DNA of 64,000 nucleotides from Bacillus sp. REN16. Its GTDB lineage: Bacteria; Bacillota; Bacilli; Bacillales; Bacillaceae_L. The stretch's first letter is position 1, and each line of letters starts with the position of its first letter. Below the pieces are notes generated by a model that was given only the letters and a program-made list of their open reading frames with translations, did no database searches and had not been told where the DNA came from. Shown piece after piece: positions 1 through 64,000 of the stretch. The DNA lies in assembly GCF_020731355.1 (NCBI RefSeq), contig NZ_JAJFZK010000005.1:1-64000 (forward strand), read 5' to 3'. The position numbers were made by a program, and so were the translations under genes.

Positions 1-30
1 TTTGAGTGAGGGCCAAATTTCAAGCAGAAC

Positions 31-65
31 AAGGGGACGGCTCCGCTGTTCGCCTATTTTTTTCC
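31..65 (+). repeat. REP-like element, copy 1
   Basis: A copy of the interspersed element of this window: GGGGACGG, a short spacer, a complementary C-rich arm and then TATTTTTTT. This copy differs slightly (CTCCGCTGTTCGCC), so its stem is weaker. It lies upstream of the PfpI gene, and the gene it would follow is outside the window. Confidence 0.75.
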
Positions 66-168
66 ATTTTATAGATGGTAGTATTGGGAGGGGGATGTCC
101 CGGTTTGTTTAAGATTTCTTTAGGAAATGTTACTATTAAGAAAACTATTTTTGAAAGGATGGTATGTA

Positions 169-693
169 ATGCGATTAAAGGGAAAAAAGATTATTGGGCT
201 TATTCATCACGATTTTGAAGACTTAGAACTATGGTACCCAGTTTTGAGGCTTAGGGAGGAAGGTGCTGTTGTTGATCTGGTAGGTGAAGAAGCGAATCAG
301 AAATATAATGGGAAATACGGGGTCCCGGCTATTTCCGAATATGCTTATGGCGATATTAGGGCAGAAGAATATGATGCCATTTTAGTGCCAGGAGGATGGG
401 CACCAGATAAAATTCGTAGATTTCCAGAAGTGTTATCTATGCTTCAAGAAATGAATGATGCCAAAAAGCCAATTGGTCAGATTTGCCATGCAGGCTGGGT
501 ATTGATTTCAGCAAAGATTTTGGAGGGGAAAAAGGTTACTAGTACTCCGGGGATTAAGGATGACATGGAAAATGCAGGTGCCGTCTGGTATAACGAACCT
601 GTTGTAACCGATGGACATCTTGTTTCAAGCAGACGTCCACCAGACCTACCAGATTATATGAGGGAATTTATTCGTGTTTTAGAACAAAGATAA
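169..693 (+). CDS. PfpI/DJ-1 family cysteine amidase or protease-like protein
   Basis: Class I glutamine amidotransferase-like protein of the DJ-1/PfpI superfamily, about 174 residues, the usual length for the single-domain PfpI group. The nucleophile-elbow motif QICHAGW carries the expected Cys followed by His, and an early acidic residue lies in DFEDLELWYP. Members act as deglycases, chaperones or peptidases, so the exact activity is open. I place the start at the ATG preceded by GAAAGGATGG; an in-frame upstream ATG at 127 would add 14 residues but has no good ribosome binding site. No signal peptide is visible, so it should be cytoplasmic. The gene is monocistronic and is followed at once by a REP-like hairpin with a T-run. 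Confidence 0.87.
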   Translation: MRLKGKKIIGLIHHDFEDLELWYPVLRLREEGAVVDLVGEEANQKYNGKYGVPAISEYAYGDIRAEEYDAILVPGGWAPDKIRRFPEVLSMLQEMNDAKKPIGQICHAGWVLISAKILEGKKVTSTPGIKDDMENAGAVWYNEPVVTDGHLVSSRRPPDLPDYMREFIRVLEQR

Positions 694-696
694 GCA

Positions 697-755
697 TGGG
701 GAACAGGGGAACAGGGGAACACGGGGACGGTTCCGCCGTTCCCCTATTTTTTTCC
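697..755 (+). repeat. REP-like element behind the PfpI gene
   Basis: Consensus copy: GGGGACGG and CCGTTCCCC form a GC-rich stem with one bulged base, followed by TATTTTTTTCC. It is preceded by three short GGGGAACA-type repeats and starts 4 bases after the PfpI stop. The stem plus T-run in the sense direction would work as an intrinsic terminator. Confidence 0.85.
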
Positions 756-855
756 ATCAGAAAGAAAATTAATCTTCAATTTCCTGAAAAGTTTCGTTAC
801 ACATCATTGTAACGAGAACTTTATTGAATATTGGTTGTGGGTGTAAATGAAACCT

Positions 856-1740
856 CTATTTCCATCTTGTAACGATAATCCCATTTACGTTATTCCCAGA
901 AATCTCATATTGGGAAAAGATTGGTTCTACCATTTCCAGTGTTTCCGCAACAGGGTGGTAGGAGATGAAGTATTCTATTTCTTCAATAGTTGTTTTTAAG
1001 GTCTTTTCTTGTTTCAGATACTCGATGTATTCCTCCAACACGAGGTCCATTTCCTTCATAAGCACACTATGGGGCAAACCCACATATCGAAAGTGCCAAG
1101 GTTCATATTCAATCCCTGTAATATCTGTTTTGTCTTTTGGATACCGCAGGATAAATCCGTATTTCCAAGCATTTTCAGCCATCCATTTCCCTTCGGGTGC
1201 ATTTTCCATTTTCATCAAAGTCGAACCAACATCAAGTGATAATCCTAGATTGTGTTCACTATACCCAGGTGGTAAGGCGTAGGCAGCTCCCATTTCTTTA
1301 TAGAGCTTTGCTTGTTCTTCAAAGTCTCGAAACCCACTATTCACAGAAAAGTGAACGATCCCATCCTTATTTGCTGACTCCATCATTTTTGAAAATGCAA
1401 GGCCAGCCTCATTTGATAAAGTGATAGAATCGATGCTTGCTCCGAATTGTTTCCCAATTTCCTCAATAGAAGATAATGGAACGATATCTGATTTAATACT
1501 ATTTCTTTTAATAGGAAAAGTACTGTTGACTAGTATCAAGTCCCCCTGAAAAATCTGGTCATTATCGATTTCCATGGTTTTGATTTTGTTTACCGGAGGC
1601 TCCCTTTTTGCCATGTCAGATACAACTTTTACTTGAGAAAGTGTATCTTCATTTTTCAGTAAATACGGACTATACACAAAAGCAACACCAATCGTGACAA
1701 TTGCGACTGCTATAAATATCCAGCTTTTCTTCCACTGCAA
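856..1740 (-). CDS. VanY-like D-alanyl-D-alanine carboxypeptidase (M15B)
   Basis: Predicted membrane-anchored zinc DD-carboxypeptidase that trims the terminal D-Ala of peptidoglycan stem peptides. The N-terminus is a single hydrophobic segment (WIFIAVAIVTIGVAFVY) acting as a signal anchor, with the catalytic domain outside. M15 motifs are intact: SGFRDFEEQ with the conserved Arg, SEHNLGLSLDVG giving the first His and Asp zinc ligands, and EPWHFRYVG with the second His ligand. The last 70 residues extend past the catalytic core and are charged and helical. The TTG start at 1740 is favoured because AAGGTGA lies just upstream; a GTG at 1749 overlaps that site and would add three residues. It stands alone on the minus strand. 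Confidence 0.9.
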   Translation of the reverse strand: MQWKKSWIFIAVAIVTIGVAFVYSPYLLKNEDTLSQVKVVSDMAKREPPVNKIKTMEIDNDQIFQGDLILVNSTFPIKRNSIKSDIVPLSSIEEIGKQFGASIDSITLSNEAGLAFSKMMESANKDGIVHFSVNSGFRDFEEQAKLYKEMGAAYALPPGYSEHNLGLSLDVGSTLMKMENAPEGKWMAENAWKYGFILRYPKDKTDITGIEYEPWHFRYVGLPHSVLMKEMDLVLEEYIEYLKQEKTLKTTIEEIEYFISYHPVAETLEMVEPIFSQYEISGNNVNGIIVTRWK

Positions 1741-1964
1741 TTTTTTCACCTTCCCAAGATAGCCGATTGAACGCTCTATTCCATCTCTTTAAATTATGAT
1801 GCCATAGTGCTTATTAGGCAAAACATATGACGGTTTTAGCCGTGACGAATCATGCTTAGTGACAGTAATGAAGTTATTGTATAATAAATATCATGATGGT
1901 CATTAGTAATCATATTAGTAGATTTTATGATTTTAAATTTTAAGTTACGGGGTGAATCATTTAA

Positions 1965-2594
1965 ATGAGGTGGAAATACTCGCAAACAATTATGCTTTCC
2001 TTTTCAATTGCTATTGTTGGAATATATATAATCCCTCCAATATTAATAATAGGAATAATAGAACCAGATAGTTATACTTGGTTAATTTTTTATTATTTGC
2101 TTGCAATCCTATTGACTTTTCTTTTTTTTATCGAATTAACACCTTGGCAAATAAATAAACATTATCAAATTGCTCAGAGCCAAAAGCATCACTTATATCC
2201 TATTAAATACGAACCAACTGAACCCAATGGTAAAATCAGTAAGTATTTCTATAAATATCATGAACTCATTAATTTTGAACAAGCAAAAACAAATGTAATT
2301 AACAAAAGTGTATATGAAATGGGGAAGTTTGGGTATATTCACCTGCTGCTTATAGTTAGCAAATTAATTATTTATTCAATTTTTATTTGGCTTTTTGTGG
2401 TTAACTTTGAGTTGACTCTACTATCCATTATAACGATGTTGGGTGTGGCCATTCTTGAAATATTTACTACCATAATAGCTTTTCTTCAGTTTTGGAGAAA
2501 TATATATTCAAGTGGTAAAGATAGTGTAATACTTAATCAACGGATTGAAAAGATCGAAAAAGCACTATTTGATAATGATACAAATAATGAATAA
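1965..2594 (+). CDS. integral membrane protein of unknown function
   Basis: Unrecognised 209-residue protein. Hydrophobic segments lie near residues 8-30, 36-58 and 110-170 (probably two or more helices), with a polar loop in the middle (about 60-105) and a short charged C-terminal tail. It is notably rich in Ile, Leu, Tyr and Phe and more AT-rich than its neighbours, which may indicate recent acquisition. The ATG follows GGGGTGA at a 9-base spacing. It ends 40 bases before the MORN-repeat gene on the same strand, so the two may be co-transcribed. No catalytic motif was seen. Confidence 0.65.
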   Translation: MRWKYSQTIMLSFSIAIVGIYIIPPILIIGIIEPDSYTWLIFYYLLAILLTFLFFIELTPWQINKHYQIAQSQKHHLYPIKYEPTEPNGKISKYFYKYHELINFEQAKTNVINKSVYEMGKFGYIHLLLIVSKLIIYSIFIWLFVVNFELTLLSIITMLGVAILEIFTTIIAFLQFWRNIYSSGKDSVILNQRIEKIEKALFDNDTNNE

Positions 2595-2634
2595 ATAAGA
2601 TAAGTAAACTAGTAATGTGGACTATGGAGGATTT

Positions 2635-3525
2635 ATGCAAACGAAGTATATTTTAATACAGAATCAAATGGTTAATGCTGTGTATGTACAAGGGGATTAT
2701 AACAAAACAACTGATAAGTGGAATGGTGTTATAAAAGTTTTTCAGGCGTCGTTTGACAAAAAATATGACGATATTTTTCTAGGTGAATTTGAGGGGGATT
2801 TTACTGGATTAAGTCTTTCTGGAGAGGGCGTATTTCGGGGGCGTTTTCAGGATTACATAAAAATGATGACGGAGACGGAAGACAATTATTCATATAACGG
2901 AGAGTTCTTTTATAATTTTGTTCATAAGTATAAAGGTTCTTTTTATCATGCCGTACCAGATGGATTAGGGAGACTCTATTCAGTACCCCATCAAAATAGA
3001 TTTGATTATGTTCATGACAAGGAAAAGATTGAAGCACTAATATTCAAAGGTGAATTTAAAGAAGGATATATTCAAGGGAAAGGAATCCAGTATTCCTTGG
3101 ATGGGAAGAAGTATTATGAAGGTGATTGGTTTACCTTACACGAAAATGAAAGTGCGGATCCCGCATCCTCATATAAAACGAATAAATTATTCCTAAATAA
3201 TTATAAGATTAATGACCATATGAGCATGAAATTCCACGGAACAGGTAAATTCTATTTTGAAAATAAACTTCTATATTCCGGAGAGTGGTATTATGGTAGA
3301 TTCCATGGGACGGGGACCTTGTATAACCTGAAGAATGGTACTCCGTATTATACCGGTACGTGGCGATATGGCTCTCCACATGGTATAGGGATTGAATATC
3401 GACCAAACGGCATGATTTTATATAAAGGCTACTGGATAGATGGGATGAAACATGGATGGGGTACTCTATATGATGCTGAGGGTGAAGTTTTATTTTTCGG
3501 CAAAATGGAGAATAGTCAAAGGTAA
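2635..3525 (+). CDS. MORN-repeat protein
   Basis: About 296 residues, mostly MORN-type beta-hairpin repeats. Recognisable units include YNGEFFYN, FKGEFKEGYIQGKG, YEGDWF, YSGEWYYGRFHGTG, YTGTWRYGSPHGIG and YKGYWIDGMKHGWG, about seven in all and densest in the C-terminal third. MORN repeats usually mediate protein or lipid contacts, and no enzyme domain is attached. The start is taken at the ATG behind GGAGG (spacing 4); an in-frame ATG at 2617 has no ribosome binding site. It has no signal peptide. It lies 40 bases behind a membrane protein, which could be its partner, and a REP-like element begins right after its stop. Confidence 0.8.
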   Translation: MQTKYILIQNQMVNAVYVQGDYNKTTDKWNGVIKVFQASFDKKYDDIFLGEFEGDFTGLSLSGEGVFRGRFQDYIKMMTETEDNYSYNGEFFYNFVHKYKGSFYHAVPDGLGRLYSVPHQNRFDYVHDKEKIEALIFKGEFKEGYIQGKGIQYSLDGKKYYEGDWFTLHENESADPASSYKTNKLFLNNYKINDHMSMKFHGTGKFYFENKLLYSGEWYYGRFHGTGTLYNLKNGTPYYTGTWRYGSPHGIGIEYRPNGMILYKGYWIDGMKHGWGTLYDAEGEVLFFGKMENSQR

Positions 3526-3526
3526 A

Positions 3527-3562
3527 CATGGGGACGGTTCCGCCGTTCTCCTATTTTTTTCC
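3527..3562 (+). repeat. REP-like element behind the MORN gene
   Basis: Near-consensus copy (CATGGGGACGGTTCCGCCG, then TTCTCCTATTTTTTTCC) beginning 2 bases after the MORN stop codon, in the same sense. The hairpin plus T-run could terminate transcription. Confidence 0.83.
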
Positions 3563-3735
3563 ACCATGGATATTATTACAGTGATACCTTGGGATATCGC
3601 TTGAGATTTCTGCACATGTCTTTCGAAAAAACGTAAAAAATAACGTGAAAACCACCCGACGCCATCAAAAGCCAAAGTATGATTCTAATGATAGGAACTA
3701 TATATTGATAACCACTACCCTGACGGTAGAGGTTC

Positions 3736-3767
3736 AAGAGAAGTGAGTTAGCGCACTTCTCTTTTTA
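3736..3767 (+). terminator. rho-independent terminator without an obvious gene
   Basis: AAGAGAAGTG and CACTTCTCTT form a perfect 10-bp stem around an 8-base loop, followed by TTTATTT. No open reading frame of note lies between the MORN gene and this hairpin. The 170 bases before it may hold a small RNA or a decayed gene. A CTACC/GGTAG mini-hairpin sits just upstream. Confidence 0.6.
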
Positions 3768-3773
3768 TTTAAA

Positions 3774-3832
3774 TATGGGGGCGGTCCAATTGTTTTCCTG
3801 ATTTTTTCTATAAGATGGGGACAGTGCCGCCT
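3774..3832 (+). repeat. two degenerate REP-like copies
   Basis: A decayed copy at 3774-3809 (GGGGGCGGTCCAATTGTTTTCC and a T-rich tail) and a truncated one at 3815-3832 (GATGGGGACAGTGCCGCC). The rest of 3833-3965 holds no gene, only the leader of the enolase-family gene. Confidence 0.5.
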
Positions 3833-3894
3833 CAATGATTGTTGATGATTGGTGCAGGAATGCTATTGATGTTGATAGAGAATATTCTGGTTAT

Positions 3895-3907
3895 TAATAC
3901 GTATAAA
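3895..3907 (+). promoter_or_regulatory. ATACGTAT-type dyad upstream of the enolase-family gene
   Basis: TAATACGTATAAA lies about 60 bases before the start codon. Its ATACGTAT core matches the sites in front of the aldehyde dehydrogenase (47641) and the aldolase operon (56562). It could be a GntR/HutC-type operator, or a chance match to a short palindrome. Confidence 0.25.
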
Positions 3908-3965
3908 TAAAAAATTAGTAAATAAGAATGGTAACAGTGATGTTGAGTTAAAGGGAGGAATCGTA

Positions 3966-5156
3966 ATGAGAGTTAGTTCTATCGAAATTATTCCAGTGAA
4001 TATACCTTTAAAGGCTCCTATACGGTGGCCATGGGGAATCCGTACAGGGATTACTAGAAATATTGTGAAGGTGCATACGGATAATGGCTTAGTTGGTTAT
4101 GGTGAAACGATGGGGGGAACACAAATTGAAAATTTGATGAAGGGAATGGTTGACTCTGTCATTGGAAGTAATCCATTTGATATCGAACTTATTCTTTCAA
4201 AGTTTCAATTGACTTCTTATTTTTCAGGATATGCAGGCTTGGCAGCAACTGCGGGCATCGAAACAGCCTTATGGGATGTAATGGCTAAGTCTGTTGAAAA
4301 GCCATTGTACGAACTTTTGGGAGGATTGTACCGAAGTAAAGTTCCATTTTCTGCGTATGTGTTTTATCGATATCCCGGGGAGGATGAAGGTGGAGAAACA
4401 ACACCTGATGATATTGTAGATTATTGCAGAAAGATAGTAAGTGAAAATGGTTTTTCAAATATAAAATTAAAAGGCGGGGTTTTTGAACCTAACCACGATA
4501 TTGATACGATTGCTGCTATTAGGAAGGAATTTGGTAGTGACATGGGTCTGCGAATTGATCCAAATGCTGTATGGTCGCCAACAAAGGCATTAGAAGTATC
4601 TAGAAAACTATTAGAATATAATTTGGAGTACTTAGAGGATCCTACTCCAAACTTAGAGGGGATGGCCCGGATTAGAAGGGATGTACCGATTCCTTTGGCT
4701 ACGAATATGTGTGTGGTGGATTTTGACCAAATTGCTCCAGCCTTCCGTTTAGGTTCGGTTGATGTAATTTTAGGTGATACCCATAAGTGGGGAGGTATTC
4801 TTGCGACGAAAAAATTAGCAGCAGTTTGTGAAACACTTCAGTTTGGATTTTCCTTACATAGCGGGTGTGAGCTTGGCATATCTACTCTTGCATATGCACA
4901 TGTGGCTGCTTCAACTCCTGTTCTATCCTATGCTGCTGATAGTCATTACACACATTTAACAGATGATATTTTAAAGGGCGGATTACTAAAGTTTAAAGAT
5001 GGTATGCTCGAGGTGCCAGATAAACCGGGACTTGGTGCAGAGCTAGATGAAGATAAGCTTGAACTTTATGCTGAACGTTATAAGCAGCAAGGGGTCCTCC
5101 CGGGTACAGGAGACCAATTTAATCCGAATTGGATACCCAAAAAAGTTATGTTTTAA
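3966..5156 (+). CDS. enolase-superfamily dehydratase, glucarate dehydratase-like
   Basis: 396-residue member of the mandelate racemase/enolase superfamily. Capping domain is about residues 1-125 and the barrel follows. Catalytic features resemble the glucarate dehydratase subgroup: KLKGG with the KxK base, metal ligands in RIDPNAVW (Asp), YLEDP (Glu) and PLATNMC (Asn), the Asp of GDTHKW and the His of SLHSGCE forming the presumed His-Asp dyad. It is shorter than classical GudD (about 450), so the substrate may differ. It would abstract a proton next to a carboxylate and lose water or racemise. A strong ribosome binding site, GGGAGGA, precedes the ATG. A terminator separates it from the downstream ABC operon, yet it is the natural first gene of the cluster. 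Confidence 0.85.
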   Translation: MRVSSIEIIPVNIPLKAPIRWPWGIRTGITRNIVKVHTDNGLVGYGETMGGTQIENLMKGMVDSVIGSNPFDIELILSKFQLTSYFSGYAGLAATAGIETALWDVMAKSVEKPLYELLGGLYRSKVPFSAYVFYRYPGEDEGGETTPDDIVDYCRKIVSENGFSNIKLKGGVFEPNHDIDTIAAIRKEFGSDMGLRIDPNAVWSPTKALEVSRKLLEYNLEYLEDPTPNLEGMARIRRDVPIPLATNMCVVDFDQIAPAFRLGSVDVILGDTHKWGGILATKKLAAVCETLQFGFSLHSGCELGISTLAYAHVAASTPVLSYAADSHYTHLTDDILKGGLLKFKDGMLEVPDKPGLGAELDEDKLELYAERYKQQGVLPGTGDQFNPNWIPKKVMF

Positions 5157-5181
5157 TAATTTTTATACAGAAACAACAACA

Positions 5182-5217
5182 AGGCTGCTGGATTACCGGC
5201 AGTCTAGTTTTTTTATT
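5182..5217 (+). terminator. rho-independent terminator after the enolase-family gene
   Basis: AGGCTGCTGG and ACCGGCAGTCT pair (two G-T wobbles) around a short loop, followed by AGTTTTTTTATTTT. It ends the first transcription unit of the cluster. Confidence 0.7.
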
Positions 5218-5255
5218 TTCACCAAAAAAAAATTTAGGTAAGAAAAAAATTTTTA

Positions 5256-5284
5256 TTGATTATTTGTAATTTTTGCTGTATAAA
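5256..5284 (+). promoter_or_regulatory. sigma-A-type promoter of the first peptide ABC operon
   Basis: TTGATT, 17 bases, TATAAA. The predicted transcription start is near 5291, about 65 bases before the TTG start of the first ABC gene. Confidence 0.55.
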
Positions 5285-5299
5285 GAATTTATACAATAT

Positions 5300-5313
5300 T
5301 GAATGCGTTTTCA
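5300..5313 (+). promoter_or_regulatory. cre-like catabolite repression site
   Basis: TGAATGCGTTTTCA matches the CcpA consensus TGWAANCGNTNWCA at 13 of 14 positions and lies inside a larger dyad (ATTGAA/TTCAAT). It is just downstream of the predicted transcription start, where CcpA would block elongation or initiation. Confidence 0.5.
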
Positions 5314-5356
5314 ATTAAAGATGTAAACCTACTACATATAAAAGGGGGATATTTTC

Positions 5357-6322
5357 TTGATAGAGCCTCTTCTTTCAGTGAAGGACTTAAGGACCTATTT
5401 TATTAGTAATGAGAAAGAAGTACGTGCAGTTGATGGGATTGACCTAGAAGTTTATCCAGGTCAGATTGTCTGTATCGTAGGAGAATCAGGGTCAGGTAAA
5501 AGCATTACCTCACTCTCTATTATGCAGTTGATTCCAAAACCAACAGGACAAATTGTTTCTGGAGAGATAATTTTTGATGGAAAAGATTTAACGAAACTAA
5601 GTGAAAAACAAATTGCCTCAATAAGAGGAAACGACATTTCGATGATTTTCCAAGAACCAATGACTTCTCTAAATCCCGTATTGACTATTGGGGATCAGAT
5701 TTCGGAAGTACTTTTGCGCCATCGTTCCATATCCAAAAAAGAAGCCTTAAAGAAAGCTGTTGAAATGCTTCAATTTGTTGGTGTCCCACGTGCAAATGAT
5801 ATTGTAAGAGAATATCCACACCAGTTGTCGGGTGGTTTACGTCAACGTGTGATGATTGCAATGGCAATGATCTGTGAACCCAAACTATTGATAGCGGATG
5901 AACCAACCACAGCACTCGATGTAACTATCCAAGCCCAAGTTCTTGAACTAATGAAAAAAATGCGTGATGAATTTCATAGCTCGATTGTCATGATTACTCA
6001 TGACCTAGGGGTAGTAGCGGAAATAGCTGATTATGTTGCAGTTATGTATGCTGGTCAAGTAGTGGAAGCGGCAGACGCTGATACCATATTTGAAGACACA
6101 TCGCATCCATATACAAAGGCGTTAATGGAGTCGATTCCTTCCTTGGAGGAAGAAAAAGATATCCTTTATTCGATACCAGGAACTGTACCAGACGCTTCAG
6201 ATTTTCCGGTTGGTTGTCGTTTTGCTAGCCGTTGTGAAATGGTCCAACCATCATGTCTCGAAAAAATACCTAAGCTCCGAGAGCTAAAACCAGGTCACCT
6301 CGTTCGTTGTGATCTTCTATAG
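5357..6322 (+). CDS. peptide-type ABC transporter ATP-binding protein (DppD/OppD-like)
   Basis: First ATPase of a family-5 peptide/opine-type importer. Walker A is GESGSGKS (near residue 40), the signature LSGGLRQRVMIA and Walker B LLIADEPT are intact, and the C-terminal oligopeptide extension with the cysteine cluster C-x5-C-x6-C is present ([15 protein letters not shown]). Translation starts at TTG behind AAAGGGGGAT; no better ATG exists. It heads an operon of ABC genes with hydrolases interspersed (gaps mostly 10-30 bases), so the imported compound is probably processed by the enzymes encoded in between. Confidence 0.93.
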   Translation: MIEPLLSVKDLRTYFISNEKEVRAVDGIDLEVYPGQIVCIVGESGSGKSITSLSIMQLIPKPTGQIVSGEIIFDGKDLTKLSEKQIASIRGNDISMIFQEPMTSLNPVLTIGDQISEVLLRHRSISKKEALKKAVEMLQFVGVPRANDIVREYPHQLSGGLRQRVMIAMAMICEPKLLIADEPTTALDVTIQAQVLELMKKMRDEFHSSIVMITHDLGVVAEIADYVAVMYAGQVVEAADADTIFEDTSHPYTKALMESIPSLEEEKDILYSIPGTVPDASDFPVGCRFASRCEMVQPSCLEKIPKLRELKPGHLVRCDLL

Positions 6323-6351
6323 AAGTAACTGATATGGAAAGGAGTTCGGAT

Positions 6352-7320
6352 ATGAATGAAATTTTATTAGATGTCCAGCATGTAAAAAAATACTTCCCGA
6401 TAAAGCAGGGGGTACTCCTAAAAACGGTTGGGCACGTAAAGGCGGTAGATGATGTTTCATTCACAGTAAAAGCGGGGGAAACGCTGGGCATTGTTGGTGA
6501 ATCCGGATGTGGAAAATCAACATTAGGAAGAATGATAATGCGGGTACTTGAACCCACTGGCGGAAAAATCCTCTTCAAAGATCAAGACATTACTCATCTT
6601 AAAGGACAGGATCTTCGAAAAATCAGAAGTCAATTTCAGATGGTATTCCAAGACCCCTATTCATCGCTCAATCCTAAAATGACTGTTGAGCAAATTTTAG
6701 CTGAGCCATTTTACGTGAATAAAATAGCTGATTGGAAAGAAGCAAAAAGTAGAGTGGGGCCACTTCTAACAAGAGTCGGGTTAAAGGAAACCGATAGGAG
6801 CAAAAGTCCTAGTGAGTTTTCTGGCGGACAACGACAGCGTATTGGAATTGCAAGGGCTCTTGCGCTGAATCCAAGCCTAGTTGTAGCAGACGAAGCCGTT
6901 TCAGCTTTGGATGTTTCCATTCAATCACAAATCCTTAATTTAATGAGGGATTTAAGAGAAGAGTTAAATCTTTCCTATATTTTTATCTCACATAACCTAG
7001 CTGTTGTGAAGCATATTAGTGACCGCGTAGGTGTAATGTATTTAGGTAATTTAGTAGAGATAGGAAGTAAGCGTGAACTCTATAAACAACCATTACACCC
7101 GTACACGCAAGCGTTATTATCATCAGCTCCGGAACCGAAACGAAATGTAAAAAGAGAAAAAGTCATCTTAAAAGGTGAGGTACCTAGTCCAGCAAATCCA
7201 CCGTCTGGTTGTCCCTTTCATACCCGTTGTCCGTATGTGATGAGTGTATGTAAAGAAGTCCGACCAGTTCTAAAGGAAGTGGCTCCCGAGTATTCAGTTG
7301 CATGTCATCTACATAATTGA
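6352..7320 (+). CDS. peptide-type ABC transporter ATP-binding protein (DppF/OppF-like)
   Basis: Partner ATPase of the preceding gene, 322 residues. Walker A GESGCGKS, signature FSGGQRQRIGIA and Walker B LVVADEAVSALD are visible; the Glu after the Walker B Asp is kept. The C-terminal cysteine cluster GCPFHTRCPYVMSVC is typical of the family. The start is taken at the ATG behind AAAGGAG (spacing 7) instead of the in-frame ATG 18 bases upstream, which has no ribosome binding site. The two ATPases would form the heterodimeric motor for the DppB/DppC permeases encoded further down. Confidence 0.92.
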   Translation: MNEILLDVQHVKKYFPIKQGVLLKTVGHVKAVDDVSFTVKAGETLGIVGESGCGKSTLGRMIMRVLEPTGGKILFKDQDITHLKGQDLRKIRSQFQMVFQDPYSSLNPKMTVEQILAEPFYVNKIADWKEAKSRVGPLLTRVGLKETDRSKSPSEFSGGQRQRIGIARALALNPSLVVADEAVSALDVSIQSQILNLMRDLREELNLSYIFISHNLAVVKHISDRVGVMYLGNLVEIGSKRELYKQPLHPYTQALLSSAPEPKRNVKREKVILKGEVPSPANPPSGCPFHTRCPYVMSVCKEVRPVLKEVAPEYSVACHLHN

Positions 7321-7338
7321 GAGGAGATAAACATTATT

Positions 7339-8472
7339 ATGTTTGAGGGTTTGTTTGTTAATGTAATTGATCCTATCTTAAAAACTTGTAATCTTTGCTA
7401 CTTAGAAAAAACAAATGAAGGATACAGGATTGATTATTCTAAATGTAAAGATGGTGTTCCGCATTCCGACATATACTTAAGCCCTGGTTGGATTGATTTA
7501 CATACCCATGTGTTTGATGGGTTTACTTCATTAAGCGTACCTCCAGATGATGTGGGTTTGGATACGGGTGTACATCTAGTTGCTGATGCGGGAAGTGCAG
7601 GAGAAGCTACTTTACCAGGTTTTATCAAATATATTGTTCCTCACTACGAAACAAAGATTCGAGCTTGGTTAAATATTAGTTCAATTGGGTTAGTTCATTT
7701 ACAAGAAGTTTCCAATCTTAAGTTGATAAATATTGATCGCACTGTGCAAGCAGTGCATGAATATCGCCCGTATATTTGTGGGATTAAAGTACGTTCAAGC
7801 GGTGCCATCGTTGGTGATATGGGTACTCAGCCACTAAAGCTTGCTAAGCTAGTGGCACGTGAAACCGGATTGCCGCTGATGGTTCATATCGGTGAAGCTC
7901 CTCCCGTTATTGAAGATGTTTTAGAGCTACTTGACGAAGGGGATGTTATAACACATTGTTATCACGGGAAAATTGGAACCCCTTGGAAACCTAACGGACT
8001 CCCCGTGGACGCATTAGAAAAGGCTTTGGCAAGGGGGGTGAAAATGGACATAGGACATGGAGCGGCAAGTTTTAATTTTGGGGTTTGCCGCAACGCAATT
8101 GAAAAAGGGTATTCACCTTTTTCGATTAGTACCGATGTGCATATCCGTAATATTCATGGGCCAGTTTACGATCTGGCTACAACTATGACAAAAGTCATGC
8201 ATTGTGGATTGTCTCTAGTGGATCTTATTGCATCTGTCACACTAGCTCCTTCGGAAGTTCTTGGGATAAAGGATTGGTGTAGGCTAGATGGAATACTGAC
8301 GAACGCAACACTGTTCCGAATTTCGGATGACCCAGTCCGAAATAGAGAAATTAAGGACTCAAATGGAACTATTATACAGATGGATAGTCATATTGTTCCA
8401 ACTGGAGTAATTACTGAAAAAGGGTTTAAATCTTTAGAAGAAAATAAAAAATATAGTTTAGGATTTTCATAA
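7339..8472 (+). CDS. amidohydrolase/deacetylase family metallohydrolase
   Basis: 377-residue amidohydrolase-superfamily enzyme of the dihydroorotase-like EF0837/Atu3266 group. Metal motifs: DLHTHVF (HxH) near residue 55, the probable carboxylated Lys in GIKVRSSG, His in MVHIGEAP, His in ITHCYHG and Asp in STDVH. Biochemically studied relatives hydrolyse esters or amides of small acids (acetyl-mandelate is the example I recall), and the physiological substrate is usually unknown. It sits between the ATPases and the binding protein of a peptide-type transporter, so it probably deacylates or opens the imported compound. GAGGAGA lies upstream of the ATG. Confidence 0.85.
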   Translation: MFEGLFVNVIDPILKTCNLCYLEKTNEGYRIDYSKCKDGVPHSDIYLSPGWIDLHTHVFDGFTSLSVPPDDVGLDTGVHLVADAGSAGEATLPGFIKYIVPHYETKIRAWLNISSIGLVHLQEVSNLKLINIDRTVQAVHEYRPYICGIKVRSSGAIVGDMGTQPLKLAKLVARETGLPLMVHIGEAPPVIEDVLELLDEGDVITHCYHGKIGTPWKPNGLPVDALEKALARGVKMDIGHGAASFNFGVCRNAIEKGYSPFSISTDVHIRNIHGPVYDLATTMTKVMHCGLSLVDLIASVTLAPSEVLGIKDWCRLDGILTNATLFRISDDPVRNREIKDSNGTIIQMDSHIVPTGVITEKGFKSLEENKKYSLGFS

Positions 8473-8491
8473 TAAAGGGAGGGATTTTTAC

Positions 8492-9997
8492 ATGAAGAAG
8501 GTATTATCGTTAATTTTGGTCTTATTTGTTATCTTGTCCGGGTGTTCGTCTAAGAATTCTAGTAATGATGGTGAGAAGGAAAGTAGTGAAAAAGAACTAG
8601 TTGTGGCCCAAATATCTGATGCAAGTACAATGGACCCGCAAAACCAAGGTAGCATGCCAGATATGAATATCTTAATCAATATCTTTGATACATTAGTAAC
8701 ACGTGACGAAAATAATGAGCTTGCGCCTAGTTTAGCCACAGAATGGGAAGCAATTGATGATACAACCTGGCAATTCAAGCTACGCGACGATGTTGTGTTC
8801 CACAATGGAGAAAAGTTTAATGCTGAAACTGTAAAATTTAGCATTGAAAGATTAAATAGTCTTGGTCAAATTGTAGAACTTCGAAATGTAAAAGAGGTCA
8901 ATGTAGTAGATGAGTATACCGTTAATATTGTAACGGAAGCTCCAGATCCGATTCTGCCAAACAAGACAGTACTTTTTGGAGGAGTAATGGTACCTAAACA
9001 ATATATTGAGGAGAAAGGCGAGGAACACTTCGCAAAAAATCCGGTAGGAACAGGTCCATTTAAGTTTATCTCGTGGAAAAAGGATAATGAGGTTGTCCTG
9101 GAAGCGAATGGAGATTACTGGAGAGGTGCTCCAAATATCGATAAATTAGTGTTTAAAACCATTCCAAATGTCGCTGATATGGTTGCTGCTGCGAAGACAG
9201 GAGAAATTGATATCGCAACAGGACTAACATCAGACGTTGCGATTCAGCTTGAAGGGGACCCAAATCTTAACGTTGTGGCTGCAGATTGGATTCGTACATT
9301 CTATCTTGTAATTGATACAACGAAAGATGGTCCATTAGGGAAGAAGGAAGTACGTCAGGCTATAAATCATGCGGTTAATGTGCAACAAATTATTGATACT
9401 GTACTTGGTGGATATGCAAAACGTGTAGCTACCTTAATTCCATCACAGAACTTTGGTAATGACTCAGACATTAAGCCTTTTGAATATGATCTTGAAAAAG
9501 CCAAGGAGTTATTGAAAGAAGCGGGATATCCAGATGGCTTCGAAGTGGATTTAGATGCTGCTAATACCGATTCAGCGATTGTTCAAGCCATTGCAGCTGA
9601 ACTTGAAAAGGTGGGCATTAAAGTAAAAGTAAACTTGATGGATCGTACTACACTTATGAGTAATATTACGGCTAAAACATCGGCACCACTTTACTATTTA
9701 GGCAATACTGGATGGACGATGGATGCGATTAGTAACTTCCAATCTTATATTAAGAGCGACCGTCGATATAATGTCTGGAAAAATGATGAAGCAGACCAAC
9801 TAATGGATGTACAGGAACAAAATATTGATCCAGCAATTCGACAGGAGGCATTAACTGGAATCCAAGAACTTCTTATTGAAGAAGCACCATATGTGTACCT
9901 ATGGCAGCTTGATGGTTTATACGCAATGGGTAAGGATGTTGAGTGGAAACCAAACGTAATTGGTGTATTAAATATGTATAATGCATCTGTAAAATAA
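8492..9997 (+). CDS. peptide-type ABC transporter substrate-binding lipoprotein
   Basis: Family-5 extracellular solute-binding protein (DppA/OppA type), 501 residues. The lipoprotein signal MKKVLSLILVLFVILSGC ends in the lipobox LSGC, so it would be anchored outside the membrane. Family hallmarks include SLATEWE, FKLRDDVVFHNGEKF and NPVGTGPFKF. The binding pocket cannot be read from sequence; relatives bind dipeptides, oligopeptides, nickel or acylated amino acids. A strong GGGAGGG ribosome binding site precedes the ATG. Both permease genes follow directly. Confidence 0.93.
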   Translation: MKKVLSLILVLFVILSGCSSKNSSNDGEKESSEKELVVAQISDASTMDPQNQGSMPDMNILINIFDTLVTRDENNELAPSLATEWEAIDDTTWQFKLRDDVVFHNGEKFNAETVKFSIERLNSLGQIVELRNVKEVNVVDEYTVNIVTEAPDPILPNKTVLFGGVMVPKQYIEEKGEEHFAKNPVGTGPFKFISWKKDNEVVLEANGDYWRGAPNIDKLVFKTIPNVADMVAAAKTGEIDIATGLTSDVAIQLEGDPNLNVVAADWIRTFYLVIDTTKDGPLGKKEVRQAINHAVNVQQIIDTVLGGYAKRVATLIPSQNFGNDSDIKPFEYDLEKAKELLKEAGYPDGFEVDLDAANTDSAIVQAIAAELEKVGIKVKVNLMDRTTLMSNITAKTSAPLYYLGNTGWTMDAISNFQSYIKSDRRYNVWKNDEADQLMDVQEQNIDPAIRQEALTGIQELLIEEAPYVYLWQLDGLYAMGKDVEWKPNVIGVLNMYNASVK

Positions 9998-10019
9998 TCA
10001 ACTAAGGGAGGTGAAATCT

Positions 10020-10937
10020 TTGTTATCATATATACTTCGTCGCTGCTTATATGCAATATTTGTCTTATTTGGAGTGGCAACAGTAGTCTTTTTTATTACT
10101 AGAATGACAGGTGATCCGGTAGCAATTATGTTGCCTCCCGATGCAACCGTTGAGCAAATGGAAGAGCTCCGAGTGGAGCTAGGAATGGATAAGCCCTTAC
10201 TAACTCAATACGGTATATTTCTTTGGGATTTACTTCATTTCGACTTAGGTGAATCCTTACGATACAATGATTCGACTATCACACTAATATTGGAACGATT
10301 ACCTGCAACCCTACAGCTGGCTGCAACATCACTAATTATTGCATTGCTCGTTTCCATTCCTGCGGGAATTATCTCATCACTTAAGCAAGGATCTTTATTT
10401 GATCGCTTGATTATGTCATTTGTCCTAATTGGGCAATCATTCCCAGTGTTTTGGGTTGGTATATTGCTCATCCTCTTTTTCTCTGTTTCCTTAGGGCTTC
10501 TGCCAACAGGGGGAATTGGCGGCTGGGAGCATTTAATCTTACCAGCATTCGCACTAGGTCTGCATATGATGGCATTGATAACAAGATTACTACGTTCCTC
10601 ATTAATTGAAGTACTTAGCTCTGATTATATTCGTACAGCCAGGGCAAAGGGATTATTATCCTTTAAAGTAATTGCCAAGCATGCATTACGAAATAGTCTA
10701 TTACCTGTTGTAACAATAGTAGGGTTACAGATCGGAGCCCTATTAGGGGGATCCGTAGTAACTGAAATGGTATTTGCGTGGCCAGGTGTTGGTCAAATGA
10801 TTATACAGGCTATCAATTTTCGTGATTTTCCTTTAGTTCAAACAGCCATCATTTTATTGGCAGGAATTTTCGTAATAATTAATCTGATTGTGGACTTACT
10901 TTATGTTGTTATTGATCCACGCATTCAGTACAAGTAG
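10020..10937 (+). CDS. peptide-type ABC transporter permease (DppB-like)
   Basis: Binding-protein-dependent permease with an N-terminal membrane segment, an extracellular loop and five further helices. The coupling-loop motif (EVLSSDYIRTARAKGL) is intact. The TTG at 10020 is preferred: the upstream in-frame GTG at 10011 is itself part of the ribosome binding site GGGAGGTG, whereas the TTG lies 7-8 bases behind it. It pairs with the next gene to form the transmembrane channel. Confidence 0.92.
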   Translation: MLSYILRRCLYAIFVLFGVATVVFFITRMTGDPVAIMLPPDATVEQMEELRVELGMDKPLLTQYGIFLWDLLHFDLGESLRYNDSTITLILERLPATLQLAATSLIIALLVSIPAGIISSLKQGSLFDRLIMSFVLIGQSFPVFWVGILLILFFSVSLGLLPTGGIGGWEHLILPAFALGLHMMALITRLLRSSLIEVLSSDYIRTARAKGLLSFKVIAKHALRNSLLPVVTIVGLQIGALLGGSVVTEMVFAWPGVGQMIIQAINFRDFPLVQTAIILLAGIFVIINLIVDLLYVVIDPRIQYK

Positions 10938-10951
10938 AAAGGGGGATACTT

Positions 10952-11797
10952 ATGGCGATAAAAAAACGAAAAGGAAACATAGGTAATCTCTTTAATTGGT
11001 TTTCAATTATTATTCTTGTACTATTTGTCATAATCGCAATACTTGCTCCTTTAATTGCTCCTTATGATCCTAATGCACAAAACTTATTAGCACGTTTGAA
11101 ACCGCCTATTTGGGCAGAAGGTGCTGAGTCTGGTTATTTATTGGGAACCGATAATCTAGGGCGTGATATTTTTAGCCGAGTTATTTACGGAACACGTATC
11201 TCGATATTAGTAGGATTACTAGCTGTTCTAATATCGGGGACCATAGGCGTAATTATTGGCTTGTTATCGGGATATTATCGATTTTTCGATGGGATTATGA
11301 TGAGAATTGCAGATATCCAATTAGCATTTCCTACTATTCTATTAGCACTTGCCATTGTTGCAGTGCTAGGTGGGGGATTATGGAATCTTATTATCGTGTT
11401 GGGTGTAACCGGTTGGGTTGAATATGCAAGGGTAATCCGGTCCGAGGTACTTAGTATGAAAACAAATGACTTTGTAGTTGCAGCAAATACGATTGGGGCT
11501 AGTGATGGAAGAATATTATTCCGACATATCCTTCCAAATATTTTAGCACCTATTATTACGATTGGAACATTCCATGTGGCTGCGACGATTATTGCGGAAT
11601 CCTCACTCAGTTTCCTGGGACTAGGTGTACCAATCAGTATTCCAAGTTGGGGAAATATGCTTAGTGAAGGTCAGTTATATGTTAGTTCTGCTTGGTGGAT
11701 GTCGCTCTTCCCGGGTCTAATGATTATGTTTGTAGTTCTAGCTATTAATATATTAGGTGATTATATCCGAGAAGGTTTTAGCCCAAATACAAAATAA
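10952..11797 (+). CDS. peptide-type ABC transporter permease (DppC-like)
   Basis: Second permease, 281 residues with about six membrane helices. The conserved LLGTDNLGRDIFSR segment after the first helix and the coupling loop EVLSMKTNDFVVAANTIG are typical of DppC/OppC. The ATG has AAAGGGGG in front of it and starts 14 bases after the DppB-like stop. With the two ATPases and the lipoprotein, all five parts of an importer are encoded in this operon. Confidence 0.92.
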   Translation: MAIKKRKGNIGNLFNWFSIIILVLFVIIAILAPLIAPYDPNAQNLLARLKPPIWAEGAESGYLLGTDNLGRDIFSRVIYGTRISILVGLLAVLISGTIGVIIGLLSGYYRFFDGIMMRIADIQLAFPTILLALAIVAVLGGGLWNLIIVLGVTGWVEYARVIRSEVLSMKTNDFVVAANTIGASDGRILFRHILPNILAPIITIGTFHVAATIIAESSLSFLGLGVPISIPSWGNMLSEGQLYVSSAWWMSLFPGLMIMFVVLAINILGDYIREGFSPNTK

Positions 11798-11812
11798 TTA
11801 GGAGGATTTATC

Positions 11813-13069
11813 ATGTCTTGGTCATATGCGACTCACTTTGTATGCGATCGATGTACAGCTGATTTTTCATTATCTCTCCCATTAAATACATGCCCGCGTT
11901 GTGGTGGTTTACTGGAGGTTCAATACGATCTGCAACAAATGAAACAGGATCTATCCCCTGACATATTCAGGGGACGTGGAACTTCGATGTGGCGCTGGCA
12001 CGAGTTTTATCCATTAAAGGAATCTGCAAATATTGTCTCGCTTGGAGAAGGCGGAACTCCATTAATAAAATCTGTCTACGCAGCAAAAGAGCTTGGGTTG
12101 AAAAATCTTTTTTTTAAAAACGATACTTTAATGCCGACTGGAAGTTTCAAAGATCGTGGATTTAGTCTTGCCGTTAGCTTTGCAAAGGAGTTAGGAATAA
12201 CGGTTGGTCTAACATATAGCTCTGGAAATGCTGGGGCATCGTTTGCTGCTTATTCTTTCCGGGCCGGGATAGAATCCACTGTTCTAGTAGAGTACTTGGC
12301 CAATCCTGTAAAAAAAGCGATGATTTCTTTATATGGTGCAAATGTAGCAACTCTTCATTTTAATAACTTCGAAGAAATTACTGATATGCTGGAACGCGCT
12401 GTTAAAGAACTAGGCTTATACCAATTTGTCAATTTTATTAATCCAATAAGACATGAGGCCATGAAAAGCTATGCGTACGAAATAAGCGAGGAACTTGGGT
12501 GGACGGCACCAGATTTAATGGTCCATCCAGTAGGAACAGGTGGCGGAATCTATGGCGCATGGAAAGGTTTCAAAGAATTGAAAACACTTGGATGGATTGA
12601 CTCGTTACCTAGAATGGTAGCTGTACAGCCTGAAGCAACAGGGCCAATTACAAGGGCATATCAACGTGGAGATAGAAAAGCGGTAAAATACGGAGATTCC
12701 TCTAAAACAATTGCTCAAAGTATTTCTGGAAATGCACCCATTCAAGAGGGTGAACGTGTGTTGAATACGATTTACGACTCAAATGGTTTTGCAGAAAGTG
12801 TGACTGATGAAAAAATATTAGAAGCAATCCGCTGGCTGGGCCTTGATGGAATATGTGCTGAGCCAGCATCTGCAGCAACCTTAGCAGCAGTAAAGCGAGG
12901 AGTGGAAGAGGGGAGAATTCAATCAGATGATAGAGTTGTATGTGTCATTACTGGTAGTGGTCTGAAACAAGCTTCCGTTATTCAACAGTCTGTCCCAGAA
13001 TCAACACATCAATTGAATGCTAATATTGATGAACTTGAAACATTAATCGGACAAATTTATAGGACATAA
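11813..13069 (+). CDS. threonine synthase-like PLP-dependent enzyme
   Basis: Fold-type II PLP enzyme, 418 residues. An N-terminal zinc ribbon has Cys11, Cys14, Cys27 and Cys30 (CDRC, CPRC). The PLP lysine is Lys113 in PTGSFKDRG, the phosphate-binding loop includes SSGNAGASFAAYS, and a glycine-rich turn GTGGGIYG follows. It resembles ThrC, but its place in a transporter-hydrolase operon next to RidA suggests a beta/gamma-elimination or replacement on an imported amino acid, releasing an enamine that RidA would hydrolyse. That role is inference; threonine synthesis itself is not excluded. A TAGGAGGA site precedes the ATG. Confidence 0.85.
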   Translation: MSWSYATHFVCDRCTADFSLSLPLNTCPRCGGLLEVQYDLQQMKQDLSPDIFRGRGTSMWRWHEFYPLKESANIVSLGEGGTPLIKSVYAAKELGLKNLFFKNDTLMPTGSFKDRGFSLAVSFAKELGITVGLTYSSGNAGASFAAYSFRAGIESTVLVEYLANPVKKAMISLYGANVATLHFNNFEEITDMLERAVKELGLYQFVNFINPIRHEAMKSYAYEISEELGWTAPDLMVHPVGTGGGIYGAWKGFKELKTLGWIDSLPRMVAVQPEATGPITRAYQRGDRKAVKYGDSSKTIAQSISGNAPIQEGERVLNTIYDSNGFAESVTDEKILEAIRWLGLDGICAEPASAATLAAVKRGVEEGRIQSDDRVVCVITGSGLKQASVIQQSVPESTHQLNANIDELETLIGQIYRT

Positions 13070-13083
13070 AAAGGAGAGATTTT

Positions 13084-14244
13084 GTGTCAAATACAAGTCA
13101 GGTTATTACGAGATTAATGGAATGTATGGCATTGAAAAGTCCAACTCCACCAGGAGATGTAGCGGAAGTTGCAAATTGGATTGAGGTATGGGGAACTGAA
13201 TTTGGAGCCATCATTGAACGTCAAACAGTAGAGCCCGGAAAAGATAATCTCTTAATGACTTTAGAGTTTGGCCCAGGACCAACCTTGGTGTTTAATTCAC
13301 ACATGGATGTAAACAATCCAAATGGGCAAAAGTGGAGCAATCCGCCATTTGAACCTAGAATCATTGGTAATCGTTTATATGGAGTCGGGGCATGTGATGC
13401 CAAGGGAAGTTTGGTTAGCATGTTAGCTGCCATGGAACGCTTGGCCAGAGACCAAAGTGAACTTTGTGGAAAGCTTGTATTAACGGCAGTAATGGGGGAA
13501 GAGGCTGGAGGAATTGGAAGCTTACATCTAGTCAATGAAGGTATCGAAGCAGATGGGGCAGTAGTAGGAGAACCAACACAATTAGAAGTTTGTACGGCCC
13601 ATAAAGGTACATATATGAGACGACTAGGATTTAGGGGACTTGAATCACACTCAGGAAGACCAGATTTAGGTGTTAATTCTATCGTCCATGCTGCACATTT
13701 TGTCTTGGAATATGAGAAGTTAAAAAAACAACTCATTAAACAACCTCACCCATTGCTCGGTCCTGCAAGCGCAGAAGTTACGATTATCAGAGGTGGAACA
13801 AGACAAAACACAATACCTGGCTATACTGAAATGATTATTGATCGAAGGCTACTACCCGGTGAAACACATGCTAAGGCAGATGGGGAACTAGAGACGGTTC
13901 TTGCAAATACGAAAAAAGCTGTACCTAGTTTACAGGTTGAAAATATAGATATCTTGGTAGCAACGATTCCATCAGAGACACACTCCTCTGAGAGGATCGT
14001 AGAAATTGCACTCGATGCCGTTAGTCATGTAATGAAATCAGTAAATCAACCGAAAGGCTTTCCAGCTGGTTGTGATATGAGCAAGCTCGTTACAATCGCC
14101 AATATTCCAACTGTTATTATTGGCCCAGGGAGTCTGACGCAGGCACATGCTCCAGACGAGTTTGTTGAGATAGTTCAAGTGGAGCAGGCTGTTGATGTCT
14201 ATGAAAACATAGCACGAAGGTTCTTGAAGAAGGTGAGTAAATGA
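13084..14244 (+). CDS. M20 family deacylase/peptidase (ArgE/DapE-like)
   Basis: 386-residue di-zinc hydrolase of the M20 family, with a catalytic domain split by a dimerisation domain. Metal ligands are visible in FNSHMDVN, GACDAKGS and the catalytic Glu pair in VMGEEAGG; later ligands lie in VVGEPT and near the C-terminal QAHAPDE. Relatives cleave N-acyl groups (acetyl, succinyl, formyl) from amino acids. It starts at GTG behind AAGGAGAG, 14 bases after the preceding stop, and overlaps the next gene by 4 bases, which argues for translational coupling. Confidence 0.88.
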   Translation: MSNTSQVITRLMECMALKSPTPPGDVAEVANWIEVWGTEFGAIIERQTVEPGKDNLLMTLEFGPGPTLVFNSHMDVNNPNGQKWSNPPFEPRIIGNRLYGVGACDAKGSLVSMLAAMERLARDQSELCGKLVLTAVMGEEAGGIGSLHLVNEGIEADGAVVGEPTQLEVCTAHKGTYMRRLGFRGLESHSGRPDLGVNSIVHAAHFVLEYEKLKKQLIKQPHPLLGPASAEVTIIRGGTRQNTIPGYTEMIIDRRLLPGETHAKADGELETVLANTKKAVPSLQVENIDILVATIPSETHSSERIVEIALDAVSHVMKSVNQPKGFPAGCDMSKLVTIANIPTVIIGPGSLTQAHAPDEFVEIVQVEQAVDVYENIARRFLKKVSK

Positions 14245-15287
14245 AGAATATTATTCAGTTAATGGACCTGGCAAGAAGAGATAAGACTTTCTCGGGAGCG
14301 GTGTTTGCATATGGAAATTCACGTGAAATAGTGGCACAAGGCTCAGTTGGAACATTAGCATGGGGTGCGCAACAAGTAGGGATTGATAGCATGTGGGATT
14401 TAGCTTCAGTGACAAAACCGCTTGTCAGTCTTGCTTTAATGAAACTTTTTGAACAAGGTGAGCTATCGCTCGATGATCCGATCTCCTATTTTCTGCCGAG
14501 TTATCAAGGGACGGATAAGGCAAAGATTACGTTGTTTGAATTACTAACACATACAAGTGGGATACCAGGACAGCAGCCATTATACAAGCATGCAAAAACA
14601 GCAAAGGATATGAAAGTGGCCGTTCGGCAATTACCACTTAGACATAAACCAGGAACCTATGTAGAATATACATCCCAGGGATTTATGATTATAGGAGACA
14701 TTATTGAACAAGTAGTGGATATGAGGCTTGATAAAGGAATGCATGAGCTCGTATTTGGTCCTCTTGGTATAATGAATATTTTATTCAATCCACCACCAAC
14801 TTTACACAATCGAATTGCTGCAACTGAAAACTGTCCATGGCGAAACAAAGTGGTTAAAGGGCAAGTACATGATGAAAATTGTGTGGTGTTGGAAGGAGTT
14901 GCAGGTCATGCAGGCCTGTTCGGAACGGCGATAGATTTGTCCACTATTTGTCAAATGATGTTACGAAAGGGTGCAACAGATCATGTAGATTTCCTGAAAG
15001 GTCCTACGGTTCAGCTTATGACTCGAAATTACACATCATCATTAAATTTAAGTAGGGCTTTAGGGTGGCAGGCGAAAGATCAACTTAGTTCACCGGCAGG
15101 AGACCTTTTTTCTCCATACTCCTACGGTCATACTGGTTTTACAGGAACCAGCATTTGGATGGATCCTGAACAAGATCTATTTGCGGTGCTGCTAACCAAT
15201 CGTGTTCACCCATCACGTGAGAGCGATTCAATCCAACGTATACGTCGTATTTTTCACAATTTAGTCGTTTTAAATATGGATAAATAA
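14241..15287 (+). CDS. beta-lactamase-family serine hydrolase (S12, AmpC/DD-peptidase-like)
   Basis: 348-residue serine hydrolase of the class C beta-lactamase/DD-peptidase/esterase fold. The nucleophile motif is SVTK in DLASVTKPLVS, the second-motif Tyr is in YTSQGF, and HTG in YGHTGFTG near the C-terminus matches the third (KTG-like) motif. There is no signal peptide, so it acts in the cytoplasm. This disfavours antibiotic resistance and favours a D-aminopeptidase, amidase or esterase role in the pathway. Its ATG overlaps the stop of the M20 gene (ATGA). Confidence 0.85.
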   Translation: MKNIIQLMDLARRDKTFSGAVFAYGNSREIVAQGSVGTLAWGAQQVGIDSMWDLASVTKPLVSLALMKLFEQGELSLDDPISYFLPSYQGTDKAKITLFELLTHTSGIPGQQPLYKHAKTAKDMKVAVRQLPLRHKPGTYVEYTSQGFMIIGDIIEQVVDMRLDKGMHELVFGPLGIMNILFNPPPTLHNRIAATENCPWRNKVVKGQVHDENCVVLEGVAGHAGLFGTAIDLSTICQMMLRKGATDHVDFLKGPTVQLMTRNYTSSLNLSRALGWQAKDQLSSPAGDLFSPYSYGHTGFTGTSIWMDPEQDLFAVLLTNRVHPSRESDSIQRIRRIFHNLVVLNMDK

Positions 15288-15306
15288 TATAATGGAGGGA
15301 TATATA

Positions 15307-15681
15307 GTGAAAGAAGGAATCGTAACAAGTCAAGCACCTACCCCAGTGGGGGCATATTCGCAAGCAGTAAAGGTAGGTAATCAAATTTATGTAGCGGGTC
15401 AAGGACCGAAAAACCCGGAAACTGGAGAAACACCAACAACTATTGAAGAGCAAACAAGACAGGTAATGCATAATATCCAAAAAATATTGGAGACTGCAGG
15501 TGCGAAAATGTCCGATGTCGTCAAAGTGACAGCGCATTTATCCGATTTAAAGTACTTTGATGAATATAACAAAGTATATGGGGAGTATTTCAGTGAACCT
15601 TATCCCGTTCGAACAACAGTTGGAAGTCAGCTAATGGATATTCTTGTGGAAATTGATGTGATTGCGGAAATCACCGACTAA
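15307..15681 (+). CDS. RidA family enamine/imine deaminase
   Basis: RidA/YjgF/YER057c protein of 124 residues, the standard length. It hydrolyses reactive enamine or imine intermediates (such as 2-aminoacrylate) released by PLP enzymes to keto acids plus ammonia. The family motif around GQGPKNPETGE, the C-terminal PYPVRTTVGSQL with the conserved Arg, and DVIAE are present. The GTG at 15307 lies 7 bases behind GGAGGG; the in-frame ATG at 15292 overlaps that site. Its partner is probably the threonine-synthase-like enzyme of the same operon. Confidence 0.9.
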   Translation: MKEGIVTSQAPTPVGAYSQAVKVGNQIYVAGQGPKNPETGETPTTIEEQTRQVMHNIQKILETAGAKMSDVVKVTAHLSDLKYFDEYNKVYGEYFSEPYPVRTTVGSQLMDILVEIDVIAEITD

Positions 15682-15746
15682 CTCTTTAATTTAATATATA
15701 ATATAATCTAATGAAAAGCAGTGTAACATGAATCGAGGTAATTACT

Positions 15747-16382
15747 GTGGAAAATATCAAGGATGAAATGGAGTTACTCACAAAAATCATAAAGGGAATA
15801 AGTGCCCAATTCGGAGACAAATGTGAAGTGGTCCTCCATGATTTAACGGGTGATTACGAAAATTCAATCGTGGCAATTGAAAATCCTACGATAACTGGTC
15901 GTAAAATCGGAGATAGTGGTACCAATTTGGGTCTTGAGGTCCTACGTGGAACGGTAAAGGACGGAGATCGTTATAACTATATTACACATACAAAGAATGG
16001 TAAGATCCTAAGGTCAACTTCTGTCTATATCAATAATAGTGAAGGTACACCAATTGGGGCAATCTGTATCAATCTTGATATCTCTGATTTAATTATGGCA
16101 GAAAAAACAATCAAATCAATCACTATGCATAGTCTGGAATCTGAGGTCAAAGAGGTTTTTGTAGAAGATGTAAATGAGCTTCTAGAATATCTCATTCAGG
16201 AATGCCAAAAAGAAATCGGAAAACCCGTTGTCCATATGACAAAGGAAGATAAGATACAAGCAATTAAGTACTTAGACAAACGTGGCGCCTTCCTCATAAA
16301 GAAAGCAGGAGATCATGTATGCCGCTTTCTAGATATATCCAAATACACACTATATACCTACCTGGATAATGGTCGGGGGTGA
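15747..16382 (+). CDS. YheO/DauR-like transcriptional regulator
   Basis: 211-residue regulator with an N-terminal YheO-type PAS domain (residues 5-115; GDKCEVVLHDLTG, GAICINLDIS) and a C-terminal helix-turn-helix (residues 160-208; CRFLDISKYTLYTYLDN). DauR of Pseudomonas, a relative, represses D-arginine catabolism, so a ligand related to the imported amino compound is plausible. It starts at GTG behind CGAGGT and is the last gene of the cluster, 65 bases after ridA. It may control the promoter at 5256. Confidence 0.82.
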   Translation: MENIKDEMELLTKIIKGISAQFGDKCEVVLHDLTGDYENSIVAIENPTITGRKIGDSGTNLGLEVLRGTVKDGDRYNYITHTKNGKILRSTSVYINNSEGTPIGAICINLDISDLIMAEKTIKSITMHSLESEVKEVFVEDVNELLEYLIQECQKEIGKPVVHMTKEDKIQAIKYLDKRGAFLIKKAGDHVCRFLDISKYTLYTYLDNGRG

Positions 16383-16470
16383 GCGTGGACATGGGGAAGT
16401 TACGAGGCCACCGAAAAACGTTTCTAAATAACTGGAAAATCGTAGGCTTTCGTAAATAAATACAAAAACC

Positions 16471-16640
16471 CCCGATTTTGGTAAAATAGAGTTGTCGAAA
16501 AACTATCACCAAAAGAGGGGGATTCTTTATGCTTAAAAGCAGAAAACAATTAAGCATGTACTCAATATTATACAATAAAATACCGGATAATCACATCCTT
16601 AAGGTAATGGATGAGGCAGTAGATTTTAGTTTTAATGGAC
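16471..16640 (+). mobile_element. IS1182-like element, left-end remnant
   Basis: An inverted repeat (CCCCCGATTTTGGT with ACCAAAAGAGGGGG) lies just before the start codon of an IS1182-type transposase fragment. The remainder of the transposase and the right end are missing, so the element is dead. The right limit is placed where similarity to the transposase N-terminus stops. Confidence 0.5.
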
Positions 16641-16672
16641 TAGTTATCTATAATGCGCAATGCGCAGCCTGA
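16529..16672 (+). pseudogene. IS1182 family transposase, N-terminal fragment
   Basis: A 47-codon frame behind AGAGGGGG. Its first 35 residues (QLSMYSILYNKIPDNHIL, then AVDFSF) match the conserved N-terminus of IS1182-family transposases, which normally exceed 450 residues. The last dozen codons read through unrelated DNA to a TGA. The DDE catalytic part is absent. The break point joins directly to a fragment of a SUKH-like gene, as after a deletion. Confidence 0.6.
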
Positions 16673-16890
16673 GGATGAAAATAATGATTTTATTGAGGTA
16701 AATGAAATTTGGCGAGAAAATGAATGGGAAAATAACTATTTATTTTTTCTTGATTCAAACATATCTTGGTATTGCTTTGATATAGACAATAATGTATTTC
16801 TTGAACTAGATAAGCCGAGTGGTGAAATCATGGAGGAATATAAGAGTTTTTGAAGAAATGATTATTGAAGCAATTAAAAGTGTGCTGTAA
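16653..16890 (+). pseudogene. SUKH/SMI1-KNR4-like C-terminal fragment, frameshifted
   Basis: The frame from 16653 encodes WYCFDIDNNVFLELDKPSGE and ends at a TGA created in a run of five T. Removing one T restores SFEEMIIEAIKSVL and a natural stop at 16890. The pattern YLFFLDS..WYCFDI.. resembles the C-terminal half of SMI1/KNR4 (SUKH) proteins, often immunity proteins against secreted toxins; this assignment is tentative. The N-terminal half is missing at the IS junction. Confidence 0.4.
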
Positions 16891-16904
16891 AAACAGTTAG
16901 TGAA

Positions 16905-16937
16905 ACATAGGGGAACGGAAGAACCGTCCCCTTGTTC
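16905..16937 (-). repeat. REP-like element behind the NlpC/P60 gene
   Basis: On the minus strand it reads GAACAAGGGGACGGTTC, then TTCCGTTCCCCTATG. Its first two bases fall in the TGA stop codon of the NlpC/P60 gene, so it again follows a gene in the sense direction. It has no long T-run. Confidence 0.75.
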
Positions 16938-18339
16938 ATTGAATTCTAATTACACGACCGTTAAACTTTTCTTTCCAATACCCGGTAGTCATATCAGCAA
17001 TCGCTACACCCGTAGAGCTTTGAGATCCTAAAAACTTACCTCCACCTATATAAATACCGACATGTCCATCTATCTTATATGTATCAAAGAATACTAAATC
17101 ACCAAATTGCATGGCACTAGATGGAATTTTAACTCCTTCATTCTTTAATGTATCAGTAGTATTTCCGACATGAATACCTGCTTCGGAAAAAACATGGTTA
17201 ACGAATCCGGAACAATCAAATCTCCCATTATCTATATCAATTTGATTCCTTCCAGCACCGAATACGTAAACAGAATTACCAATATAGCTATAAGAGTTAA
17301 TAATTGCCTCAACTAAGCCATCACTTGTATTAGAGGCGGTCCGTGCAAATTGATTAATATATTCAATACTTTCTAAGGTTGATTCTGAATTAATTTCAAA
17401 TTTACCATCCTGCTCATTTAAGAATTTCTCCTTAATTGCTTCCGCTTCTAGTGCAAGATCTCGATTATTTTTATATAATTCGGCCATGAAATCCAGACTT
17501 TCCTGTTCCTTTCGTTCCACGGCTTCTTTTAGAACATCCTGTTGTCTTTTTTGCTCTACTATATTTGCTTGCATTCCTTCGTATTCAATTTTCATAGCAG
17601 TTAATCCTTCAAGTTTTTCCTTAACGATAGCTTGCTTGTCTTCTAACTTTTTTAAATCTGACTTCTGCTGCTCTATTAAATTTTTATCTGCTTTCAATAG
17701 TGTTGCGACCGCAAATACACGGTCAACAAAGTTACTGAAATTTGATGATCCGACTAAAACATTTACATACTCTACTTTTCCACCATTTCTTTGAAGTGCT
17801 CTAGCTCTATTTTGTAATATTTCCAAGCGCTTTTGAATTCCCTCATTCAAGGAATGTATTTCTTTTTCCAGCTTCTTAATCTCTTGATTGTTTTCATTAA
17901 TATTTGCCTTTGTTTCTTCTATAATTTTATTATTATCTGTAATCGCTTGTTCAAATTGTTGGATTTGTTTATTGAAATGTGCAATATCAGCTTGGATTTT
18001 TAAGAGCTCTTGAACGGTTTTTTCAATCTCTGCACGAATACCTTCATGTTCCTCTTTAATTAAGTTGGTACCTTCTTCAAACTCCTTCATTGAGTCCATT
18101 ATAGATTTTTGTTCATTTTCTGTTGTGGATTTGTTTTCTGTATTCTTAGGTGGTTCTGTTTGATCATTCGTTGATTCAGTAGGAGGATTTTCATGAAGTG
18201 GATTTGTTGAAGTTGCAAGAGAAGATTCTATTCCTCCTCTTTGATTTTCAGTTGCTTCTGCAGAAATAACCGGGACAAAAGAAATACTCCCTATACTTAC
18301 AACAATCATCGTATTTAGAAATATTAGCTTTCTATTCAA
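16936..18339 (-). CDS. secreted NlpC/P60 peptidoglycan endopeptidase with coiled coil (CwlO/PcsB-like)
   Basis: About 467 residues. A signal peptide (LIFLNTMIVVSIGSISFVPV, cleaved near AEA) is followed by a Thr/Asn/Glu-rich linker, a long coiled coil (about residues 90-310, heptads of Glu, Lys, Gln, Ile) and a C-terminal NlpC/P60 domain (about 345-467). The catalytic Cys is in RFDCSGFVNH and the His in GHVGIYIGGG. Such enzymes cut stem peptides during wall growth, and in CwlO the coiled coil is contacted by FtsEX. The TTG at 18339 has GGAGG 7 bases upstream; the in-frame ATG at 18357 lies inside a REP element and lacks a binding site. Confidence 0.9.
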   Translation of the reverse strand: MNRKLIFLNTMIVVSIGSISFVPVISAEATENQRGGIESSLATSTNPLHENPPTESTNDQTEPPKNTENKSTTENEQKSIMDSMKEFEEGTNLIKEEHEGIRAEIEKTVQELLKIQADIAHFNKQIQQFEQAITDNNKIIEETKANINENNQEIKKLEKEIHSLNEGIQKRLEILQNRARALQRNGGKVEYVNVLVGSSNFSNFVDRVFAVATLLKADKNLIEQQKSDLKKLEDKQAIVKEKLEGLTAMKIEYEGMQANIVEQKRQQDVLKEAVERKEQESLDFMAELYKNNRDLALEAEAIKEKFLNEQDGKFEINSESTLESIEYINQFARTASNTSDGLVEAIINSYSYIGNSVYVFGAGRNQIDIDNGRFDCSGFVNHVFSEAGIHVGNTTDTLKNEGVKIPSSAMQFGDLVFFDTYKIDGHVGIYIGGGKFLGSQSSTGVAIADMTTGYWKEKFNGRVIRIQ

Positions 18340-18352
18340 TACTTTACCTCCA

Positions 18353-18390
18353 AACATAGGGACGGTTCCGCCGTTTCCCTATTTTTTTAC
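18353..18390 (+). repeat. REP-like element in the NlpC/P60 gene leader
   Basis: Near-consensus copy (AGGGACGGTTCCGCCGTTTC, then CCTATTTTTTTAC) in plus orientation, facing away from the minus-strand gene. It overlaps the spurious ATG at 18357. A cre-like sequence (TGTAAACGTTAAAC, 12 of 14 matches) follows near 18395. Confidence 0.8.
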
Positions 18391-18490
18391 ATCTAATGTA
18401 AACGTTAAACGAGAATTAACAGTTTTTCAATAAATAGATATCAACAGAAATCTACAAAACGAGTGAAAGTGGTGCTGAACTTTGGGGAAA

Positions 18491-18526
18491 CATAGGGACG
18501 GTTCAACTGTTCCCCTATTTTTTACC
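18491..18526 (+). repeat. REP-like element, left border of the RAYT unit
   Basis: CATAGGGACGGTTCAACTG, then TTCCCCTATTTTTTACC in plus orientation. With the minus-oriented copies at 19966-20031 it brackets the RAYT gene and its 600-base leader. Confidence 0.8.
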
Positions 18527-19155
18527 ATTTCTGCTCAATTGTTGTGAAATAAAAATTTTAAAAAAAGTTTTTCAAGAATAGAAGGACTATTGAACTAGAC
18601 ATAGAATAATTATATTGAACTTGTAATCTCGCTATTTGAAATCCCCAATCCTTCTTCTTTTAATTACCAAGCCACACTAAAAACAATCTATTTCCAACAC
18701 TTTTTAACTTTCTATGATTATTTTTAATATTGGAATAAAGTGACTTGGGGGAATTGTGCTCAGGTTCCAAGTGCGTACAGCATATTCAAGACGTATTCCA
18801 GCATTTGTCCGTATGCATGGACAAGCTAAAAGTCCTTTAAAATAGCGGTAGCTGGAGGCAAAGCACACAGTTCCTTATCCTTCATCCCTTAGCTTCGTCG
18901 TAAGGTCGAATCCCCGGCTTAGCAGATTTCTTGGCTAACAAAACCATTATTGCACTTGTACTCTCAAACAAATTCCAACCTATTAAAATAGGATATTTGG
19001 CCCTATCTATGCTCTATTTGCTATTTCTCTTTTTCTCCAATCGCTAAAACTCAACGGATAAGTACCATGATATTACGGATGAAGGAAGCAAGTACGTTAA
19101 GAAGGAAAAAAGCACAAGAAAAGTTTAAACAACAGAATATCTGGAGGTGGACAAA

Positions 19156-19932
19156 TTGCCTCGAAAGGCAAGGTTAATAAGTAAAACAGGAGTCTATCAT
19201 TTGATGTGGAGGGGAGCGAATCGGCAGGAAATTTTCCATGATGAAGAGGACTGGAGGACCTTCTTGGAGATTCTGAAAAAATATAAAATGATGCTAAATT
19301 TGAGATTCTATGCATGGTGTCTAATGAGTAATCATGTTCATTTATTAATAAAGGAGGGGGATGAAAGTATTTCTAGTACGATGAAACGGATTGGTGTGAG
19401 TTATGCCGGATATTACAATTGGAAATATAAGACGACTGGACATCTTTTTCAGGATCGGTTCAAAAGCGAGAATGTTGAAGATCGGGGCTATTTGCGAACA
19501 GTTGTCAGGTATATACATCAAAACCCTGTAAAGGCAGGGATGGAAACGAGACCGGATGGATGGAAGTGGAGCAGCTGTCGCGGATACTATGGTCACAGCT
19601 TTTATCCACAGGGGTTATTGGATCGGTATTTTCTATTAAATATGTTTTCTCCTGACGTCAAAGAAGCTCAGGCATTATTTAAAGAATTTAATGAAAGACA
19701 AAACGATGATCAATGTCTGGATGAGATAGTGAATGATAGGGGATTAACAGATCATGAAGCGAGGCTGCAAATTAAGGAATTGCTGGGGGCCATGGAAATT
19801 CCGCATGTAAAGAGCTTGCCCAAGGAACTAAGAAAAGAAGTGCTACGAGAGGTAAAAGGAATTAGGGGAATTTCGATGCGCCAGGCTGCGAGGATATTGG
19901 GGATATCTTTGAATCTTGTGTTTAGGGCGTGA
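19156..19932 (+). CDS. REP-associated tyrosine transposase (RAYT, Y1_Tnp/IS200-like)
   Basis: 258-residue HUH single-strand transposase. The HUH-type motif is SNHVHLL, the catalytic tyrosine region is RYIHQNPVKAG, and the N-terminus PRKARLISKTGVYHLMWRG is typical for RAYTs. The C-terminus carries a helix-turn-helix-like segment (MRQAARILGISLNLVF). The TTG start has GGAGGTGG 8 bases upstream; the GTG at 19147 overlaps that site. RAYTs are single-copy domesticated relatives of IS200/IS605 transposases thought to mobilise REP hairpins. Here the surrounding REP-like repeats fit that role. Confidence 0.88.
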   Translation: MPRKARLISKTGVYHLMWRGANRQEIFHDEEDWRTFLEILKKYKMMLNLRFYAWCLMSNHVHLLIKEGDESISSTMKRIGVSYAGYYNWKYKTTGHLFQDRFKSENVEDRGYLRTVVRYIHQNPVKAGMETRPDGWKWSSCRGYYGHSFYPQGLLDRYFLLNMFSPDVKEAQALFKEFNERQNDDQCLDEIVNDRGLTDHEARLQIKELLGAMEIPHVKSLPKELRKEVLREVKGIRGISMRQAARILGISLNLVFRA

Positions 19933-19965
19933 ACAAAAGCGAATAAGGGGGGGGCTTCCAGATTA

Positions 19966-20031
19966 TAGGAGAACGGGAGAACCGTCCCTTTGTTTCCCGA
20001 TTGTCCCCTTCAAGAACCGTCCCCTTGTTTT
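19966..20031 (-). repeat. two REP-like copies, right border of the RAYT unit
   Basis: Two copies in minus orientation: AGAACGGGAGAACCGTCCC with TTTGTTTCCC (19966-19999), and CAAGAACCGTCCCCTTGTTT (about 20012-20031). They begin about 35 bases after the RAYT stop and mirror the plus-oriented copy at 18491. Confidence 0.8.
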
Positions 20032-20173
20032 ACTTTCGAAAATTTGAAAGTTTATGCAGGAAATTAGCACTTTTTGGAGAATATTGTAGTTTACTGCAGT
20101 TACAACAGCAATAATGGTGATATCATTATAAGTTTCTTCTTCTTAACGCTCTTTCATGAAAGGGGTTACAAAT

Positions 20174-21169
20174 ATGAAAAAGCTGCTTTTCGTTTACTTA
20201 TTGCTCATTGGTTTGTTTGTGTTATATATCTATAATTACCAGGCGGAGCGCTCAGCGAAACGTGCATGGAATGATAATGAACTAGTCGGGAATACGGATG
20301 AAACTTACGTAATGGTCACGTTTTTGTCTGGAATAGACTACTGGAAACGGGCGTTAAAAGGTTTTGAGGATGCAGCGGAGGCTTTAAATGTATCGATTGA
20401 ATATCGGGGTGCCACGCAATATGACGTTCACGAAGAGGTCACGGTTCTTGAACAGGTGATTGCCAAAAATCCAGCGGGAATTGCCATTTCCACAATGGAC
20501 CCGCAAGCCTTAAATCCTGTGATTGATAAAGCAGTGGAGGCTGGGATACCAGTTGTGATGTTTGATGCCGATGCCCCGGATAGCAAGGCTTATTCATTTT
20601 TAGGTACAGATAATTATAAAGCTGGGGCGGAAGCAGCCCGAAAAATGGCCGAGTTATTGAACAAAAAGGGGAAGGTTGGCGTCATTACACTTCCACATCA
20701 ATTAAATCATCAGGAACGTACCCAAGGGTTTCAGGATACCATTTTTATGGACTACCCCGATATGGAGATCGTTTCCATCAACGACGGAAGAGGAGATCAG
20801 GTGGTATCTGGAGAAGTGGCGGAAACTATGATTGCGGAAAATCCCGACCTTTCGGGAATCTTTGTTACAGAAGCGAATGGCGGAGTTGGAGTCGGACAAG
20901 CCATCATTAAGAATAACCTCCAGGATTCGATAAAAGTTATCAGTTTTGATACGGATAAGGGAACACTGGATATGATTAAAGACGGTGTTATCTCTGCTTC
21001 AATTGCGCAGGGCACATGGGAGATGGGATACTGGTCCTTGCAATTTTTGTTTCACTTACAGCATGGTTTTTTTGAACAAGAACATAAAGATGCACCATTG
21101 CCTCAATATGTAGATACGGGTGTAACCATTGTGACAAAGGAAAATGTTCAATCCTATTACCCGCATTAA
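20174..21169 (+). CDS. sugar-binding lipoprotein-like sensor component (RbsB family, AraP-like)
   Basis: Periplasmic-binding-protein-4 family protein, 331 residues. It carries an uncleaved-looking N-terminal hydrophobic segment (LLFVYLLLIGLFVLYIY) without a lipobox Cys, so it is probably membrane-tethered outside. Ligand-domain motifs include FLSGIDYWKRALKGFEDAA and SFLGTDNYKAGAEAA. The ATG at 20174 follows AAAGGGG; the ATG at 20156 lacks a site. It precedes a LytS-type kinase and a YesN-type regulator, the arrangement of AraPST in Geobacillus, so it probably presents an extracellular sugar to the kinase and does not feed a transporter. Confidence 0.85.
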   Translation: MKKLLFVYLLLIGLFVLYIYNYQAERSAKRAWNDNELVGNTDETYVMVTFLSGIDYWKRALKGFEDAAEALNVSIEYRGATQYDVHEEVTVLEQVIAKNPAGIAISTMDPQALNPVIDKAVEAGIPVVMFDADAPDSKAYSFLGTDNYKAGAEAARKMAELLNKKGKVGVITLPHQLNHQERTQGFQDTIFMDYPDMEIVSINDGRGDQVVSGEVAETMIAENPDLSGIFVTEANGGVGVGQAIIKNNLQDSIKVISFDTDKGTLDMIKDGVISASIAQGTWEMGYWSLQFLFHLQHGFFEQEHKDAPLPQYVDTGVTIVTKENVQSYYPH

Positions 21170-21184
21170 ACTTCTTAGAATGGA

Positions 21185-23023
21185 TTGGTTCGATTGAAAA
21201 ATTTTATACAAATTAATAATCTGCCCATTCGATATAAACTAATCTCTCATTTTTTAATCATTAGTGTCATTCCGATTATTTGTTTAGGAATGTTAATAAA
21301 TTGGACAGTTGGACGTGTTGTGGAAGAGCAGGTAAATAAGAATACATTACAGCTGATTAGTAAAGTGAACGAGTCACTTGAATTTCATTTAACCAACATG
21401 CAGCGGATTACCTATTTTATTTCCTATAATAATCGGGTTCAGGAATTTTTTGATACAAAAAATCAAATGCCTGTTCAAGATCAAACGAATGAATTTGAGA
21501 TTCAACGTTATCTGCGCAATTTTACAACGTTATCGCCTGAAATTGCGGGTATTCTGCTCGTAAATACTTCTGGGAAATATGTCAGTAATGAATTGTATGC
21601 ACCTGATTCAACGAATTTAACAGAAGAGTCATGGTATAAAGAAGCTATTGAAAACAAAGGAATCTTTAAAATTATTGGTCAGCCGAAGGAACGAAGAATC
21701 TCATCATTGGTGAATTATAAAAATAATGAGGTCGTGACTGTAGTTCGTGCTATTATGGATCCGATTACACAGGATGTATTAGGTGTCGTTCTAATTGATT
21801 TAAAGGTCAGAACGATTGCTGAAACGCTGGTAGATGTACGTTTAGGAAAGACAGGCTATTTAACGGCGATTGATGATCAGAACCGCGCCATCTATCAACC
21901 AGATGACCCATTAATTGAGACAATTCCGAATGAGTGGTTCGAAGGGAAAAAATCAGGGACATTTTCAAAAGAAGTCAATTCACAGAAATTGCAATTCATT
22001 TACCAAAAATCACCCTATTCCAACTGGACCGTTATAGGTGTTTTCCCAACAAAGGAAACCATTTATGAAATAAGTGAAATCCAATTTTATTTAGTCGTTT
22101 TTGTGTTTATCATTCTATTATTTGGTATAGCAGTATCTTACGTTCTATCAATCTCCATTTCAAAACCAATCGGGCAGTTAATGACATTTATGCGTAAAGC
22201 GGAAGGTGGCGAGCTTGGAGTACGTTATATCGAAAAACGAGATGATGAAATTGGCATGCTCGGTCGAAGCTTTAATAAAATGTTAAAACAAATCAATGAG
22301 CTGTTGCGTCTTACCGAGCGACATGAAAGACAGAAGCGGGAAGCAGAGTTTCGAAGTTTACAAGCTAATATCAATCCCCATTTTCTCTATAACACGCTTG
22401 ATACAATTCAATGGATGGCAAGAAAGCAAAAGGCCACTGATATCGCCGAAGTCGTTGAATCATTAGCAAAATTGTTCCGGATTGGGCTAAGTAAAGGAAG
22501 GGATATCATCACCCTTGATAAGGAAATCGAACATATCGAAAGCTATTTAAGGATTCAAAAAACGAGATATCGTGAAAAGCTGCTATATCAGATTGATGTG
22601 GACGAAGGGCTGGGTTCGTTATATGTTTTAAAATTTATTTTACAGCCACTTATCGAAAATGCAATCTACCATGGAATCAAGGAGCGGCGGGGGCCGGGGC
22701 AAATTTTGGTCACTGCACGACAGGATAAAGAGAAATTATTACTTGCTATCCAGGATAATGGGGCCGGGATGTCGGAATCACAGCTGCACGAAATTCGACT
22801 AGCCCTTACTGATGCGGTGAGAATAACGGAAAATCAAGGCGAATCGAAGAATCAAAAGGGATATGGAATCTTAAATGTTCAAGCTAGAATTTTACTAGCG
22901 TTCGGTCATGAATATGGGATTACGATTGAGAGTTCAGAAAATACAGGTACAAAGATTGAATTGGTATTACCAATATTAGAAAAGGATTTTGGATGGGAAG
23001 AGGAGTGGAGGAAACATGCGTAA
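21185..23023 (+). CDS. sensor histidine kinase, LytS/YesM type (AraS-like)
   Basis: 612 residues with two membrane helices (about 19-39 and 296-320) flanking an extracellular Cache-like sensor domain, then HAMP (about 320-372), the His_kinase domain with the phospho-acceptor in NINPHFLYNTLD, and a C-terminal HATPase domain (LQPLIENAIYHGI N-box, DNGAGM G-box). It should autophosphorylate when the extracellular sugar-binding protein is occupied and pass phosphate to the next gene's product. The start is a TTG; the binding site is weak, so the exact N-terminus is uncertain by a few residues. It overlaps the regulator gene by 8 bases. Confidence 0.92.
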   Translation: MVRLKNFIQINNLPIRYKLISHFLIISVIPIICLGMLINWTVGRVVEEQVNKNTLQLISKVNESLEFHLTNMQRITYFISYNNRVQEFFDTKNQMPVQDQTNEFEIQRYLRNFTTLSPEIAGILLVNTSGKYVSNELYAPDSTNLTEESWYKEAIENKGIFKIIGQPKERRISSLVNYKNNEVVTVVRAIMDPITQDVLGVVLIDLKVRTIAETLVDVRLGKTGYLTAIDDQNRAIYQPDDPLIETIPNEWFEGKKSGTFSKEVNSQKLQFIYQKSPYSNWTVIGVFPTKETIYEISEIQFYLVVFVFIILLFGIAVSYVLSISISKPIGQLMTFMRKAEGGELGVRYIEKRDDEIGMLGRSFNKMLKQINELLRLTERHERQKREAEFRSLQANINPHFLYNTLDTIQWMARKQKATDIAEVVESLAKLFRIGLSKGRDIITLDKEIEHIESYLRIQKTRYREKLLYQIDVDEGLGSLYVLKFILQPLIENAIYHGIKERRGPGQILVTARQDKEKLLLAIQDNGAGMSESQLHEIRLALTDAVRITENQGESKNQKGYGILNVQARILLAFGHEYGITIESSENTGTKIELVLPILEKDFGWEEEWRKHA

Positions 23024-24209
23024 ATGGAAGGTTTTAATTGCAGATGACGAATTTATTATTCGTGATGGCATCCATTCTTCTGTTGATTGGGAGAGATATA
23101 ATATGGAAGTGGTTGGTGAAGCAGAGGATGGGGAGGAAGCAGTTGAAGTAGCGCTTGAGCATCAGGTTGATATTTTACTCATTGATTTAAATATGCCGAT
23201 CATGAATGGTCTGGAAGCTATGAAACAGATTAAACAACAATTGCCAGCCTGTAAAATGGTAGTGGTATCGGGTTACGATGAATTCCGTTACGCTCAAGAG
23301 GCGCTTCGTTTGAAGGTGGAGGATTACCTATTAAAACCTGTGAATCCAGGAAAGCTGGAAGCAATCATCATGGAACTGCAACGAAAGCTGGATATGGAGG
23401 TTAGCCAAAAAGAATTCGTAAAACAGGCCACAATCCAAATTAAAAGGAATCAGACACAGCTCAAAGAGCGATTTTTTCAGGATTGGATGGAAGGTCAGCT
23501 AGCGAACGAAGAAATAATGGAACAGCTGCAATTTTTAAACTTGCCTGTAACCACTCCGATTCAATATATCGTAATAAAATGGCCTGACTACCATCTGAAT
23601 CAAATGTTTATGCAAGAAAATGACCGGCAAATCTATTTATTTGCAATCGAGAATATTGTAAAAGAAATGATAAAATCAAATAAGATCATAGTCTTTTGGG
23701 ACAGATCGCATTTGCTAAATATCTGCTTATGGGAGCCAATCAATCAGGAGCAAATGACCGAAATAAGGGATGTTGTACAACATTATTTTTCTATCACGAT
23801 CTATTATCATATGGAAGATATAAAGGAACTGGAATTCACTCATTTATACAAAGTATATGATCGATGTAAAAGAGAAGTGGATAAGCAGATCAAAATTTCT
23901 CCAATTGTGAAGGATGCACTTTCCTATATTCGACAGCATTACCAGGATTCCTCTTTAACGTTGGAAAAGGTTGCTGAGGAATTGCATATTACAACGGTCT
24001 ATTTAAGCCGGATAATGAAACATGAGCTGGGTATTTCTTACGTTGGACTTCTAACCCAAATGCGAATCAATAAAGCTGTTGATTTATTAAAAACAACCGA
24101 ACTATCCATACGTGATATAGCAGAGGCCGTCGGATATGATTCCCAACACTACTTTAGCACTACTTTTAAAAAAATAGTCGGTGTATCCCCGATGCAATTT
24201 AAAAATTGA
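23016..24209 (+). CDS. AraC-type response regulator, YesN family (AraT-like)
   Basis: 398 residues: receiver domain (1-120; phosphorylation Asp in [10 protein letters not shown], acidic pair ADDE, Lys in LLKPVNP), a linker domain (about 130-290), and a C-terminal AraC helix-turn-helix pair (about 300-398; [20 protein letters not shown] and [20 protein letters not shown]). The ATG lies behind GTGGAGGAAAC inside the end of the kinase gene, so translation is coupled. It is expected to activate the sugar ABC operon that starts 160 bases downstream. Confidence 0.93.
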
Positions 24210-24237
24210 AAGCACTTTCTGTTGAAAGTGTTTTTTA
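24209..24237 (+). terminator. rho-independent terminator after the response regulator gene
   Basis: CACTTTC and GAAAGTG form a stem around TGTT, flanked by A-rich and T-rich runs and followed by six T. It separates the sensor genes from the transporter operon. Confidence 0.65.
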
Positions 24238-24296
24238 TTGTGTTTATTTAGCATTTATTTCAATCAGTTTAAATTTTTATAAAAAGTGTTTAAAAA

Positions 24297-24314
24297 TATG
24301 TAAAGCCTTACATA
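24297..24314 (+). promoter_or_regulatory. inverted repeat upstream of the monosaccharide transporter operon
   Basis: TATGTAA and TTACATA arms flank AGCC, about 57 bases before the start codon. It is a candidate operator, either for the neighbouring AraC-type regulator or for another regulator of sugar uptake. Confidence 0.35.
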
Positions 24315-24370
24315 GGGGGAAATGGTATTTTATAACTAGTCAGATAAACAAAGAAATGGAAGGGGTTACA

Positions 24371-25465
24371 ATGATGAAAAAACTTAGTTTTTTAGTGCTA
24401 ATTATTAGTTTAGTATTTTCCTTGGTGGCTTGCAGTGGTAATGACAAATCATCCGGATCTGGGAAAGAATCAAAAGATGAATTAATTGGGGTTGCGATGC
24501 CTACGAAGTCATCTCAGCGTTGGGTTGATGATGGAAATAACATGGTGAAGCAATTGGAAGAGCTAGGCTACAAAACAGATTTACAGTATGCAGAAGATGA
24601 TGTAGATAAGCAAATCGAACAGATTGAAAATATGATTGTAAAAGGCGCAAAAGTTCTAGTTGTGGCATCGATTGACGGTACTGCTTTAACAAATGTACTT
24701 GACAAAGCAGCTGAACAAGATATCCAAGTAATTGCGTATGACCGTTTAATTATGGAAACGGAAAATGTAAGCTATTATGCAACTTTTGATAACTTCCAGG
24801 TAGGTGTGTTACAGGCTACTTATATTGAAGAAGCACTTAAGCTTAAGGATGAAGCTGGTCCATTTAACATTGAATTATTTGGCGGATCACCAGATGACAA
24901 TAACGCTTATTTCTTCTGGGATGGTGCTTTGTCTGTTCTTAAACCATATATCGACAGTGGTAAATTAGTTGTACAAAGTGGACAAACAGAATTCCAACAA
25001 GCTGCAACAATGCGTTGGGATGGAAATACAGCAAAATCTCGGATGGAAAACATTCTAAGTAAATCTTATTCTGGTTCTGAAACAGTAGATGCGGTTCTTT
25101 CACCATATGATGGAATCAGCCGTGGAGTTATTCAAGCATTAAAAGGAGTTGGGTATGGTTCTGCTGATCTTCCACTTCCAATTGTAACTGGACAAGATGC
25201 AGAGTCTGCTTCTATTAAATCAATTATTGCAGAAGAACAAACTCAAACAGTATTTAAAGATACACGTAATCTTGCTGCTGTTGTTGTAAAGATGATTGAA
25301 GCGATTCTTGCTGGAGAAGAAGCAGAAGTGAATGATACTGAAACGTACGATAATGGTAAAAAAGTTGTTCCTTCTTACTTAGTTGAACCTGTATCAGTCG
25401 ACATTAACAATTACAAGGAATTGTTAATTGATAGCGGCTATTATACAGAAGACGACATTAAATAA
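24371..25465 (+). CDS. chvE: multiple-monosaccharide ABC transporter substrate-binding lipoprotein (ChvE/AraE-like)
   Basis: 364-residue sugar-binding protein. The lipoprotein signal ends in LVACSGN (lipobox VAC). Its [19 protein letters not shown] segment is characteristic of the ChvE group, which binds arabinose, xylose, galactose and similar monosaccharides. The ATG pair at 24371/24374 follows AAGGGG; longer frames upstream have no binding site and would bury the signal peptide. A stable stem-loop lies behind the gene before the ATPase gene, a common way to raise the level of the binding protein. In Geobacillus the equivalent protein is the arabinose-binding AraE. Confidence 0.9.
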
Positions 25466-25473
25466 GAAAACCA

Positions 25474-25505
25474 AATTTAGTGGTGATTTCGGTCACCACT
25501 AAATT
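25474..25505 (+). other. intercistronic stem-loop behind the binding-protein gene
   Basis: AATTTAGTGGTGA and TCACCACTAAATT form a perfect 13-bp stem with a 6-base loop. There is no T-run, so it more probably protects the upstream mRNA or causes partial termination than acts as a full terminator. Confidence 0.6.
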
Positions 25506-25541
25506 ACTTCATTCCATGATTCTTAACGAGGTGGTGAGGGT

Positions 25542-27092
25542 ATGCCTGATTATATTTTAGAAATGCGAAACATCACAAAAACATTTCCTGGAGTTAAAGC
25601 TCTCGATAACGTAAATTTGAAGGTTGAAAAAGGCGAAATTCACTCTTTAGTAGGTGAAAATGGCGCTGGTAAATCAACGTTGATGAAGGTATTAAGTGGT
25701 GTTTATCCAAGTGGTTCCTATGAAGGCAGCATTTATTTTGAAGGCGAAGAATGTAACTTCAAGGATATTAAGCAAAGTGAACAAATAGGCATTGTCATCA
25801 TTCATCAAGAGTTGGCATTAAGTCCCTTTTTATCGATTGCCGAAAATATCTTTCTCGGAAATGAGAGACAATCCAAAGCTATTATCAATTGGCAGGATAC
25901 GTTTTCAGAAGCAATAAAACTATTGGAACGTGTGGGGTTAAAGGAATCACCGAACACAGCTGTTATGGATATTGGGGTTGGAAAACAACAGCTTGTTGAA
26001 ATTGCCAAAGCCTTATCGAAAAATGTAAAACTATTAATTCTTGATGAACCAACAGCTGCACTTAATGAAACAGATAGTGAAAATCTGTTAAAGCTCCTGC
26101 TAGAACTTAAAAAACAAGGAATTACCTCCATTCTAATTTCCCATAAATTAAATGAAGTGTCTAGTATTTCAGATAATATTACGATTTTACGAGATGGGCA
26201 AACCATTGAAACGTTTGAAGCCGATGGTGGAAAGGCGACAGAGGATCGTATTATTAAGGGAATGGTAGGACGCGAGTTGACAAGCCGCTATCCCGAGCGG
26301 GTACCTGCTATTGGGGAAACGATTTTTGAAGTGGAAAATTGGAATGTGTATCATCCTCTACAACGTGACCGAAAAGTCATAGACAATGTGAACATTCATA
26401 TTCGACGTGGGGAAATCGTTGGATTAGCAGGTTTAATGGGTGCAGGCAGAACAGAACTGGCAATGAGTATTTTTGGTAAAACCTATGGTAAAAAAATTAC
26501 AGGCTTGTTGTACAAAAACGGGGAAGAAATCCAAATAAATACGGTAAGTGAAGCAATTGAGCATGGCGTTGCTTATGTTTCAGAGGACCGAAAAACATAT
26601 GGATTAAATTTAATCGATGATATCAAACGGAATATAACTCTGTCTAATCTCAAGCGAATTTCGAATAATACGGTAATTGATGAAAATAAGGAATTCCGGG
26701 AAGCGCAGCTTTTACGGGAAAGATTGAACATAAAAACACCAACATTGGGTCAACTCGCGGGTAATTTAAGCGGTGGAAATCAGCAAAAAATTGTTTTAAG
26801 CAAGTGGATTTTTACCGAGCCGGATATATTGATATTGGACGAACCGACCCGGGGAATCGATGTTGGAGCAAAGTTTGAAATTTACTCACTCATACATGAA
26901 CTTGCGGCTGAAGGAATGGGTGTACTTGTTATCTCCTCTGAACTACCTGAAGTGTTAGGACTTTCAGACCGAATTTATGTCATGAATGAAGGCCGGATAA
27001 CGGGTGAACTTGACCGCGCAGAAGCGAATCAGGAGAGCGTAATGCGCTATATGACGGGAACTGGAGGGACTAAACGTGCAAACAATAATTAA
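25542..27092 (+). CDS. mmsA: multiple-monosaccharide ABC transporter ATP-binding protein (MmsA/GguA/AraG-like)
   Basis: 516 residues with two fused ABC domains. Domain 1: Walker [10 protein letters not shown]-loop IIHQELALS, Walker [12 protein letters not shown]. Domain 2: a modified Walker [12 protein letters not shown], signature [14 protein letters not shown] and [11 protein letters not shown], as usual for the RbsA/XylG/GguA class where one site is weak. It energises uptake of the sugar bound by the preceding gene product. The start is an ATG behind GAGGTGGTGAGGG. It overlaps the permease gene by 17 bases. Confidence 0.93.
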
Positions 27093-28239
27093 TTTATTTC
27101 GCAACAATATCCGAGAATATGGAATGATCATTGCACTGGTGTTCATTGCCGGACTATTTTGGATCCTAACGGATGGTATTTCATTTAGTTCACTAAACTT
27201 AACCAACCTAATCCTTCAAAATGGATTTATCCTCGTCTTGGCGATTGGAATGGTCTTAGTCATCATTACGGGGCATATCGATTTATCTGTTGGTTCTGTT
27301 GTAGCAATCGTCGGTGCTATTGCCGGCGTACTGATGATCAATCATAATGTGCCAGTTTGGTTGGCGATAGTTCTATCCCTTGTTATTGGTGCAATAATCG
27401 GGGTTTGGCAAGGATTTTGGATTGCATATATGGGGCTACCATCCTTTATTGTAACACTAGCGAGTATGTTAATTTTCCGTGGATTAACCCTGTACCTGCT
27501 TGATGGAAAATCGCTTGCACCTTTTCCTGATTCATTTGGAATGCTAAGTGGAGGCTTTTTACCTGCGATTGGATCAGGGGAATTACACTTACTAACTATT
27601 CTTTTATCTATTATTCTATCGTTATCCTTAATTTATTTGGAATTTAAAAATCGTAAAAGGCAGTTATCTTATAGCTATGAGGTTAGTCCTTTATGGCTCT
27701 CTTTAACAAAGCTTGCATTGCTCGTCTTGGTTATTAACTGGTTTGCATATCAATTGGCGTTAAACAAGGGGATTCCAGTGGTGTTAATCATTGTTATTAT
27801 TCTCATCGTTGTCTACACATTTGTGATGAAAAACACAGTTATGGGCCGTCACATTTATGCAACGGGTGGTAACCAAAAAGCAGCTGACCTATCCGGGATT
27901 AAAACAAAGCGTGTTGTATTCTGGGTATTCGTGAACAACGGTGTCATTGCAGCTTTGGCTGGATTGATGTTTGCATCCCGCCTTAACTCCGCTACACCTG
28001 CAGCCGGTAACATGCTTGAACTCGATGCAATTGCTGCGGTATTTATTGGTGGAGCGTCAATGGCTGGTGGCGTTGGTACCGTCATTGGAGCCATTATTGG
28101 TGGACTTGTCATGGGTATCATGAACAATGGTATGTCCCTAATCGGTGTCGGAATCGACTGGCAACAAGCCATCAAAGGCCTAGTATTATTACTTGCAGTC
28201 GGATTCGATATCTACAATAAGAATCGCGCTGGGAAGTAA
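27076..28239 (+). CDS. mmsB: multiple-monosaccharide ABC transporter permease (MmsB/GguB/AraH-like)
   Basis: 387-residue permease with about ten hydrophobic segments. [15 protein letters not shown] and the late signature [18 protein letters not shown] are typical of ribose/xylose-type permeases. Translation starts at GTG behind CTGGAGGG, inside the end of the ATPase gene. A REP-like element begins about 20 bases after the stop and would end the operon. Confidence 0.92.
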
Positions 28240-28260
28240 ACATGGAATAAACATGGGTAA

Positions 28261-28297
28261 ACATGGGGACGGTTCCGCCGTTCCCCTATTTTTTTCC
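28261..28297 (+). repeat. REP-like element behind mmsB, left border of the deleted RAYT unit
   Basis: Consensus copy (GGGGACGGTTCCGCCGTTCC, then CCTATTTTTTTCC) in plus orientation. It may serve both as terminator of the sugar transporter operon and as the left border of the RAYT derivative. Confidence 0.85.
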
Positions 28298-28811
28298 ATT
28301 GTTGCTTTATTTAATGAACTAGTAACCTCGCTGTTTTGAATTCCCTTTTCCATCTTCTTTTTTATCACCAATCCAAATACCGAAGCACACTAAAAATAAT
28401 TTATTTCCAACTCTTTTTATGACAATAAAAAATTCTAGTATGGTGTAAAGGGACTTGAGTGAATTGTATTAGGTTTAAGTTTAGAATTTATCGAGGTTTA
28501 GTATATTCATAGAAACCTCCGCAATGTCATTTGCATGTACAATCTAAGCTAGCCTTTGAAATTGCAGTAGTTGGAGATACAATCCACAGATATTTATCTA
28601 TATTCCCTCATCGCAGTGTTGAATCCCTACCAAAGTGGATTTCTTGATTACCCCAACCATTAATACACTTTTACTCCCAAACACATTCAATCCTATCGAA
28701 ATCGAGTATCTGGGCCCTATTTACGCTTAAATTGCTCTTTCTCTTTCTCTTTCTTCAATTTCTAAAACTCTACGGATAAGTACCATGATATTACAGATGG
28801 AGGAAGTAAGT

Positions 28812-28892
28812 GAGATAGTGAATGATAGGGGATTAACAGATGAAGAAGCGAGGCTGCGGGGGATATCTTTGAATCTTGTATTTAAGGCTTGA
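28812..28892 (+). pseudogene. RAYT remnant (two internal deletions)
   Basis: Encodes EIVNDRGLTDEEARLR joined to GISLNLVFKA and a stop, matching two separated C-terminal stretches of the RAYT at 19156-19932 (EIVNDRGLTDHEARLQ and GISLNLVFRA). Both deletions left the frame intact, and an ATG at 28797 opens a 31-codon frame through it. The HUH and tyrosine motifs are lost, so no transposase activity remains. Confidence 0.7.
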
Positions 28893-29000
28893 TCAATGGA
28901 GGATCAAGGGGTACTATTCCATTTTATAGGGAAACGGGAGAACCGTCCCTCTGTTTTCTCTCTGTTTTCCGAAAATATTATCAATTTTTAATTTTCACTA

Positions 29001-29029
29001 TTGCCAACTTGTTTATGTGGTGCTAAAAT
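29001..29029 (+). promoter_or_regulatory. sigma-A-type promoter of the iclR-cupin genes
   Basis: TTGCCA, 17 bases, TAAAAT. The predicted start of transcription is near 29036, just before the palindromic site. Confidence 0.6.
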
Positions 29030-29053
29030 AGTGATACACTAATAGTTATTTAA

Positions 29054-29070
29054 GTACACTATTAGTGTAC
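29054..29070. promoter_or_regulatory. palindromic operator upstream of iclR
   Basis: GTACACTATTAGTGTAC is a perfect palindrome with 8-base arms around one T, 20 bases before the start codon. A further half-site, TACACTAATAG, lies at 29035-29045. It is a good candidate for autoregulation by the IclR protein. Confidence 0.55.
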
Positions 29071-29089
29071 AGATTAGGCGGTGTTTTAA

Positions 29090-29854
29090 TTGAGTCAGAA
29101 AATAATGGATGGCATTGGAATTCAGTCACTTGAAAACGCATTCTCAATTTTGGAGGAGGTGAAGAAAGAGAATCAGCCTTTGACGCTTACTGAACTATCT
29201 CAAAGGGTTGGTATGCCAAAAAATAATTTAAAAAAGTACCTTGTAAGCTTTGTGAATATTGGTGTATTAAATTTTGATGATGTGAAAAAAACATACAATT
29301 TCGGATCCAAATTAATTGAACTTGGCTTAAACGCTTTGAATCGACTGGATATTTCATCAATAATAGACTCTTATATGCTAAAAATTAAGGATGAATTTAA
29401 TCAATCATCAGTGTTGGCTATTTGGACCGAAAAGGGTCCAATGATTTCAAAATATCAAAGCAGTGGAAGATCAATTAATGTGGAAATTGAAATTGGATAT
29501 TATCCATCTTTTCTTGGAAGTTCAGTCGGAAAATGTTTTGCGGCATATCTTCCTGCAGAACTTACAAAAGATCTAATGGATCAGGAAATAGAGAATTATG
29601 ATTTGAAGAAGGAAAACGTCCTTGAGGAGTTATATCAAATTAAGAAAGACGGTTTTTCTACCAGGGATGATTATTTTGGTGATTTACCCGGAAGTAATTC
29701 GATATCCTGCCCGATTTTTGATCATTCAGGGAAAATGATTGCTGCTATTGGTTTAATTGGGTTTTCCAATGAGTTAATTACTGATACCGATTTAGCATTA
29801 AGAATGAGGGAAATAGCAGAACAGGTTTCCTCACAGCTTGCATACCAAGCGTAA
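29090..29854 (+). CDS. IclR family transcriptional regulator
   Basis: 254 residues: an N-terminal winged helix-turn-helix (about 10-70; LTLTELSQRVGMPKNNLKKYL) and a C-terminal IclR effector domain (about 80-250) with GSSVGKCFAAYLP and CPIFDHSGKMIAAIGLIG. Start is a TTG behind AGGCGGTG. It precedes a cupin gene and two LctP-family permeases, so it probably senses a small organic acid used through them. A strong palindrome overlaps its own promoter region. Confidence 0.9.
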   Translation: MSQKIMDGIGIQSLENAFSILEEVKKENQPLTLTELSQRVGMPKNNLKKYLVSFVNIGVLNFDDVKKTYNFGSKLIELGLNALNRLDISSIIDSYMLKIKDEFNQSSVLAIWTEKGPMISKYQSSGRSINVEIEIGYYPSFLGSSVGKCFAAYLPAELTKDLMDQEIENYDLKKENVLEELYQIKKDGFSTRDDYFGDLPGSNSISCPIFDHSGKMIAAIGLIGFSNELITDTDLALRMREIAEQVSSQLAYQA

Positions 29855-29913
29855 AGAGGAGGCATAGTTCTGCATTAAAATAAATTTAGGTTAATTATAA
29901 GGAGGAAATAAAC

Positions 29914-30471
29914 ATGAGTATTGCAAAAACAGATCTTATTAGTTACAAAGAGTTTTTAACAAAAAGTAAAAAGCCATCGGTTCGTCCAGCTATTTGGAAA
30001 GGTAAGGATATTGAAAAAGCTTTAAATGATTCCTTATCCGATTCCTTTATGGGAGATGGAAGAGGTGCAGTATCGTTGATAAATAAAGATACTGGTGACA
30101 AATATGGGGTTTCTCCAAATGTAAATGCGTTGGTGCAGGTATTGGCACCTGGAGAACATAATAACCCACATAGACACAGTAATATGGCTATCTTCTTTGT
30201 TTTCCAGGGAGAAGGGTATAGTATTATCGAGGGTGAAAAAATTGAATGGGAAAAAGGAGATGTATTTTTCTCTCCAGCTTGGCTTGCCCACGAACATTGC
30301 AATACATCTGATACTGAAAATGCGATTCTTTATACTATCCAAGATGTGCCTACTGTTTCTGGTATGGGAGCATGGTTCTTGGAAGAGCCGCTTGGAACAG
30401 GGGCAAAGCATGTTGTTGAAGGCAGTGCTGAAGAGAAGGATATTTTACCAGAAGCAAGAATAACACGATAA
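29914..30471 (+). CDS. cupin-domain protein (gentisate dioxygenase-like fold)
   Basis: 185-residue single cupin. Metal-binding motif 1 is GEHNNPHRHSNMAIFFVFQGEG (His residues in NPHRH) and motif 2 is GDVFFSPAWLAHEH (His near residue 128). It resembles half of a gentisate 1,2-dioxygenase-type bicupin, but with one domain only it may be an isomerase, hydrolase or dioxygenase of another ring or keto acid. A strong AAGGAGGA site precedes the ATG. It sits between iclR and a lactate-type permease. Confidence 0.8.
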   Translation: MSIAKTDLISYKEFLTKSKKPSVRPAIWKGKDIEKALNDSLSDSFMGDGRGAVSLINKDTGDKYGVSPNVNALVQVLAPGEHNNPHRHSNMAIFFVFQGEGYSIIEGEKIEWEKGDVFFSPAWLAHEHCNTSDTENAILYTIQDVPTVSGMGAWFLEEPLGTGAKHVVEGSAEEKDILPEARITR

Positions 30472-30516
30472 TAGTATCCTCAAAAAAGATTTAATTATGA
30501 AAATAAAATTTTTACG

Positions 30517-30569
30517 GGGTATGATTTATACTGGGGTACATCGGGATATCAATCCAGTTAATCATGCCC
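30517..30569 (+). other. stem-loop between cupin and permease genes
   Basis: GGGTATGATT pairs with AATCATGCCC (one mismatch), and an inner ACTGG/CCAGT stem continues it. A T-rich stretch (TTATTTAAAG) follows. It may be an attenuator or a weak terminator. Confidence 0.4.
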
Positions 30570-30662
30570 TTATTTAAAGAAGTAATTATCTGAAAATTAA
30601 AAACAACAGTGATACAAATCACACCAATTTTTATACTTATTTTCATTTTTGAACTTTTAGAA

Positions 30663-30691
30663 GTTACCTGTATCCTGTATAGGTTACCTGT
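30663..30691 (+). promoter_or_regulatory. direct repeat GTTACCTGT upstream of the lctP-like gene
   Basis: Two exact GTTACCTGT copies start 20 bases apart, two helical turns, and end about 40 bases before the start codon. They are candidate activator or repressor half-sites. Confidence 0.35.
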
Positions 30692-30732
30692 CATGAATAA
30701 TTATGTATTTAATAAATATCAGGAGGTGTAGA

Positions 30733-32529
30733 ATGAGTCAATTATTATTAACTTTACTTGCAATACTGCCAATTTTGATTATATTTTTATTTCTAGTCAT
30801 TTTACGTTGGAGTGCTAGAAATGCAATGATTTTAGCCTTTATTTCAGTTATTCTGATATCATTCTTTGTGTGGAAGGTACCTACTAATCAGATTCTTGCC
30901 GCTAGTACGGATGGGGTGGTTACGGCAATATCAATTTTATATATCGTGTTTGGTGCCGTATTACTCCTTAATACAATCAAAGAAAGTGGTGCGCTTGGTT
31001 TAATTCGTAAAAACATTTCGGACGTAACCGGTGATCGGCGAATTCAAGTTGTCATTTTTTTATGGATTTTCGGAGCCTTTTTCGAGGGCGCTGCTGGATT
31101 TGGATCAACGGGTGCCGTGATGGGGCCGTTATTGGTAGCCCTAGGGTATCCGGCAATGGCTGCTGCAATGGTGGTAATGATCTTCCAAAGTATGTCCGTT
31201 TCCTTCGGTGCGGTAGGTACACCAATACTTGTTGGACTAGATACGGGTCTAGGAGGTGGTATGCTGGAAAGTGTAAACGCTGCCATCACCAATGGGGTAT
31301 CTTGGGAGCAATATATTAACGATCTAGGTGTCAAGGTGGCTGTTCTTCATGGAGTTGTTGGATTGTTCGTTCCATTATTTATGGTTGTATTGTTAACCCG
31401 ATTCTTTGGTAAAAATCGTTCAATTAAAGAGGGATTCGGTGCCTGGAAATTTGCTCTATTCGGTGGTTTATGCGTTTCAGTTCCATATGTATTAACAGCA
31501 GTTATTTTAGGACCTGAATTTCCATCTATTTTTGGTGGTCTAATAGGTGTAATCCCTGCTGTTATTGCAGCAAAAAAAGGATGGTTCATGCCAAAAGATA
31601 CTGTCTGGGATTTCGACGTGAAATCAAATTGGGATAAAAAATGGTTAAGTAATTTAAGTATTGATGAAGTCAAAGAAAAACCTTTCTCGTTTTCACTATA
31701 TCGTGCTTGGATGCCATATCTCATAATGGCTGCATCTCTTTTAATTACAAGATTGGAGTTTTTACCAATCGGCTCTTGGTTGAAACAAGTAAAAATCAAG
31801 TTTACTAACCTTTTCGGTACGGAAATTAGTCCATCTCTTGATATTCTTTATTCACCTGGAACCGTTTTTATTGCTGTATCCATCGTGACATACTTTCTAC
31901 ATGATATGAACAAAAAGTCTTTTACACGAGCATTTAAGGAATCCTCAAAAGTTATAATTGGAGCAGGTGCAGCATTGATTTTTGCAGTTCCAATGGTAAA
32001 GGTTTTCCTAAATAGCGGTGGGGGAGCCGCTGGTTATGAAAATATACCAACTGTATTAGCGGAAGGATTCACCTTCATTTCAGGTGGATTATGGGCATAT
32101 GCGGCCCCGGTAATTGGTGGTATGGGTGCTTTCTTAGCGGGCAGTAATACTTTTAGTAATATGATGTTCGGATTTTTCCAATTTGAAGTGGCTCAAAATA
32201 TTGGAATCAATTCATCTTGGGTAGTAGCCTTACAATGTGTTGGTGCTGCCGCTGGTAATATGATTTGTGTCCATAATGTCGTTATGGCTTGTGCTGCAGT
32301 TGGTCTTACTGGCAGAGAAGGTGACGTTATCAGAAAGGTTATTGCGCCAGTTACCTATTACATGCTCTTTACAGCATCCATTGGATATATCCTCATAAAT
32401 GGATTCGGTTTCAATGTTGGAACGATTGTAGCGATTGGTATAATTGGTGCCATTATTGCTAGTATAATCATCAATCGTCCACGCCCTTATCAATTGGCGA
32501 TAGAACAAAAAACAAAAATTGGATCTTAA
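30733..32529 (+). CDS. L-lactate/glycolate permease family transporter (LctP)
   Basis: 598-residue LctP-family permease with about 13 membrane helices. Hallmarks: EGAAGFGSTGAVMGPLLVALG, SFGAVGTPILVGLD and the late QCVGAAAGNMICVHNVVMAC. The family carries 2-hydroxy monocarboxylates with protons. The ATG at 30733 is behind AGGAGGTG (spacing 5); an in-frame ATG at 30703 has no site. It follows an iclR regulator and a cupin and precedes a second, diverged family member. Confidence 0.9.
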   Translation: MSQLLLTLLAILPILIIFLFLVILRWSARNAMILAFISVILISFFVWKVPTNQILAASTDGVVTAISILYIVFGAVLLLNTIKESGALGLIRKNISDVTGDRRIQVVIFLWIFGAFFEGAAGFGSTGAVMGPLLVALGYPAMAAAMVVMIFQSMSVSFGAVGTPILVGLDTGLGGGMLESVNAAITNGVSWEQYINDLGVKVAVLHGVVGLFVPLFMVVLLTRFFGKNRSIKEGFGAWKFALFGGLCVSVPYVLTAVILGPEFPSIFGGLIGVIPAVIAAKKGWFMPKDTVWDFDVKSNWDKKWLSNLSIDEVKEKPFSFSLYRAWMPYLIMAASLLITRLEFLPIGSWLKQVKIKFTNLFGTEISPSLDILYSPGTVFIAVSIVTYFLHDMNKKSFTRAFKESSKVIIGAGAALIFAVPMVKVFLNSGGGAAGYENIPTVLAEGFTFISGGLWAYAAPVIGGMGAFLAGSNTFSNMMFGFFQFEVAQNIGINSSWVVALQCVGAAAGNMICVHNVVMACAAVGLTGREGDVIRKVIAPVTYYMLFTASIGYILINGFGFNVGTIVAIGIIGAIIASIIINRPRPYQLAIEQKTKIGS

Positions 32530-32555
32530 TTCTAAAGGAAGTATTCTTATAAAAT

Positions 32556-32586
32556 AGCCAATCTTTTTTGGCTGTTTCTTTTTTTA
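32556..32586 (+). terminator. rho-independent terminator between the two permease genes
   Basis: AGCCAA and TTGGCT stem, 6-base T-rich loop, then GTTTCTTTTTTT. Confidence 0.7.
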
Positions 32587-32634
32587 TTAGATTAATATTT
32601 TTGTTTGCTTTTATCAATTAAGGAAGTGTTAGAA

Positions 32635-34152
32635 ATGTGGAATGTAATACTTTCCCTTTTACCCATAGTTGTCATCATTATTTTATTATTTGTATTTAAA
32701 ATGTCATCGGCAAAGGCTGGCTTTCTTTCCCTTATTGTCACAATGTTGATTGCTTTATTTTATAATACATCTACACATGGCCCAACAGAGATTGCATTCG
32801 CCTCATTTCATGGTGTTCTTATCGCTATGGTGGTTATTTATGTACTTCTCTTTGGCATTTTTCTTTTCCATCTCATGGATCAATCGGGCCTCATAAGTAC
32901 ACTTTCTTCATTTGTACAAAACACTACAAAAGATCCAGCCCGCCAAGTTATTATTCTTGGAGTAGCTTTTTCGCCGTTAATTGAATCTGTAAGTGGGTTT
33001 GGTATCGGGGTGGTTGTAATAACTCCTATACTCATAGCACTTGGATTTAATCGTTACCAAGCAGCGTTGGTTTCACTGATTAGTTTAAGTGCCGTCCCCT
33101 GGGGAGCGCTTGCAACAGGTATAGTAATTGGCTCAAGACTAACGGATGTTTCTGTACAAACGATTGGGGTTTGGAGTGCGTATCTATGTATTCCAACTTT
33201 TATCTATTTCGCGATGATATCTATATATATTTTAAAAGGGATAAGAGGAATAATTGAAAAATGGCTGGAGTTACTACTTGTATCAGGGGCATTAGCGGTA
33301 GGAGTTTGGTTCTCTAACCAATGGGTAAGCGTTGAATTATCTGGTGTTCTAGGTTCGTTAATAGCTTTATGTATAGAGGGGTTATTCCTTTTTTATTTTC
33401 ACCATAGATCTAAGTCAGGTGTTAAAACAAAAAAAGAAAAGGTTAGCAGTTTATTAGAGTGGATTTCACAATATGCTTCTATTATTAAAGTATTAATGCC
33501 TTATTTATTTTTAACGTGTTTATTAATTATATCTAGGGTTGTGCCCGCCGTGGAATCTGCCTTAACATCATTTGCAGTGTTGAAGTGGGAAGAATACTCC
33601 TTTTCATTGCCAATTCTATATTCACCGGGGTTTTTCTTACTTATCACGTGTATATTTACAATACTATTATTCAAATTGAAGAAAAAGGTTATCTTATCCG
33701 CGATGAAGTCAACCATCAAACAATTGAACCCAATTGCTGTTACTACCATTTCGTTTATCGTATTAGCAGAGGTAATGTCCAAAGTGGGCATGACTACCAC
33801 ATTGGCTGTGGCGGCCGGTGATTCATTAGGAAGCGGGTTTTTTTGGATTTCCCCTCTTATCGGAGGATTTAGTGGTCTGATTACGGGTAGCAACGCAGCA
33901 TCCAATGCTATGCTTATTAAATTACAAATTCAGGCAGCTAATCAGTTTAATTTTTCAACAGAATTGATAGCAGGTATTCAAAATACGAGTGCCTCTCATA
34001 TGACCATGGCCTCCCCCTCACGTGTTTTACTTGCTGCTACCGTAAGTGGGGAAGTCAAACGTGAAAGTGAATTATTCCGTACAATATTCCTAATCGCAGC
34101 TGGTAGCCTATTATTAATGATGATCACTGCCGTATTTTTGAGGGGAACATAG
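32635..34152 (+). CDS. second LctP-family permease
   Basis: 505 residues, shorter than the usual 540-600 and clearly diverged from the upstream copy. Family features: SPLIESVSGFGIGVVVITPILIALG and SGLITGSNAASNAM, about 13 membrane helices. The start at 32635 has AAGGAAGTG upstream; the ATG at 32605 lacks one. The last codons run into a REP-like element, which supplies the TAG stop, so the C-terminus may have been altered by the insertion. Substrate unknown; probably a hydroxy acid related to that of its neighbour. Confidence 0.87.
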   Translation: MWNVILSLLPIVVIIILLFVFKMSSAKAGFLSLIVTMLIALFYNTSTHGPTEIAFASFHGVLIAMVVIYVLLFGIFLFHLMDQSGLISTLSSFVQNTTKDPARQVIILGVAFSPLIESVSGFGIGVVVITPILIALGFNRYQAALVSLISLSAVPWGALATGIVIGSRLTDVSVQTIGVWSAYLCIPTFIYFAMISIYILKGIRGIIEKWLELLLVSGALAVGVWFSNQWVSVELSGVLGSLIALCIEGLFLFYFHHRSKSGVKTKKEKVSSLLEWISQYASIIKVLMPYLFLTCLLIISRVVPAVESALTSFAVLKWEEYSFSLPILYSPGFFLLITCIFTILLFKLKKKVILSAMKSTIKQLNPIAVTTISFIVLAEVMSKVGMTTTLAVAAGDSLGSGFFWISPLIGGFSGLITGSNAASNAMLIKLQIQAANQFNFSTELIAGIQNTSASHMTMASPSRVLLAATVSGEVKRESELFRTIFLIAAGSLLLMMITAVFLRGT

Positions 34153-34183
34153 GGACGGTTCCTGCGTTCCCCTATTTTTTTCC
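34147..34183 (+). repeat. REP-like element overlapping the permease stop codon
   Basis: AACATAGGGACGGTTCCTGC, then GTTCCCCTATTTTTTTCC. The TAG inside its first bases is the stop codon of the second permease gene. Sense orientation with T-run, as expected for an exapted terminator. Confidence 0.85.
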
Positions 34184-34351
34184 AACAGACTTACATTTAC
34201 GCTGAAGTTTATTTAACAAAAGAATGTTTTACTACTCCACCGGTTATTAGTGTTCTAGTTACTGGCCAGTATATATTCCAATTGAATAATTCGCGCGAAG
34301 AGGTTTCATCCTAAGATTAGGTAACTTACTCTTTAGGAGGTAAGGCGAGGG

Positions 34352-34488
34352 ATGAACAAGAAGCGCATTGAAATAAATAAAGTAATATAATCACAGCAGT
34401 TATTGGGTTTATGATTGCTTATGTGATCGGATCATTTATTTTTCCTTATGATCTAGGATCAGGAGCATTCTGGCAATTGTTTAAATAG
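34352..34488 (+). pseudogene. broken small membrane-protein gene
   Basis: A good AGGAGGTAAGGCGAGGG site precedes ATG and the codons for MNKKRIEINKVI, then TAA. A two-base shift (an extra TA in GTAATATAATC) gives VITAVIGFMIAYVIGSFIF followed by PYDLGSGAFWQLFK and a stop, a single membrane helix. The joined product would be about 44 residues. It may be a frameshifted pseudogene or, less likely, a sequence error. Family not recognised. Confidence 0.4.
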
Positions 34489-34515
34489 GTCGACTATGGA
34501 GCGGGATTAATTACC

Positions 34516-34755
34516 CTAAGCCTTTTTCAAACGCTCCTCAAATAATGCTTTTTTCTCTTCGAAGCTAGTATTATGTACAGGCTCTTCTGGGCCAGATGTT
34601 CCTTGTGCATTATCCTTTTTTAATCGATCCTCAAGTATTCTTTTCTTCGCTTCAAAGGCAGGGGTATGCTCAAGTTCATGGTCCTGATCGAGATTATAAT
34701 ACCAGTCTGGAAGAAGTTCTTGTCTGGTTGGCTTTTTCTTAGATTGGTGATTCAT
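34516..34755 (-). CDS. small hypothetical protein with two repeated helices
   Basis: 79 residues, highly charged and with no membrane segment. Two related helical units occur: FEAKKRILEDRLKKD (about residue 34) and FEEKKALFEERLKKA (C-terminus), separated by a Gly/Pro/Glu-rich linker. The front part contains RQELLPDWYYN, a motif also seen at the ends of some replication and regulatory proteins of bacilli. It has the same orientation as the NERD gene upstream, 54 bases away, so both may be on one transcript. Function unknown. Confidence 0.55.
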   Translation of the reverse strand: MNHQSKKKPTRQELLPDWYYNLDQDHELEHTPAFEAKKRILEDRLKKDNAQGTSGPEEPVHNTSFEEKKALFEERLKKA

Positions 34756-34808
34756 TTGATGTTTAAAGGCAAGTCGAGTATTTTATAAAACTCATTGTGC
34801 CTTAGTCT

Positions 34809-35648
34809 TTATCCCTGGTCTTTAAAAACAGATTTTTGATGATCAAAACAATAGATTTTACCATCGAAGTTTTTTCTTGCTAAACAATACATTTTAACTT
34901 TTTCCGAAACAGGTTTATTACAAATTGTACAAGTAGGGCTGGAGGCAGTTTTTTCGTTTGATGTATTTGTTGATAAAGCCCGTTTATGTTGCTCTCTAAC
35001 CGCTGGGTCCGTAATATTAGCCTTTGCAAAGGCTTGATAGATTGTTGAGATGTCACCTTCGGTTACGAGAGGTTCTTTATGTTGAATTTTTAAAACTGAT
35101 ACTTTCCGACGGATGAATTCCGACAACTCGATATCATATACGATTATTTCGTTGGATGCTATTTTACGGTACTCTAAGTCTACCTTAAATGTGCAGCGTT
35201 TCGTGAAAGAAACCATTGAGATAAATAAGTCATGGTACTTTTTATCAATTAAAGAAGTCAGTGCTTGTATATGTCCGTAGTTTTGTATAAAAGGGTTCAT
35301 CATTTTAAACTTTCCATTAATCGACCATGTCTTCCGATCCTTCCCGCCATAAATGGTACCCTGATAGTTTTTTGTTTCAATTGCAAAGATACCATATGGC
35401 GTTAGAACGATATGATCAATTTGGGAATACCCTGTTTTTGCTTTTGGGTTCTTTACAAGGAGATCGCTTAAGTATCGATACCCATTCGGCAGCTGAGCAA
35501 GTTGAATATCAATTTTGTATTCTCCTATTTCGCCTTTTCTAGTAGCAATCTCAGCATTTTCATTCGCACGCTTTGGTTTTGATGGGCTTGTATTGGCCAA
35601 TTTTGGTTTTTCCTTTTTCTTCTTTAAAAAGTTCAAAAATAGTAGCAT
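34809..35648 (-). CDS. NERD domain protein with C-terminal zinc-finger-like tail
   Basis: 279 residues. A short hydrophobic/basic N-terminus (LLFLNFLKKKKEKPK) leads into a NERD (nuclease-related) domain at about 38-155: GEIGEYKI, the Asp of SQIDHIVLT and the Glu-x-Lys of FAIETKNYQG match the PD-(D/E)XK-like core. The C-terminus (about 237-270) has CTICNKPVSEKVKMYC and further Cys/His in IYCFDHQ, a likely zinc ribbon. NERD proteins are suspected DNA-processing or stress proteins; no confirmed function is known to me. AAGGAGT lies 6 bases before the ATG. Confidence 0.82.
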   Translation of the reverse strand: MLLFLNFLKKKKEKPKLANTSPSKPKRANENAEIATRKGEIGEYKIDIQLAQLPNGYRYLSDLLVKNPKAKTGYSQIDHIVLTPYGIFAIETKNYQGTIYGGKDRKTWSINGKFKMMNPFIQNYGHIQALTSLIDKKYHDLFISMVSFTKRCTFKVDLEYRKIASNEIIVYDIELSEFIRRKVSVLKIQHKEPLVTEGDISTIYQAFAKANITDPAVREQHKRALSTNTSNEKTASSPTCTICNKPVSEKVKMYCLARKNFDGKIYCFDHQKSVFKDQG

Positions 35649-35818
35649 GTTATACTCCTTACTGGTTGATTGATCTCGGGGTGACTCCCGTCAGGATAAT
35701 GTATTACAGTGTAAATTGATAATATTTTTACACGCACCATAGTGAAGTATAGCTCCACTTTAATTGTAACCCCTATTTATTATCAAATTATATCAAAATT
35801 GTACCTTATTTCTGTCAA

Positions 35819-35896
35819 ACATGGCGACAATGCTGGAGTTCCCCTATTTTTTTCATTCCTAGAACATGAGGTAGTTCCGTTGTTCCGCTTATTTTT
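35819..35896 (+). repeat. two degenerate REP-like copies
   Basis: Decayed copies at 35819-35855 (CATGGCGACAATGCTGGAG and CCCCTATTTTTTTCATTCC) and 35861-35896 (GTAGTTCCGTTGTTCCGC and a T-rich tail). The stems are broken but the 3' tails are recognisable. Confidence 0.5.
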
Positions 35897-35899
35897 GCT

Positions 35900-36065
35900 G
35901 TCCTAATGACGTCTGGATTTAGACTTGTTTTTGCATTTTCGAGTTCTAACTGTCCAAATGAGGCATGCATTTGGACTTGTTTCCGCATTTTTGGGGTTCT
36001 ACCTGTCCGAATGAGGCATCCATTCGGACTCTATGATCCTTTTGTTTTCATTAGTAGTCTAAATG
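35900..36065 (+). repeat. 52-53 bp tandem repeat with conserved hairpins
   Basis: Three-plus units starting near 35900, 35952, 36005 and (half) 36057. Two have perfect 9-bp stems around 7-base loops: GTCCAAATG/CATTTGGAC and GTCCGAATG/CATTCGGAC. The A-T to G-C change occurs on both arms, so the stem is conserved by compensation. The spacer reads ACTTGTTTCCGCATTTTTGG with variants. No gene overlaps. Confidence 0.75.
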
Positions 36066-36120
36066 ACAAGGGTGGCCCGCAAATATAGTTCTATCCGGTC
36101 CTTCGTATGGAAGAAATTAG

Positions 36121-36158
36121 GAAAACAGAAGAACCGTCCCTTTGTTTCCCTGTTTCCC
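36121..36158 (-). repeat. REP-like element upstream of the regulator gene
   Basis: AACAGAAGAACCGTCCCTTTG followed by TTTCCCTGTTTCCCCC, minus orientation. Part of its second arm is degenerate. Confidence 0.65.
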
Positions 36159-36265
36159 CCAATCACCGTTCTGATAAACTTGAATATTTTGAATCTTGAT
36201 TGTACACTTACTTATACAGAACTGAATAATTATTCAAGGAAGGGATTAAAGAAAGGAGGGGTTTT

Positions 36266-37597
36266 GTGAATGGGCTTTATCTTCTTCCAAACGCCGAAGA
36301 CGAAATCATCGATTCCTATGATGAGGATATTATTGTTACGAATAGAGAAGGAAGAATTATAAAGGTTACACATATTACTGGGCAACAATATGGAATACCT
36401 GCTAAAGATTTGCTAGGCCAATCTGTATATGAATTAGAGAAAAAAGGAATTTTTTCTCCTGCGATTACACCTCTTGTTTTAAAACAGAAGAAGAAGGTCG
36501 TTGTTGTTCAGACCAATTTGGATGGACGAAAAATACTGGTAACAGGCATCCCATTATTCAATGAAAACAATGAGGTTGAATACATTTTAAGCTACTCCTA
36601 TGAAGTTTCGGAATTACTCATTCTTCAAGATTATTTGAATGAGCTAGAAGGTGAGATGCGGAAGGTTAAGGAGGAACTCGCGCTTTTACGTGGTAAGACG
36701 TTAAGTGTGAATGGAATAATTGCTGAGAGCAAACATATGAAGCAAGTAGTAAGAAGTATTTCAAAAGTTGCACCCTTACCAGTATCCGTTTTACTTGAGG
36801 GAGAGAATGGAGTTGGCAAGTCCCTCCTCTCAAAATTGATTCATAAACAAAGCAGTTATTGGGATGGGCCGTTTATTGAAGTGAATTGTGGGACCATTCC
36901 TGAAGCCATTTTTGAATATGAACTATTAGGAAGTACGGAAAGCGATGCAGCAAAAAAAGTTGGGTATCTCCAAATGGCTAAAAATGGAACTCTTTATCTA
37001 CAAGGGATTGATGAATTGTCCCTGGCTGCCCAAACGACTTTACTAAAGGGGCTACGAAAACATCAAAATAGTTTTCGGATCATTAGTTCAACTGAAGAAT
37101 CACTTGAAGAGCTAGTTGCACAAAAGCGATTTAGAGAAGATCTATATTATTTAATTCGTGTTGTTCCAATTTATATTAAACCCTTACGTGATCGGCTGGA
37201 AGATTTATCTGTAGTGATTAGGAAGTACTGTCAACAATTTTGTGAATCCTATCATGTGAAAAAGGAACTTTCTGAGGATTTATTTCATACATTATTACAT
37301 TTGGATTGGAAGGGTAATTACTTAGAGGTGAAAAATGTAATAGAAAGGCTAATTGTGCAAAGTGACGGCCCAATTATTACAAAGGATGACCTGCCATTCG
37401 AATATCGTAAGGATGTTACACGGGTGGAGGGTCTTGAGTTTGAGGGGCGAACCCTGCAACGAATATTAGATCAAGTTGAAAAACAAGTTCTATCGAGTGC
37501 GCAAAAGCGTTACAAAACAACTACTGAAATGGCAAAAGCATTGGGGATAAGCCAACCTTCAGTTGTTCGAAAAATTAAAAAGTACTTTAGTGAATGA
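36266..37597 (+). CDS. PAS-AAA+ regulator with degenerate sigma-54-activator domain (TyrR/RocR-like)
   Basis: 443 residues: PAS sensor domain (about 12-115), a helical linker, a sigma-54-interaction-type AAA+ domain (about 145-375) and a C-terminal helix-turn-helix (about 410-440; TTTEMAKALGISQPSVVRKI). Walker A is intact (GENGVGKS), but the GAFTGA loop is replaced by LGSTESDA and Walker B reads GTLYLQGIDEL where LDEI is usual. It therefore probably cannot remodel sigma-54 holoenzyme and, like TyrR, may act on a sigma-A promoter. Start is GTG behind AAAGGAGGGG. It precedes an aminotransferase and a peptide transporter, which it probably controls. Confidence 0.85.
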   Translation: MNGLYLLPNAEDEIIDSYDEDIIVTNREGRIIKVTHITGQQYGIPAKDLLGQSVYELEKKGIFSPAITPLVLKQKKKVVVVQTNLDGRKILVTGIPLFNENNEVEYILSYSYEVSELLILQDYLNELEGEMRKVKEELALLRGKTLSVNGIIAESKHMKQVVRSISKVAPLPVSVLLEGENGVGKSLLSKLIHKQSSYWDGPFIEVNCGTIPEAIFEYELLGSTESDAAKKVGYLQMAKNGTLYLQGIDELSLAAQTTLLKGLRKHQNSFRIISSTEESLEELVAQKRFREDLYYLIRVVPIYIKPLRDRLEDLSVVIRKYCQQFCESYHVKKELSEDLFHTLLHLDWKGNYLEVKNVIERLIVQSDGPIITKDDLPFEYRKDVTRVEGLEFEGRTLQRILDQVEKQVLSSAQKRYKTTTEMAKALGISQPSVVRKIKKYFSE

Positions 37598-37620
37598 GCT
37601 CTGTAAATGAGCTCATTTTT
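37594..37620 (+). terminator. rho-independent terminator of the regulator gene
   Basis: ATGAGCTC and GAGCTCAT stem around a 7-base loop, followed by five T. It overlaps the last codons of the regulator gene. Confidence 0.7.
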
Positions 37621-37773
37621 ATTTTTAAATGGCGTATATGAAAGATAGAAAAAGTAAATCGGAATTTATTTTTATACAGTTTCTTTAATATTAAGCCGAT
37701 AGTATGCATTGAATTGAGCTTTCCTACCTATCTTTATGAATAAAAATAAGTATACAGAAGATTTTATTTAATA

Positions 37774-37802
37774 TTGAATTTTCACTATTAATACATTATA
37801 AT
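37774..37802 (+). promoter_or_regulatory. sigma-A-type promoter of the aminotransferase-peptide operon
   Basis: TTGAAT, 17 bases, TATAAT. No -24/-12 (TGGCA-N-TGC) sequence was found in 37620-37909, which fits the loss of the GAFTGA loop in the neighbouring regulator. Confidence 0.65.
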
Positions 37803-37821
37803 GAGCTATACATTTCTAAAT

Positions 37822-37864
37822 AATTATTCGTTAATGAATATTCAAACATGTGTAGCGAATAATT
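37822..37864. promoter_or_regulatory. spaced inverted repeat in the operon leader
   Basis: AATTATTCG (37822-37830) and CGAATAATT (37856-37864) start 34 bases apart, about three helical turns, just downstream of the sigma-A promoter. Candidate binding sites for the upstream regulator. Confidence 0.45.
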
Positions 37865-37909
37865 TCGATTGATGGTTTCTAAAGGATGTTAGTAAAAGGA
37901 GTCTTCAGT

Positions 37910-39217
37910 ATGGAAAAACAACAAGATCAAGATTGGTTAAGATTAGTCGATTCAATTGGTAATTTTCTTGCTCCAAGTATGGCAAAGGATCATCCCAATT
38001 TACCAGTTGTGAAGGCTGAGGGTTGCTATTACTACGGTGCGGATGGTGTTGAATACCTTGATTTTACATCCGGGATTGCGGTTGAGAATGTTGGGCACCG
38101 GCATCCGAAGGTGGTAGAGGCAATAAAGGATAGCGTTGACCATTTGGTCCATGGGCCTTCAGGCGTCATTATCTATGAATCTATCTTAAAATTAGCAGAA
38201 GAGCTTCAAGCTATCCTTCCTCCAAAACTTGATAATTTTTTCTTTGCAAACAGTGGAACGGAAGCAATAGAAGGTGGACTTAAGTTAGCTAAATATGTGA
38301 CGAAACGACCATATGTCATCTCTTTTACTGGCTGTTTTCACGGTCGCTCCATGGGAGCCTTAAGTGTTTCGACCTCTAAAAGCAAATATCGGAAGCATCA
38401 GCAGCCTTCTTGGCTTACCTATCAGCTTCCCTATGCAAATCCTAAGGATTGTCCCAAAGGAGTAGATCCGGAAGAATTCTTTCCTGAAAAGCTTGAAAGA
38501 GATGTAGCCGCCCTTTTTAACCATCAGGTTGACCCTGAAGAGGTTGCTTGTATGATTCTGGAACCTATTCAAGGTGAAGGCGGATACGTTATTCCTCCTA
38601 AAGCCTGGTTGAAAAAGGTCAGGGAAATTTGTGACCGCCATGGTATTTTGCTCATTTTTGATGAGGTACAGACTGGATTTGGCCGAACAGGGAACTGGTT
38701 TGCTGCACAAACCTTTGACGTAAAGCCGGACATCATGGCAATTGCAAAAGGCATTGCAGCGGGGCTTCCATTAAGTGCCACAGTTGCATCGAAGGAACTT
38801 ATGTCACAGTGGCCATTAGGTGCGCATGGAACAACTTTTGGTGGGAATCCGATCGCTTGCTCAGCAGCGAGAGCCTCACTGGATGTCATTCGAAGTGAAA
38901 AGCTAATGGAGAATGCGAATGAAATGGGGGCATTTGCCCGAAGTCGTTTGCAAGAAATGAAGGAAAAGTACCCAGTGATATCAGACGTTCGCGGAATTGG
39001 GCTGATGATTGGCATTGAACTTCAAGATGTAAAAACAGGTGAACCAAGCGGTGCCAAGGTTATGGAAGTGTTAAATAAATGCCTTGAAAAAGGAGTTCTG
39101 TTTTATTTATGCGGGAATTCAGGTGAGGTCATTCGAATGATTCCACCACTTACAATTTCGAAGGAACAGATCAATCATGGCCTTGATGTTTTAGAAGAAG
39201 TATTACAAACCGTCTAA
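37910..39217 (+). CDS. class III aminotransferase (4-aminobutyrate aminotransferase-like)
   Basis: 435-residue fold-type I PLP enzyme. The PLP lysine is in [14 protein letters not shown], with [26 protein letters not shown] and [12 protein letters not shown] typical of omega-amino acid transaminases (GABA, beta-alanine, ornithine). It transfers a distal amino group to 2-oxoglutarate or pyruvate. The ATG at 37910 is preceded by AAAAGGAG; the ATG at 37886 is not. As first gene before an oligopeptide importer and dipeptidase, it could consume a beta- or gamma-amino acid released from imported dipeptides. That role is inference. Confidence 0.88.
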
Positions 39218-39277
39218 TTTATGGTTTTTAAAGTTGTACATAATGTACGACCAAATTTATTAAAAGGGGGATTTATT

Positions 39278-40852
39278 GTGAAAATGAAAAAACGCTTATT
39301 ATTATCTGTCTTGCTAGTATTACTTCTTGCAGTGACAGCTTGTAGCAAGGATGAGTCAGCTGGTGGTTCTGAAGGTTCGAAAGAAGAAAGTAAAGGAAAA
39401 ACTGAGTTAAAGTTAACATTATCGGCACAGCCGCCAACTCTTGATACAGTTGCAACGAACTCTGTTGACTCAGCAACAGTTGCTAGAAATGTATTCGAAA
39501 CATTGGTAACACCAAATGCTAATTTCCAACCGGAGCCTATGTTAGCAGAAAAAGTCGACCTAAGTGACGACGGTCTGACCTATACATTCACGCTAAGACA
39601 AGGTGTTACCTTCCATAACGGGAAAGAAATGAAGGCTGAGGATGTTGTAGCATCCATGAATCGTTGGATGGAAGCATCTGTTATCGCAAGTGAAGTACTA
39701 AAAGAAGCGACTTTTGAAGCGAAGGATGATTACACAGTTGTTTTACAGCTAAAAGCTCCATCATCCGGTGTATTAAATATCCTAGCGTCTACAAAACAAT
39801 TTCCAGCGATTATGCCAAAGGAAATTGTGGAAACAGCAACTAGCGAAGGTGTAACTGAATTTGTTGGAACAGGTCCATTTAAGGTGGAAGAGGTAAAACA
39901 AAATCAATACATTCACTTAACTAAATATGAAGACTATCAACCAGTTGAGTCAGAGGCTGATGGACTTGCAGGTAAAAGAGAAGCATTAGTAGACAATGTC
40001 TATTTCTATATTGTAAAAGATGCAGCTACTCGTTTAGCAGCTATCCAATCAGGTGAATATGATGTGAACACCGATGTCTATTTTGAACAATATGATGTTG
40101 TTAAACAAGATAGTAATATCGAAACCTTTCCAGATCAATATGGTAATTTGCTAGCTGTCTATAATAAGAAAAGTGGATTATTTACAGATAAGAAAATGAG
40201 ACAGGCAATCAATGCAGCCATCAATACAGAAGATGTTATGTTAGCTACATTCTCACATGAAGAGTTATTTAGCTTGGATCATGGCTATATGAGTAAGGAT
40301 CAAAAAGATTGGTATACGGAAAAAGGACTAGAATCTTATAATCAAGCAGATGCAAAAAAGGCGAAAGCCCTTTTAGAAGAAGCTGGCTATAATGGTGAAG
40401 AAATCAATATTATTGCAACTAGCGATTATAGTGAACATTATGATTCTGCGGTCGTGTTAGAAGGTCAATTACGTGAACTAGGGCTTAATGTAAAGCTAGA
40501 AACATTCGACTGGCCAACATTATTGGAAAAGAGAAAAAATCCTGAAGCGTGGGACATTATGGTTACTGCATACTCAACAGTGACAACTCCTGCACAAATC
40601 TACTACTTGAATCCAAGTGACCATGGTTGGACAAGTGACGAAAAGATTGCGGAATTATTAAAACAAATCGATGCAGCTCCATCAGTTGAAGTCGCACAAC
40701 CACTTTGGGCTGAGTTACAAGAGTATGCTTCAAATGATTATGTTCCGGTAACTCCTTTCGGTACGTACAGCTTGGTTGCTGCTGCGAGAAACAATGTAAA
40801 AGGATTTAAGATTTTCCAAGGACCAATTGTTTGGAACACATCTGTTGAATAA
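39278..40852 (+). CDS. peptide-type ABC transporter substrate-binding lipoprotein
   Basis: Family-5 solute-binding protein, about 524 residues. The signal MKKRLLLSVLLVLLLAVTAC carries the lipobox VTAC. Family motifs include EPMLAEKVDLS, TFTLRQGVTFHNGKEM and FVGTGPFKV. Start is taken at the GTG that lies 7 bases behind AAAAGGGGG; the ATG two codons later is the alternative. It begins 60 bases after the aminotransferase and is followed by a stable hairpin before the permease genes. Confidence 0.92.
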   Translation: MKMKKRLLLSVLLVLLLAVTACSKDESAGGSEGSKEESKGKTELKLTLSAQPPTLDTVATNSVDSATVARNVFETLVTPNANFQPEPMLAEKVDLSDDGLTYTFTLRQGVTFHNGKEMKAEDVVASMNRWMEASVIASEVLKEATFEAKDDYTVVLQLKAPSSGVLNILASTKQFPAIMPKEIVETATSEGVTEFVGTGPFKVEEVKQNQYIHLTKYEDYQPVESEADGLAGKREALVDNVYFYIVKDAATRLAAIQSGEYDVNTDVYFEQYDVVKQDSNIETFPDQYGNLLAVYNKKSGLFTDKKMRQAINAAINTEDVMLATFSHEELFSLDHGYMSKDQKDWYTEKGLESYNQADAKKAKALLEEAGYNGEEINIIATSDYSEHYDSAVVLEGQLRELGLNVKLETFDWPTLLEKRKNPEAWDIMVTAYSTVTTPAQIYYLNPSDHGWTSDEKIAELLKQIDAAPSVEVAQPLWAELQEYASNDYVPVTPFGTYSLVAAARNNVKGFKIFQGPIVWNTSVE

Positions 40853-40859
40853 AATTAAC

Positions 40860-40890
40860 TACCCTCCTAATGCTTACGCATGGGAGGGTA
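40860..40890 (+). other. intercistronic stem-loop behind the binding-protein gene
   Basis: TACCCTCC and GGAGGGTA form an 8-bp stem, with an inner ATGC/GCAT stem. The T content after it is low, so partial termination or 3' mRNA protection is likely, giving more binding protein than permease. Confidence 0.55.
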
Positions 40891-40929
40891 TACTTTCATA
40901 GCAAACTTTTCTAGCAAGGGGGAAGATCA

Positions 40930-41871
40930 TTGTATTTTTACATATTAAAACGTATTTTTTCCCTAGTTCCGGTTTTATTCGTAGTCTCGATTGTTGCGTT
41001 TTTACTAATCTATTTAACACCAGGTGATCCGGTCTCGGTGATGCTTGGGCAAGAAGCGACAGCAGAGCAAATCGAAAAAGTACGTGAACAAATGGGGCTT
41101 AACGAACCATTATATCTCCAATATTTAAATTGGTTGTTTAACGTTTTTCAAGGGGATTTAGGAGATTCCTATTTTATGCATATGCCAGTAACCACAGCTA
41201 TTCTTGATCATTTAGGCCCAACACTTTCGATTGCCATTTTTGCAGAAATCATTGCGATCTTAATTGCGGTACCTATTGGTATCCTCGCCGCACGACATCG
41301 TGGTTCCTTTATTGATCAGTTTGTGATGGGTTTTACATTAACGGGAATGGCGATTCCGAGCTTCCTCTTCGGTTTATTATTGATGCTTGTCTTAGGTGTG
41401 AAGCTAGGTTGGTTACCGGTAGCGGGATATCAACCCATTAGTAGTGGATTTTTTGTTTTCCTAAAATATCTCTTAATGCCATCCCTGGCACTTGGAGTTA
41501 TCCAATCGGCCTTAATTGCACGAATGACTAGATCATCCATGCTCGAGGTACTCAATGCAGAATTTATTAAAACAGCTCGGTCAAAAGGTTTAAAAGAGCG
41601 TTCTATTATATATGTGCATGCGTTCCGTAATGCGCTACTCCCGATCATAACGGTTATTGGACAGACATTCGGTCTTCTTATCGCAGGTGCAGTTGTAATC
41701 GAAACGATTTTTAATATACCTGGAATTGGTCAATTAGTGATAAATTCAATCCAAAGCAGGGATTATGCCGTGATTCAAGGGATTATTTTAATGGTGGCAT
41801 TTTTCTATGTCTTAATCAATTTGATCATCGATTTATTATATATGTTAATTGACCCGAGAGTAGGGTATTAG
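40930..41871 (+). CDS. peptide-type ABC transporter permease (DppB-like)
   Basis: 313-residue permease with six predicted helices. The coupling loop EVLNAEFIKTARSKGLKE and the segment YLTPGDPVSVMLG are typical of DppB/OppB. Start is TTG behind AAGGGGGAAG. It forms the channel with the next gene product. Confidence 0.92.
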   Translation: MYFYILKRIFSLVPVLFVVSIVAFLLIYLTPGDPVSVMLGQEATAEQIEKVREQMGLNEPLYLQYLNWLFNVFQGDLGDSYFMHMPVTTAILDHLGPTLSIAIFAEIIAILIAVPIGILAARHRGSFIDQFVMGFTLTGMAIPSFLFGLLLMLVLGVKLGWLPVAGYQPISSGFFVFLKYLLMPSLALGVIQSALIARMTRSSMLEVLNAEFIKTARSKGLKERSIIYVHAFRNALLPIITVIGQTFGLLIAGAVVIETIFNIPGIGQLVINSIQSRDYAVIQGIILMVAFFYVLINLIIDLLYMLIDPRVGY

Positions 41872-41892
41872 GGATGTCATGGAGGTGAGGTT

Positions 41893-42789
41893 TTGAATAT
41901 ACCCGTGGTGAATGTGAACCAGCAAAAAAGAGTCAAATATGACCTGAAGAAACAGGAGAGAGCTCTATTAGTTAGACGAATTTTAGCAAATAAATTGATG
42001 GTTACCGGTGGTGTAATTGTCATTTTCTTACTACTGCTAACAATCTTTGGTCCTAAATTAACGCCTTATGACCCCTATGAAATGGTCGTTAAGGAACGGT
42101 TACAATCCCCGACTGCTAGTCACTTACTTGGAACAGATAACTTTGGTCGGGATTTATTAACCCGCATTATCTACGGCGCGAAAGTATCAATGTGGGTAGG
42201 ATTTGCTTCTGCCTTTTTGTCATCAATTATTGGCTTAGCGATTGGGTTAGCAGCCAGCTATTATCGCTATTTAGATAACATCTTTATGCGTATCTGTGAT
42301 GGCTTACTCGCGTTTCCAGCTATTTTATTTGCGATTGCATTGATGGCTGTTCTGGGCGCAAAGACTGAAAATGTCATCTTGGCGTTAACAATTGTTTTCT
42401 CGCCAGAAATAGCGAGAATTGTTCGATCAAGAGCACTAGTGGTTCGGGAGGAAACCTATATTGAGGCGATTCGAAGTCAAGGAGCAAGCGCAATGCGGAT
42501 CATTTGGCGTCATATTGCCCCCAATACGATTTCACCTCTGTTGGTTAAGGCGACCTTCGTCTTTTCTGAGGCAGTTATTGTTGAAGCAACATTGAGCTTT
42601 TTAGGTGCTGGGGTACCTGCACCAGACCCAAGTTGGGGAAATATATTATCCGATGGTAAAGCTGTTATTTACACAGCCTGGTGGATGACCGTATTTCCGG
42701 GGGCTTTTATTATTCTGTCGGTTCTTGGGCTTAATTTATTCGGTGATGGCTTACGTGATTTAATAGATCCACGATCAAGTACAAAATAG
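41893..42789 (+). CDS. peptide-type ABC transporter permease (DppC-like)
   Basis: 298 residues with the N-terminal OppC-type extension, a first helix, the LLGTDNFGRDLLTR segment and the coupling loop with EETYIEAIRSQGASAM. Start is TTG behind GGAGGTGAGG. The operon is interrupted after this gene by an intergenic repeat, with the ATPase genes beyond. Confidence 0.92.
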   Translation: MNIPVVNVNQQKRVKYDLKKQERALLVRRILANKLMVTGGVIVIFLLLLTIFGPKLTPYDPYEMVVKERLQSPTASHLLGTDNFGRDLLTRIIYGAKVSMWVGFASAFLSSIIGLAIGLAASYYRYLDNIFMRICDGLLAFPAILFAIALMAVLGAKTENVILALTIVFSPEIARIVRSRALVVREETYIEAIRSQGASAMRIIWRHIAPNTISPLLVKATFVFSEAVIVEATLSFLGAGVPAPDPSWGNILSDGKAVIYTAWWMTVFPGAFIILSVLGLNLFGDGLRDLIDPRSSTK

Positions 42790-42845
42790 ACTTTAAGTTT
42801 GGTAGTGTCGATAGCTATTAAATGTATGATTTTTTAGAAGTTTTC

Positions 42846-43031
42846 AATGTCTAGCTTTAGGCGCCATAGGCTCGAGGTCATAAGGCAATCGCTTCGAAGG
42901 GGAAAATGCACCTTCTGATGTGCTCGTCTTATGCTTGGACTTGCACAGGTAGTGCTGACATCGACGTTCGCCATTGGACGTGGCGGCAGTTAGTCGATGT
43001 CGCTATCAGGGCGCCTTGGGCTTTTCTTATG
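42846..43031 (+). repeat. GC-rich interspersed intergenic repeat inside the peptide operon
   Basis: Begins with AATGTCTAGCTTTAGGCGCC and ends with AGGGCGCCTTGGGCTTTTC, so the ends are partly inverted (AGGCGCC/GGCGCCT). Inside is a perfect 9-bp stem GACATCGAC/GTCGATGTC enclosing a further GC-rich hairpin. It resembles repeats I recall from bacilli with CTCGAGGTCATAAGG and TGCTCGTCTTATGCTTG. It is much richer in GC than its surroundings and carries no gene, although a frame runs through it into the ATPase gene. Confidence 0.65.
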
Positions 43032-43052
43032 TATGAAATGGAGGAAAAAAGG

Positions 43053-44057
43053 ATGAATCAGCCTCTTCTTGAAATAAATAATTTGAAAACACATTTTAAA
43101 ACAGAGCGGGGACGAGTAACGGCGGTTGATGGAATTTCTTTCTCCGTTGAAAAGGGAGAAATTCTTGGTGTAGTTGGCGAGTCCGGTTGTGGGAAGAGTG
43201 TAACAGCACAATCTATATTAAGACTTTTTGATGAAAAATACACGGCTTCATATGAAGGTGAAATAAATCTCCAAGGTGAAGATTTATTGCGTCTTTCAAA
43301 AGCAAAAATGGAAAAAATTCGTGGTAATGAGGTTTCAATGATTTTCCAAGACCCGTTAAGCTCATTGAACCCTGTATTTACAATTGGATTTCAATTAACG
43401 GAAACGATATTACTCCACCAAAATCGTACCAAAAAAGAGGCCAACCAAATGGCTATCGATTTATTGCGCATGACGGGAATACCTTCACCTGAAAAACGTG
43501 TCCATGAGTATCCGCATCAGCTGTCGGGAGGTATGAGACAAAGGGTAATGATTGCAATGGCCCTTGCTTGTAAACCAAAGCTGCTTATAGCCGATGAGCC
43601 TACAACCGCATTAGATGTTACAATCCAAGCTCAGATACTAGACCTCATTCTCGATTTGAATAAGGAGCTAGGGATGGCTGTGGTGTTTATCACCCATGAT
43701 TTAGGTGTTGTGGCTGAAGTTTGTACGCGTGTGATCGTCATGTATCTGGGTCAGGTTGTCGAAGAAGCTGATGTATATGACTTATTTACGTCACCCCTAC
43801 ATCCGTATACAAAAGGTTTGATGAAATCCATTCCACAAATGGAAGGGGATCGTTCAAAGAAGTTAAATGTAATTGGAGGAACTGTTCCAGCGTTAGATGC
43901 CGTTCCAAAAGGATGTCGATTCGCCTCACGTTGTCAGTACGCCGATGAACAATGTAAGGAAAATGCTCCTGATCTCCTCTTGTATGAAGGTAACCATAAG
44001 GTTAGATGTTGGCATTATGAGAGTATTGCCAGAATGGAGGAGGTACATCATGCCTAA
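43053..44057 (+). CDS. peptide-type ABC transporter ATP-binding protein (DppD/OppD-like)
   Basis: 334 residues. Walker A GESGCGKS, signature [12 protein letters not shown], Walker [13 protein letters not shown], and the C-terminal cysteine cluster [15 protein letters not shown]. The ATG at 43053 is preceded by GGAGGAAAAAAGG; an open frame extends upstream to 42906, but that stretch is the intergenic repeat and the family starts here. It overlaps the next gene by 8 bases. Confidence 0.92.
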
Positions 44058-45030
44058 CGAAAAAGCTGAACCCATTTTAGAGGTACAGGGCTTAAAAAAA
44101 TATTTTTCCGTGAATGGGATAAGAAGGAAGTCACGAAATCAACAAGTTAAGGCTGTCGATGATGTCTCTTTTTCGCTTCATAAAGGAGAAACATTAGGCT
44201 TGGTTGGAGAATCCGGTTGCGGAAAAAGCACAACTGGACGAGCCATCTTACGCTTAATTGAACCGTCTGAAGGCAAGGTTTTGTATCAGAATGAGGACAT
44301 CCTTCAAAAATCAAAACGAGATTTTCGTCACGTACAAAAGGATATGCAAATGGTGTTCCAGGATCCTTTTTCATCTTTGAATCCGCGAATTCGAATCGGG
44401 GAAAGTATTAAAGAATCTTTAACGATTCATTCAATTGGAAACCGCAATGAAAGAGAAGAAATCGTGATGGATATGTTAGCTAAGGTTGGGCTGCGTCCAG
44501 ATCATTATTACCGATTTCCTCATGAGTTCTCTGGTGGACAAAGACAACGGATTGGATTAGCAAGGGCATTGGTTGCAAACCCGCAAATTCTTATTTTAGA
44601 TGAACCGGTGTCTGGGCTTGATGTATCCATACAATCTCAAATACTTAATCTTTTGCAAGATTTACAGGCTGAATTTCAGCTGACATCTTTGTTTATTTCA
44701 CATGATATGAGTGTTGTTCGCCATATATCTGATCGAGTGGGTGTCATGTATTTAGGTAAACTTGTTGAAGAAGCGGATACGGATACACTATTTTCAAGCC
44801 CTCTCCATCCTTATACGCAAGCCCTGCTTTCGGCAGTACCAATTGCAAAAATAGGTAGAAAGAGAGAAAGAATTGTTCTTAAAGGTGAAATTCCATCCCC
44901 ATTAAACCCGCCTTCTGGTTGCATTTTTCATACAAGATGCCCATATGCCATGGATATATGTAAGGAAAAAGCACCTGAAAAAGTGCACATCAAAGAGCGG
45001 CATACAGTTGCTTGTCATCTGTATGAATAG
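44050..45030 (+). CDS. peptide-type ABC transporter ATP-binding protein (DppF/OppF-like)
   Basis: 326 residues. Walker A GESGCGKS, signature FSGGQRQRIGLA, Walker B ILILDEPVSGLD, and the C-terminal cluster GCIFHTRCPYAMDIC. The ATG lies in the end of the preceding gene behind GGAGGAGG, so translation is coupled. With the previous four genes this completes a second full peptide-type importer in the window. Confidence 0.92.
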   Translation: MPNEKAEPILEVQGLKKYFSVNGIRRKSRNQQVKAVDDVSFSLHKGETLGLVGESGCGKSTTGRAILRLIEPSEGKVLYQNEDILQKSKRDFRHVQKDMQMVFQDPFSSLNPRIRIGESIKESLTIHSIGNRNEREEIVMDMLAKVGLRPDHYYRFPHEFSGGQRQRIGLARALVANPQILILDEPVSGLDVSIQSQILNLLQDLQAEFQLTSLFISHDMSVVRHISDRVGVMYLGKLVEEADTDTLFSSPLHPYTQALLSAVPIAKIGRKRERIVLKGEIPSPLNPPSGCIFHTRCPYAMDICKEKAPEKVHIKERHTVACHLYE

Positions 45031-45057
45031 ATTGTCTAACGAAAGGGAGATGAAAGT

Positions 45058-46476
45058 ATGGAGATAAATTGGAGAAAAGAAGCGGAGCGTAATCAGGAAG
45101 ACTACCTTGCAAATACAATCGAATTTTTAAAAATTCCAAGTGTACTTGATGAGGCAACAATCGGGGAAAATGCGCCATTTGGTCGACCAATTGCCGATGC
45201 GTTAGAGTATATCCTCGATTTCTGTTCCGAACTAGGATTTACGGTTCATAATGAAGAAGGGTACGCAGGACATGCAGATTATGGGGACGGTGAGGAATTC
45301 ATCGGTATTCTTTGTCACGTTGATGTAGTTCCTGCTGGGAATGACTGGACTTCTGATCCATTTCAACCAGAAGTAAGAAATGGCAGATTATATGCTCGCG
45401 GATCAAACGATGACAAAGGTCCCACAATGGCAGCTGTGTATGCCGTAAAGATCGTCAAGGAGTTAGGTCTGCCCTTGAAGAAAAAGATTAGACTGATTTT
45501 TGGTACAGATGAAGAAAATGGGGAGTGGCTGGGGATTGAGAAATACTTCGACAAGCATCCGGTCCCACAAATGGGATTTGCGCCTGACGCGTATTTTCCG
45601 ATTGTATCCACTGAAAAAGGCATTCTTTCTTGCCATTTTAACCAAGCCTATCAACCGTCAGAACAGTCACCAAATGGCTGGCAGCTCCAAACGTTTATTT
45701 CTGGTGATCGGGTAAATATGGTACCTGATCACGTTAAGGTGACCCTCGTTGGAGAACAAGATTCTGAGAATCTGAAGGTGAACTACAACTCTTACTTAGA
45801 GGAGAATGGAATTAAGGGAGCGTTTGAATGTGATAATGATCTAATCACACTGACTCTAGAAGGAATCTCTCACCATGCGATGGAACCGTATAATGGTCTC
45901 AATGCAGGTTTAGTCATGGCAAGCTTCCTTAAAAAACTCGAGCTAGATCGTAGGGGTGAACAATTTATATCCCTCATAGGCAATCACTTTGTAGATGGTT
46001 TCTTTGGTGATAAGTTGGGAATTGCGATTGAAGATGAGATTAGTGGAAAACTAACCGTTAATCCTGGAACATTCATGTATTCCAGTGAAGATGCGGCCCG
46101 AATTGGACTTAGTATTCGTTACCCAGTAACGACTGACTTTCATCATATGATGACTTGTCTTCAAGACGTTGCAGAGAGTTTTGCCTACAAAATCTCATCG
46201 GATTTTGTCAATAAACCCCCACATCATATTGATAAAGACCATGACCTCATCAAAACACTTCAAAAGGTGTATGAGGAACAAACAGGGGAACATGCAGAGC
46301 TTTTGGCCATTAGTGGTGGCACGTATGGCAGAGCAATGAAAAGCGGGCTGGCGTTTGGCCCATACTTCCCAGGAGAAGAAGACACAGCCCACCAAAAAGA
46401 CGAATACATCGATTTAAAAAACATGAACAAAGCCATGGCCATCTATGCCCAGGCTGTTTATGAATTGGCGAGATAA
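45058..46476 (+). CDS. pepV: dipeptidase PepV (M20)
   Basis: 472 residues, the standard PepV length. Di-zinc M20 dipeptidase acting on unblocked dipeptides, including beta-alanyl dipeptides (carnosine) in known relatives. Zinc and catalytic residues: GILCHVDVVPAG (His and Asp), GSNDDKGP (Asp), GTDEENG (Glu pair), AYFPIVSTEKG and the late AHQKDE His. The lid domain lies between about 185 and 355. It is 27 bases behind the second ATPase gene and would cut the imported peptides in the cytoplasm. GAAAGGGAG precedes the ATG. Two REP-like copies begin about 30 bases after the stop. Confidence 0.92.
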   Translation: MEINWRKEAERNQEDYLANTIEFLKIPSVLDEATIGENAPFGRPIADALEYILDFCSELGFTVHNEEGYAGHADYGDGEEFIGILCHVDVVPAGNDWTSDPFQPEVRNGRLYARGSNDDKGPTMAAVYAVKIVKELGLPLKKKIRLIFGTDEENGEWLGIEKYFDKHPVPQMGFAPDAYFPIVSTEKGILSCHFNQAYQPSEQSPNGWQLQTFISGDRVNMVPDHVKVTLVGEQDSENLKVNYNSYLEENGIKGAFECDNDLITLTLEGISHHAMEPYNGLNAGLVMASFLKKLELDRRGEQFISLIGNHFVDGFFGDKLGIAIEDEISGKLTVNPGTFMYSSEDAARIGLSIRYPVTTDFHHMMTCLQDVAESFAYKISSDFVNKPPHHIDKDHDLIKTLQKVYEEQTGEHAELLAISGGTYGRAMKSGLAFGPYFPGEEDTAHQKDEYIDLKNMNKAMAIYAQAVYELAR

Positions 46477-46507
46477 GGAAAACAAGGGGGAAAACAAGGA
46501 AGGGAAA

Positions 46508-46574
46508 CATGGGGACGGTTCTGATGTTCTCCCGAAACAAGGGGACGGTTCTGATGTTCTCCTATTTTTTTCCA
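46508..46574 (+). repeat. two tandem REP-like copies behind pepV
   Basis: GGGGACGGTTCTGATGTTCTC occurs twice, 31 bases apart, and the second copy carries the CCTATTTTTTTCC tail. The stem of this variant is weaker because GTTCTC replaces GTTCCCC. Sense orientation relative to pepV. Confidence 0.78.
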
Positions 46575-46682
46575 GACCATGAAGACGATCTCACTATTAG
46601 CCTGACTAAAGCAGTAGGATAGTCGAGAACTCTAATTTGCTAAAAATTTTATCTAGATACGAAATTGTTTTCCGGAAATAGC

Positions 46683-46724
46683 AATAGCCCGATTAGTCAC
46701 AATCTGTACTAATCGGGCTATTTT
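46683..46724. terminator. strong, possibly bidirectional terminator without an adjacent gene
   Basis: AATAGCCCGATTAGT and ACTAATCGGGCTATT form a perfect 15-bp stem with a 10-base loop, followed by TTTTTG. The nearest upstream gene, pepV, ends 200 bases away with REP elements in between, so this may be left from a lost gene. Confidence 0.7.
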
Positions 46725-46739
46725 TGAAAATGTCGATTT

Positions 46740-46757
46740 CAAACAAACGTTTGTTTG
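46740..46757. promoter_or_regulatory. perfect palindrome of TetR-operator type
   Basis: CAAACAAACGTTTGTTTG is an 18-base perfect palindrome, similar to operators of TetR-family repressors in bacilli. No TetR gene lies in the window, and the next 1 kb holds no intact gene. Confidence 0.45.
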
Positions 46758-47054
46758 ATTTGTTTTTGTTAAGATAAGGGGATTGTTAGTACAATTAATT
46801 TAGTAGCTACAATAAGGTAATCGAAGGAAAAAGGTCCCTGATAATGGGAAGATTGTAGGTTAAGCTATTGCCCGTTTCGTGACCTCCAGTATTTTATGCA
46901 GATATAGATGTTTGTACAAATGTTGCCTTAGTCTAGCAGCCTTCTCTTCTTAAAAATAGGTGCTATTGTAAGAAGTGGGAGGACCGCCTTTCCATATTTC
47001 TTCGCTTCTTGATTGTACCGAATGCAGTGGGGCTTTCGTGTATTTTCAAAAAAA

Positions 47055-47379
47055 TTACTTAGGTACACTGTAAACAGTTGCACCTTTATATTGAGACTTT
47101 AACAAGTTGACGATTTCTTGCACTTGCTTATGTGTGATATTCTCGACGAATATTATACGGCCAATCTGAAGGATTTGGACTTATATCCACAAAATTAGGA
47201 TCTGCTATGCGATATTTACCATCGTGACTTTTCACCATTCTTCTGCCATCTACAATCATTTCCTCCATAATTAGAAAAGAATGTCCCTTGTTAGATGTGC
47301 TACACATAATATCCAACGAGGGGTATCGTAGTACCGAATTCCACCATTTTTTGCGGTTAGCTGTTCCTAACATATTCAC
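47055..47379 (-). pseudogene. decayed gene of unknown function, frameshifted
   Basis: The frame from GTG 47379 encodes about 83 residues (SFLIMEEMIVDGRRMVKSHD and SPNPSDWPYNIRREYHT) and stops at 47128. A one-base shift continues the coding pattern as NITHKQVQEIVNLLKSQYKG and ATVYSVPK with a stop at 47055. A further open stretch, KKQEVVNAEKPSNFEVKSLE, lies just upstream in another frame (47383-47450). No ribosome binding site fits. I do not recognise the family. It lies inside 1.3 kb without an intact gene (46477-47767). Confidence 0.35.
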
Positions 47380-47609
47380 TATTCCAATGATTTAACTTCA
47401 AAGTTTGAAGGTTTTTCCGCGTTGACTACTTCCTGCTTTTTAATACTACAAATAAATTCTGACGGGTACTAGTTTTTAGCGGGAGGAAAACAGGCAACTG
47501 TTTTAAAGACTAAATTTGTTTAAATTATTGCCCATAATTCCCAGTCTAAATCTATCTGAAGTTTTCGCTATCCCAAAATAATAAATTAAGTTAATATTCA
47601 AAATTTTAT

Positions 47610-47639
47610 TTGACACAGCAATCAAAAAGACGTTATTAT
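47610..47639 (+). promoter_or_regulatory. sigma-A-type promoter of the aldehyde dehydrogenase gene
   Basis: TTGACA, 18 bases, TATTAT, directly followed by the ATTATACGTATAAA dyad. The leader to the ATG is about 120 bases. Confidence 0.6.
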
Positions 47640-47640
47640 G

Positions 47641-47677
47641 ATTATACGTATAAAGGGTTAATTTAAATTAGTCACAT
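47641..47677 (+). promoter_or_regulatory. operator region shared with the PTS operon
   Basis: ATTATACGTATAAA (47641-47654; palindromic core TTATACGTATAA) overlaps the expected transcription start. TTAAATTAGTCACAT (47663-47677) recurs as its exact reverse complement at 56594-56608, behind a second ATTATACGTA site. Both would suit a GntR/HutC-type regulator. Confidence 0.55.
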
Positions 47678-47767
47678 TCACTTACATTCATCTTTTTAAT
47701 GGGTTGATGGATGTAAAAGGGTTAGTAGTTTTATGGATTAAGAGAAAGATATATGAGGAGGACTGGA

Positions 47768-49189
47768 ATGGCTTATATAAATGGAGAGTGGATTGAAACA
47801 GAAGCTAAACTTGAAGTTGTGAATCCTGCAACGAAAGAGATCATAGACACAGTGCCTGTTGTAGGAAAAACAGAAACGCTTGCAGCGATTGAAAGTGCAA
47901 GGGAAGCCTTTAAAAGTTGGAAAAAAACAACGTTTACTGAAAGAGTAGTATATCTTCAAAAGGCAGCAGATTTATTAAGAGAACAACGGGAAGAGCTAGC
48001 TCAATTAATTACGAAAGAAAATGGGAAACCATTAAGAGATTCAAGAAGTGAAGTGGATAGTGGGATTGCGTTTATTGATTGGTACGCTGAAGAGGCAAAG
48101 CGAGTTTATGGCGATGTTCTTCCTGCATCTGAACAAAACAAACACTTATTAGTAATAAGACAACCTGTTGGGGTATGTGCGGCAATTACGCCCTGGAACT
48201 TTCCATTTTCAATGATTACAAGAAAAATTGCGCCTGCTTTAGCTACTGGCTGCACAGTGGTTCTTAAACCTGCATCTGCGACACCATTATCGGCAATAAA
48301 AGTGTTTGAGTGTTTCGATAAGGCGGGGTTGCCTAAAGGAGTCATCAACCTAGTTATAGGAAGCGCACAGGAAATAGGCAATGTAATGACACAAAGTGAA
48401 GATGTACGAAAAATTACCTTCACCGGATCAACTCAGATCGGGAAATTATTATTAAGGGATTCTTCTGACACTGTAAAAGCAGTTTCGATGGAACTCGGAG
48501 GTCATGCTCCATTTATTGTTTTTGATGATTCTGATATCGATTTTGCGGTAGAAGGTGTATTAAACACAAAGTTTACCAATTCAGGGCAAACTTGCGTTAG
48601 TACAAATAGAATTTATGTCCAGAAAAACATTGCCGAAAAGTTTTCTGCCACTTTAGCGAATAAAGTTTCAGAATTGAAAATTGGAAACGGATTAGATGAA
48701 AGCGTGGATGTAGGTCCTATAATTGATCAAAAGTCATTCGAAAAAATTATGGATCAAATTAAAGATGCGAAAGAAAAAAATGCAAAAATTCTGTGCGGCG
48801 GAGAGCCATATGATTATAAAACAGAAGGTAAGTTTATTCAGCCGACGGTGATTGCTGATGCGACTGAAGATATGTTAATTGCAACAGAGGAAACTTTTGG
48901 ACCGGTCGTCCCTATCTTTACCTTCGAAACAGAAGAAGAAATTATCGAAAAGGCAAATCACAAGTATTATGGGTTAGCTGGATACTGTTTCACAAGTGAT
49001 CTGGGTAGAGCTTTTAGACTATCGGAAGAACTCGAATATGGAATGGTTGGTGTCAATGATTCAGCTCCATTTGCGATTCATGCTCCTTTTGGAGGTATTA
49101 AGGAGAGTGGACTAGGCCAAGAAGGCGGAAAGTATGGATTGGAAGGGTATTTAATCACCAAATATATCTCATTTAATACAAAATATTAA
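47768..49189 (+). CDS. NAD(P)-dependent aldehyde dehydrogenase (succinate-semialdehyde dehydrogenase-like)
   Basis: 473-residue ALDH of the GabD/lactaldehyde group. The catalytic Cys is in SGQTCVSTNRIYV, the general-base Glu in MELGGHAPF, and the Rossmann region TFTGSTQIGK is intact. It oxidises an aldehyde to the acid; candidates are succinate semialdehyde, malonate semialdehyde, glycolaldehyde or lactaldehyde. The ATG at 47768 lies behind GAGGAGG; the ATG at 47753 overlaps it. It is monocistronic with its own terminator. Shared operators tie it to the PTS operon, where an aldolase could produce its aldehyde. Confidence 0.9.
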   Translation: MAYINGEWIETEAKLEVVNPATKEIIDTVPVVGKTETLAAIESAREAFKSWKKTTFTERVVYLQKAADLLREQREELAQLITKENGKPLRDSRSEVDSGIAFIDWYAEEAKRVYGDVLPASEQNKHLLVIRQPVGVCAAITPWNFPFSMITRKIAPALATGCTVVLKPASATPLSAIKVFECFDKAGLPKGVINLVIGSAQEIGNVMTQSEDVRKITFTGSTQIGKLLLRDSSDTVKAVSMELGGHAPFIVFDDSDIDFAVEGVLNTKFTNSGQTCVSTNRIYVQKNIAEKFSATLANKVSELKIGNGLDESVDVGPIIDQKSFEKIMDQIKDAKEKNAKILCGGEPYDYKTEGKFIQPTVIADATEDMLIATEETFGPVVPIFTFETEEEIIEKANHKYYGLAGYCFTSDLGRAFRLSEELEYGMVGVNDSAPFAIHAPFGGIKESGLGQEGGKYGLEGYLITKYISFNTKY

Positions 49190-49308
49190 CTAGCGAATCA
49201 CATCTACTTTTAGCAATTGGTGTTCATGAGTCATAAAAAATATTAATAGTTGTCAAACCTCCGTTGATCAAGAATGGAGGACAGTAGGGACATTACCCTC
49301 AAGTTAAA

Positions 49309-49340
49309 TTAGGGGCTGCATGATTGTAGGCAGCCCCTAA
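49309..49340. terminator. hairpin terminator after the aldehyde dehydrogenase gene
   Basis: TTAGGGGCTGC and GCAGCCCCTAA form an 11-bp stem with a 10-base loop. The T-run is poor, but a second AAAAAGGGG/CCTCTTTTT hairpin with T-run follows at about 49370-49397. Nothing else is seen in 49190-49467. Confidence 0.55.
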
Positions 49341-49467
49341 AAATGATGCGAGTGAAGATTTTAACATGAAAAAGGGGTCCATGACTTCCTCTTTTTAATT
49401 AGTGTATTTTTTACCCCAATGCCTTTGAAATCTGAGTCATATTGAACAATGGGGAGGAAGCTTTTAA

Positions 49468-50721
49468 TTGGATAAACATTTATTAACTAAAAGTAAGGTT
49501 AGCAACAGGCTTCAAGTTATGTTAATCATAGGGGTTATTTTGTTAGCAATTAATTTACGACCAGCCCTTACATCGATTGGACCTATTATAGGGATGATTA
49601 GGAATGAAATAGGTTTTTCGAACTGGAGTATTGCCATGTTAACTAGCCTACCGTTAGTAGTATTCGCCCTTATGTCGACAGTAATCCCAAAACTTGCACG
49701 TAAATTTACCAGTAAGAGAGTATTGATGGTTGGCTTGATTGCCTTAACAGCCGGAATCCTTTTTCGTTCAATCTCAACGATAGAATTTTTGATTTTTGGA
49801 ACATTATGTATTGGTATTGGGATTGCCATATGTAATGTTCTCATACCAGGCTTAATAAAAAAGGAATTCCCATCAAAATTAATGTTAATGACAGGAGTTT
49901 ACTCAACTGTTATGGGTATTTCAGCCACGACCGCATCTGGATTAAGTGTTCCTATCGCTGAAAATTGGGGGTTAGGTTGGAGATTTTCACTTTTAATATG
50001 GATCATACCAGCCATGATTGCCTTAATTTACTGGACATTTATCTCTAGATTGCGCTCTAACCATTCAACCGTGAGTCAGCCGTCTCCTGATAAAGACTCA
50101 GACATTTGGAAATCTCCACTTGCATGGAAAATTGCCTTTTTTATGGGATGTCAGTCTCTATTATTTTATATCATTATTTCTTGGTTGCCAGAAATCTTTA
50201 TCGGTTTTGGGTTAGACCAAGCAACTTCCGGGTTTTTATTGTCTTATCAACAGTTAATAGGCATACCTGCTAGTCTTCTTATTCCGTTACTCGCTAGTAA
50301 ATTAAAGTCCCAGGCCTGGTTAGTAGTCTTCTTAAATATTTTATTAATTGCGGGGATCATTCTATTATTAACCTACCAAAATTTAATCGTATTTTTTATT
50401 ACAGCGACTCTGATTGGAATTTCAACAAGTGGTAACTTTACATTAGCCTTATTATTCCTATCTCTTCGGGCAAGAAACACAAGTCAAGCCACTTCTTTAT
50501 CGGGGATGGCACAAACGATTGGATATTCACTAGCAGCATTTGGTCCTATGATAATAGGGTTTATATATGATATTACGCTTGAATGGAAGATCCCATTATA
50601 TATCCTTATTTTTCTAGGATTATGTAGTTCTTTGTTAGGGTTGAAGGTCGGACAGAACAGATATGTACTTAATGAAAATGAAGTGGAAATTAAAGTGGAA
50701 AATAGATATCTATCAAATTAA
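49468..50721 (+). CDS. MFS transporter, CynX/NimT family
   Basis: 417 residues, about 12 membrane helices. The INLRPALTSIGPIIGMI motif after the first helix is the family's hallmark. Relatives carry cyanate, nitroimidazoles or unknown anions. Start is TTG behind GGGGAGGAAG. It is 78 bases ahead of the PPDK regulator gene, and no strong terminator was seen in between, so read-through is possible. Confidence 0.87.
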   Translation: MDKHLLTKSKVSNRLQVMLIIGVILLAINLRPALTSIGPIIGMIRNEIGFSNWSIAMLTSLPLVVFALMSTVIPKLARKFTSKRVLMVGLIALTAGILFRSISTIEFLIFGTLCIGIGIAICNVLIPGLIKKEFPSKLMLMTGVYSTVMGISATTASGLSVPIAENWGLGWRFSLLIWIIPAMIALIYWTFISRLRSNHSTVSQPSPDKDSDIWKSPLAWKIAFFMGCQSLLFYIIISWLPEIFIGFGLDQATSGFLLSYQQLIGIPASLLIPLLASKLKSQAWLVVFLNILLIAGIILLLTYQNLIVFFITATLIGISTSGNFTLALLFLSLRARNTSQATSLSGMAQTIGYSLAAFGPMIIGFIYDITLEWKIPLYILIFLGLCSSLLGLKVGQNRYVLNENEVEIKVENRYLSN

Positions 50722-50798
50722 TTGCTTTCGACATAAATAACGATACGTTCTTGCTTACTATTCCTATTTAGAATTCAGATTAAGGGAGTGCGGGAATT

Positions 50799-51617
50799 TT
50801 GTTTAAAAAGGAAGTTATCTATATTATCTCAGACTCAGTTGGCGAAACGGCTGAGTTTGTAATCAAGGCAGTTGGGACACAGTTTAACGGTGGATGTGTG
50901 GTTGATATTCGTCGCAATTCCTATGTGGATGACTTTGAAGATATTGAAGAAGTCATTAATTTAGCGGGAAAGGACCATTCTATTATCGCATATACAATCG
51001 TTATTCCATCACTGAAAGCGTATTTAGACAAGCGGGCATCTGAAGAAGGGATAATGGCAGTTGATTTACTTAGCCCTTTGATGAATGCATTTAAAACAAA
51101 ATTTAATAAAGAGCCACATCATCGTCCAGGACTGATGAGGCAGATGGATGAGGATTATTTTCGGAAAATTGAGGCTATTGAATTTGCGGTGAAATATGAT
51201 GACGGTTGTGACGCAAGTGGAATTACTAAAGCAGATATTGTGCTAATTGGTGTATCTCGAACCTCAAAGACCCCGTTGTCGATGTATTTGGCGCACCAAC
51301 GATTTAAAGTTGCCAATATTCCGTTAGTCCCGGAAGTACAGCCGCCAGATGAATTGTTTCAAATCCCGCGAAAGAACTGCATCGGCTTAGTAATTTCTCC
51401 GAATAAGCTAAATGATATACGAAAAGAACGTCTGAGGGCATTAGGGCTGAATTCAGAGGCTAATTATGCAAGTTTCGAACGGATATTAAAAGAATTAGAA
51501 CATGCAGAAAAAATTATGAAACGGGTAGGTTGCCCCGTCATTGATGTATCAAATAAAGCAATCGAAGAAACGGCCGGATTGATTCTAGATATTTTGAAAA
51601 AAAGAAAGGAGCTTTAA
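50799..51617 (+). CDS. ppdR: pyruvate, phosphate dikinase regulatory protein (kinase/phosphorylase)
   Basis: 272-residue DUF299/PSRP family protein. ADP-dependent kinase and Pi-dependent phosphorylase that switches PPDK off and on by acting on the Thr next to its catalytic His. Family motifs: IISDSVGETAE at the N-terminus and the P-loop-like GVSRTSKTPLSMYLA (about 149-163). Start is TTG; AAGGGAG lies 10 bases upstream. It ends 2 bases before its target gene, as usual for the pair. The symbol is descriptive. Confidence 0.92.
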   Translation: MFKKEVIYIISDSVGETAEFVIKAVGTQFNGGCVVDIRRNSYVDDFEDIEEVINLAGKDHSIIAYTIVIPSLKAYLDKRASEEGIMAVDLLSPLMNAFKTKFNKEPHHRPGLMRQMDEDYFRKIEAIEFAVKYDDGCDASGITKADIVLIGVSRTSKTPLSMYLAHQRFKVANIPLVPEVQPPDELFQIPRKNCIGLVISPNKLNDIRKERLRALGLNSEANYASFERILKELEHAEKIMKRVGCPVIDVSNKAIEETAGLILDILKKRKEL

Positions 51618-51619
51618 CC

Positions 51620-54283
51620 ATGGATAAATTTGTTTACTTATTTAATGAAGGAAATGGTGGTATGAGAGATTTGCTTGGTGGAAAAGGTGCAAATCTAGCA
51701 GAAATGACGAACATTGGCTTACCGGTTCCTTACGGATTTACGATTACGACACAGGCCTGTGATGCATACTATGAAGTTAGTCAAACCATTCCTTCTTTGA
51801 TAGAAAAACAAACACTCGAAGCACTTAGCTGTTTAGAAGAAAAAACGGGTAAAAAACTTGGAGACCTTAAAGATCCATTGCTTGTTTCTGTGCGTTCTGG
51901 TTCTGTCTTTTCAATGCCTGGGATGATGGATACGATTCTGAACCTTGGGATGAATGATGATACGGTTGTTGGTTTGGCAAAATTAACGAACAACGCTCGT
52001 TTTTCGTATGATTCCTACCGTCGCTTCATCCAAATGTTCAGTCATGTTGTCCTTGAAATAGATACCTATTACTTCGAGCAATTATTAGAAGAAACACGTG
52101 AGCGCAAAGGCTACTCCACTGACCCTGAAATGACGGCGGAGGACTGGATGGAAATAATTATTGGTTATAAAGAGATTGTGAAAAAGCATACAAAAAAAGC
52201 TTTCCCTCAGGATCCAAAAGAGCAGCTCTTCCTCGCGATTAAAGCTGTATTTGATTCTTGGAATAACCAGCGTGCCGTTATTTATCGGAACTTAAATAAA
52301 ATTCCGGACCATTTAGGGACTGCCGTTAATATTCAAAGTATGGTGTTCGGTAACATGGGCATTGATTCAGGAACAGGTGTTGCGTTCACAAGAAATCCTT
52401 CGACAGGAGAGCGTGTCTTATTTGGGGAGTATTTAATAAATGCCCAAGGAGAAGACGTTGTAGCTGGGATACGAACGCCTCAACCGATTGCGACCTTAAA
52501 GGAAGAGATGCCTGGAGTATACAAGCAATTTACGGATACATGTAAACGTCTTGAAGAGCATTATCAAGAAATGCAAGATATTGAATTCACCGTAGAGCGG
52601 GGACGGCTTTTCATCCTGCAAACACGTAATGGAAAACGGACGGCTGCAGCAGCAATCCGTATCGCCGTTGAGATGGTGGAAGAAGGAATTATTGATAAAA
52701 AGACCGCTTTATTGCGTGTGGATCCAGACCAATTAACTCAATTGCTGCACCACCGCATTGATGAAAAATTTGAAAGGTCAATTTTAGCAAAGGGACTGCC
52801 GGCATCTCCTGGAGCAGCAACTGGCCAAGTCGTATTTGATGCAGATGAGGCTGAGATATTAGGAAAAAACGGTAAGAAGGTTATTTTGGTTCGTACTGAA
52901 ACAACTCCAGACGATATTCATGGAATCGTGGCTTCGCAAGCTATTGTAACGAGCCGTGGCGGAATGACTAGTCATGCGGCCGTTGTTGCGCGGGGGATGG
53001 GGAAAGCGTGTATTTGCGGATGCGAATCCATAAAAATCGATGTAAAAGCAAAGCAATTTACGATTGACGATACCGTTGTTAATTATGGAGATATACTGAC
53101 CATTGATGGTTTTACAGGTGAAATAATGCTAGGAGAAGTGCCGATGATTGAACCGGAGCTATCTGATGAGTTCCAAATGCTACTTGAATGGGCAGATCAA
53201 GAACGAAAAATGGGAGTACGTGCCAACGCTGATAATCCAGAAGATGCACATAAAGCCTTTGAATTCGGTGCGGATGGTATCGGATTATGCCGGACGGAGC
53301 ATATGTTTATGGATGTAAATCGGATTCCAACAGTGCAAAAAATGATTCTTGCAGAAAAGTACTATGAAAGGATGGAGGCATTAAACGATTTATTACCAAT
53401 GCAACGGGATGATTTCGAAGGAATTTTTGAGGCTATGCAAGGATACCCTGTTACGATCAGATTACTGGATCCACCTCTTCATGAGTTCTTACCAGATAAA
53501 GAGGAATTAGTAGTAGAAATAACAAAATTGCAATTTACGGATTCAGGGTCTGCTGAATTGAAAGAAAAAGAACAATTGCTCAAAAAATTACGCAAACTGA
53601 GTGAATTTAACCCCATGCTTGGCCATCGCGGCTGCCGCCTCGGAATCATCTATCCAGAAATCTATGAAATGCAAGCTAAAGCAATTTTCTATGCGGTAGC
53701 TAATCTCGCAGAAGAAGGTATGGAGGTTCAACCCGAGATCATGATTCCGTTAGTTGGCCATGTAAATGAGTTAAAGCAATTACGTAAATTGGTCATTGAT
53801 TCGGCTTTTTATGTACAGGAAGAAACAGGTAAGCAATTCGAATACACGATTGGAACCATGATTGAGATTCCTCGAGCAGCCTTAACAGCTGATGAAATTG
53901 CCGCTGAAGCCGACTTCTTCTCATTTGGAACAAATGATTTAACTCAAACTACCTTTGGGTACAGCAGGGATGATGCAGAAGGCAAATTCCTAGGAACATA
54001 CATTGAAAACAAGGTCTTACCGGAAAATCCATTTGTTGTGTTAGATCGAGATGGTGTTGGTAAATTGGTAGAAACAGGTGTTAAGTTAGGACGAGCAACG
54101 AAGCCTACCCTAAAAACGGGTATTTGCGGTGAACATGGTGGGGAAAAGAGCTCAATTGATTTTTGCTATGAAACAGGACTAGACTATGTAAGCTGTTCTC
54201 CATACCGCGTTCCACTAGCTCGATTGGCTGCAGCTCAGGCTACGATTCGAAATGAGCTAAATACAGAAATGGTTTGTATCTAA
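51620..54283 (+). CDS. ppdK: pyruvate, phosphate dikinase
   Basis: 887 residues, the normal length. Converts pyruvate, ATP and Pi to PEP, AMP and PPi, reversibly. N-terminal nucleotide-binding domain (GGKGANLAEMTN, SGSVFSMPGMMDT), swivelling phospho-His domain with GGMTSHAAVVARG (catalytic His and the regulated Thr), and the C-terminal PEP/pyruvate barrel with FGADGIGLCRTEHMF and GICGEHGG (catalytic Cys). AAAGGAGC precedes the ATG. Followed at 34 bases by HPr and EI genes, which use PEP, suggesting supply of PEP for sugar uptake. Confidence 0.96.
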   Translation: MDKFVYLFNEGNGGMRDLLGGKGANLAEMTNIGLPVPYGFTITTQACDAYYEVSQTIPSLIEKQTLEALSCLEEKTGKKLGDLKDPLLVSVRSGSVFSMPGMMDTILNLGMNDDTVVGLAKLTNNARFSYDSYRRFIQMFSHVVLEIDTYYFEQLLEETRERKGYSTDPEMTAEDWMEIIIGYKEIVKKHTKKAFPQDPKEQLFLAIKAVFDSWNNQRAVIYRNLNKIPDHLGTAVNIQSMVFGNMGIDSGTGVAFTRNPSTGERVLFGEYLINAQGEDVVAGIRTPQPIATLKEEMPGVYKQFTDTCKRLEEHYQEMQDIEFTVERGRLFILQTRNGKRTAAAAIRIAVEMVEEGIIDKKTALLRVDPDQLTQLLHHRIDEKFERSILAKGLPASPGAATGQVVFDADEAEILGKNGKKVILVRTETTPDDIHGIVASQAIVTSRGGMTSHAAVVARGMGKACICGCESIKIDVKAKQFTIDDTVVNYGDILTIDGFTGEIMLGEVPMIEPELSDEFQMLLEWADQERKMGVRANADNPEDAHKAFEFGADGIGLCRTEHMFMDVNRIPTVQKMILAEKYYERMEALNDLLPMQRDDFEGIFEAMQGYPVTIRLLDPPLHEFLPDKEELVVEITKLQFTDSGSAELKEKEQLLKKLRKLSEFNPMLGHRGCRLGIIYPEIYEMQAKAIFYAVANLAEEGMEVQPEIMIPLVGHVNELKQLRKLVIDSAFYVQEETGKQFEYTIGTMIEIPRAALTADEIAAEADFFSFGTNDLTQTTFGYSRDDAEGKFLGTYIENKVLPENPFVVLDRDGVGKLVETGVKLGRATKPTLKTGICGEHGGEKSSIDFCYETGLDYVSCSPYRVPLARLAAAQATIRNELNTEMVCI

Positions 54284-54317
54284 ATCCAAAAAAATCAAAT
54301 AGGAGTGGAGATAAAAC

Positions 54318-54596
54318 ATGATTGAAAAACAATTTAACGTGATAGATGAGACTGGAATTCATGCTCGCCCGGCGACTATTTTAGTACAGGCTGCCAGCAA
54401 ATTCGATTCAGAGATTCAGCTTGAATTTAAAGGAAAAAAGGTTAACTTAAAATCAATAATGGGTGTAATGTCTCTAGGAGTGCCTCAGGGCGCAGAAATC
54501 ACAATTATAGCAGATGGACATGATAAGATTCAAGCGCTGCAACACCTAGAAGAGGTATTAATAAAAGGGAGGTTAGCTGAGTCATGCATTCTTTAA
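54318..54596 (+). CDS. HPr-like phosphocarrier protein
   Basis: 92 residues. The phosphorylatable His is in TGIHARPAT and the HPr-kinase Ser is in [12 protein letters not shown], so both general PTS transfer and CcpA co-repressor function are possible. It is probably a paralogue of the main PtsH, because the general ptsHI locus of bacilli usually lies elsewhere; this cannot be checked here. AGGAGTGGAG precedes the ATG. It overlaps the EI gene by 13 bases. Confidence 0.92.
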
Positions 54597-56323
54597 CTGG
54601 TATTGCAGCTTCGAGTGGGATTGCTATCGCAAGAGCGTATCGATTACTGGATCCCGATTTGTCATTTGAAAAAAAAAGCATTGAATATATCGAAGAAGAA
54701 GTACTACGTTTCCATGCAGCTGTTAACCTTGCCAAACAGGAGCTACAACAAATACGTAAACACACCGAAACTCAACTAGGAACTGAAGAGGCAGCCATTT
54801 TTGATGCCCATTTGCTAGTGTTAAATGATCCAGAGCTTATAGCTCCTATTGAAAATAGTATACAAACAGAAAAAGTAAATGCTGAGTTTGCGTTAAAGAG
54901 TACAACGGATCTGTTTATTGACATGTTCGAACAGATGGAAAATGTGTATATGAAAGAGCGTGCAGCAGATATTCGTGATGTGACAAAACGAGTACTATCT
55001 CATCTATTAGGAGTGGAAAGCGTAAATCCAAGTAACATTTCTGAGGAAGTTATTATTGTTGCTGAAGACTTAACGCCTTCCGATACTGCACAATTGAATC
55101 GCCAATTTGTAAAAGGCTTTACAACAGATATTGGCGGAAGAACATCCCATTCGGCCATTATGGCGAGTTCGATGGAAATCCCTGCTGTGGTTGGAACGAA
55201 AACAATAACAGAGGTAGTTAGAACTGGAGATTTACTTATTGTTGATGGTCTTAGTGGCGCAGTTATTGTAAATCCAACAGAAGAAACTGTGAAGAAGTTT
55301 GAGAAGAAAAAAGAGTATATTGAAGCGCAAAAAGCAAAACTAGCTAAACTTGTGAATGAAAAGACGATCTCAACAGATGGGCACCTGGTTGAGTTAGCTG
55401 CTAATATCGGCACACCTTCTGACCTCGCCGGGGTTCTCAACAATGGAGGGGAAGGCATAGGTCTTTATCGAACAGAATTCCTTTACATGGGAAGAGAACA
55501 ACTTCCAACTGAAGAAGAGCAATTAGAGGCATATACAACAGTTCTAGAAGAAATGAATGGAAAACCGGTAGTTGTTCGCACCCTTGATATCGGCGGGGAT
55601 AAAGAACTACCCTACTTAAACTTGCCTGAAGAGATGAACCCCTTCCTTGGCTTTAGAGCAATTCGTTTGTGCCTTAATGAACAGGAGATTTTCCGTACTC
55701 AATTAAGAGCACTTTTAAGAGCAAGCATGGCAGGAAATCTAAAAATTATGTTCCCAATGATCGCAACTCTTAATGAGTTCCGTGATGCAAAAGCGATTCT
55801 CGATGAAGAAAAACAAAAACTAGCTAATGAAGGTATACCAATATCTGATTCTATCGAAGTGGGAATCATGGTAGAGATTCCGTCAACAGCTATTCTTGCC
55901 GATCAATTTGCTAAGGAAGTAGATTTTTTTAGTATTGGAACAAACGATTTAATTCAATATACAATGGCTGTTGATCGCATGAATGAACGTGTTTCCTATT
56001 TGTATCAGCCCTATAATCCATCCATTCTTAGGCTGGTGAAGATGGTAATTGATGCTGCTCATAAAGAAGGGAAGTGGGTAGGCATGTGTGGAGAAATGGC
56101 CGGAGACGAGACCGCAATCCCAATTTTGCTTGGGTTAGGATTAGATGAATTTTCGATGAGTGCCTCCTCAATACTAAATGCACGCTTCCTAATCAGGAGC
56201 TTGAATAAGGCAGAGATGGAGAAATTAGCAGATTCTATTCTACAATTAAAAACGGAGGAAGAAGTCATGGCCGCTGTAGAAACAGCAGTCATTCATTTAC
56301 GTGAAAAAACAACCATTTCTTAA
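54584..56323 (+). CDS. ptsI: PTS Enzyme I (phosphoenolpyruvate-protein phosphotransferase)
   Basis: 579 residues, slightly longer than typical EI (about 570). N-terminal HPr-binding and phospho-His domain with [11 protein letters not shown], and C-terminal PEP-binding barrel with [35 protein letters not shown] and the catalytic Cys in GMCGEMAGD. It moves phosphate from PEP to HPr. Its start lies in the end of the HPr gene behind GGGAGGTTAG. A terminator follows, so regulator-PPDK-HPr-EI form one unit. Confidence 0.94.
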
Positions 56324-56344
56324 TCTCTACCTCAACATACAATC

Positions 56345-56387
56345 GGAGTAATTAGCCTCTTAAAGAAGGAAATTACTCCTTTTTCTT
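56345..56387 (+). terminator. rho-independent terminator after the EI gene
   Basis: GGAGTAATT and AATTACTCC form a 9-bp stem with a 17-base loop, followed by TTTTTCTTT. It closes the PPDK-HPr-EI unit. Confidence 0.7.
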
Positions 56388-56521
56388 TAAAGAAGACAAA
56401 TAAAATTTGAACGGTTTGTTTCATATAGTAGTCCAAATCGTTCATGCAACTAGTGTTTCCGGGCTAATTATGTTGATGGAAGAGGGCTAATATCTGCGTT
56501 AAAACAAAAAAATAAAGTAAA

Positions 56522-56550
56522 TTGACATTTATCTGAACATTTAGTATTAT
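56522..56550 (+). promoter_or_regulatory. sigma-A-type promoter of the PTS operon
   Basis: TTGACA, 17 bases, TATTAT, very like the promoter at 47610. The predicted start lies at about 56557, just before the ATTATACGTA site. Confidence 0.65.
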
Positions 56551-56561
56551 AGTAATAACCC

Positions 56562-56608
56562 ATTATACGTACAAATGAAAACTATTAATTTTTATGTGAC
56601 TAATTTAA
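56562..56608 (+). promoter_or_regulatory. operator region shared with the aldehyde dehydrogenase gene
   Basis: ATTATACGTACAAA (56562-56575) matches 13 of 14 bases of the site at 47641, in the same position relative to the promoter. ATGTGACTAATTTAA (56594-56608) is the exact reverse complement of 47663-47677. The GntR/UTRA protein encoded at 62600 is the likeliest binder. Confidence 0.55.
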
Positions 56609-56666
56609 GAGAAGAATACAAGTTAAACAAAAAGTAGAATTGAAAACTATCTGAGGAGTGATTGAC

Positions 56667-57458
56667 ATGGGAAAAGCGTTACGATTATCTCGCATTTTTA
56701 GAAAGGATACAGGTAATACACTTGTATTGCCGGTAGACCACGGTATCGGCGGTAGTATGGAAGGTTTAGAGGATCCAGTTAAGACTCTAAGGGAGCTACA
56801 ATCACCTGCTATTGACGCAGTATTGCTAAACGATGGTGTGGCTAGACAAGCAAATGATGTTTTTTATGGGAAGAATGCACCTGGTCGTATGTTAAATTCC
56901 GATGTTTTTAGTTATGAAGTAAAAAATGAAAAGATGCATCACCAAATAACGTTCACCCCTGAGACAGCGGTTCGTAGAGGATATGACTGCATGAAGCTTG
57001 TTCTATTTTGGGATCGTCCAGCTGAAGAAAGAATGCGCTCTATCAAGCTGATTGCCTCAGTTATTGAGGAGGCGGAAAAGTGGGAAATGCCTGTTATGGT
57101 TGAACCACTTACATCAAAGCCAGTTGAAGATCCTGAAGAGCGTATTAAAGTGTTAACTGACGCGAATCGGGTTGCCTTTGAACTAGGAGCAGATATTTTA
57201 AAAGTCGCTCATCCTGGAGATGTAGATACACTTAGGGATTGGGTGAAATATTTTAATGTTCCTATCATTCTACTAGGCGGAGGTAAAAACGGGTCTACGC
57301 AAGATTTAGTTAAATTAGTGGATGATGCCATAGATGTAGGAATTAATGGTGTTGCTATTGGAAGAAATGTTTGGCAGCGTCCGGTCGAAGAGGCAAAAGA
57401 ATTACTGTCGCAGTTTGCTGAAATTATCCATAAGCCTCGAGGGGTTAAGGTCCACTAA
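56667..57458 (+). CDS. class I aldolase, DhnA/LsrF family
   Basis: 263-residue DeoC/FbaB-type (DhnA) aldolase. The Schiff-base Lys is in GADILKVAHPGDV, with an early VLPVDHGIGG and a phosphate-binding LLGGGKNG plus GVAIGRNVWQR near the end. Relatives cleave fructose-1,6-bisphosphate or process autoinducer-2 phosphate; here it probably cleaves a keto-sugar phosphate derived from the PTS substrate. The ATG at 56667 lies 8 bases behind GAGGAG; the GTG at 56658 overlaps that site. First gene of the operon. Confidence 0.88.
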   Translation: MGKALRLSRIFRKDTGNTLVLPVDHGIGGSMEGLEDPVKTLRELQSPAIDAVLLNDGVARQANDVFYGKNAPGRMLNSDVFSYEVKNEKMHHQITFTPETAVRRGYDCMKLVLFWDRPAEERMRSIKLIASVIEEAEKWEMPVMVEPLTSKPVEDPEERIKVLTDANRVAFELGADILKVAHPGDVDTLRDWVKYFNVPIILLGGGKNGSTQDLVKLVDDAIDVGINGVAIGRNVWQRPVEEAKELLSQFAEIIHKPRGVKVH

Positions 57459-57526
57459 GAAATGGTAAAGGATTTTCTATAAACAATTGGTATGGATTAC
57501 AATATACTTTTAAAGGGGTAAATAGA

Positions 57527-58579
57527 ATGACAAAAACCAGAAAATTCGCTGTTTTAACCAAGGCGAAAAATGCCGAAGTGCACGAGGGGAAAATGCCAGA
57601 GGTTGGTGACAACCAAGTTCTTATTAAGCAAGAAACTTGTAATATTTGTACTACTGATTTTGGTCAATGGCTTGGACTGAGAGAGCACCAACCTTTTCCG
57701 ATGGCGGGTGGACACGAGGGTGCTGGAATCATTGTAGAGAAAGGAAAGAATGTAAGAAGTGAATTAAATATTGGCGATCATGTAGCGGTTGCTTATGATT
57801 ACTGCGGAGAATGTGAAGTTTGTCAAACAGGCAGAACTAGTGAATGTCAAGAAGTGTCCAACCCATTCAAAGAACAAAATGATGAAGGATATTATGGTCA
57901 TTTAGGGTTCGCAACGTATAGTGTGAAGGATGCAAATACAGTCATAAAAATGAATCCGGAACTATCATTTAGTGAAGCTGGATTTTTAGAACCACTGGCG
58001 ACAGTTATAAGTGGTCTGAAAAGGTTAAGAGTAACTGCACTGGACCGCGTAGTTATCATCGGTGCTGGAACAATGGGTGTATTAAATGCATTAGCTGCGA
58101 GAGCCCTTGGTTCCGAGGTCATCATTACTGAGATGATGGATAAAAAGATTGAAGCTGCAAGGTCAATGGGATTGAATGTGATAGATATAAAGAAACATAA
58201 CCCTGTACAAAAAGTAAAAGAACTGACCAATGGCAAAGGCGCAGATGCAGTTATTATTGCGGTAGGAAATACAAAAGCAAATGATCAGGCATTAGAAATG
58301 GTAAAAGAGTACAATGGCAGATTGCTACTATTTGCTGCTGGATACCCTTCTCCCGAATTAAATGTAGATTCGAATTTAGTCCATTATCGAAAAATGGAGT
58401 TGATTGGCACATACGGTGCTGATATCCATGACTTTAATCTATCTGCAAGTTTATTAAACGAAGGCAAAGTCGATGTTTCAAAACTGATAGAAACAAAGGT
58501 ACCATTAGAAGAAATCCAAAATGCGTACGAGATTGCTAGTACAGAAGGAAGTTATCGCGTAAGCGTGGTGTTACAGTAA
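57527..58579 (+). CDS. zinc-dependent medium-chain dehydrogenase (sorbitol/polyol dehydrogenase-like)
   Basis: 350-residue MDR alcohol dehydrogenase. Catalytic zinc: Cys in NICTTDF and His in AGGHEGAG. Structural zinc: four Cys in YCGECEVCQTGRTSEC. NAD-binding Rossmann motif VVIIGAGTMGVLNA near residue 180. It would oxidise a polyol or polyol phosphate to the keto form, feeding the aldolase. Its distance from the aldolase gene is 68 bases, and AAAGGGGT precedes the ATG. Substrate not determined by sequence. Confidence 0.88.
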   Translation: MTKTRKFAVLTKAKNAEVHEGKMPEVGDNQVLIKQETCNICTTDFGQWLGLREHQPFPMAGGHEGAGIIVEKGKNVRSELNIGDHVAVAYDYCGECEVCQTGRTSECQEVSNPFKEQNDEGYYGHLGFATYSVKDANTVIKMNPELSFSEAGFLEPLATVISGLKRLRVTALDRVVIIGAGTMGVLNALAARALGSEVIITEMMDKKIEAARSMGLNVIDIKKHNPVQKVKELTNGKGADAVIIAVGNTKANDQALEMVKEYNGRLLLFAAGYPSPELNVDSNLVHYRKMELIGTYGADIHDFNLSASLLNEGKVDVSKLIETKVPLEEIQNAYEIASTEGSYRVSVVLQ

Positions 58580-58600
58580 GTCACAGAGATCATTAGTTTT

Positions 58601-58648
58601 GTATTCGTCATCATAGGGGGGATCTAAAATTTCCCCTCCTTCGAATAC
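58601..58648 (+). other. large hairpin between dehydrogenase and PTS genes
   Basis: GTATTCG/CGAATAC outer stem and AGGGG/CCCCT inner stem. No T-run follows, so it may be an mRNA processing or stabilising structure. The cre-like site sits just downstream. Confidence 0.5.
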
Positions 58649-58654
58649 ATCTAT

Positions 58655-58668
58655 TGAAAGCGTCGACA
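58655..58668 (+). promoter_or_regulatory. cre-like catabolite repression site
   Basis: TGAAAGCGTCGACA matches the CcpA consensus TGWAANCGNTNWCA at 13 of 14 positions. It lies about 95 bases before the EIIC gene, inside the operon, and could act as a roadblock or mark an internal promoter. Confidence 0.5.
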
Positions 58669-58761
58669 ATAAATGATTATTGTCCTGATTGTAAATCAAG
58701 ATAGCCTTTAAAAAATCTACATTTAATCAATTAGAACATTTTTTAAAAGGAGGGTTATGAT

Positions 58762-59343
58762 ATGTCTTTTATCGTTGATTTTGCAGAAAGTTTTATGGGG
58801 TTTTTTGGATTTGTAGGAGAAGTATTTGTTGGAATGTTTACCGGTATTGTCCCAATTCTTATAGGAATGCTAACGTTAATTCAATTTATTGTGAACATTG
58901 TAGGTGAAAAACGAATTGAAAAGGTTGGTCAGTTTCTAGCGAAAAGTAGTCTATTAAAATATTCCATTTTCCCAATCTTTGCGGGTTTTTTCCTTGGAAA
59001 CCCTGCTAGTATTACGTTAGGTAGATTTCTTCCGGAAAAGTCCAAGCCTGGATTGATGGAAGCTATGTTTAGAAATGGACATCCATTGACAAGCTTATTT
59101 CCCCATACCAATCCAGCCGAGTTATTTGTTTGGCTCGGAGTTGCGCAAGGAATCGAGCAACTTGGATTACCAGTTGGTGCTTTAGCCATTCGTTATATTA
59201 TTACAGGAATCATTGTAGGTATCATCAGCGGAATCATTACAGAAATTGTCTTTACGATTATTGCAAAGAGAAATAATTATGATTTAGAAACAACAGTAAA
59301 CTTTATTGAAAATGAAAAGGGAACCATTTCTGAAAAGGCTTAA
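58762..59343 (+). CDS. PTS glucitol/sorbitol-type EIIC component (SrlA-like)
   Basis: 193-residue membrane protein, the usual length of SrlA/GutA (EIIC2). Four or so helices; the conserved FAGFFLGNPASITLGRFLPE and RNGHPLTSLFPHTNPAELF stretches identify the family. It forms half of the sugar channel, with EIIBC as the other part. AAAAGGAGGG precedes the ATG. The following 190 bases to EIIBC contain an AAATGGAAC/GTTCCATTT inverted repeat (59378-59433). Confidence 0.9.
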   Translation: MSFIVDFAESFMGFFGFVGEVFVGMFTGIVPILIGMLTLIQFIVNIVGEKRIEKVGQFLAKSSLLKYSIFPIFAGFFLGNPASITLGRFLPEKSKPGLMEAMFRNGHPLTSLFPHTNPAELFVWLGVAQGIEQLGLPVGALAIRYIITGIIVGIISGIITEIVFTIIAKRNNYDLETTVNFIENEKGTISEKA

Positions 59344-59533
59344 TCTCTTTAAAATATTGATCAAACATCTTCTAAATAAATGGAACGGTCTGGATTGCGT
59401 ACTAAAAGTAATTACTATTTATTTGTTCCATTTGTTCAGATATCAATGGCCATCAAGATCACCATCTTTTTTTATCAAATAGTGTCTTTTGATGGTGTAA
59501 CAGATGAAATATGAATGATAGCAGGGGGGATAA

Positions 59534-60547
59534 ATGGTGAGTAATCAAAAAATGATTAGAGTTGAAAAAGGCGGTAGTGGTTGGGGTGGCCCTTTATATT
59601 TAAAGTGTGAAGGCAAAAAAAATAAAGTCTTATCAATGACTGGTGGGGGCATTCATAATTTAGCTGCCTCTATTGCTAATGCAATAGACGGTGAAGCTGT
59701 GGATGGTTTTAAAAGTGTACCCCATGATGATGAGATTGTTTGTGTAATCATTAATTGCGGCGGTACTTTAAGATGTGGTGTGTATCCACAAAAAGGGATC
59801 TTCACCATTAATTTGAATGCTATTGGTCCTTCTGGTCCATTAGCGGAACACATTGTAGAGGAATTATATGTTTCAGGTGTTCGAAAAGAAAATATATCAA
59901 ATGTAACAGAAAATGGCCAGTCAGAAATGAAACCTGTAAAGGCGGCAACACCTGAAGATAAAAATCAGCCTGAAAAAGTGGACAAGCTTCGAGAAGCAGA
60001 AACAAAAGGTAACCCAATTTTTCGATTAATGTCGGGGATTGGAGCGGGAGTTGGGTTTGTCGTTTCTATGTTTTTGGATTCTGGTAGAAAAACAGTTGAT
60101 CTATTGTTGAAAACGATCATTCCGTTTATGGCGTTTGTGAGTATTTTAGTAGCGTTAGTACAGTATACCGGGGTTGGGGAAGCAATCGCAAATATTCTGT
60201 CTCCACTGGGATCTTCGCTTTGGGGATTACTGGTTATTTCAATTATTTGTAGTTTCCCATTTTTATCACCTTTACTCGGTCCAGGGGCAGCTGTTGCTCA
60301 GGTCGTTGGTGTCCTAGTAGGTACGCAAATTGCGGCTGGGGCTATTCCACCACAATTTGCATTGCCAGCTTTATTTGCTATAAACGCACAAGTAGGTGGA
60401 GACTTCTTCCCTGTTGGAATGTCTTTAATGCAAGCTAAGCCAAAAACCATTCAATATGGAACACCAGCATTTCTAATCGCAAGACAGATTTCAAGTCCAA
60501 TCGCAGTTGTGGTTGCATACTTAATCAGTATCGGACTGTATTCCTAA
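59534..60547 (+). CDS. PTS glucitol/sorbitol-type EIIBC component (SrlE-like)
   Basis: 337 residues: cytoplasmic EIIB domain (about 1-125; GGSGWGGPLYLK and INCGGTLRCGVYPQK with the phospho-Cys candidate), a charged linker (about 130-165), then EIIC helices with SFPFLSPLLGPGAAVAQ and NAQVGGDFFPVGMSL. It receives phosphate from EIIA and transfers it to the incoming sugar alcohol. The ATG at 59534 is 4-5 bases behind GGGGGG; the next codon, GTG, is a possible alternative start. Confidence 0.92.
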   Translation: MVSNQKMIRVEKGGSGWGGPLYLKCEGKKNKVLSMTGGGIHNLAASIANAIDGEAVDGFKSVPHDDEIVCVIINCGGTLRCGVYPQKGIFTINLNAIGPSGPLAEHIVEELYVSGVRKENISNVTENGQSEMKPVKAATPEDKNQPEKVDKLREAETKGNPIFRLMSGIGAGVGFVVSMFLDSGRKTVDLLLKTIIPFMAFVSILVALVQYTGVGEAIANILSPLGSSLWGLLVISIICSFPFLSPLLGPGAAVAQVVGVLVGTQIAAGAIPPQFALPALFAINAQVGGDFFPVGMSLMQAKPKTIQYGTPAFLIARQISSPIAVVVAYLISIGLYS

Positions 60548-60607
60548 TCAGATGACTAGTTGGTAATGAGTATTTAATGAAAAAGTAGTATTAATAAAGT
60601 AATCGGG

Positions 60608-60711
60608 AGCTGAGTGATAAACAATTGATGCAAGTCTAACAATCTATTGGTAGGATCCGGTATTTTTTCATCATACTAGGAAGGAAACTGTCAATTGGAA
60701 TCATCTCAGCT
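60608..60711 (+). other. long structured region between EIIBC and EIIA genes
   Basis: AGCTGAG-TGAT and CAATTGA (60608-60628) can pair with TCAATTG and ATCA-CTCAGCT (60691-60711), about 18 base pairs with small bulges around a 62-base loop. It lies in a 290-base gap in an otherwise compact operon and has no T-run. It may be an mRNA processing site, an attenuator or an unrecognised RNA. Apart from this, 60548-60836 shows nothing but the EIIA leader. Confidence 0.45.
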
Positions 60712-60836
60712 TTATTTATGTTTGAAGTATTAAGAAATCTTAACGTGAAAGAATATTAGATTTATACCATAGTAGAGATAAGAAAGAAATTATATACTTA
60801 TTAATATATTCATTACATTATATGGGGGTAATTTAA

Positions 60837-61190
60837 GTGAAGTATAAAGTAGATATTATTGAAGTTGGGGCTAATGTAGATGCGATGTTGCAGAATGGGT
60901 TAATTATTCTTTTTAATCAAAGTGCTCCTCAAGATTTAAGACCTTTTTGTGTAATCACTGAAGAAAATAAGCTAGACGGACAAATTAGAGTAGGAGATAC
61001 AGTGACAATCGATGATCATACATACACGATTACAGCTATTGGAGATGTTGCTAATGAAAATCTGTATTCAATTGGGCATGTCTCACTATGTTTCGATGGA
61101 GCAAGGGTGGCGAAATTACCGGGGCATATTCACTTAACTCCAAATTTTGAAAATGATTTATCGAATTTGGGCAAAATCACCATAATGTAG
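60837..61190 (+). CDS. PTS glucitol/sorbitol-type EIIA-like protein (SrlB-like), phospho-His apparently absent
   Basis: 117 residues, the length of SrlB/GutB. Family pattern is clear in SAPQDLRPFCVI, AIGDVANENLYSIGHVSLCFDG and PGHIHL. In E. coli SrlB, as I recall it, the phosphorylated His43 follows CFI; here the aligned stretch is FCVITEENKL with Thr. The remaining His residues (DDHTYTI and IGHVSL) are also present in relatives as non-catalytic positions. Phosphate may therefore pass through another residue or a different EIIA. Start GTG behind GGGGGT. Confidence 0.83.
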   Translation: MKYKVDIIEVGANVDAMLQNGLIILFNQSAPQDLRPFCVITEENKLDGQIRVGDTVTIDDHTYTITAIGDVANENLYSIGHVSLCFDGARVAKLPGHIHLTPNFENDLSNLGKITIM

Positions 61191-61198
61191 GTGTGAGT

Positions 61199-61570
61199 AT
61201 GAAAATTCTATTCTTATTCTTTATTATTCTAGTCATTATTCAATGGTATTTTAAAACAAAACAAACAAATGTCTTGCATCAACATTACAGTAAATTTTTA
61301 GAATCAGGAAATGTATTAGTGGAGAGAAATAAAGGCATTTTTTCAGGTGCCATTATTATGCTCCAATTGGATAAGGAAGCAAATATTAAAGACTGCCTTT
61401 TACTAAGTGGAGCGACCTTTTTTTCTTCATGGCGTAATTGTGAAGAATTAATTAATAAAAATTTATTGCTCTTAACACAAAATGATTATTTAAGTTATAA
61501 GAAAATGGAAAGAAAAGTAATTGCTAAAGCTATTCAAAGCTACGAGAAGAGCAAAGTGGAAGAGTTATAA
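61199..61570 (+). CDS. glucitol operon activator-like protein (GutM/SrlM family)
   Basis: 123 residues with one N-terminal membrane helix (ILFLFFIILVIIQWYF) and a cytoplasmic remainder with VLVERNKGIFSGAIIMLQLD, the signature of GutM-type proteins. In E. coli GutM activates the sorbitol operon; in Gram-positive PTS operons its role is less clear and may be at the membrane with the transporter. The ATG at 61199 is preferred to the GTG at 61193. It follows EIIA by 8 bases. Confidence 0.82.
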   Translation: MKILFLFFIILVIIQWYFKTKQTNVLHQHYSKFLESGNVLVERNKGIFSGAIIMLQLDKEANIKDCLLLSGATFFSSWRNCEELINKNLLLLTQNDYLSYKKMERKVIAKAIQSYEKSKVEEL

Positions 61571-61631
61571 GATAAACTCATATCCTTTACTCATGATGAA
61601 GCAAAGTTAATAAATGGAGGTACATTTGTAA

Positions 61632-62447
61632 ATGATTTTTAAAAAATTAAGAAACGGTGTCCCCATGCCATGTGTAGGACTTGGTGTTTATAAGATGACC
61701 AATCCTGAAGAGACGGTAAATGCCGTTGCAGAAGCATTAAAAGTAGGGTATCGAGCAATCGACACAGCTAGCTATTATGAAAATGAACAAGAAGTAGGGA
61801 GTGCGATTCGACAATCAGGCATTCCTAGGGAAGACCTGTTTGTTACCACAAAGGTTTGGAATAACGAGCAAGGTTATGATGAAACGTTGCGTGCTTTTGA
61901 TCAATCACTCCGCTTGCTAGGCGTTGATTATATTGATTTATATTTAATTCATTGGCCAGTACCAGAGAAATTTATTGATACCTATCGAGCGATTGAGAGA
62001 TTGTATGAAGAGAAGCTTATTCGTGTACCAGGGGTTTCGAATCATCATGAAAAACATCTTTTACAGCTTGAAAATAAGGTAAATGTAATGCCAATGGTAA
62101 ACCAAGTGGAGTGTCATCCATATCTTCAACAAGATGAATTAATAAGCTTTTGCGAAGAAAGGAAAATAGCTGTTACAGCATGGGCGCCTCTGGGGAAAGG
62201 AACAATTCTACAAGACCCATTGATTGGTGAGCTTGCACAAAAATATGCGAAGACACCCGCTCAAGTTATTTTGAGATGGCATTTAGAACGGGGTACCATT
62301 ATTATTCCCAAATCGGTTACACCGTCACGGATCTTGGAAAACTTTGGAGTATTTGATTTTTCGATTGAGGAAGAGGATATGGAAAAAGTCTCCACACTTG
62401 ACCGAAATGGTCGTATTGGAATCGATCCAGATACCAATGCTTTTTAG
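61632..62447 (+). CDS. aldo/keto reductase
   Basis: 271-residue AKR, (beta/alpha)8 fold. The catalytic tetrad is visible: Asp in AIDTASYYENEQEVG, the Tyr in the same stretch, Lys in VTTKVWN and His in LIHWP. The NADPH-binding IIPKSVTPSRILENF is near the C-terminus. It probably reduces an aldehyde or keto sugar of this pathway, or protects from 2-oxoaldehydes. GGAGG precedes the ATG; 61 bases after the GutM-like gene. Confidence 0.9.
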   Translation: MIFKKLRNGVPMPCVGLGVYKMTNPEETVNAVAEALKVGYRAIDTASYYENEQEVGSAIRQSGIPREDLFVTTKVWNNEQGYDETLRAFDQSLRLLGVDYIDLYLIHWPVPEKFIDTYRAIERLYEEKLIRVPGVSNHHEKHLLQLENKVNVMPMVNQVECHPYLQQDELISFCEERKIAVTAWAPLGKGTILQDPLIGELAQKYAKTPAQVILRWHLERGTIIIPKSVTPSRILENFGVFDFSIEEEDMEKVSTLDRNGRIGIDPDTNAF

Positions 62448-62491
62448 TTTTTCTTTGTACCAAAAGATGATATAAATGATGTTAATTTTAT

Positions 62492-62563
62492 GGGCAGTCA
62501 AAGTGCGTCTTCTGTTTTAGAACATCTTAAAACTTGTATTAAGAAAGAACTGCCCTGTTTTTT
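62492..62563 (+). terminator. hairpin with long loop and T-run after the aldo/keto reductase gene
   Basis: GGGCAGT and ACTGCCC pair across a 50-base loop holding a TTTTAGA/TCTTAAAA mini-stem, followed by TGTTTTTT. Probably a partial terminator before the regulator gene. Confidence 0.5.
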
Positions 62564-62599
62564 AAGGACCAACACATAGCTTAGGAAGGGAAATATATC

Positions 62600-63412
62600 A
62601 TGACCATAGCTGTTAGTAAGAGTATCCAAATAGACCATTATAAGGAACTGCCAGAACCAGTAAAACGGGCTGTTAAAACGATTGATCGCACGAACCCACT
62701 ACCGTTATACCAACAATTATTAACTATTCTTTGCAATGTGATTGTGGATAAAAATTTAGAACCAGGTAGTTTTTTTGCAACAGAGAGTCTGCTTCAATCG
62801 GAAACACAAATGAGCCGTTCTACAATTCGAAAAGCTCTAGAGGAGTTAGTTCGACAAAAATATTTGATTCGAATTACTGGAAAAGGAACTTTTGTATCTA
62901 TTGTGGTTCCTAAAGAAGCCATTATTTTACCTGAATTAAAAAGTATGACTCAAGACTTTAATGAAAGGGGAATGAAACCTGGAACCGTCATTTTGGAAGC
63001 TAAAAAAATGAACCCACCAAAAGAAGTTGCTGAAAAGCTTAATCTTGAAACATCTGATTTTGTCCTTTTTACAGAACGAATACGAACTGGAAATGGAATA
63101 CCTATTCTTTATATACGAGGTTACATACCTTGGGATTTAGGTATAACGGACATAAAGAATATCCCAAATTCTTTGTATCAGTTGTTAGAGGATTGTGGCA
63201 GGACAGTTCATAGTGCTACACAGATTATTAATGCAACGATTATTCCACCGAAAATTGCCAACCTACTAGGTGTAGAAAAATCCACTGCCGGATTGACAAT
63301 GGAGCGTATTACCTTTGACAATCAACTAGTCCCCATCATTTACGAAGAAGGTATTTTCCGTGGTGATTTATATAACTATAATTTGACTATGCAAAATAAT
63401 ATGGGTGTCTAA
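62600..63412 (+). CDS. GntR family regulator with UTRA domain (HutC subfamily)
   Basis: 270 residues: winged helix-turn-helix (about 33-105; PLYQQLLTIL, MSRSTIRKALEELVRQKYL) and a UTRA ligand-binding domain (about 120-262). UTRA domains usually bind the sugar phosphate or related effector of their operon. HutC-type operators often carry a TATACGTATA-like dyad, which occurs at 47641 and 56562. It is therefore the likely repressor of this operon and of the aldehyde dehydrogenase gene. GGAAGGGAA precedes the ATG. Confidence 0.9.
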   Translation: MTIAVSKSIQIDHYKELPEPVKRAVKTIDRTNPLPLYQQLLTILCNVIVDKNLEPGSFFATESLLQSETQMSRSTIRKALEELVRQKYLIRITGKGTFVSIVVPKEAIILPELKSMTQDFNERGMKPGTVILEAKKMNPPKEVAEKLNLETSDFVLFTERIRTGNGIPILYIRGYIPWDLGITDIKNIPNSLYQLLEDCGRTVHSATQIINATIIPPKIANLLGVEKSTAGLTMERITFDNQLVPIIYEEGIFRGDLYNYNLTMQNNMGV

Positions 63413-63444
63413 AAAATTTTATTAAGCAAATGAGGGATAGGCTT

Positions 63445-64000
63445 ATGAAACTTATTGCGACAGATATGGACGGAACATTACTTAATGAAAAAAATGAAGT
63501 GAGTCAGGAAAATGTACTTGCAATTAAAATGGCAATCGAAAAAGGGATCCAATTTGTTGTTGCAACTGGAAGATCCTACGAATCTGCAGTTAAGCCCCTA
63601 CAAGCTGTTGGGCTAACATGCCCTATTATAACCCTTAATGGAGCTGCAACGTTTAATTTAAAGAAACAACAAATTAGAGATATTCCATTAGATGTTTCTG
63701 TTTGTAGGAGAATTTTAGATATATGTCAAAAATCAAATATGTATGTGGAACTTTTTATAGACGATCGCATGTACTCAACTGGAAATGAACATTTTATGGA
63801 TATCCTTTTAAAAATGTTTAAGAACATATTAACTGAATCTACGGAAGATGAAATACGAGATATCATTGAACGGCGCTTCCAGCAAGAGAAGATGCAATTT
63901 ATTAAAAATTATGAGGATATTCTAACTAAAACCAATAAAAAGATATATAAACTGCTTGGCTTTTCTATCGATGAAGTTAATTTACAAAACGCATACAAAG
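63445..64000 (+). CDS. HAD-superfamily Cof-type phosphatase (cut by window end)
   Basis: The first 185 codons of a Cof-like (HAD IIB) phosphatase: motif I ATDMDGTLLNEKNEV with the nucleophile Asp, motif II VVATGRSYESAV with the Thr, and the cap region beginning near residue 85. The frame is open to the last base, so motifs III and IV and the stop lie outside. It would dephosphorylate a sugar phosphate. GAGGGA lies about 10 bases before the ATG, and the gene follows the GntR gene by 32 bases. Confidence 0.88.
   Translation, partial: MKLIATDMDGTLLNEKNEVSQENVLAIKMAIEKGIQFVVATGRSYESAVKPLQAVGLTCPIITLNGAATFNLKKQQIRDIPLDVSVCRRILDICQKSNMYVELFIDDRMYSTGNEHFMDILLKMFKNILTESTEDEIRDIIERRFQQEKMQFIKNYEDILTKTNKKIYKLLGFSIDEVNLQNAYK

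Follow-up and report, generated by a model that had tools for sequence, protein, structure and literature searches.

Repeat copies at the genes of the window

The window, a stretch of 64,000 nucleotides from Bacillus sp. REN16 (contig NZ_JAJFZK010000005.1, positions 1 to 64,000), carried 14 copies of a hairpin repeat element at a score of at least 20 bits. The initial annotation had placed a copy in sense orientation after the stop codons of the PfpI, MORN, NlpC/P60, mmsB, second lctP and pepV genes, and such a copy was found at all six, at offsets between -8 and +28 nt relative to the stop. T-tailed copies on the forward strand were located 23 nt after the PfpI stop (717..756), where partial GGGGAACA units precede the copy, across the stop of the MORN gene (3524..3563, -2), where the AA of the element completes TAA, and at the second lctP gene (34145..34184), which obtains its stop codon from the CATAG of the element (-8). 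The NlpC/P60 stop codon, composed of T and the GA of the element, was overlapped by a reverse-strand copy without a T tail (16899..16937; 16908, -2). The mmsB stop lay 19 nt before a T-tailed left end (28259-28298, +) that begins a deleted transposon copy, and pepV was followed at +28 by a forward-strand tandem pair (46505..46574; copies at 46505 and 46535) with a T tail on the second copy only. The description of the element as a GC-rich stem followed by TATTTTTTT was accurate at some of these loci and inaccurate at others, as the NlpC copy ended in TATGTTTCAC and the first pepV copy abutted the second. Comparison of stop positions with homologs showed a native stop at mmsB (4/4), at PfpI (4/5, the fifth homolog being longer) and at pepV (9/9, homologs 48-49% identical), while the NlpC stop lay within one codon of that of the homologs in 6/6 and matched exactly in three.

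The pattern at these genes was not a universal rule since only seven of the 14 copies in the window belonged to the six loci. The other seven (27, 18352, 18488, 19966, 28927, 35817 and 36118) had no stop in sense on their 5' side or, for the copy at 27, an unknown 5' neighbour. This last copy (27..66, +), T-tailed and of the left-end type, lies at a contig break, and the first 67 bases of the window were identical to the end of contig C13. Additional T-tailed copies were found at the 5' end of the NlpC gene in antisense to it (18352..18391, +) and, in degenerate form, upstream of a NERD gene (35817..35854, +), and a copy of a class with an N7CCA tail (class M; 36109..36147, -) pointed against the replication fork.

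Anatomy of the transposon and its transposase

An intact Y1-transposase transposon bounded by a left end and an inverted right end was identified at 18488-19995. Its T-tailed left end (18488..18527, +) was followed by a non-coding leader (18528..19146, +), a gene for a RAYT-like Y1/HUH transposase of 261 aa (19147..19932, +; PF01797, E=4.4e-17) and the inverted right end (19953..19995, -) with the tail CCTAnnnnnTGGAA; a second, partial copy of the right end was present at 20012-20030. The consensus of the left end was RAACAnRGGGACGGTTCnnnYGTTYnCCTA-T7-CCA, and the right end was a similar, inverted hairpin without the T tract. The transposase scored 76.4 bits against NF047646 (E=2e-21; cut-off 80) and 22 bits against NF033573, under its cut-off of 55, and matched the TnpArep structure PDB 4er8 with E=7e-4. 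A second transposon copy in the genome (C45:68.5-70 kb) had the same layout of left and inverted right end, a protein 91% identical and a leader 80-84% identical where aligned, with a gap around 18674-18815. An internally deleted copy at 28259..28956 (+) comprised a left end (28259-28298), a remnant of the leader with 69% identity, fragments from the final part of the transposase and a right end (28927-28956). In total, six Y1_Tnp matches were found in the genome. The T7-tailed and tail-less elements are thus probably the left and right ends, respectively, of a Y1/HUH transposon. The transposase, the two end types and the replication-strand orientation were absent from the finding of the initial annotation.

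Abundance of the repeat family and distribution in the genus

The pattern GGGACGGTTC occurred 71 times in the genome and its reversed form three times, and a PWM search of 359.7 kb of sequence contexts produced 71 matches of at least 10 bits and none in the reversed sequence. A model search of the genome yielded at least 66 matches at E<0.001 with 150 of 1460 candidates scored, and degenerate copies may therefore be missing from this number. The copy set already contained all 25 exact T-tail matches. With these pattern, PWM and model counts the repeat is far beyond chance. Four matches below 20 bits were left out of the class counts, and nine unclassified copies, four of them oriented with the fork, were excluded from the counts of classes T, M and R. 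No Rfam family covered the element at the gathering threshold, and the exact T-tailed pattern was found in three stretches of a wider contig collection that may omit records of the own genome. Covariation in an outer stem was not relied on: pair 1-25 had 30 Watson-Crick pairs where 300 shuffles reached 29 at most, but column pairs outside the stem had similar z-scores.

Two of nine genomes of the genus, the own genome and G005, encoded a full-length transposase with 76% identity or more. Model matches at E≤0.01 numbered 69 in the own genome, seven in G005 and 0-5 in each of the remaining seven. The transposase gene of G005 was flanked by the same arrangement of left and right ends, and five of the seven matches lay close to it, within a stretch of 24 kb. 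A concentration of copies at the replication terminus was rejected: the G005 cluster at 3.15-3.18 Mb is not terminal because, from GC skew sampled at 20 points, the terminus lies at ~1.02-1.25 Mb and the origin at ~3.45-3.70 Mb. A Bacillus dif pattern had no match with up to three mismatches in two genomes.

Orientation relative to the replication fork

Fork direction was deduced from GC skew over stretches of 8-24 kb. Away from stops, T-tailed left ends pointed with the fork in 15 cases and against it in one, whereas classes M and R together pointed with it once and against it 12 times (Fisher p=3e-6), class M having been assigned to right ends solely from this orientation. Over all clusters, agreement with GC skew was 27/29 for class T, 0/6 for class R and 6/19 for class M. 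The two exceptions in class T were on contig C19, and the T copy on contig C1 agreed with the fork only over a wider stretch (skew -0.014 over 8 kb, +0.066 over 18 kb). The class of the R copy at C23:113908 is doubtful since six T precede its GGAA. At stops, M and R copies were divided 5:6 with and against the fork, and fork orientation therefore does not govern all copies. The orientation of IS200/IS605 elements recapitulates the direction of replication (PMC5371812), and the orientation seen away from stops is the one that insertion of the IS200/IS605 type predicts.

Position relative to stop codons and transcription units

The proposal of insertion near stops was borne out when orientation and distance were examined over the 359.7 kb of contexts. 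In 27 of 56 cases a copy cluster lay in sense no further than 50 nt from a stop, against a simulated mean of 5.1 and a maximum of 12 in 1000 simulations; antisense copies at stops and copies in both orientations at starts were at chance level. Genes were called with a simple custom caller, calls with a score of 15 or less or shorter than ~57 codons were excluded, and the copies at the contig break (C45:27 and C13:52946) were removed from these statistics and kept in the orientation counts. At head-on genes, eight copies at stops were in sense and one in antisense. The sense enrichment is therefore no fork artefact, and fork orientation alone was rejected as its cause.

Within 15 nt of the stop, 18 of the 56 clusters were in sense, T-tailed or not. 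For E. coli REPs at distances up to 15 nt from stops, an effect on translation or mRNA stability has been proposed (PMC12306157), and the copies here might likewise slow the ribosome or block 3' exonucleases with a hairpin past the stop. We regard this as highly improbable, as hairpins at stops were not significantly stronger and the fork-following orientation elsewhere is neither needed nor explained by such a role.

Seven of the 27 clusters at stops stood at position -2 or -1, compared to 0.86 expected in this register, which was chosen after looking. Such a sharp register could reflect a preference of the insertion machinery for sequences resembling stop codons or for structures at transcript ends, so that targeting rather than survival makes the pattern. 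In line with this, a different palindrome family begins right at the PfpI stop in genomes G001 and G002, a related palindrome lies ~15 nt past it in G005, and an extra RAACAnGG-type unit was present within 30 nt upstream of 19/67 copies against a background of 1.3%, some of these units belonging to neighbouring full copies. Target choice is nevertheless quite unlikely: the base before RAACA, judged by eye, was often G with no fixed target across copies, 29 of the 56 clusters lay away from sense-at-stop sites, and neither an empty site fixing the insertion boundary nor a single-step empty site was found.

Copies and transcription termination

Copies favoured the ends of transcription units, being found at 23 of 137 gene ends and at four of 146 close tandem junctions (p=6e-5). 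The depletion at close tandem junctions points to a polar cost, which is compatible with termination but not specific to it. The element had been described as having the form of an intrinsic terminator, which applied to the T-tailed class only, with 12 copies at stops fitting a hairpin followed by a U tract; other classes at stops fitted it not or only partly. A search for terminator-like sites listed the T-tailed copies at 28265, 34152 and 46541, although its total was 22 sites against 15.8 in shuffles. In addition, a hairpin resembling GCATCTTC..GAAGATGC and accompanied by a run of T followed the stop in 6/6 NlpC homologs; by eye, this hairpin was not seen at NlpC in the window, where the element stands in its place.

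Much of this would fit the earlier proposal that copies are kept at gene ends mainly because the hairpin and U tract end transcripts. As the main cause this is unlikely, and selection for termination was not demonstrated. Copies without a T tail were likewise found at stops, and native terminator-like sites, scanned where a gene end was followed by 120 nt or more of intergenic DNA, were equally common downstream with a copy (9/22) and without one (37/82; Fisher p=0.81). This custom hairpin-plus-T scan picked up the element itself at 11 of the 22 gene ends with a copy. Neither hairpin energy (T class p=0.29) nor the PWM score of the T class differed significantly between stops and elsewhere. 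The T tail is part of the left end of the transposon and was kept in antisense copies or between divergent genes, contexts without termination such as that on contig C13, and the copies at C45:122088 and C45:147223 lay 30 nt ahead of the next co-directional gene. A general replacement of native terminators was also unsupported, and NlpC was the single case resembling one among the genes for which homologs were compared.

Discussion

On balance, we favour with moderate confidence an account that combines strand-specific insertion, survival at stops and terminator use at some loci. In this account a small single-strand transposon, whose Y1/HUH transposase is of the RAYT/TIRYT kind, would have given rise to the elements as its ends, some solo and others paired. 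This transposase presumably recognises hairpin ends on single-stranded DNA, mostly on the lagging-strand template, and left ends would therefore come to follow the fork and right ends to oppose it. Survival of new copies would be best where the hairpin harms least, in sense and at or just past the last stop of a transcription unit, where the first bases of the element would often complete or directly adjoin the native stop codon. Where left ends with a T tail lie at stops, they would offer a ready-made hairpin-plus-U-tract that probably ends transcripts at some loci, terminator use being a by-product and not the cause of the stop pattern. Most copies were solo ends, a state not directly explained by classic IS200/IS605 transposition.

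The element resembles several known systems and would, in our estimate, more plausibly than otherwise belong to the RAYT/TIRYT kind. TIRYT/TIRtron elements similarly combine a Y1/HUH transposase with palindromic terminal inverted repeats lacking the GTAG tag, and form dispersed repeat families in some species with a GGGG-starting motif (Di Nocera et al. 2013, PMC3733652). The consensus here is GGGGACGG, with G at the A position of the motif, and not strictly GGGGWSAS, a motif common to only some TIRs (PMC3733652). In addition, one end here bears a T7CCA tract and the host is Bacillaceae-like, whereas the main text of PMC3733652 names Bacillus twice (bcr1 repeat and references) and Firmicutes not at all. 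With the RAYT/TnpA-REP and REP/BIME/REPIN systems the element shares a related transposase, as judged from the NF047646 (below cut-off) and 4er8 matches, and hairpin repeats behind genes, solo or clustered (PMC8266576, PMC6006769, PMC3733652); GTAG REPs can also supply stop codons (PMC3733652). However, the hairpin foot here is RAACAn without GTAG or GTGG, and two full transposase copies, one deleted copy and two different end types were found, compared to the single full-length gene per REP type described for RAYTs (PMC6006769). The Y1 transposase, the palindromic subterminal ends and the fork-following orientation are shared with IS200/IS605, but the NF033573 score was below cut-off, solo ends are abundant and the ends are inverted repeats. 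Finally, the T class resembles an intrinsic terminator in its GC-rich hairpin and T tract, but hairpin and tail together make up a single sequence that is dispersed as a unit, and many copies are in antisense or without a usable tail.

It is also conceivable, although very unlikely, that the transposon family finds the stops at transcription-unit ends and inserts so that the stop codon is completed by the leading bases of the element. Every insertion would then deliver a stop-plus-terminator cassette, a safe-site strategy that would couple the end of translation, the end of transcription and transposition.

Overall, two easily confused REP signals were separated here, an orientation that follows the fork and an enrichment at stops that is sense-only and often stop-exact. 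Since the element is short, its left and right ends are distinguishable and a likely transposase is present, target choice and survival could be tested separately. This bears on why REPs gather at the 3' ends of genes, and mobile DNA could in this way provide terminators and stop codons to a Gram-positive genome.

Repeat family and its transposon

The core of the repeat, GGGACGGTTC, occurred 71 times in the genome of Bacillus sp. REN16 (4.64 Mb in 73 contigs) compared to three occurrences of the reversed pattern. A search model, built solely from the sequences of 25 copies, produced 66 matches in the genome at E<0.001 (150 of 1460 candidates scored). The surroundings of these matches were merged with the window into 25 regions totalling 359,717 bases in which genes were called with a simple hexamer caller, and a position weight matrix rescan showed 71 matches of at least 10 bits compared to none in the reversed sequence. 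A total of 25 of the 66 model matches (E<0.001) were found within positions 1-150000 of C45, the contig whose positions 1-64000 form the window. This stretch makes up 3% of the genome and surrounds the two full transposase copies, and the concentration could reflect either local hopping or a plastic region.

A Y1 transposase was identified at 19147-19932 (PF01797, E=4.4e-17). It scored 76.4 bits with the NCBIfam model of REP-associated tyrosine transposases (cut-off 80), and its only credible PDB match was TnpArep (4er8, E=7e-4). A T-tailed copy at 18488, followed by a non-coding leader, was located 5' of the gene while an inverted copy with the tail CCTAnnnnnTGGAA was located 3' of it at 19966. 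The whole arrangement was present again at 68.5-70 kb of C45, with a 91% identical transposase and alignable leader and ends, and another genome of the genus (G005) encoded a transposase of 76% identity flanked by the same ends. An internally deleted transposon copy at 28259-28956 consisted of the left end, what remained of the leader, fragments from the final part of the transposase and the right end. The plus orientation of the initial annotation is therefore the left end of the transposon, of which the tail is a part.

Elsewhere in the window, a sequence of approximately 165 nt (3612-3776) was repeated in contigs C13 and C32 and in genomes G002 and G004. As this repeat is close to Y1 transposase genes or remnants in C13 and G002, the stretch from 3524 to approximately 3840 may derive by deletion from another transposon of this kind.

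Location of the copies at stop codons

The initial annotation placed copies in sense direction at the stops of six genes, and all six were confirmed: PfpI (+23 from the stop), MORN (-2), NlpC/P60 (-2, minus strand), mmsB (+19), second lctP (-8) and pepV (+28). TATTTTTTT, ascribed to the element, was absent from the NlpC copy. The pattern was not universal. The window had 14 copies scoring at least 20 bits, and seven of them did not fit it; the copies at 18352 and 18488 were located 5' of the NlpC gene, those at 19966 and 28927 were inverted, those at 35817 and 36118 were between divergent genes and the copy at 27 was at a contig break shared with C13. Window positions 1-67 were identical to the end of C13 and, since the assembly breaks inside a repeat copy, bases 1-26 could come from either of the two loci.

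For the statistics, 56 clusters (65 copies) were used and the two contig-break copies were left out. Insertion near stops was supported, as 27 of the 56 clusters were in sense at a stop with their 5' edge between -12 and +50. When positions and orientations were randomized 1000 times over the same intergenic space, the mean was 5.1 and the maximum 12. Other placements were antisense at stops (6 observed, 5.0 expected), antisense at starts (7 and 5.1) and sense at starts (3 and 5.2). The location pattern is thus real and statistically strong.

Seven of the 27 stop-sense clusters included a copy that started exactly at -2 or -1, compared to 0.86 expected under a uniform spread for this register, which was picked post hoc, and there the RA or G of the element completed TAA, TGA or TAG. 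At some other stop-sense loci the gap between the stop and the full copy was filled by partial RAACAnGG units; 19 of 67 copies had an extra unit no more than 30 nt upstream, compared to a 1.3% background, with neighbouring full copies contributing to this count. Homologs showed the stops at mmsB, PfpI, pepV and NlpC to be native or within one codon of the native stop, ending at the same codon for mmsB (4/4), PfpI (4/5) and pepV (9/9, 48-49% identical, one being a paralog in the same genome) and within one codon for NlpC (6/6, three exact). The lctP comparison was uninformative with homologs of only 26-30% identity.

Tail classes and orientation relative to replication

By their tails, the copies scoring at least 20 bits were divided into 30 T copies (CCTA followed by at least six T), 8 R copies (TGGAA tail), 20 M copies (N5-8 tails of other kinds ahead of CCA or ACA) and 9 unclassified x copies; one R copy, C23:113908, had six T before GGAA. 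The leading strand was judged from local GC skew over 8-24 kb. GC skew showed two arcs over 20 sampled points of G005 and is therefore a usable proxy in this genus. By cluster, orientation was with the leading strand for T in 27/29, R in 0/6, M in 6/19 and x in 4/9; one copy in the T count, on contig C1, agreed with the skew of +0.066 over 18 kb but not with that of -0.014 over 8 kb. Away from stops, the with-fork to against-fork ratio was 15:1 for T and 1:12 for M and R together (Fisher p=3e-6), and at stops 11:1 and 5:6. In C13, which has negative skew, T copies were on the minus strand, several beside plus-strand genes, a strand choice that gene sense does not predict. IS200/IS605 orientation is described as recapitulating replication direction in PMC5371812. 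When only the first member of each cluster was counted, eight sense copies and one antisense copy were at the stops of head-on genes, and 18 and five, respectively, at those of co-directional genes; the sense rule at stops is therefore independent of the fork.

Possible role in transcription termination

The initial annotation explained the pattern by insertion near stops plus selection for termination, the element having the form of an intrinsic terminator. Of 137 gene ends that were convergent or widely spaced, with gaps of more than 150 nt, 23 carried a sense copy, compared to 4 of 146 tandem junctions of at most 150 nt (p=6e-5). This scarcity at tandem junctions fits a polar hairpin cost, hence termination, and also simple harm to operons. 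Among 22 gene ends carrying a sense copy, a hairpin-plus-T scan called the element itself in 11 and native terminator-like sites in 9, no different from the 37 of 82 ends that lacked a sense copy (p=0.81). Hairpin energy showed no significant difference between stops and elsewhere for T copies (-10.9 and -9.2 kcal/mol, p=0.29) or for all three classes (p=0.18), and stops were also occupied by copies of classes M, R and x that lacked a good T tract. All six NlpC homologs had a GCATCTTC..GAAGATGC-like hairpin and T run behind the stop; by eye this hairpin was not seen in the window, where the element occupies its place, and this speaks for terminator use. Overall, the insertion half of the explanation held, and selection for termination may contribute.

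Other palindromes and relation to known repeats

Different palindromes were found behind the same genes. At the PfpI stop, G001 and G002 had a TGGGACAGAGGGACAGGTCCC-like palindrome, TGGGACAGAGGGACAG(G/A)TCCC..., beginning right at the stop, G005 had a related one, TGGGACAAGGGACCTGTCCC..., separated from the stop by approximately 15 nt and preceded by a partial unit, G003 had an apparently decayed one and G006 had none behind the stop. Behind mmsB in G005, GTGGGACAG was followed by a copy of the present family. Gene ends therefore collect successive palindrome families, which is compatible with targeting, survival or insertion into older copies.

Downstream of pepV, a perfect hairpin, CCGATTAG..CTAATCGG, with a T run behind it was located at 46689-46716. 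Close relatives followed PfpI in G003 and the gene that ends at C45:125422, and these hairpins are perhaps a dispersed terminator family. In addition, an Rfam Bacillaceae-1 RNA match (42942-43009, minus strand, 40.5 bits) was part of a repeat of approximately 190 nt (42839-43034) that occurred many times, mostly at 76-88% identity, in at least eight of nine genomes of the genus.

Di Nocera et al. (2013, PMC3733652) report that REPs are mainly behind ORFs, that uni-REPs are near the point where the upstream ORF ends, that GTAG REPs supply TAG stops, and that TIRYTs are TIR-flanked relatives of RAYTs, some with a GGGGWSAS motif. Two other papers describe Escherichia coli REPs within 15 nt of stops with a proposed effect on translation (PMC12306157) and classes without the GTAG foot (PMC6006769). 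Among the matches listed from the open-licence literature, none dealt with this repeat family or with REPs in Litchfieldia. The repeat is a new family of a known kind.
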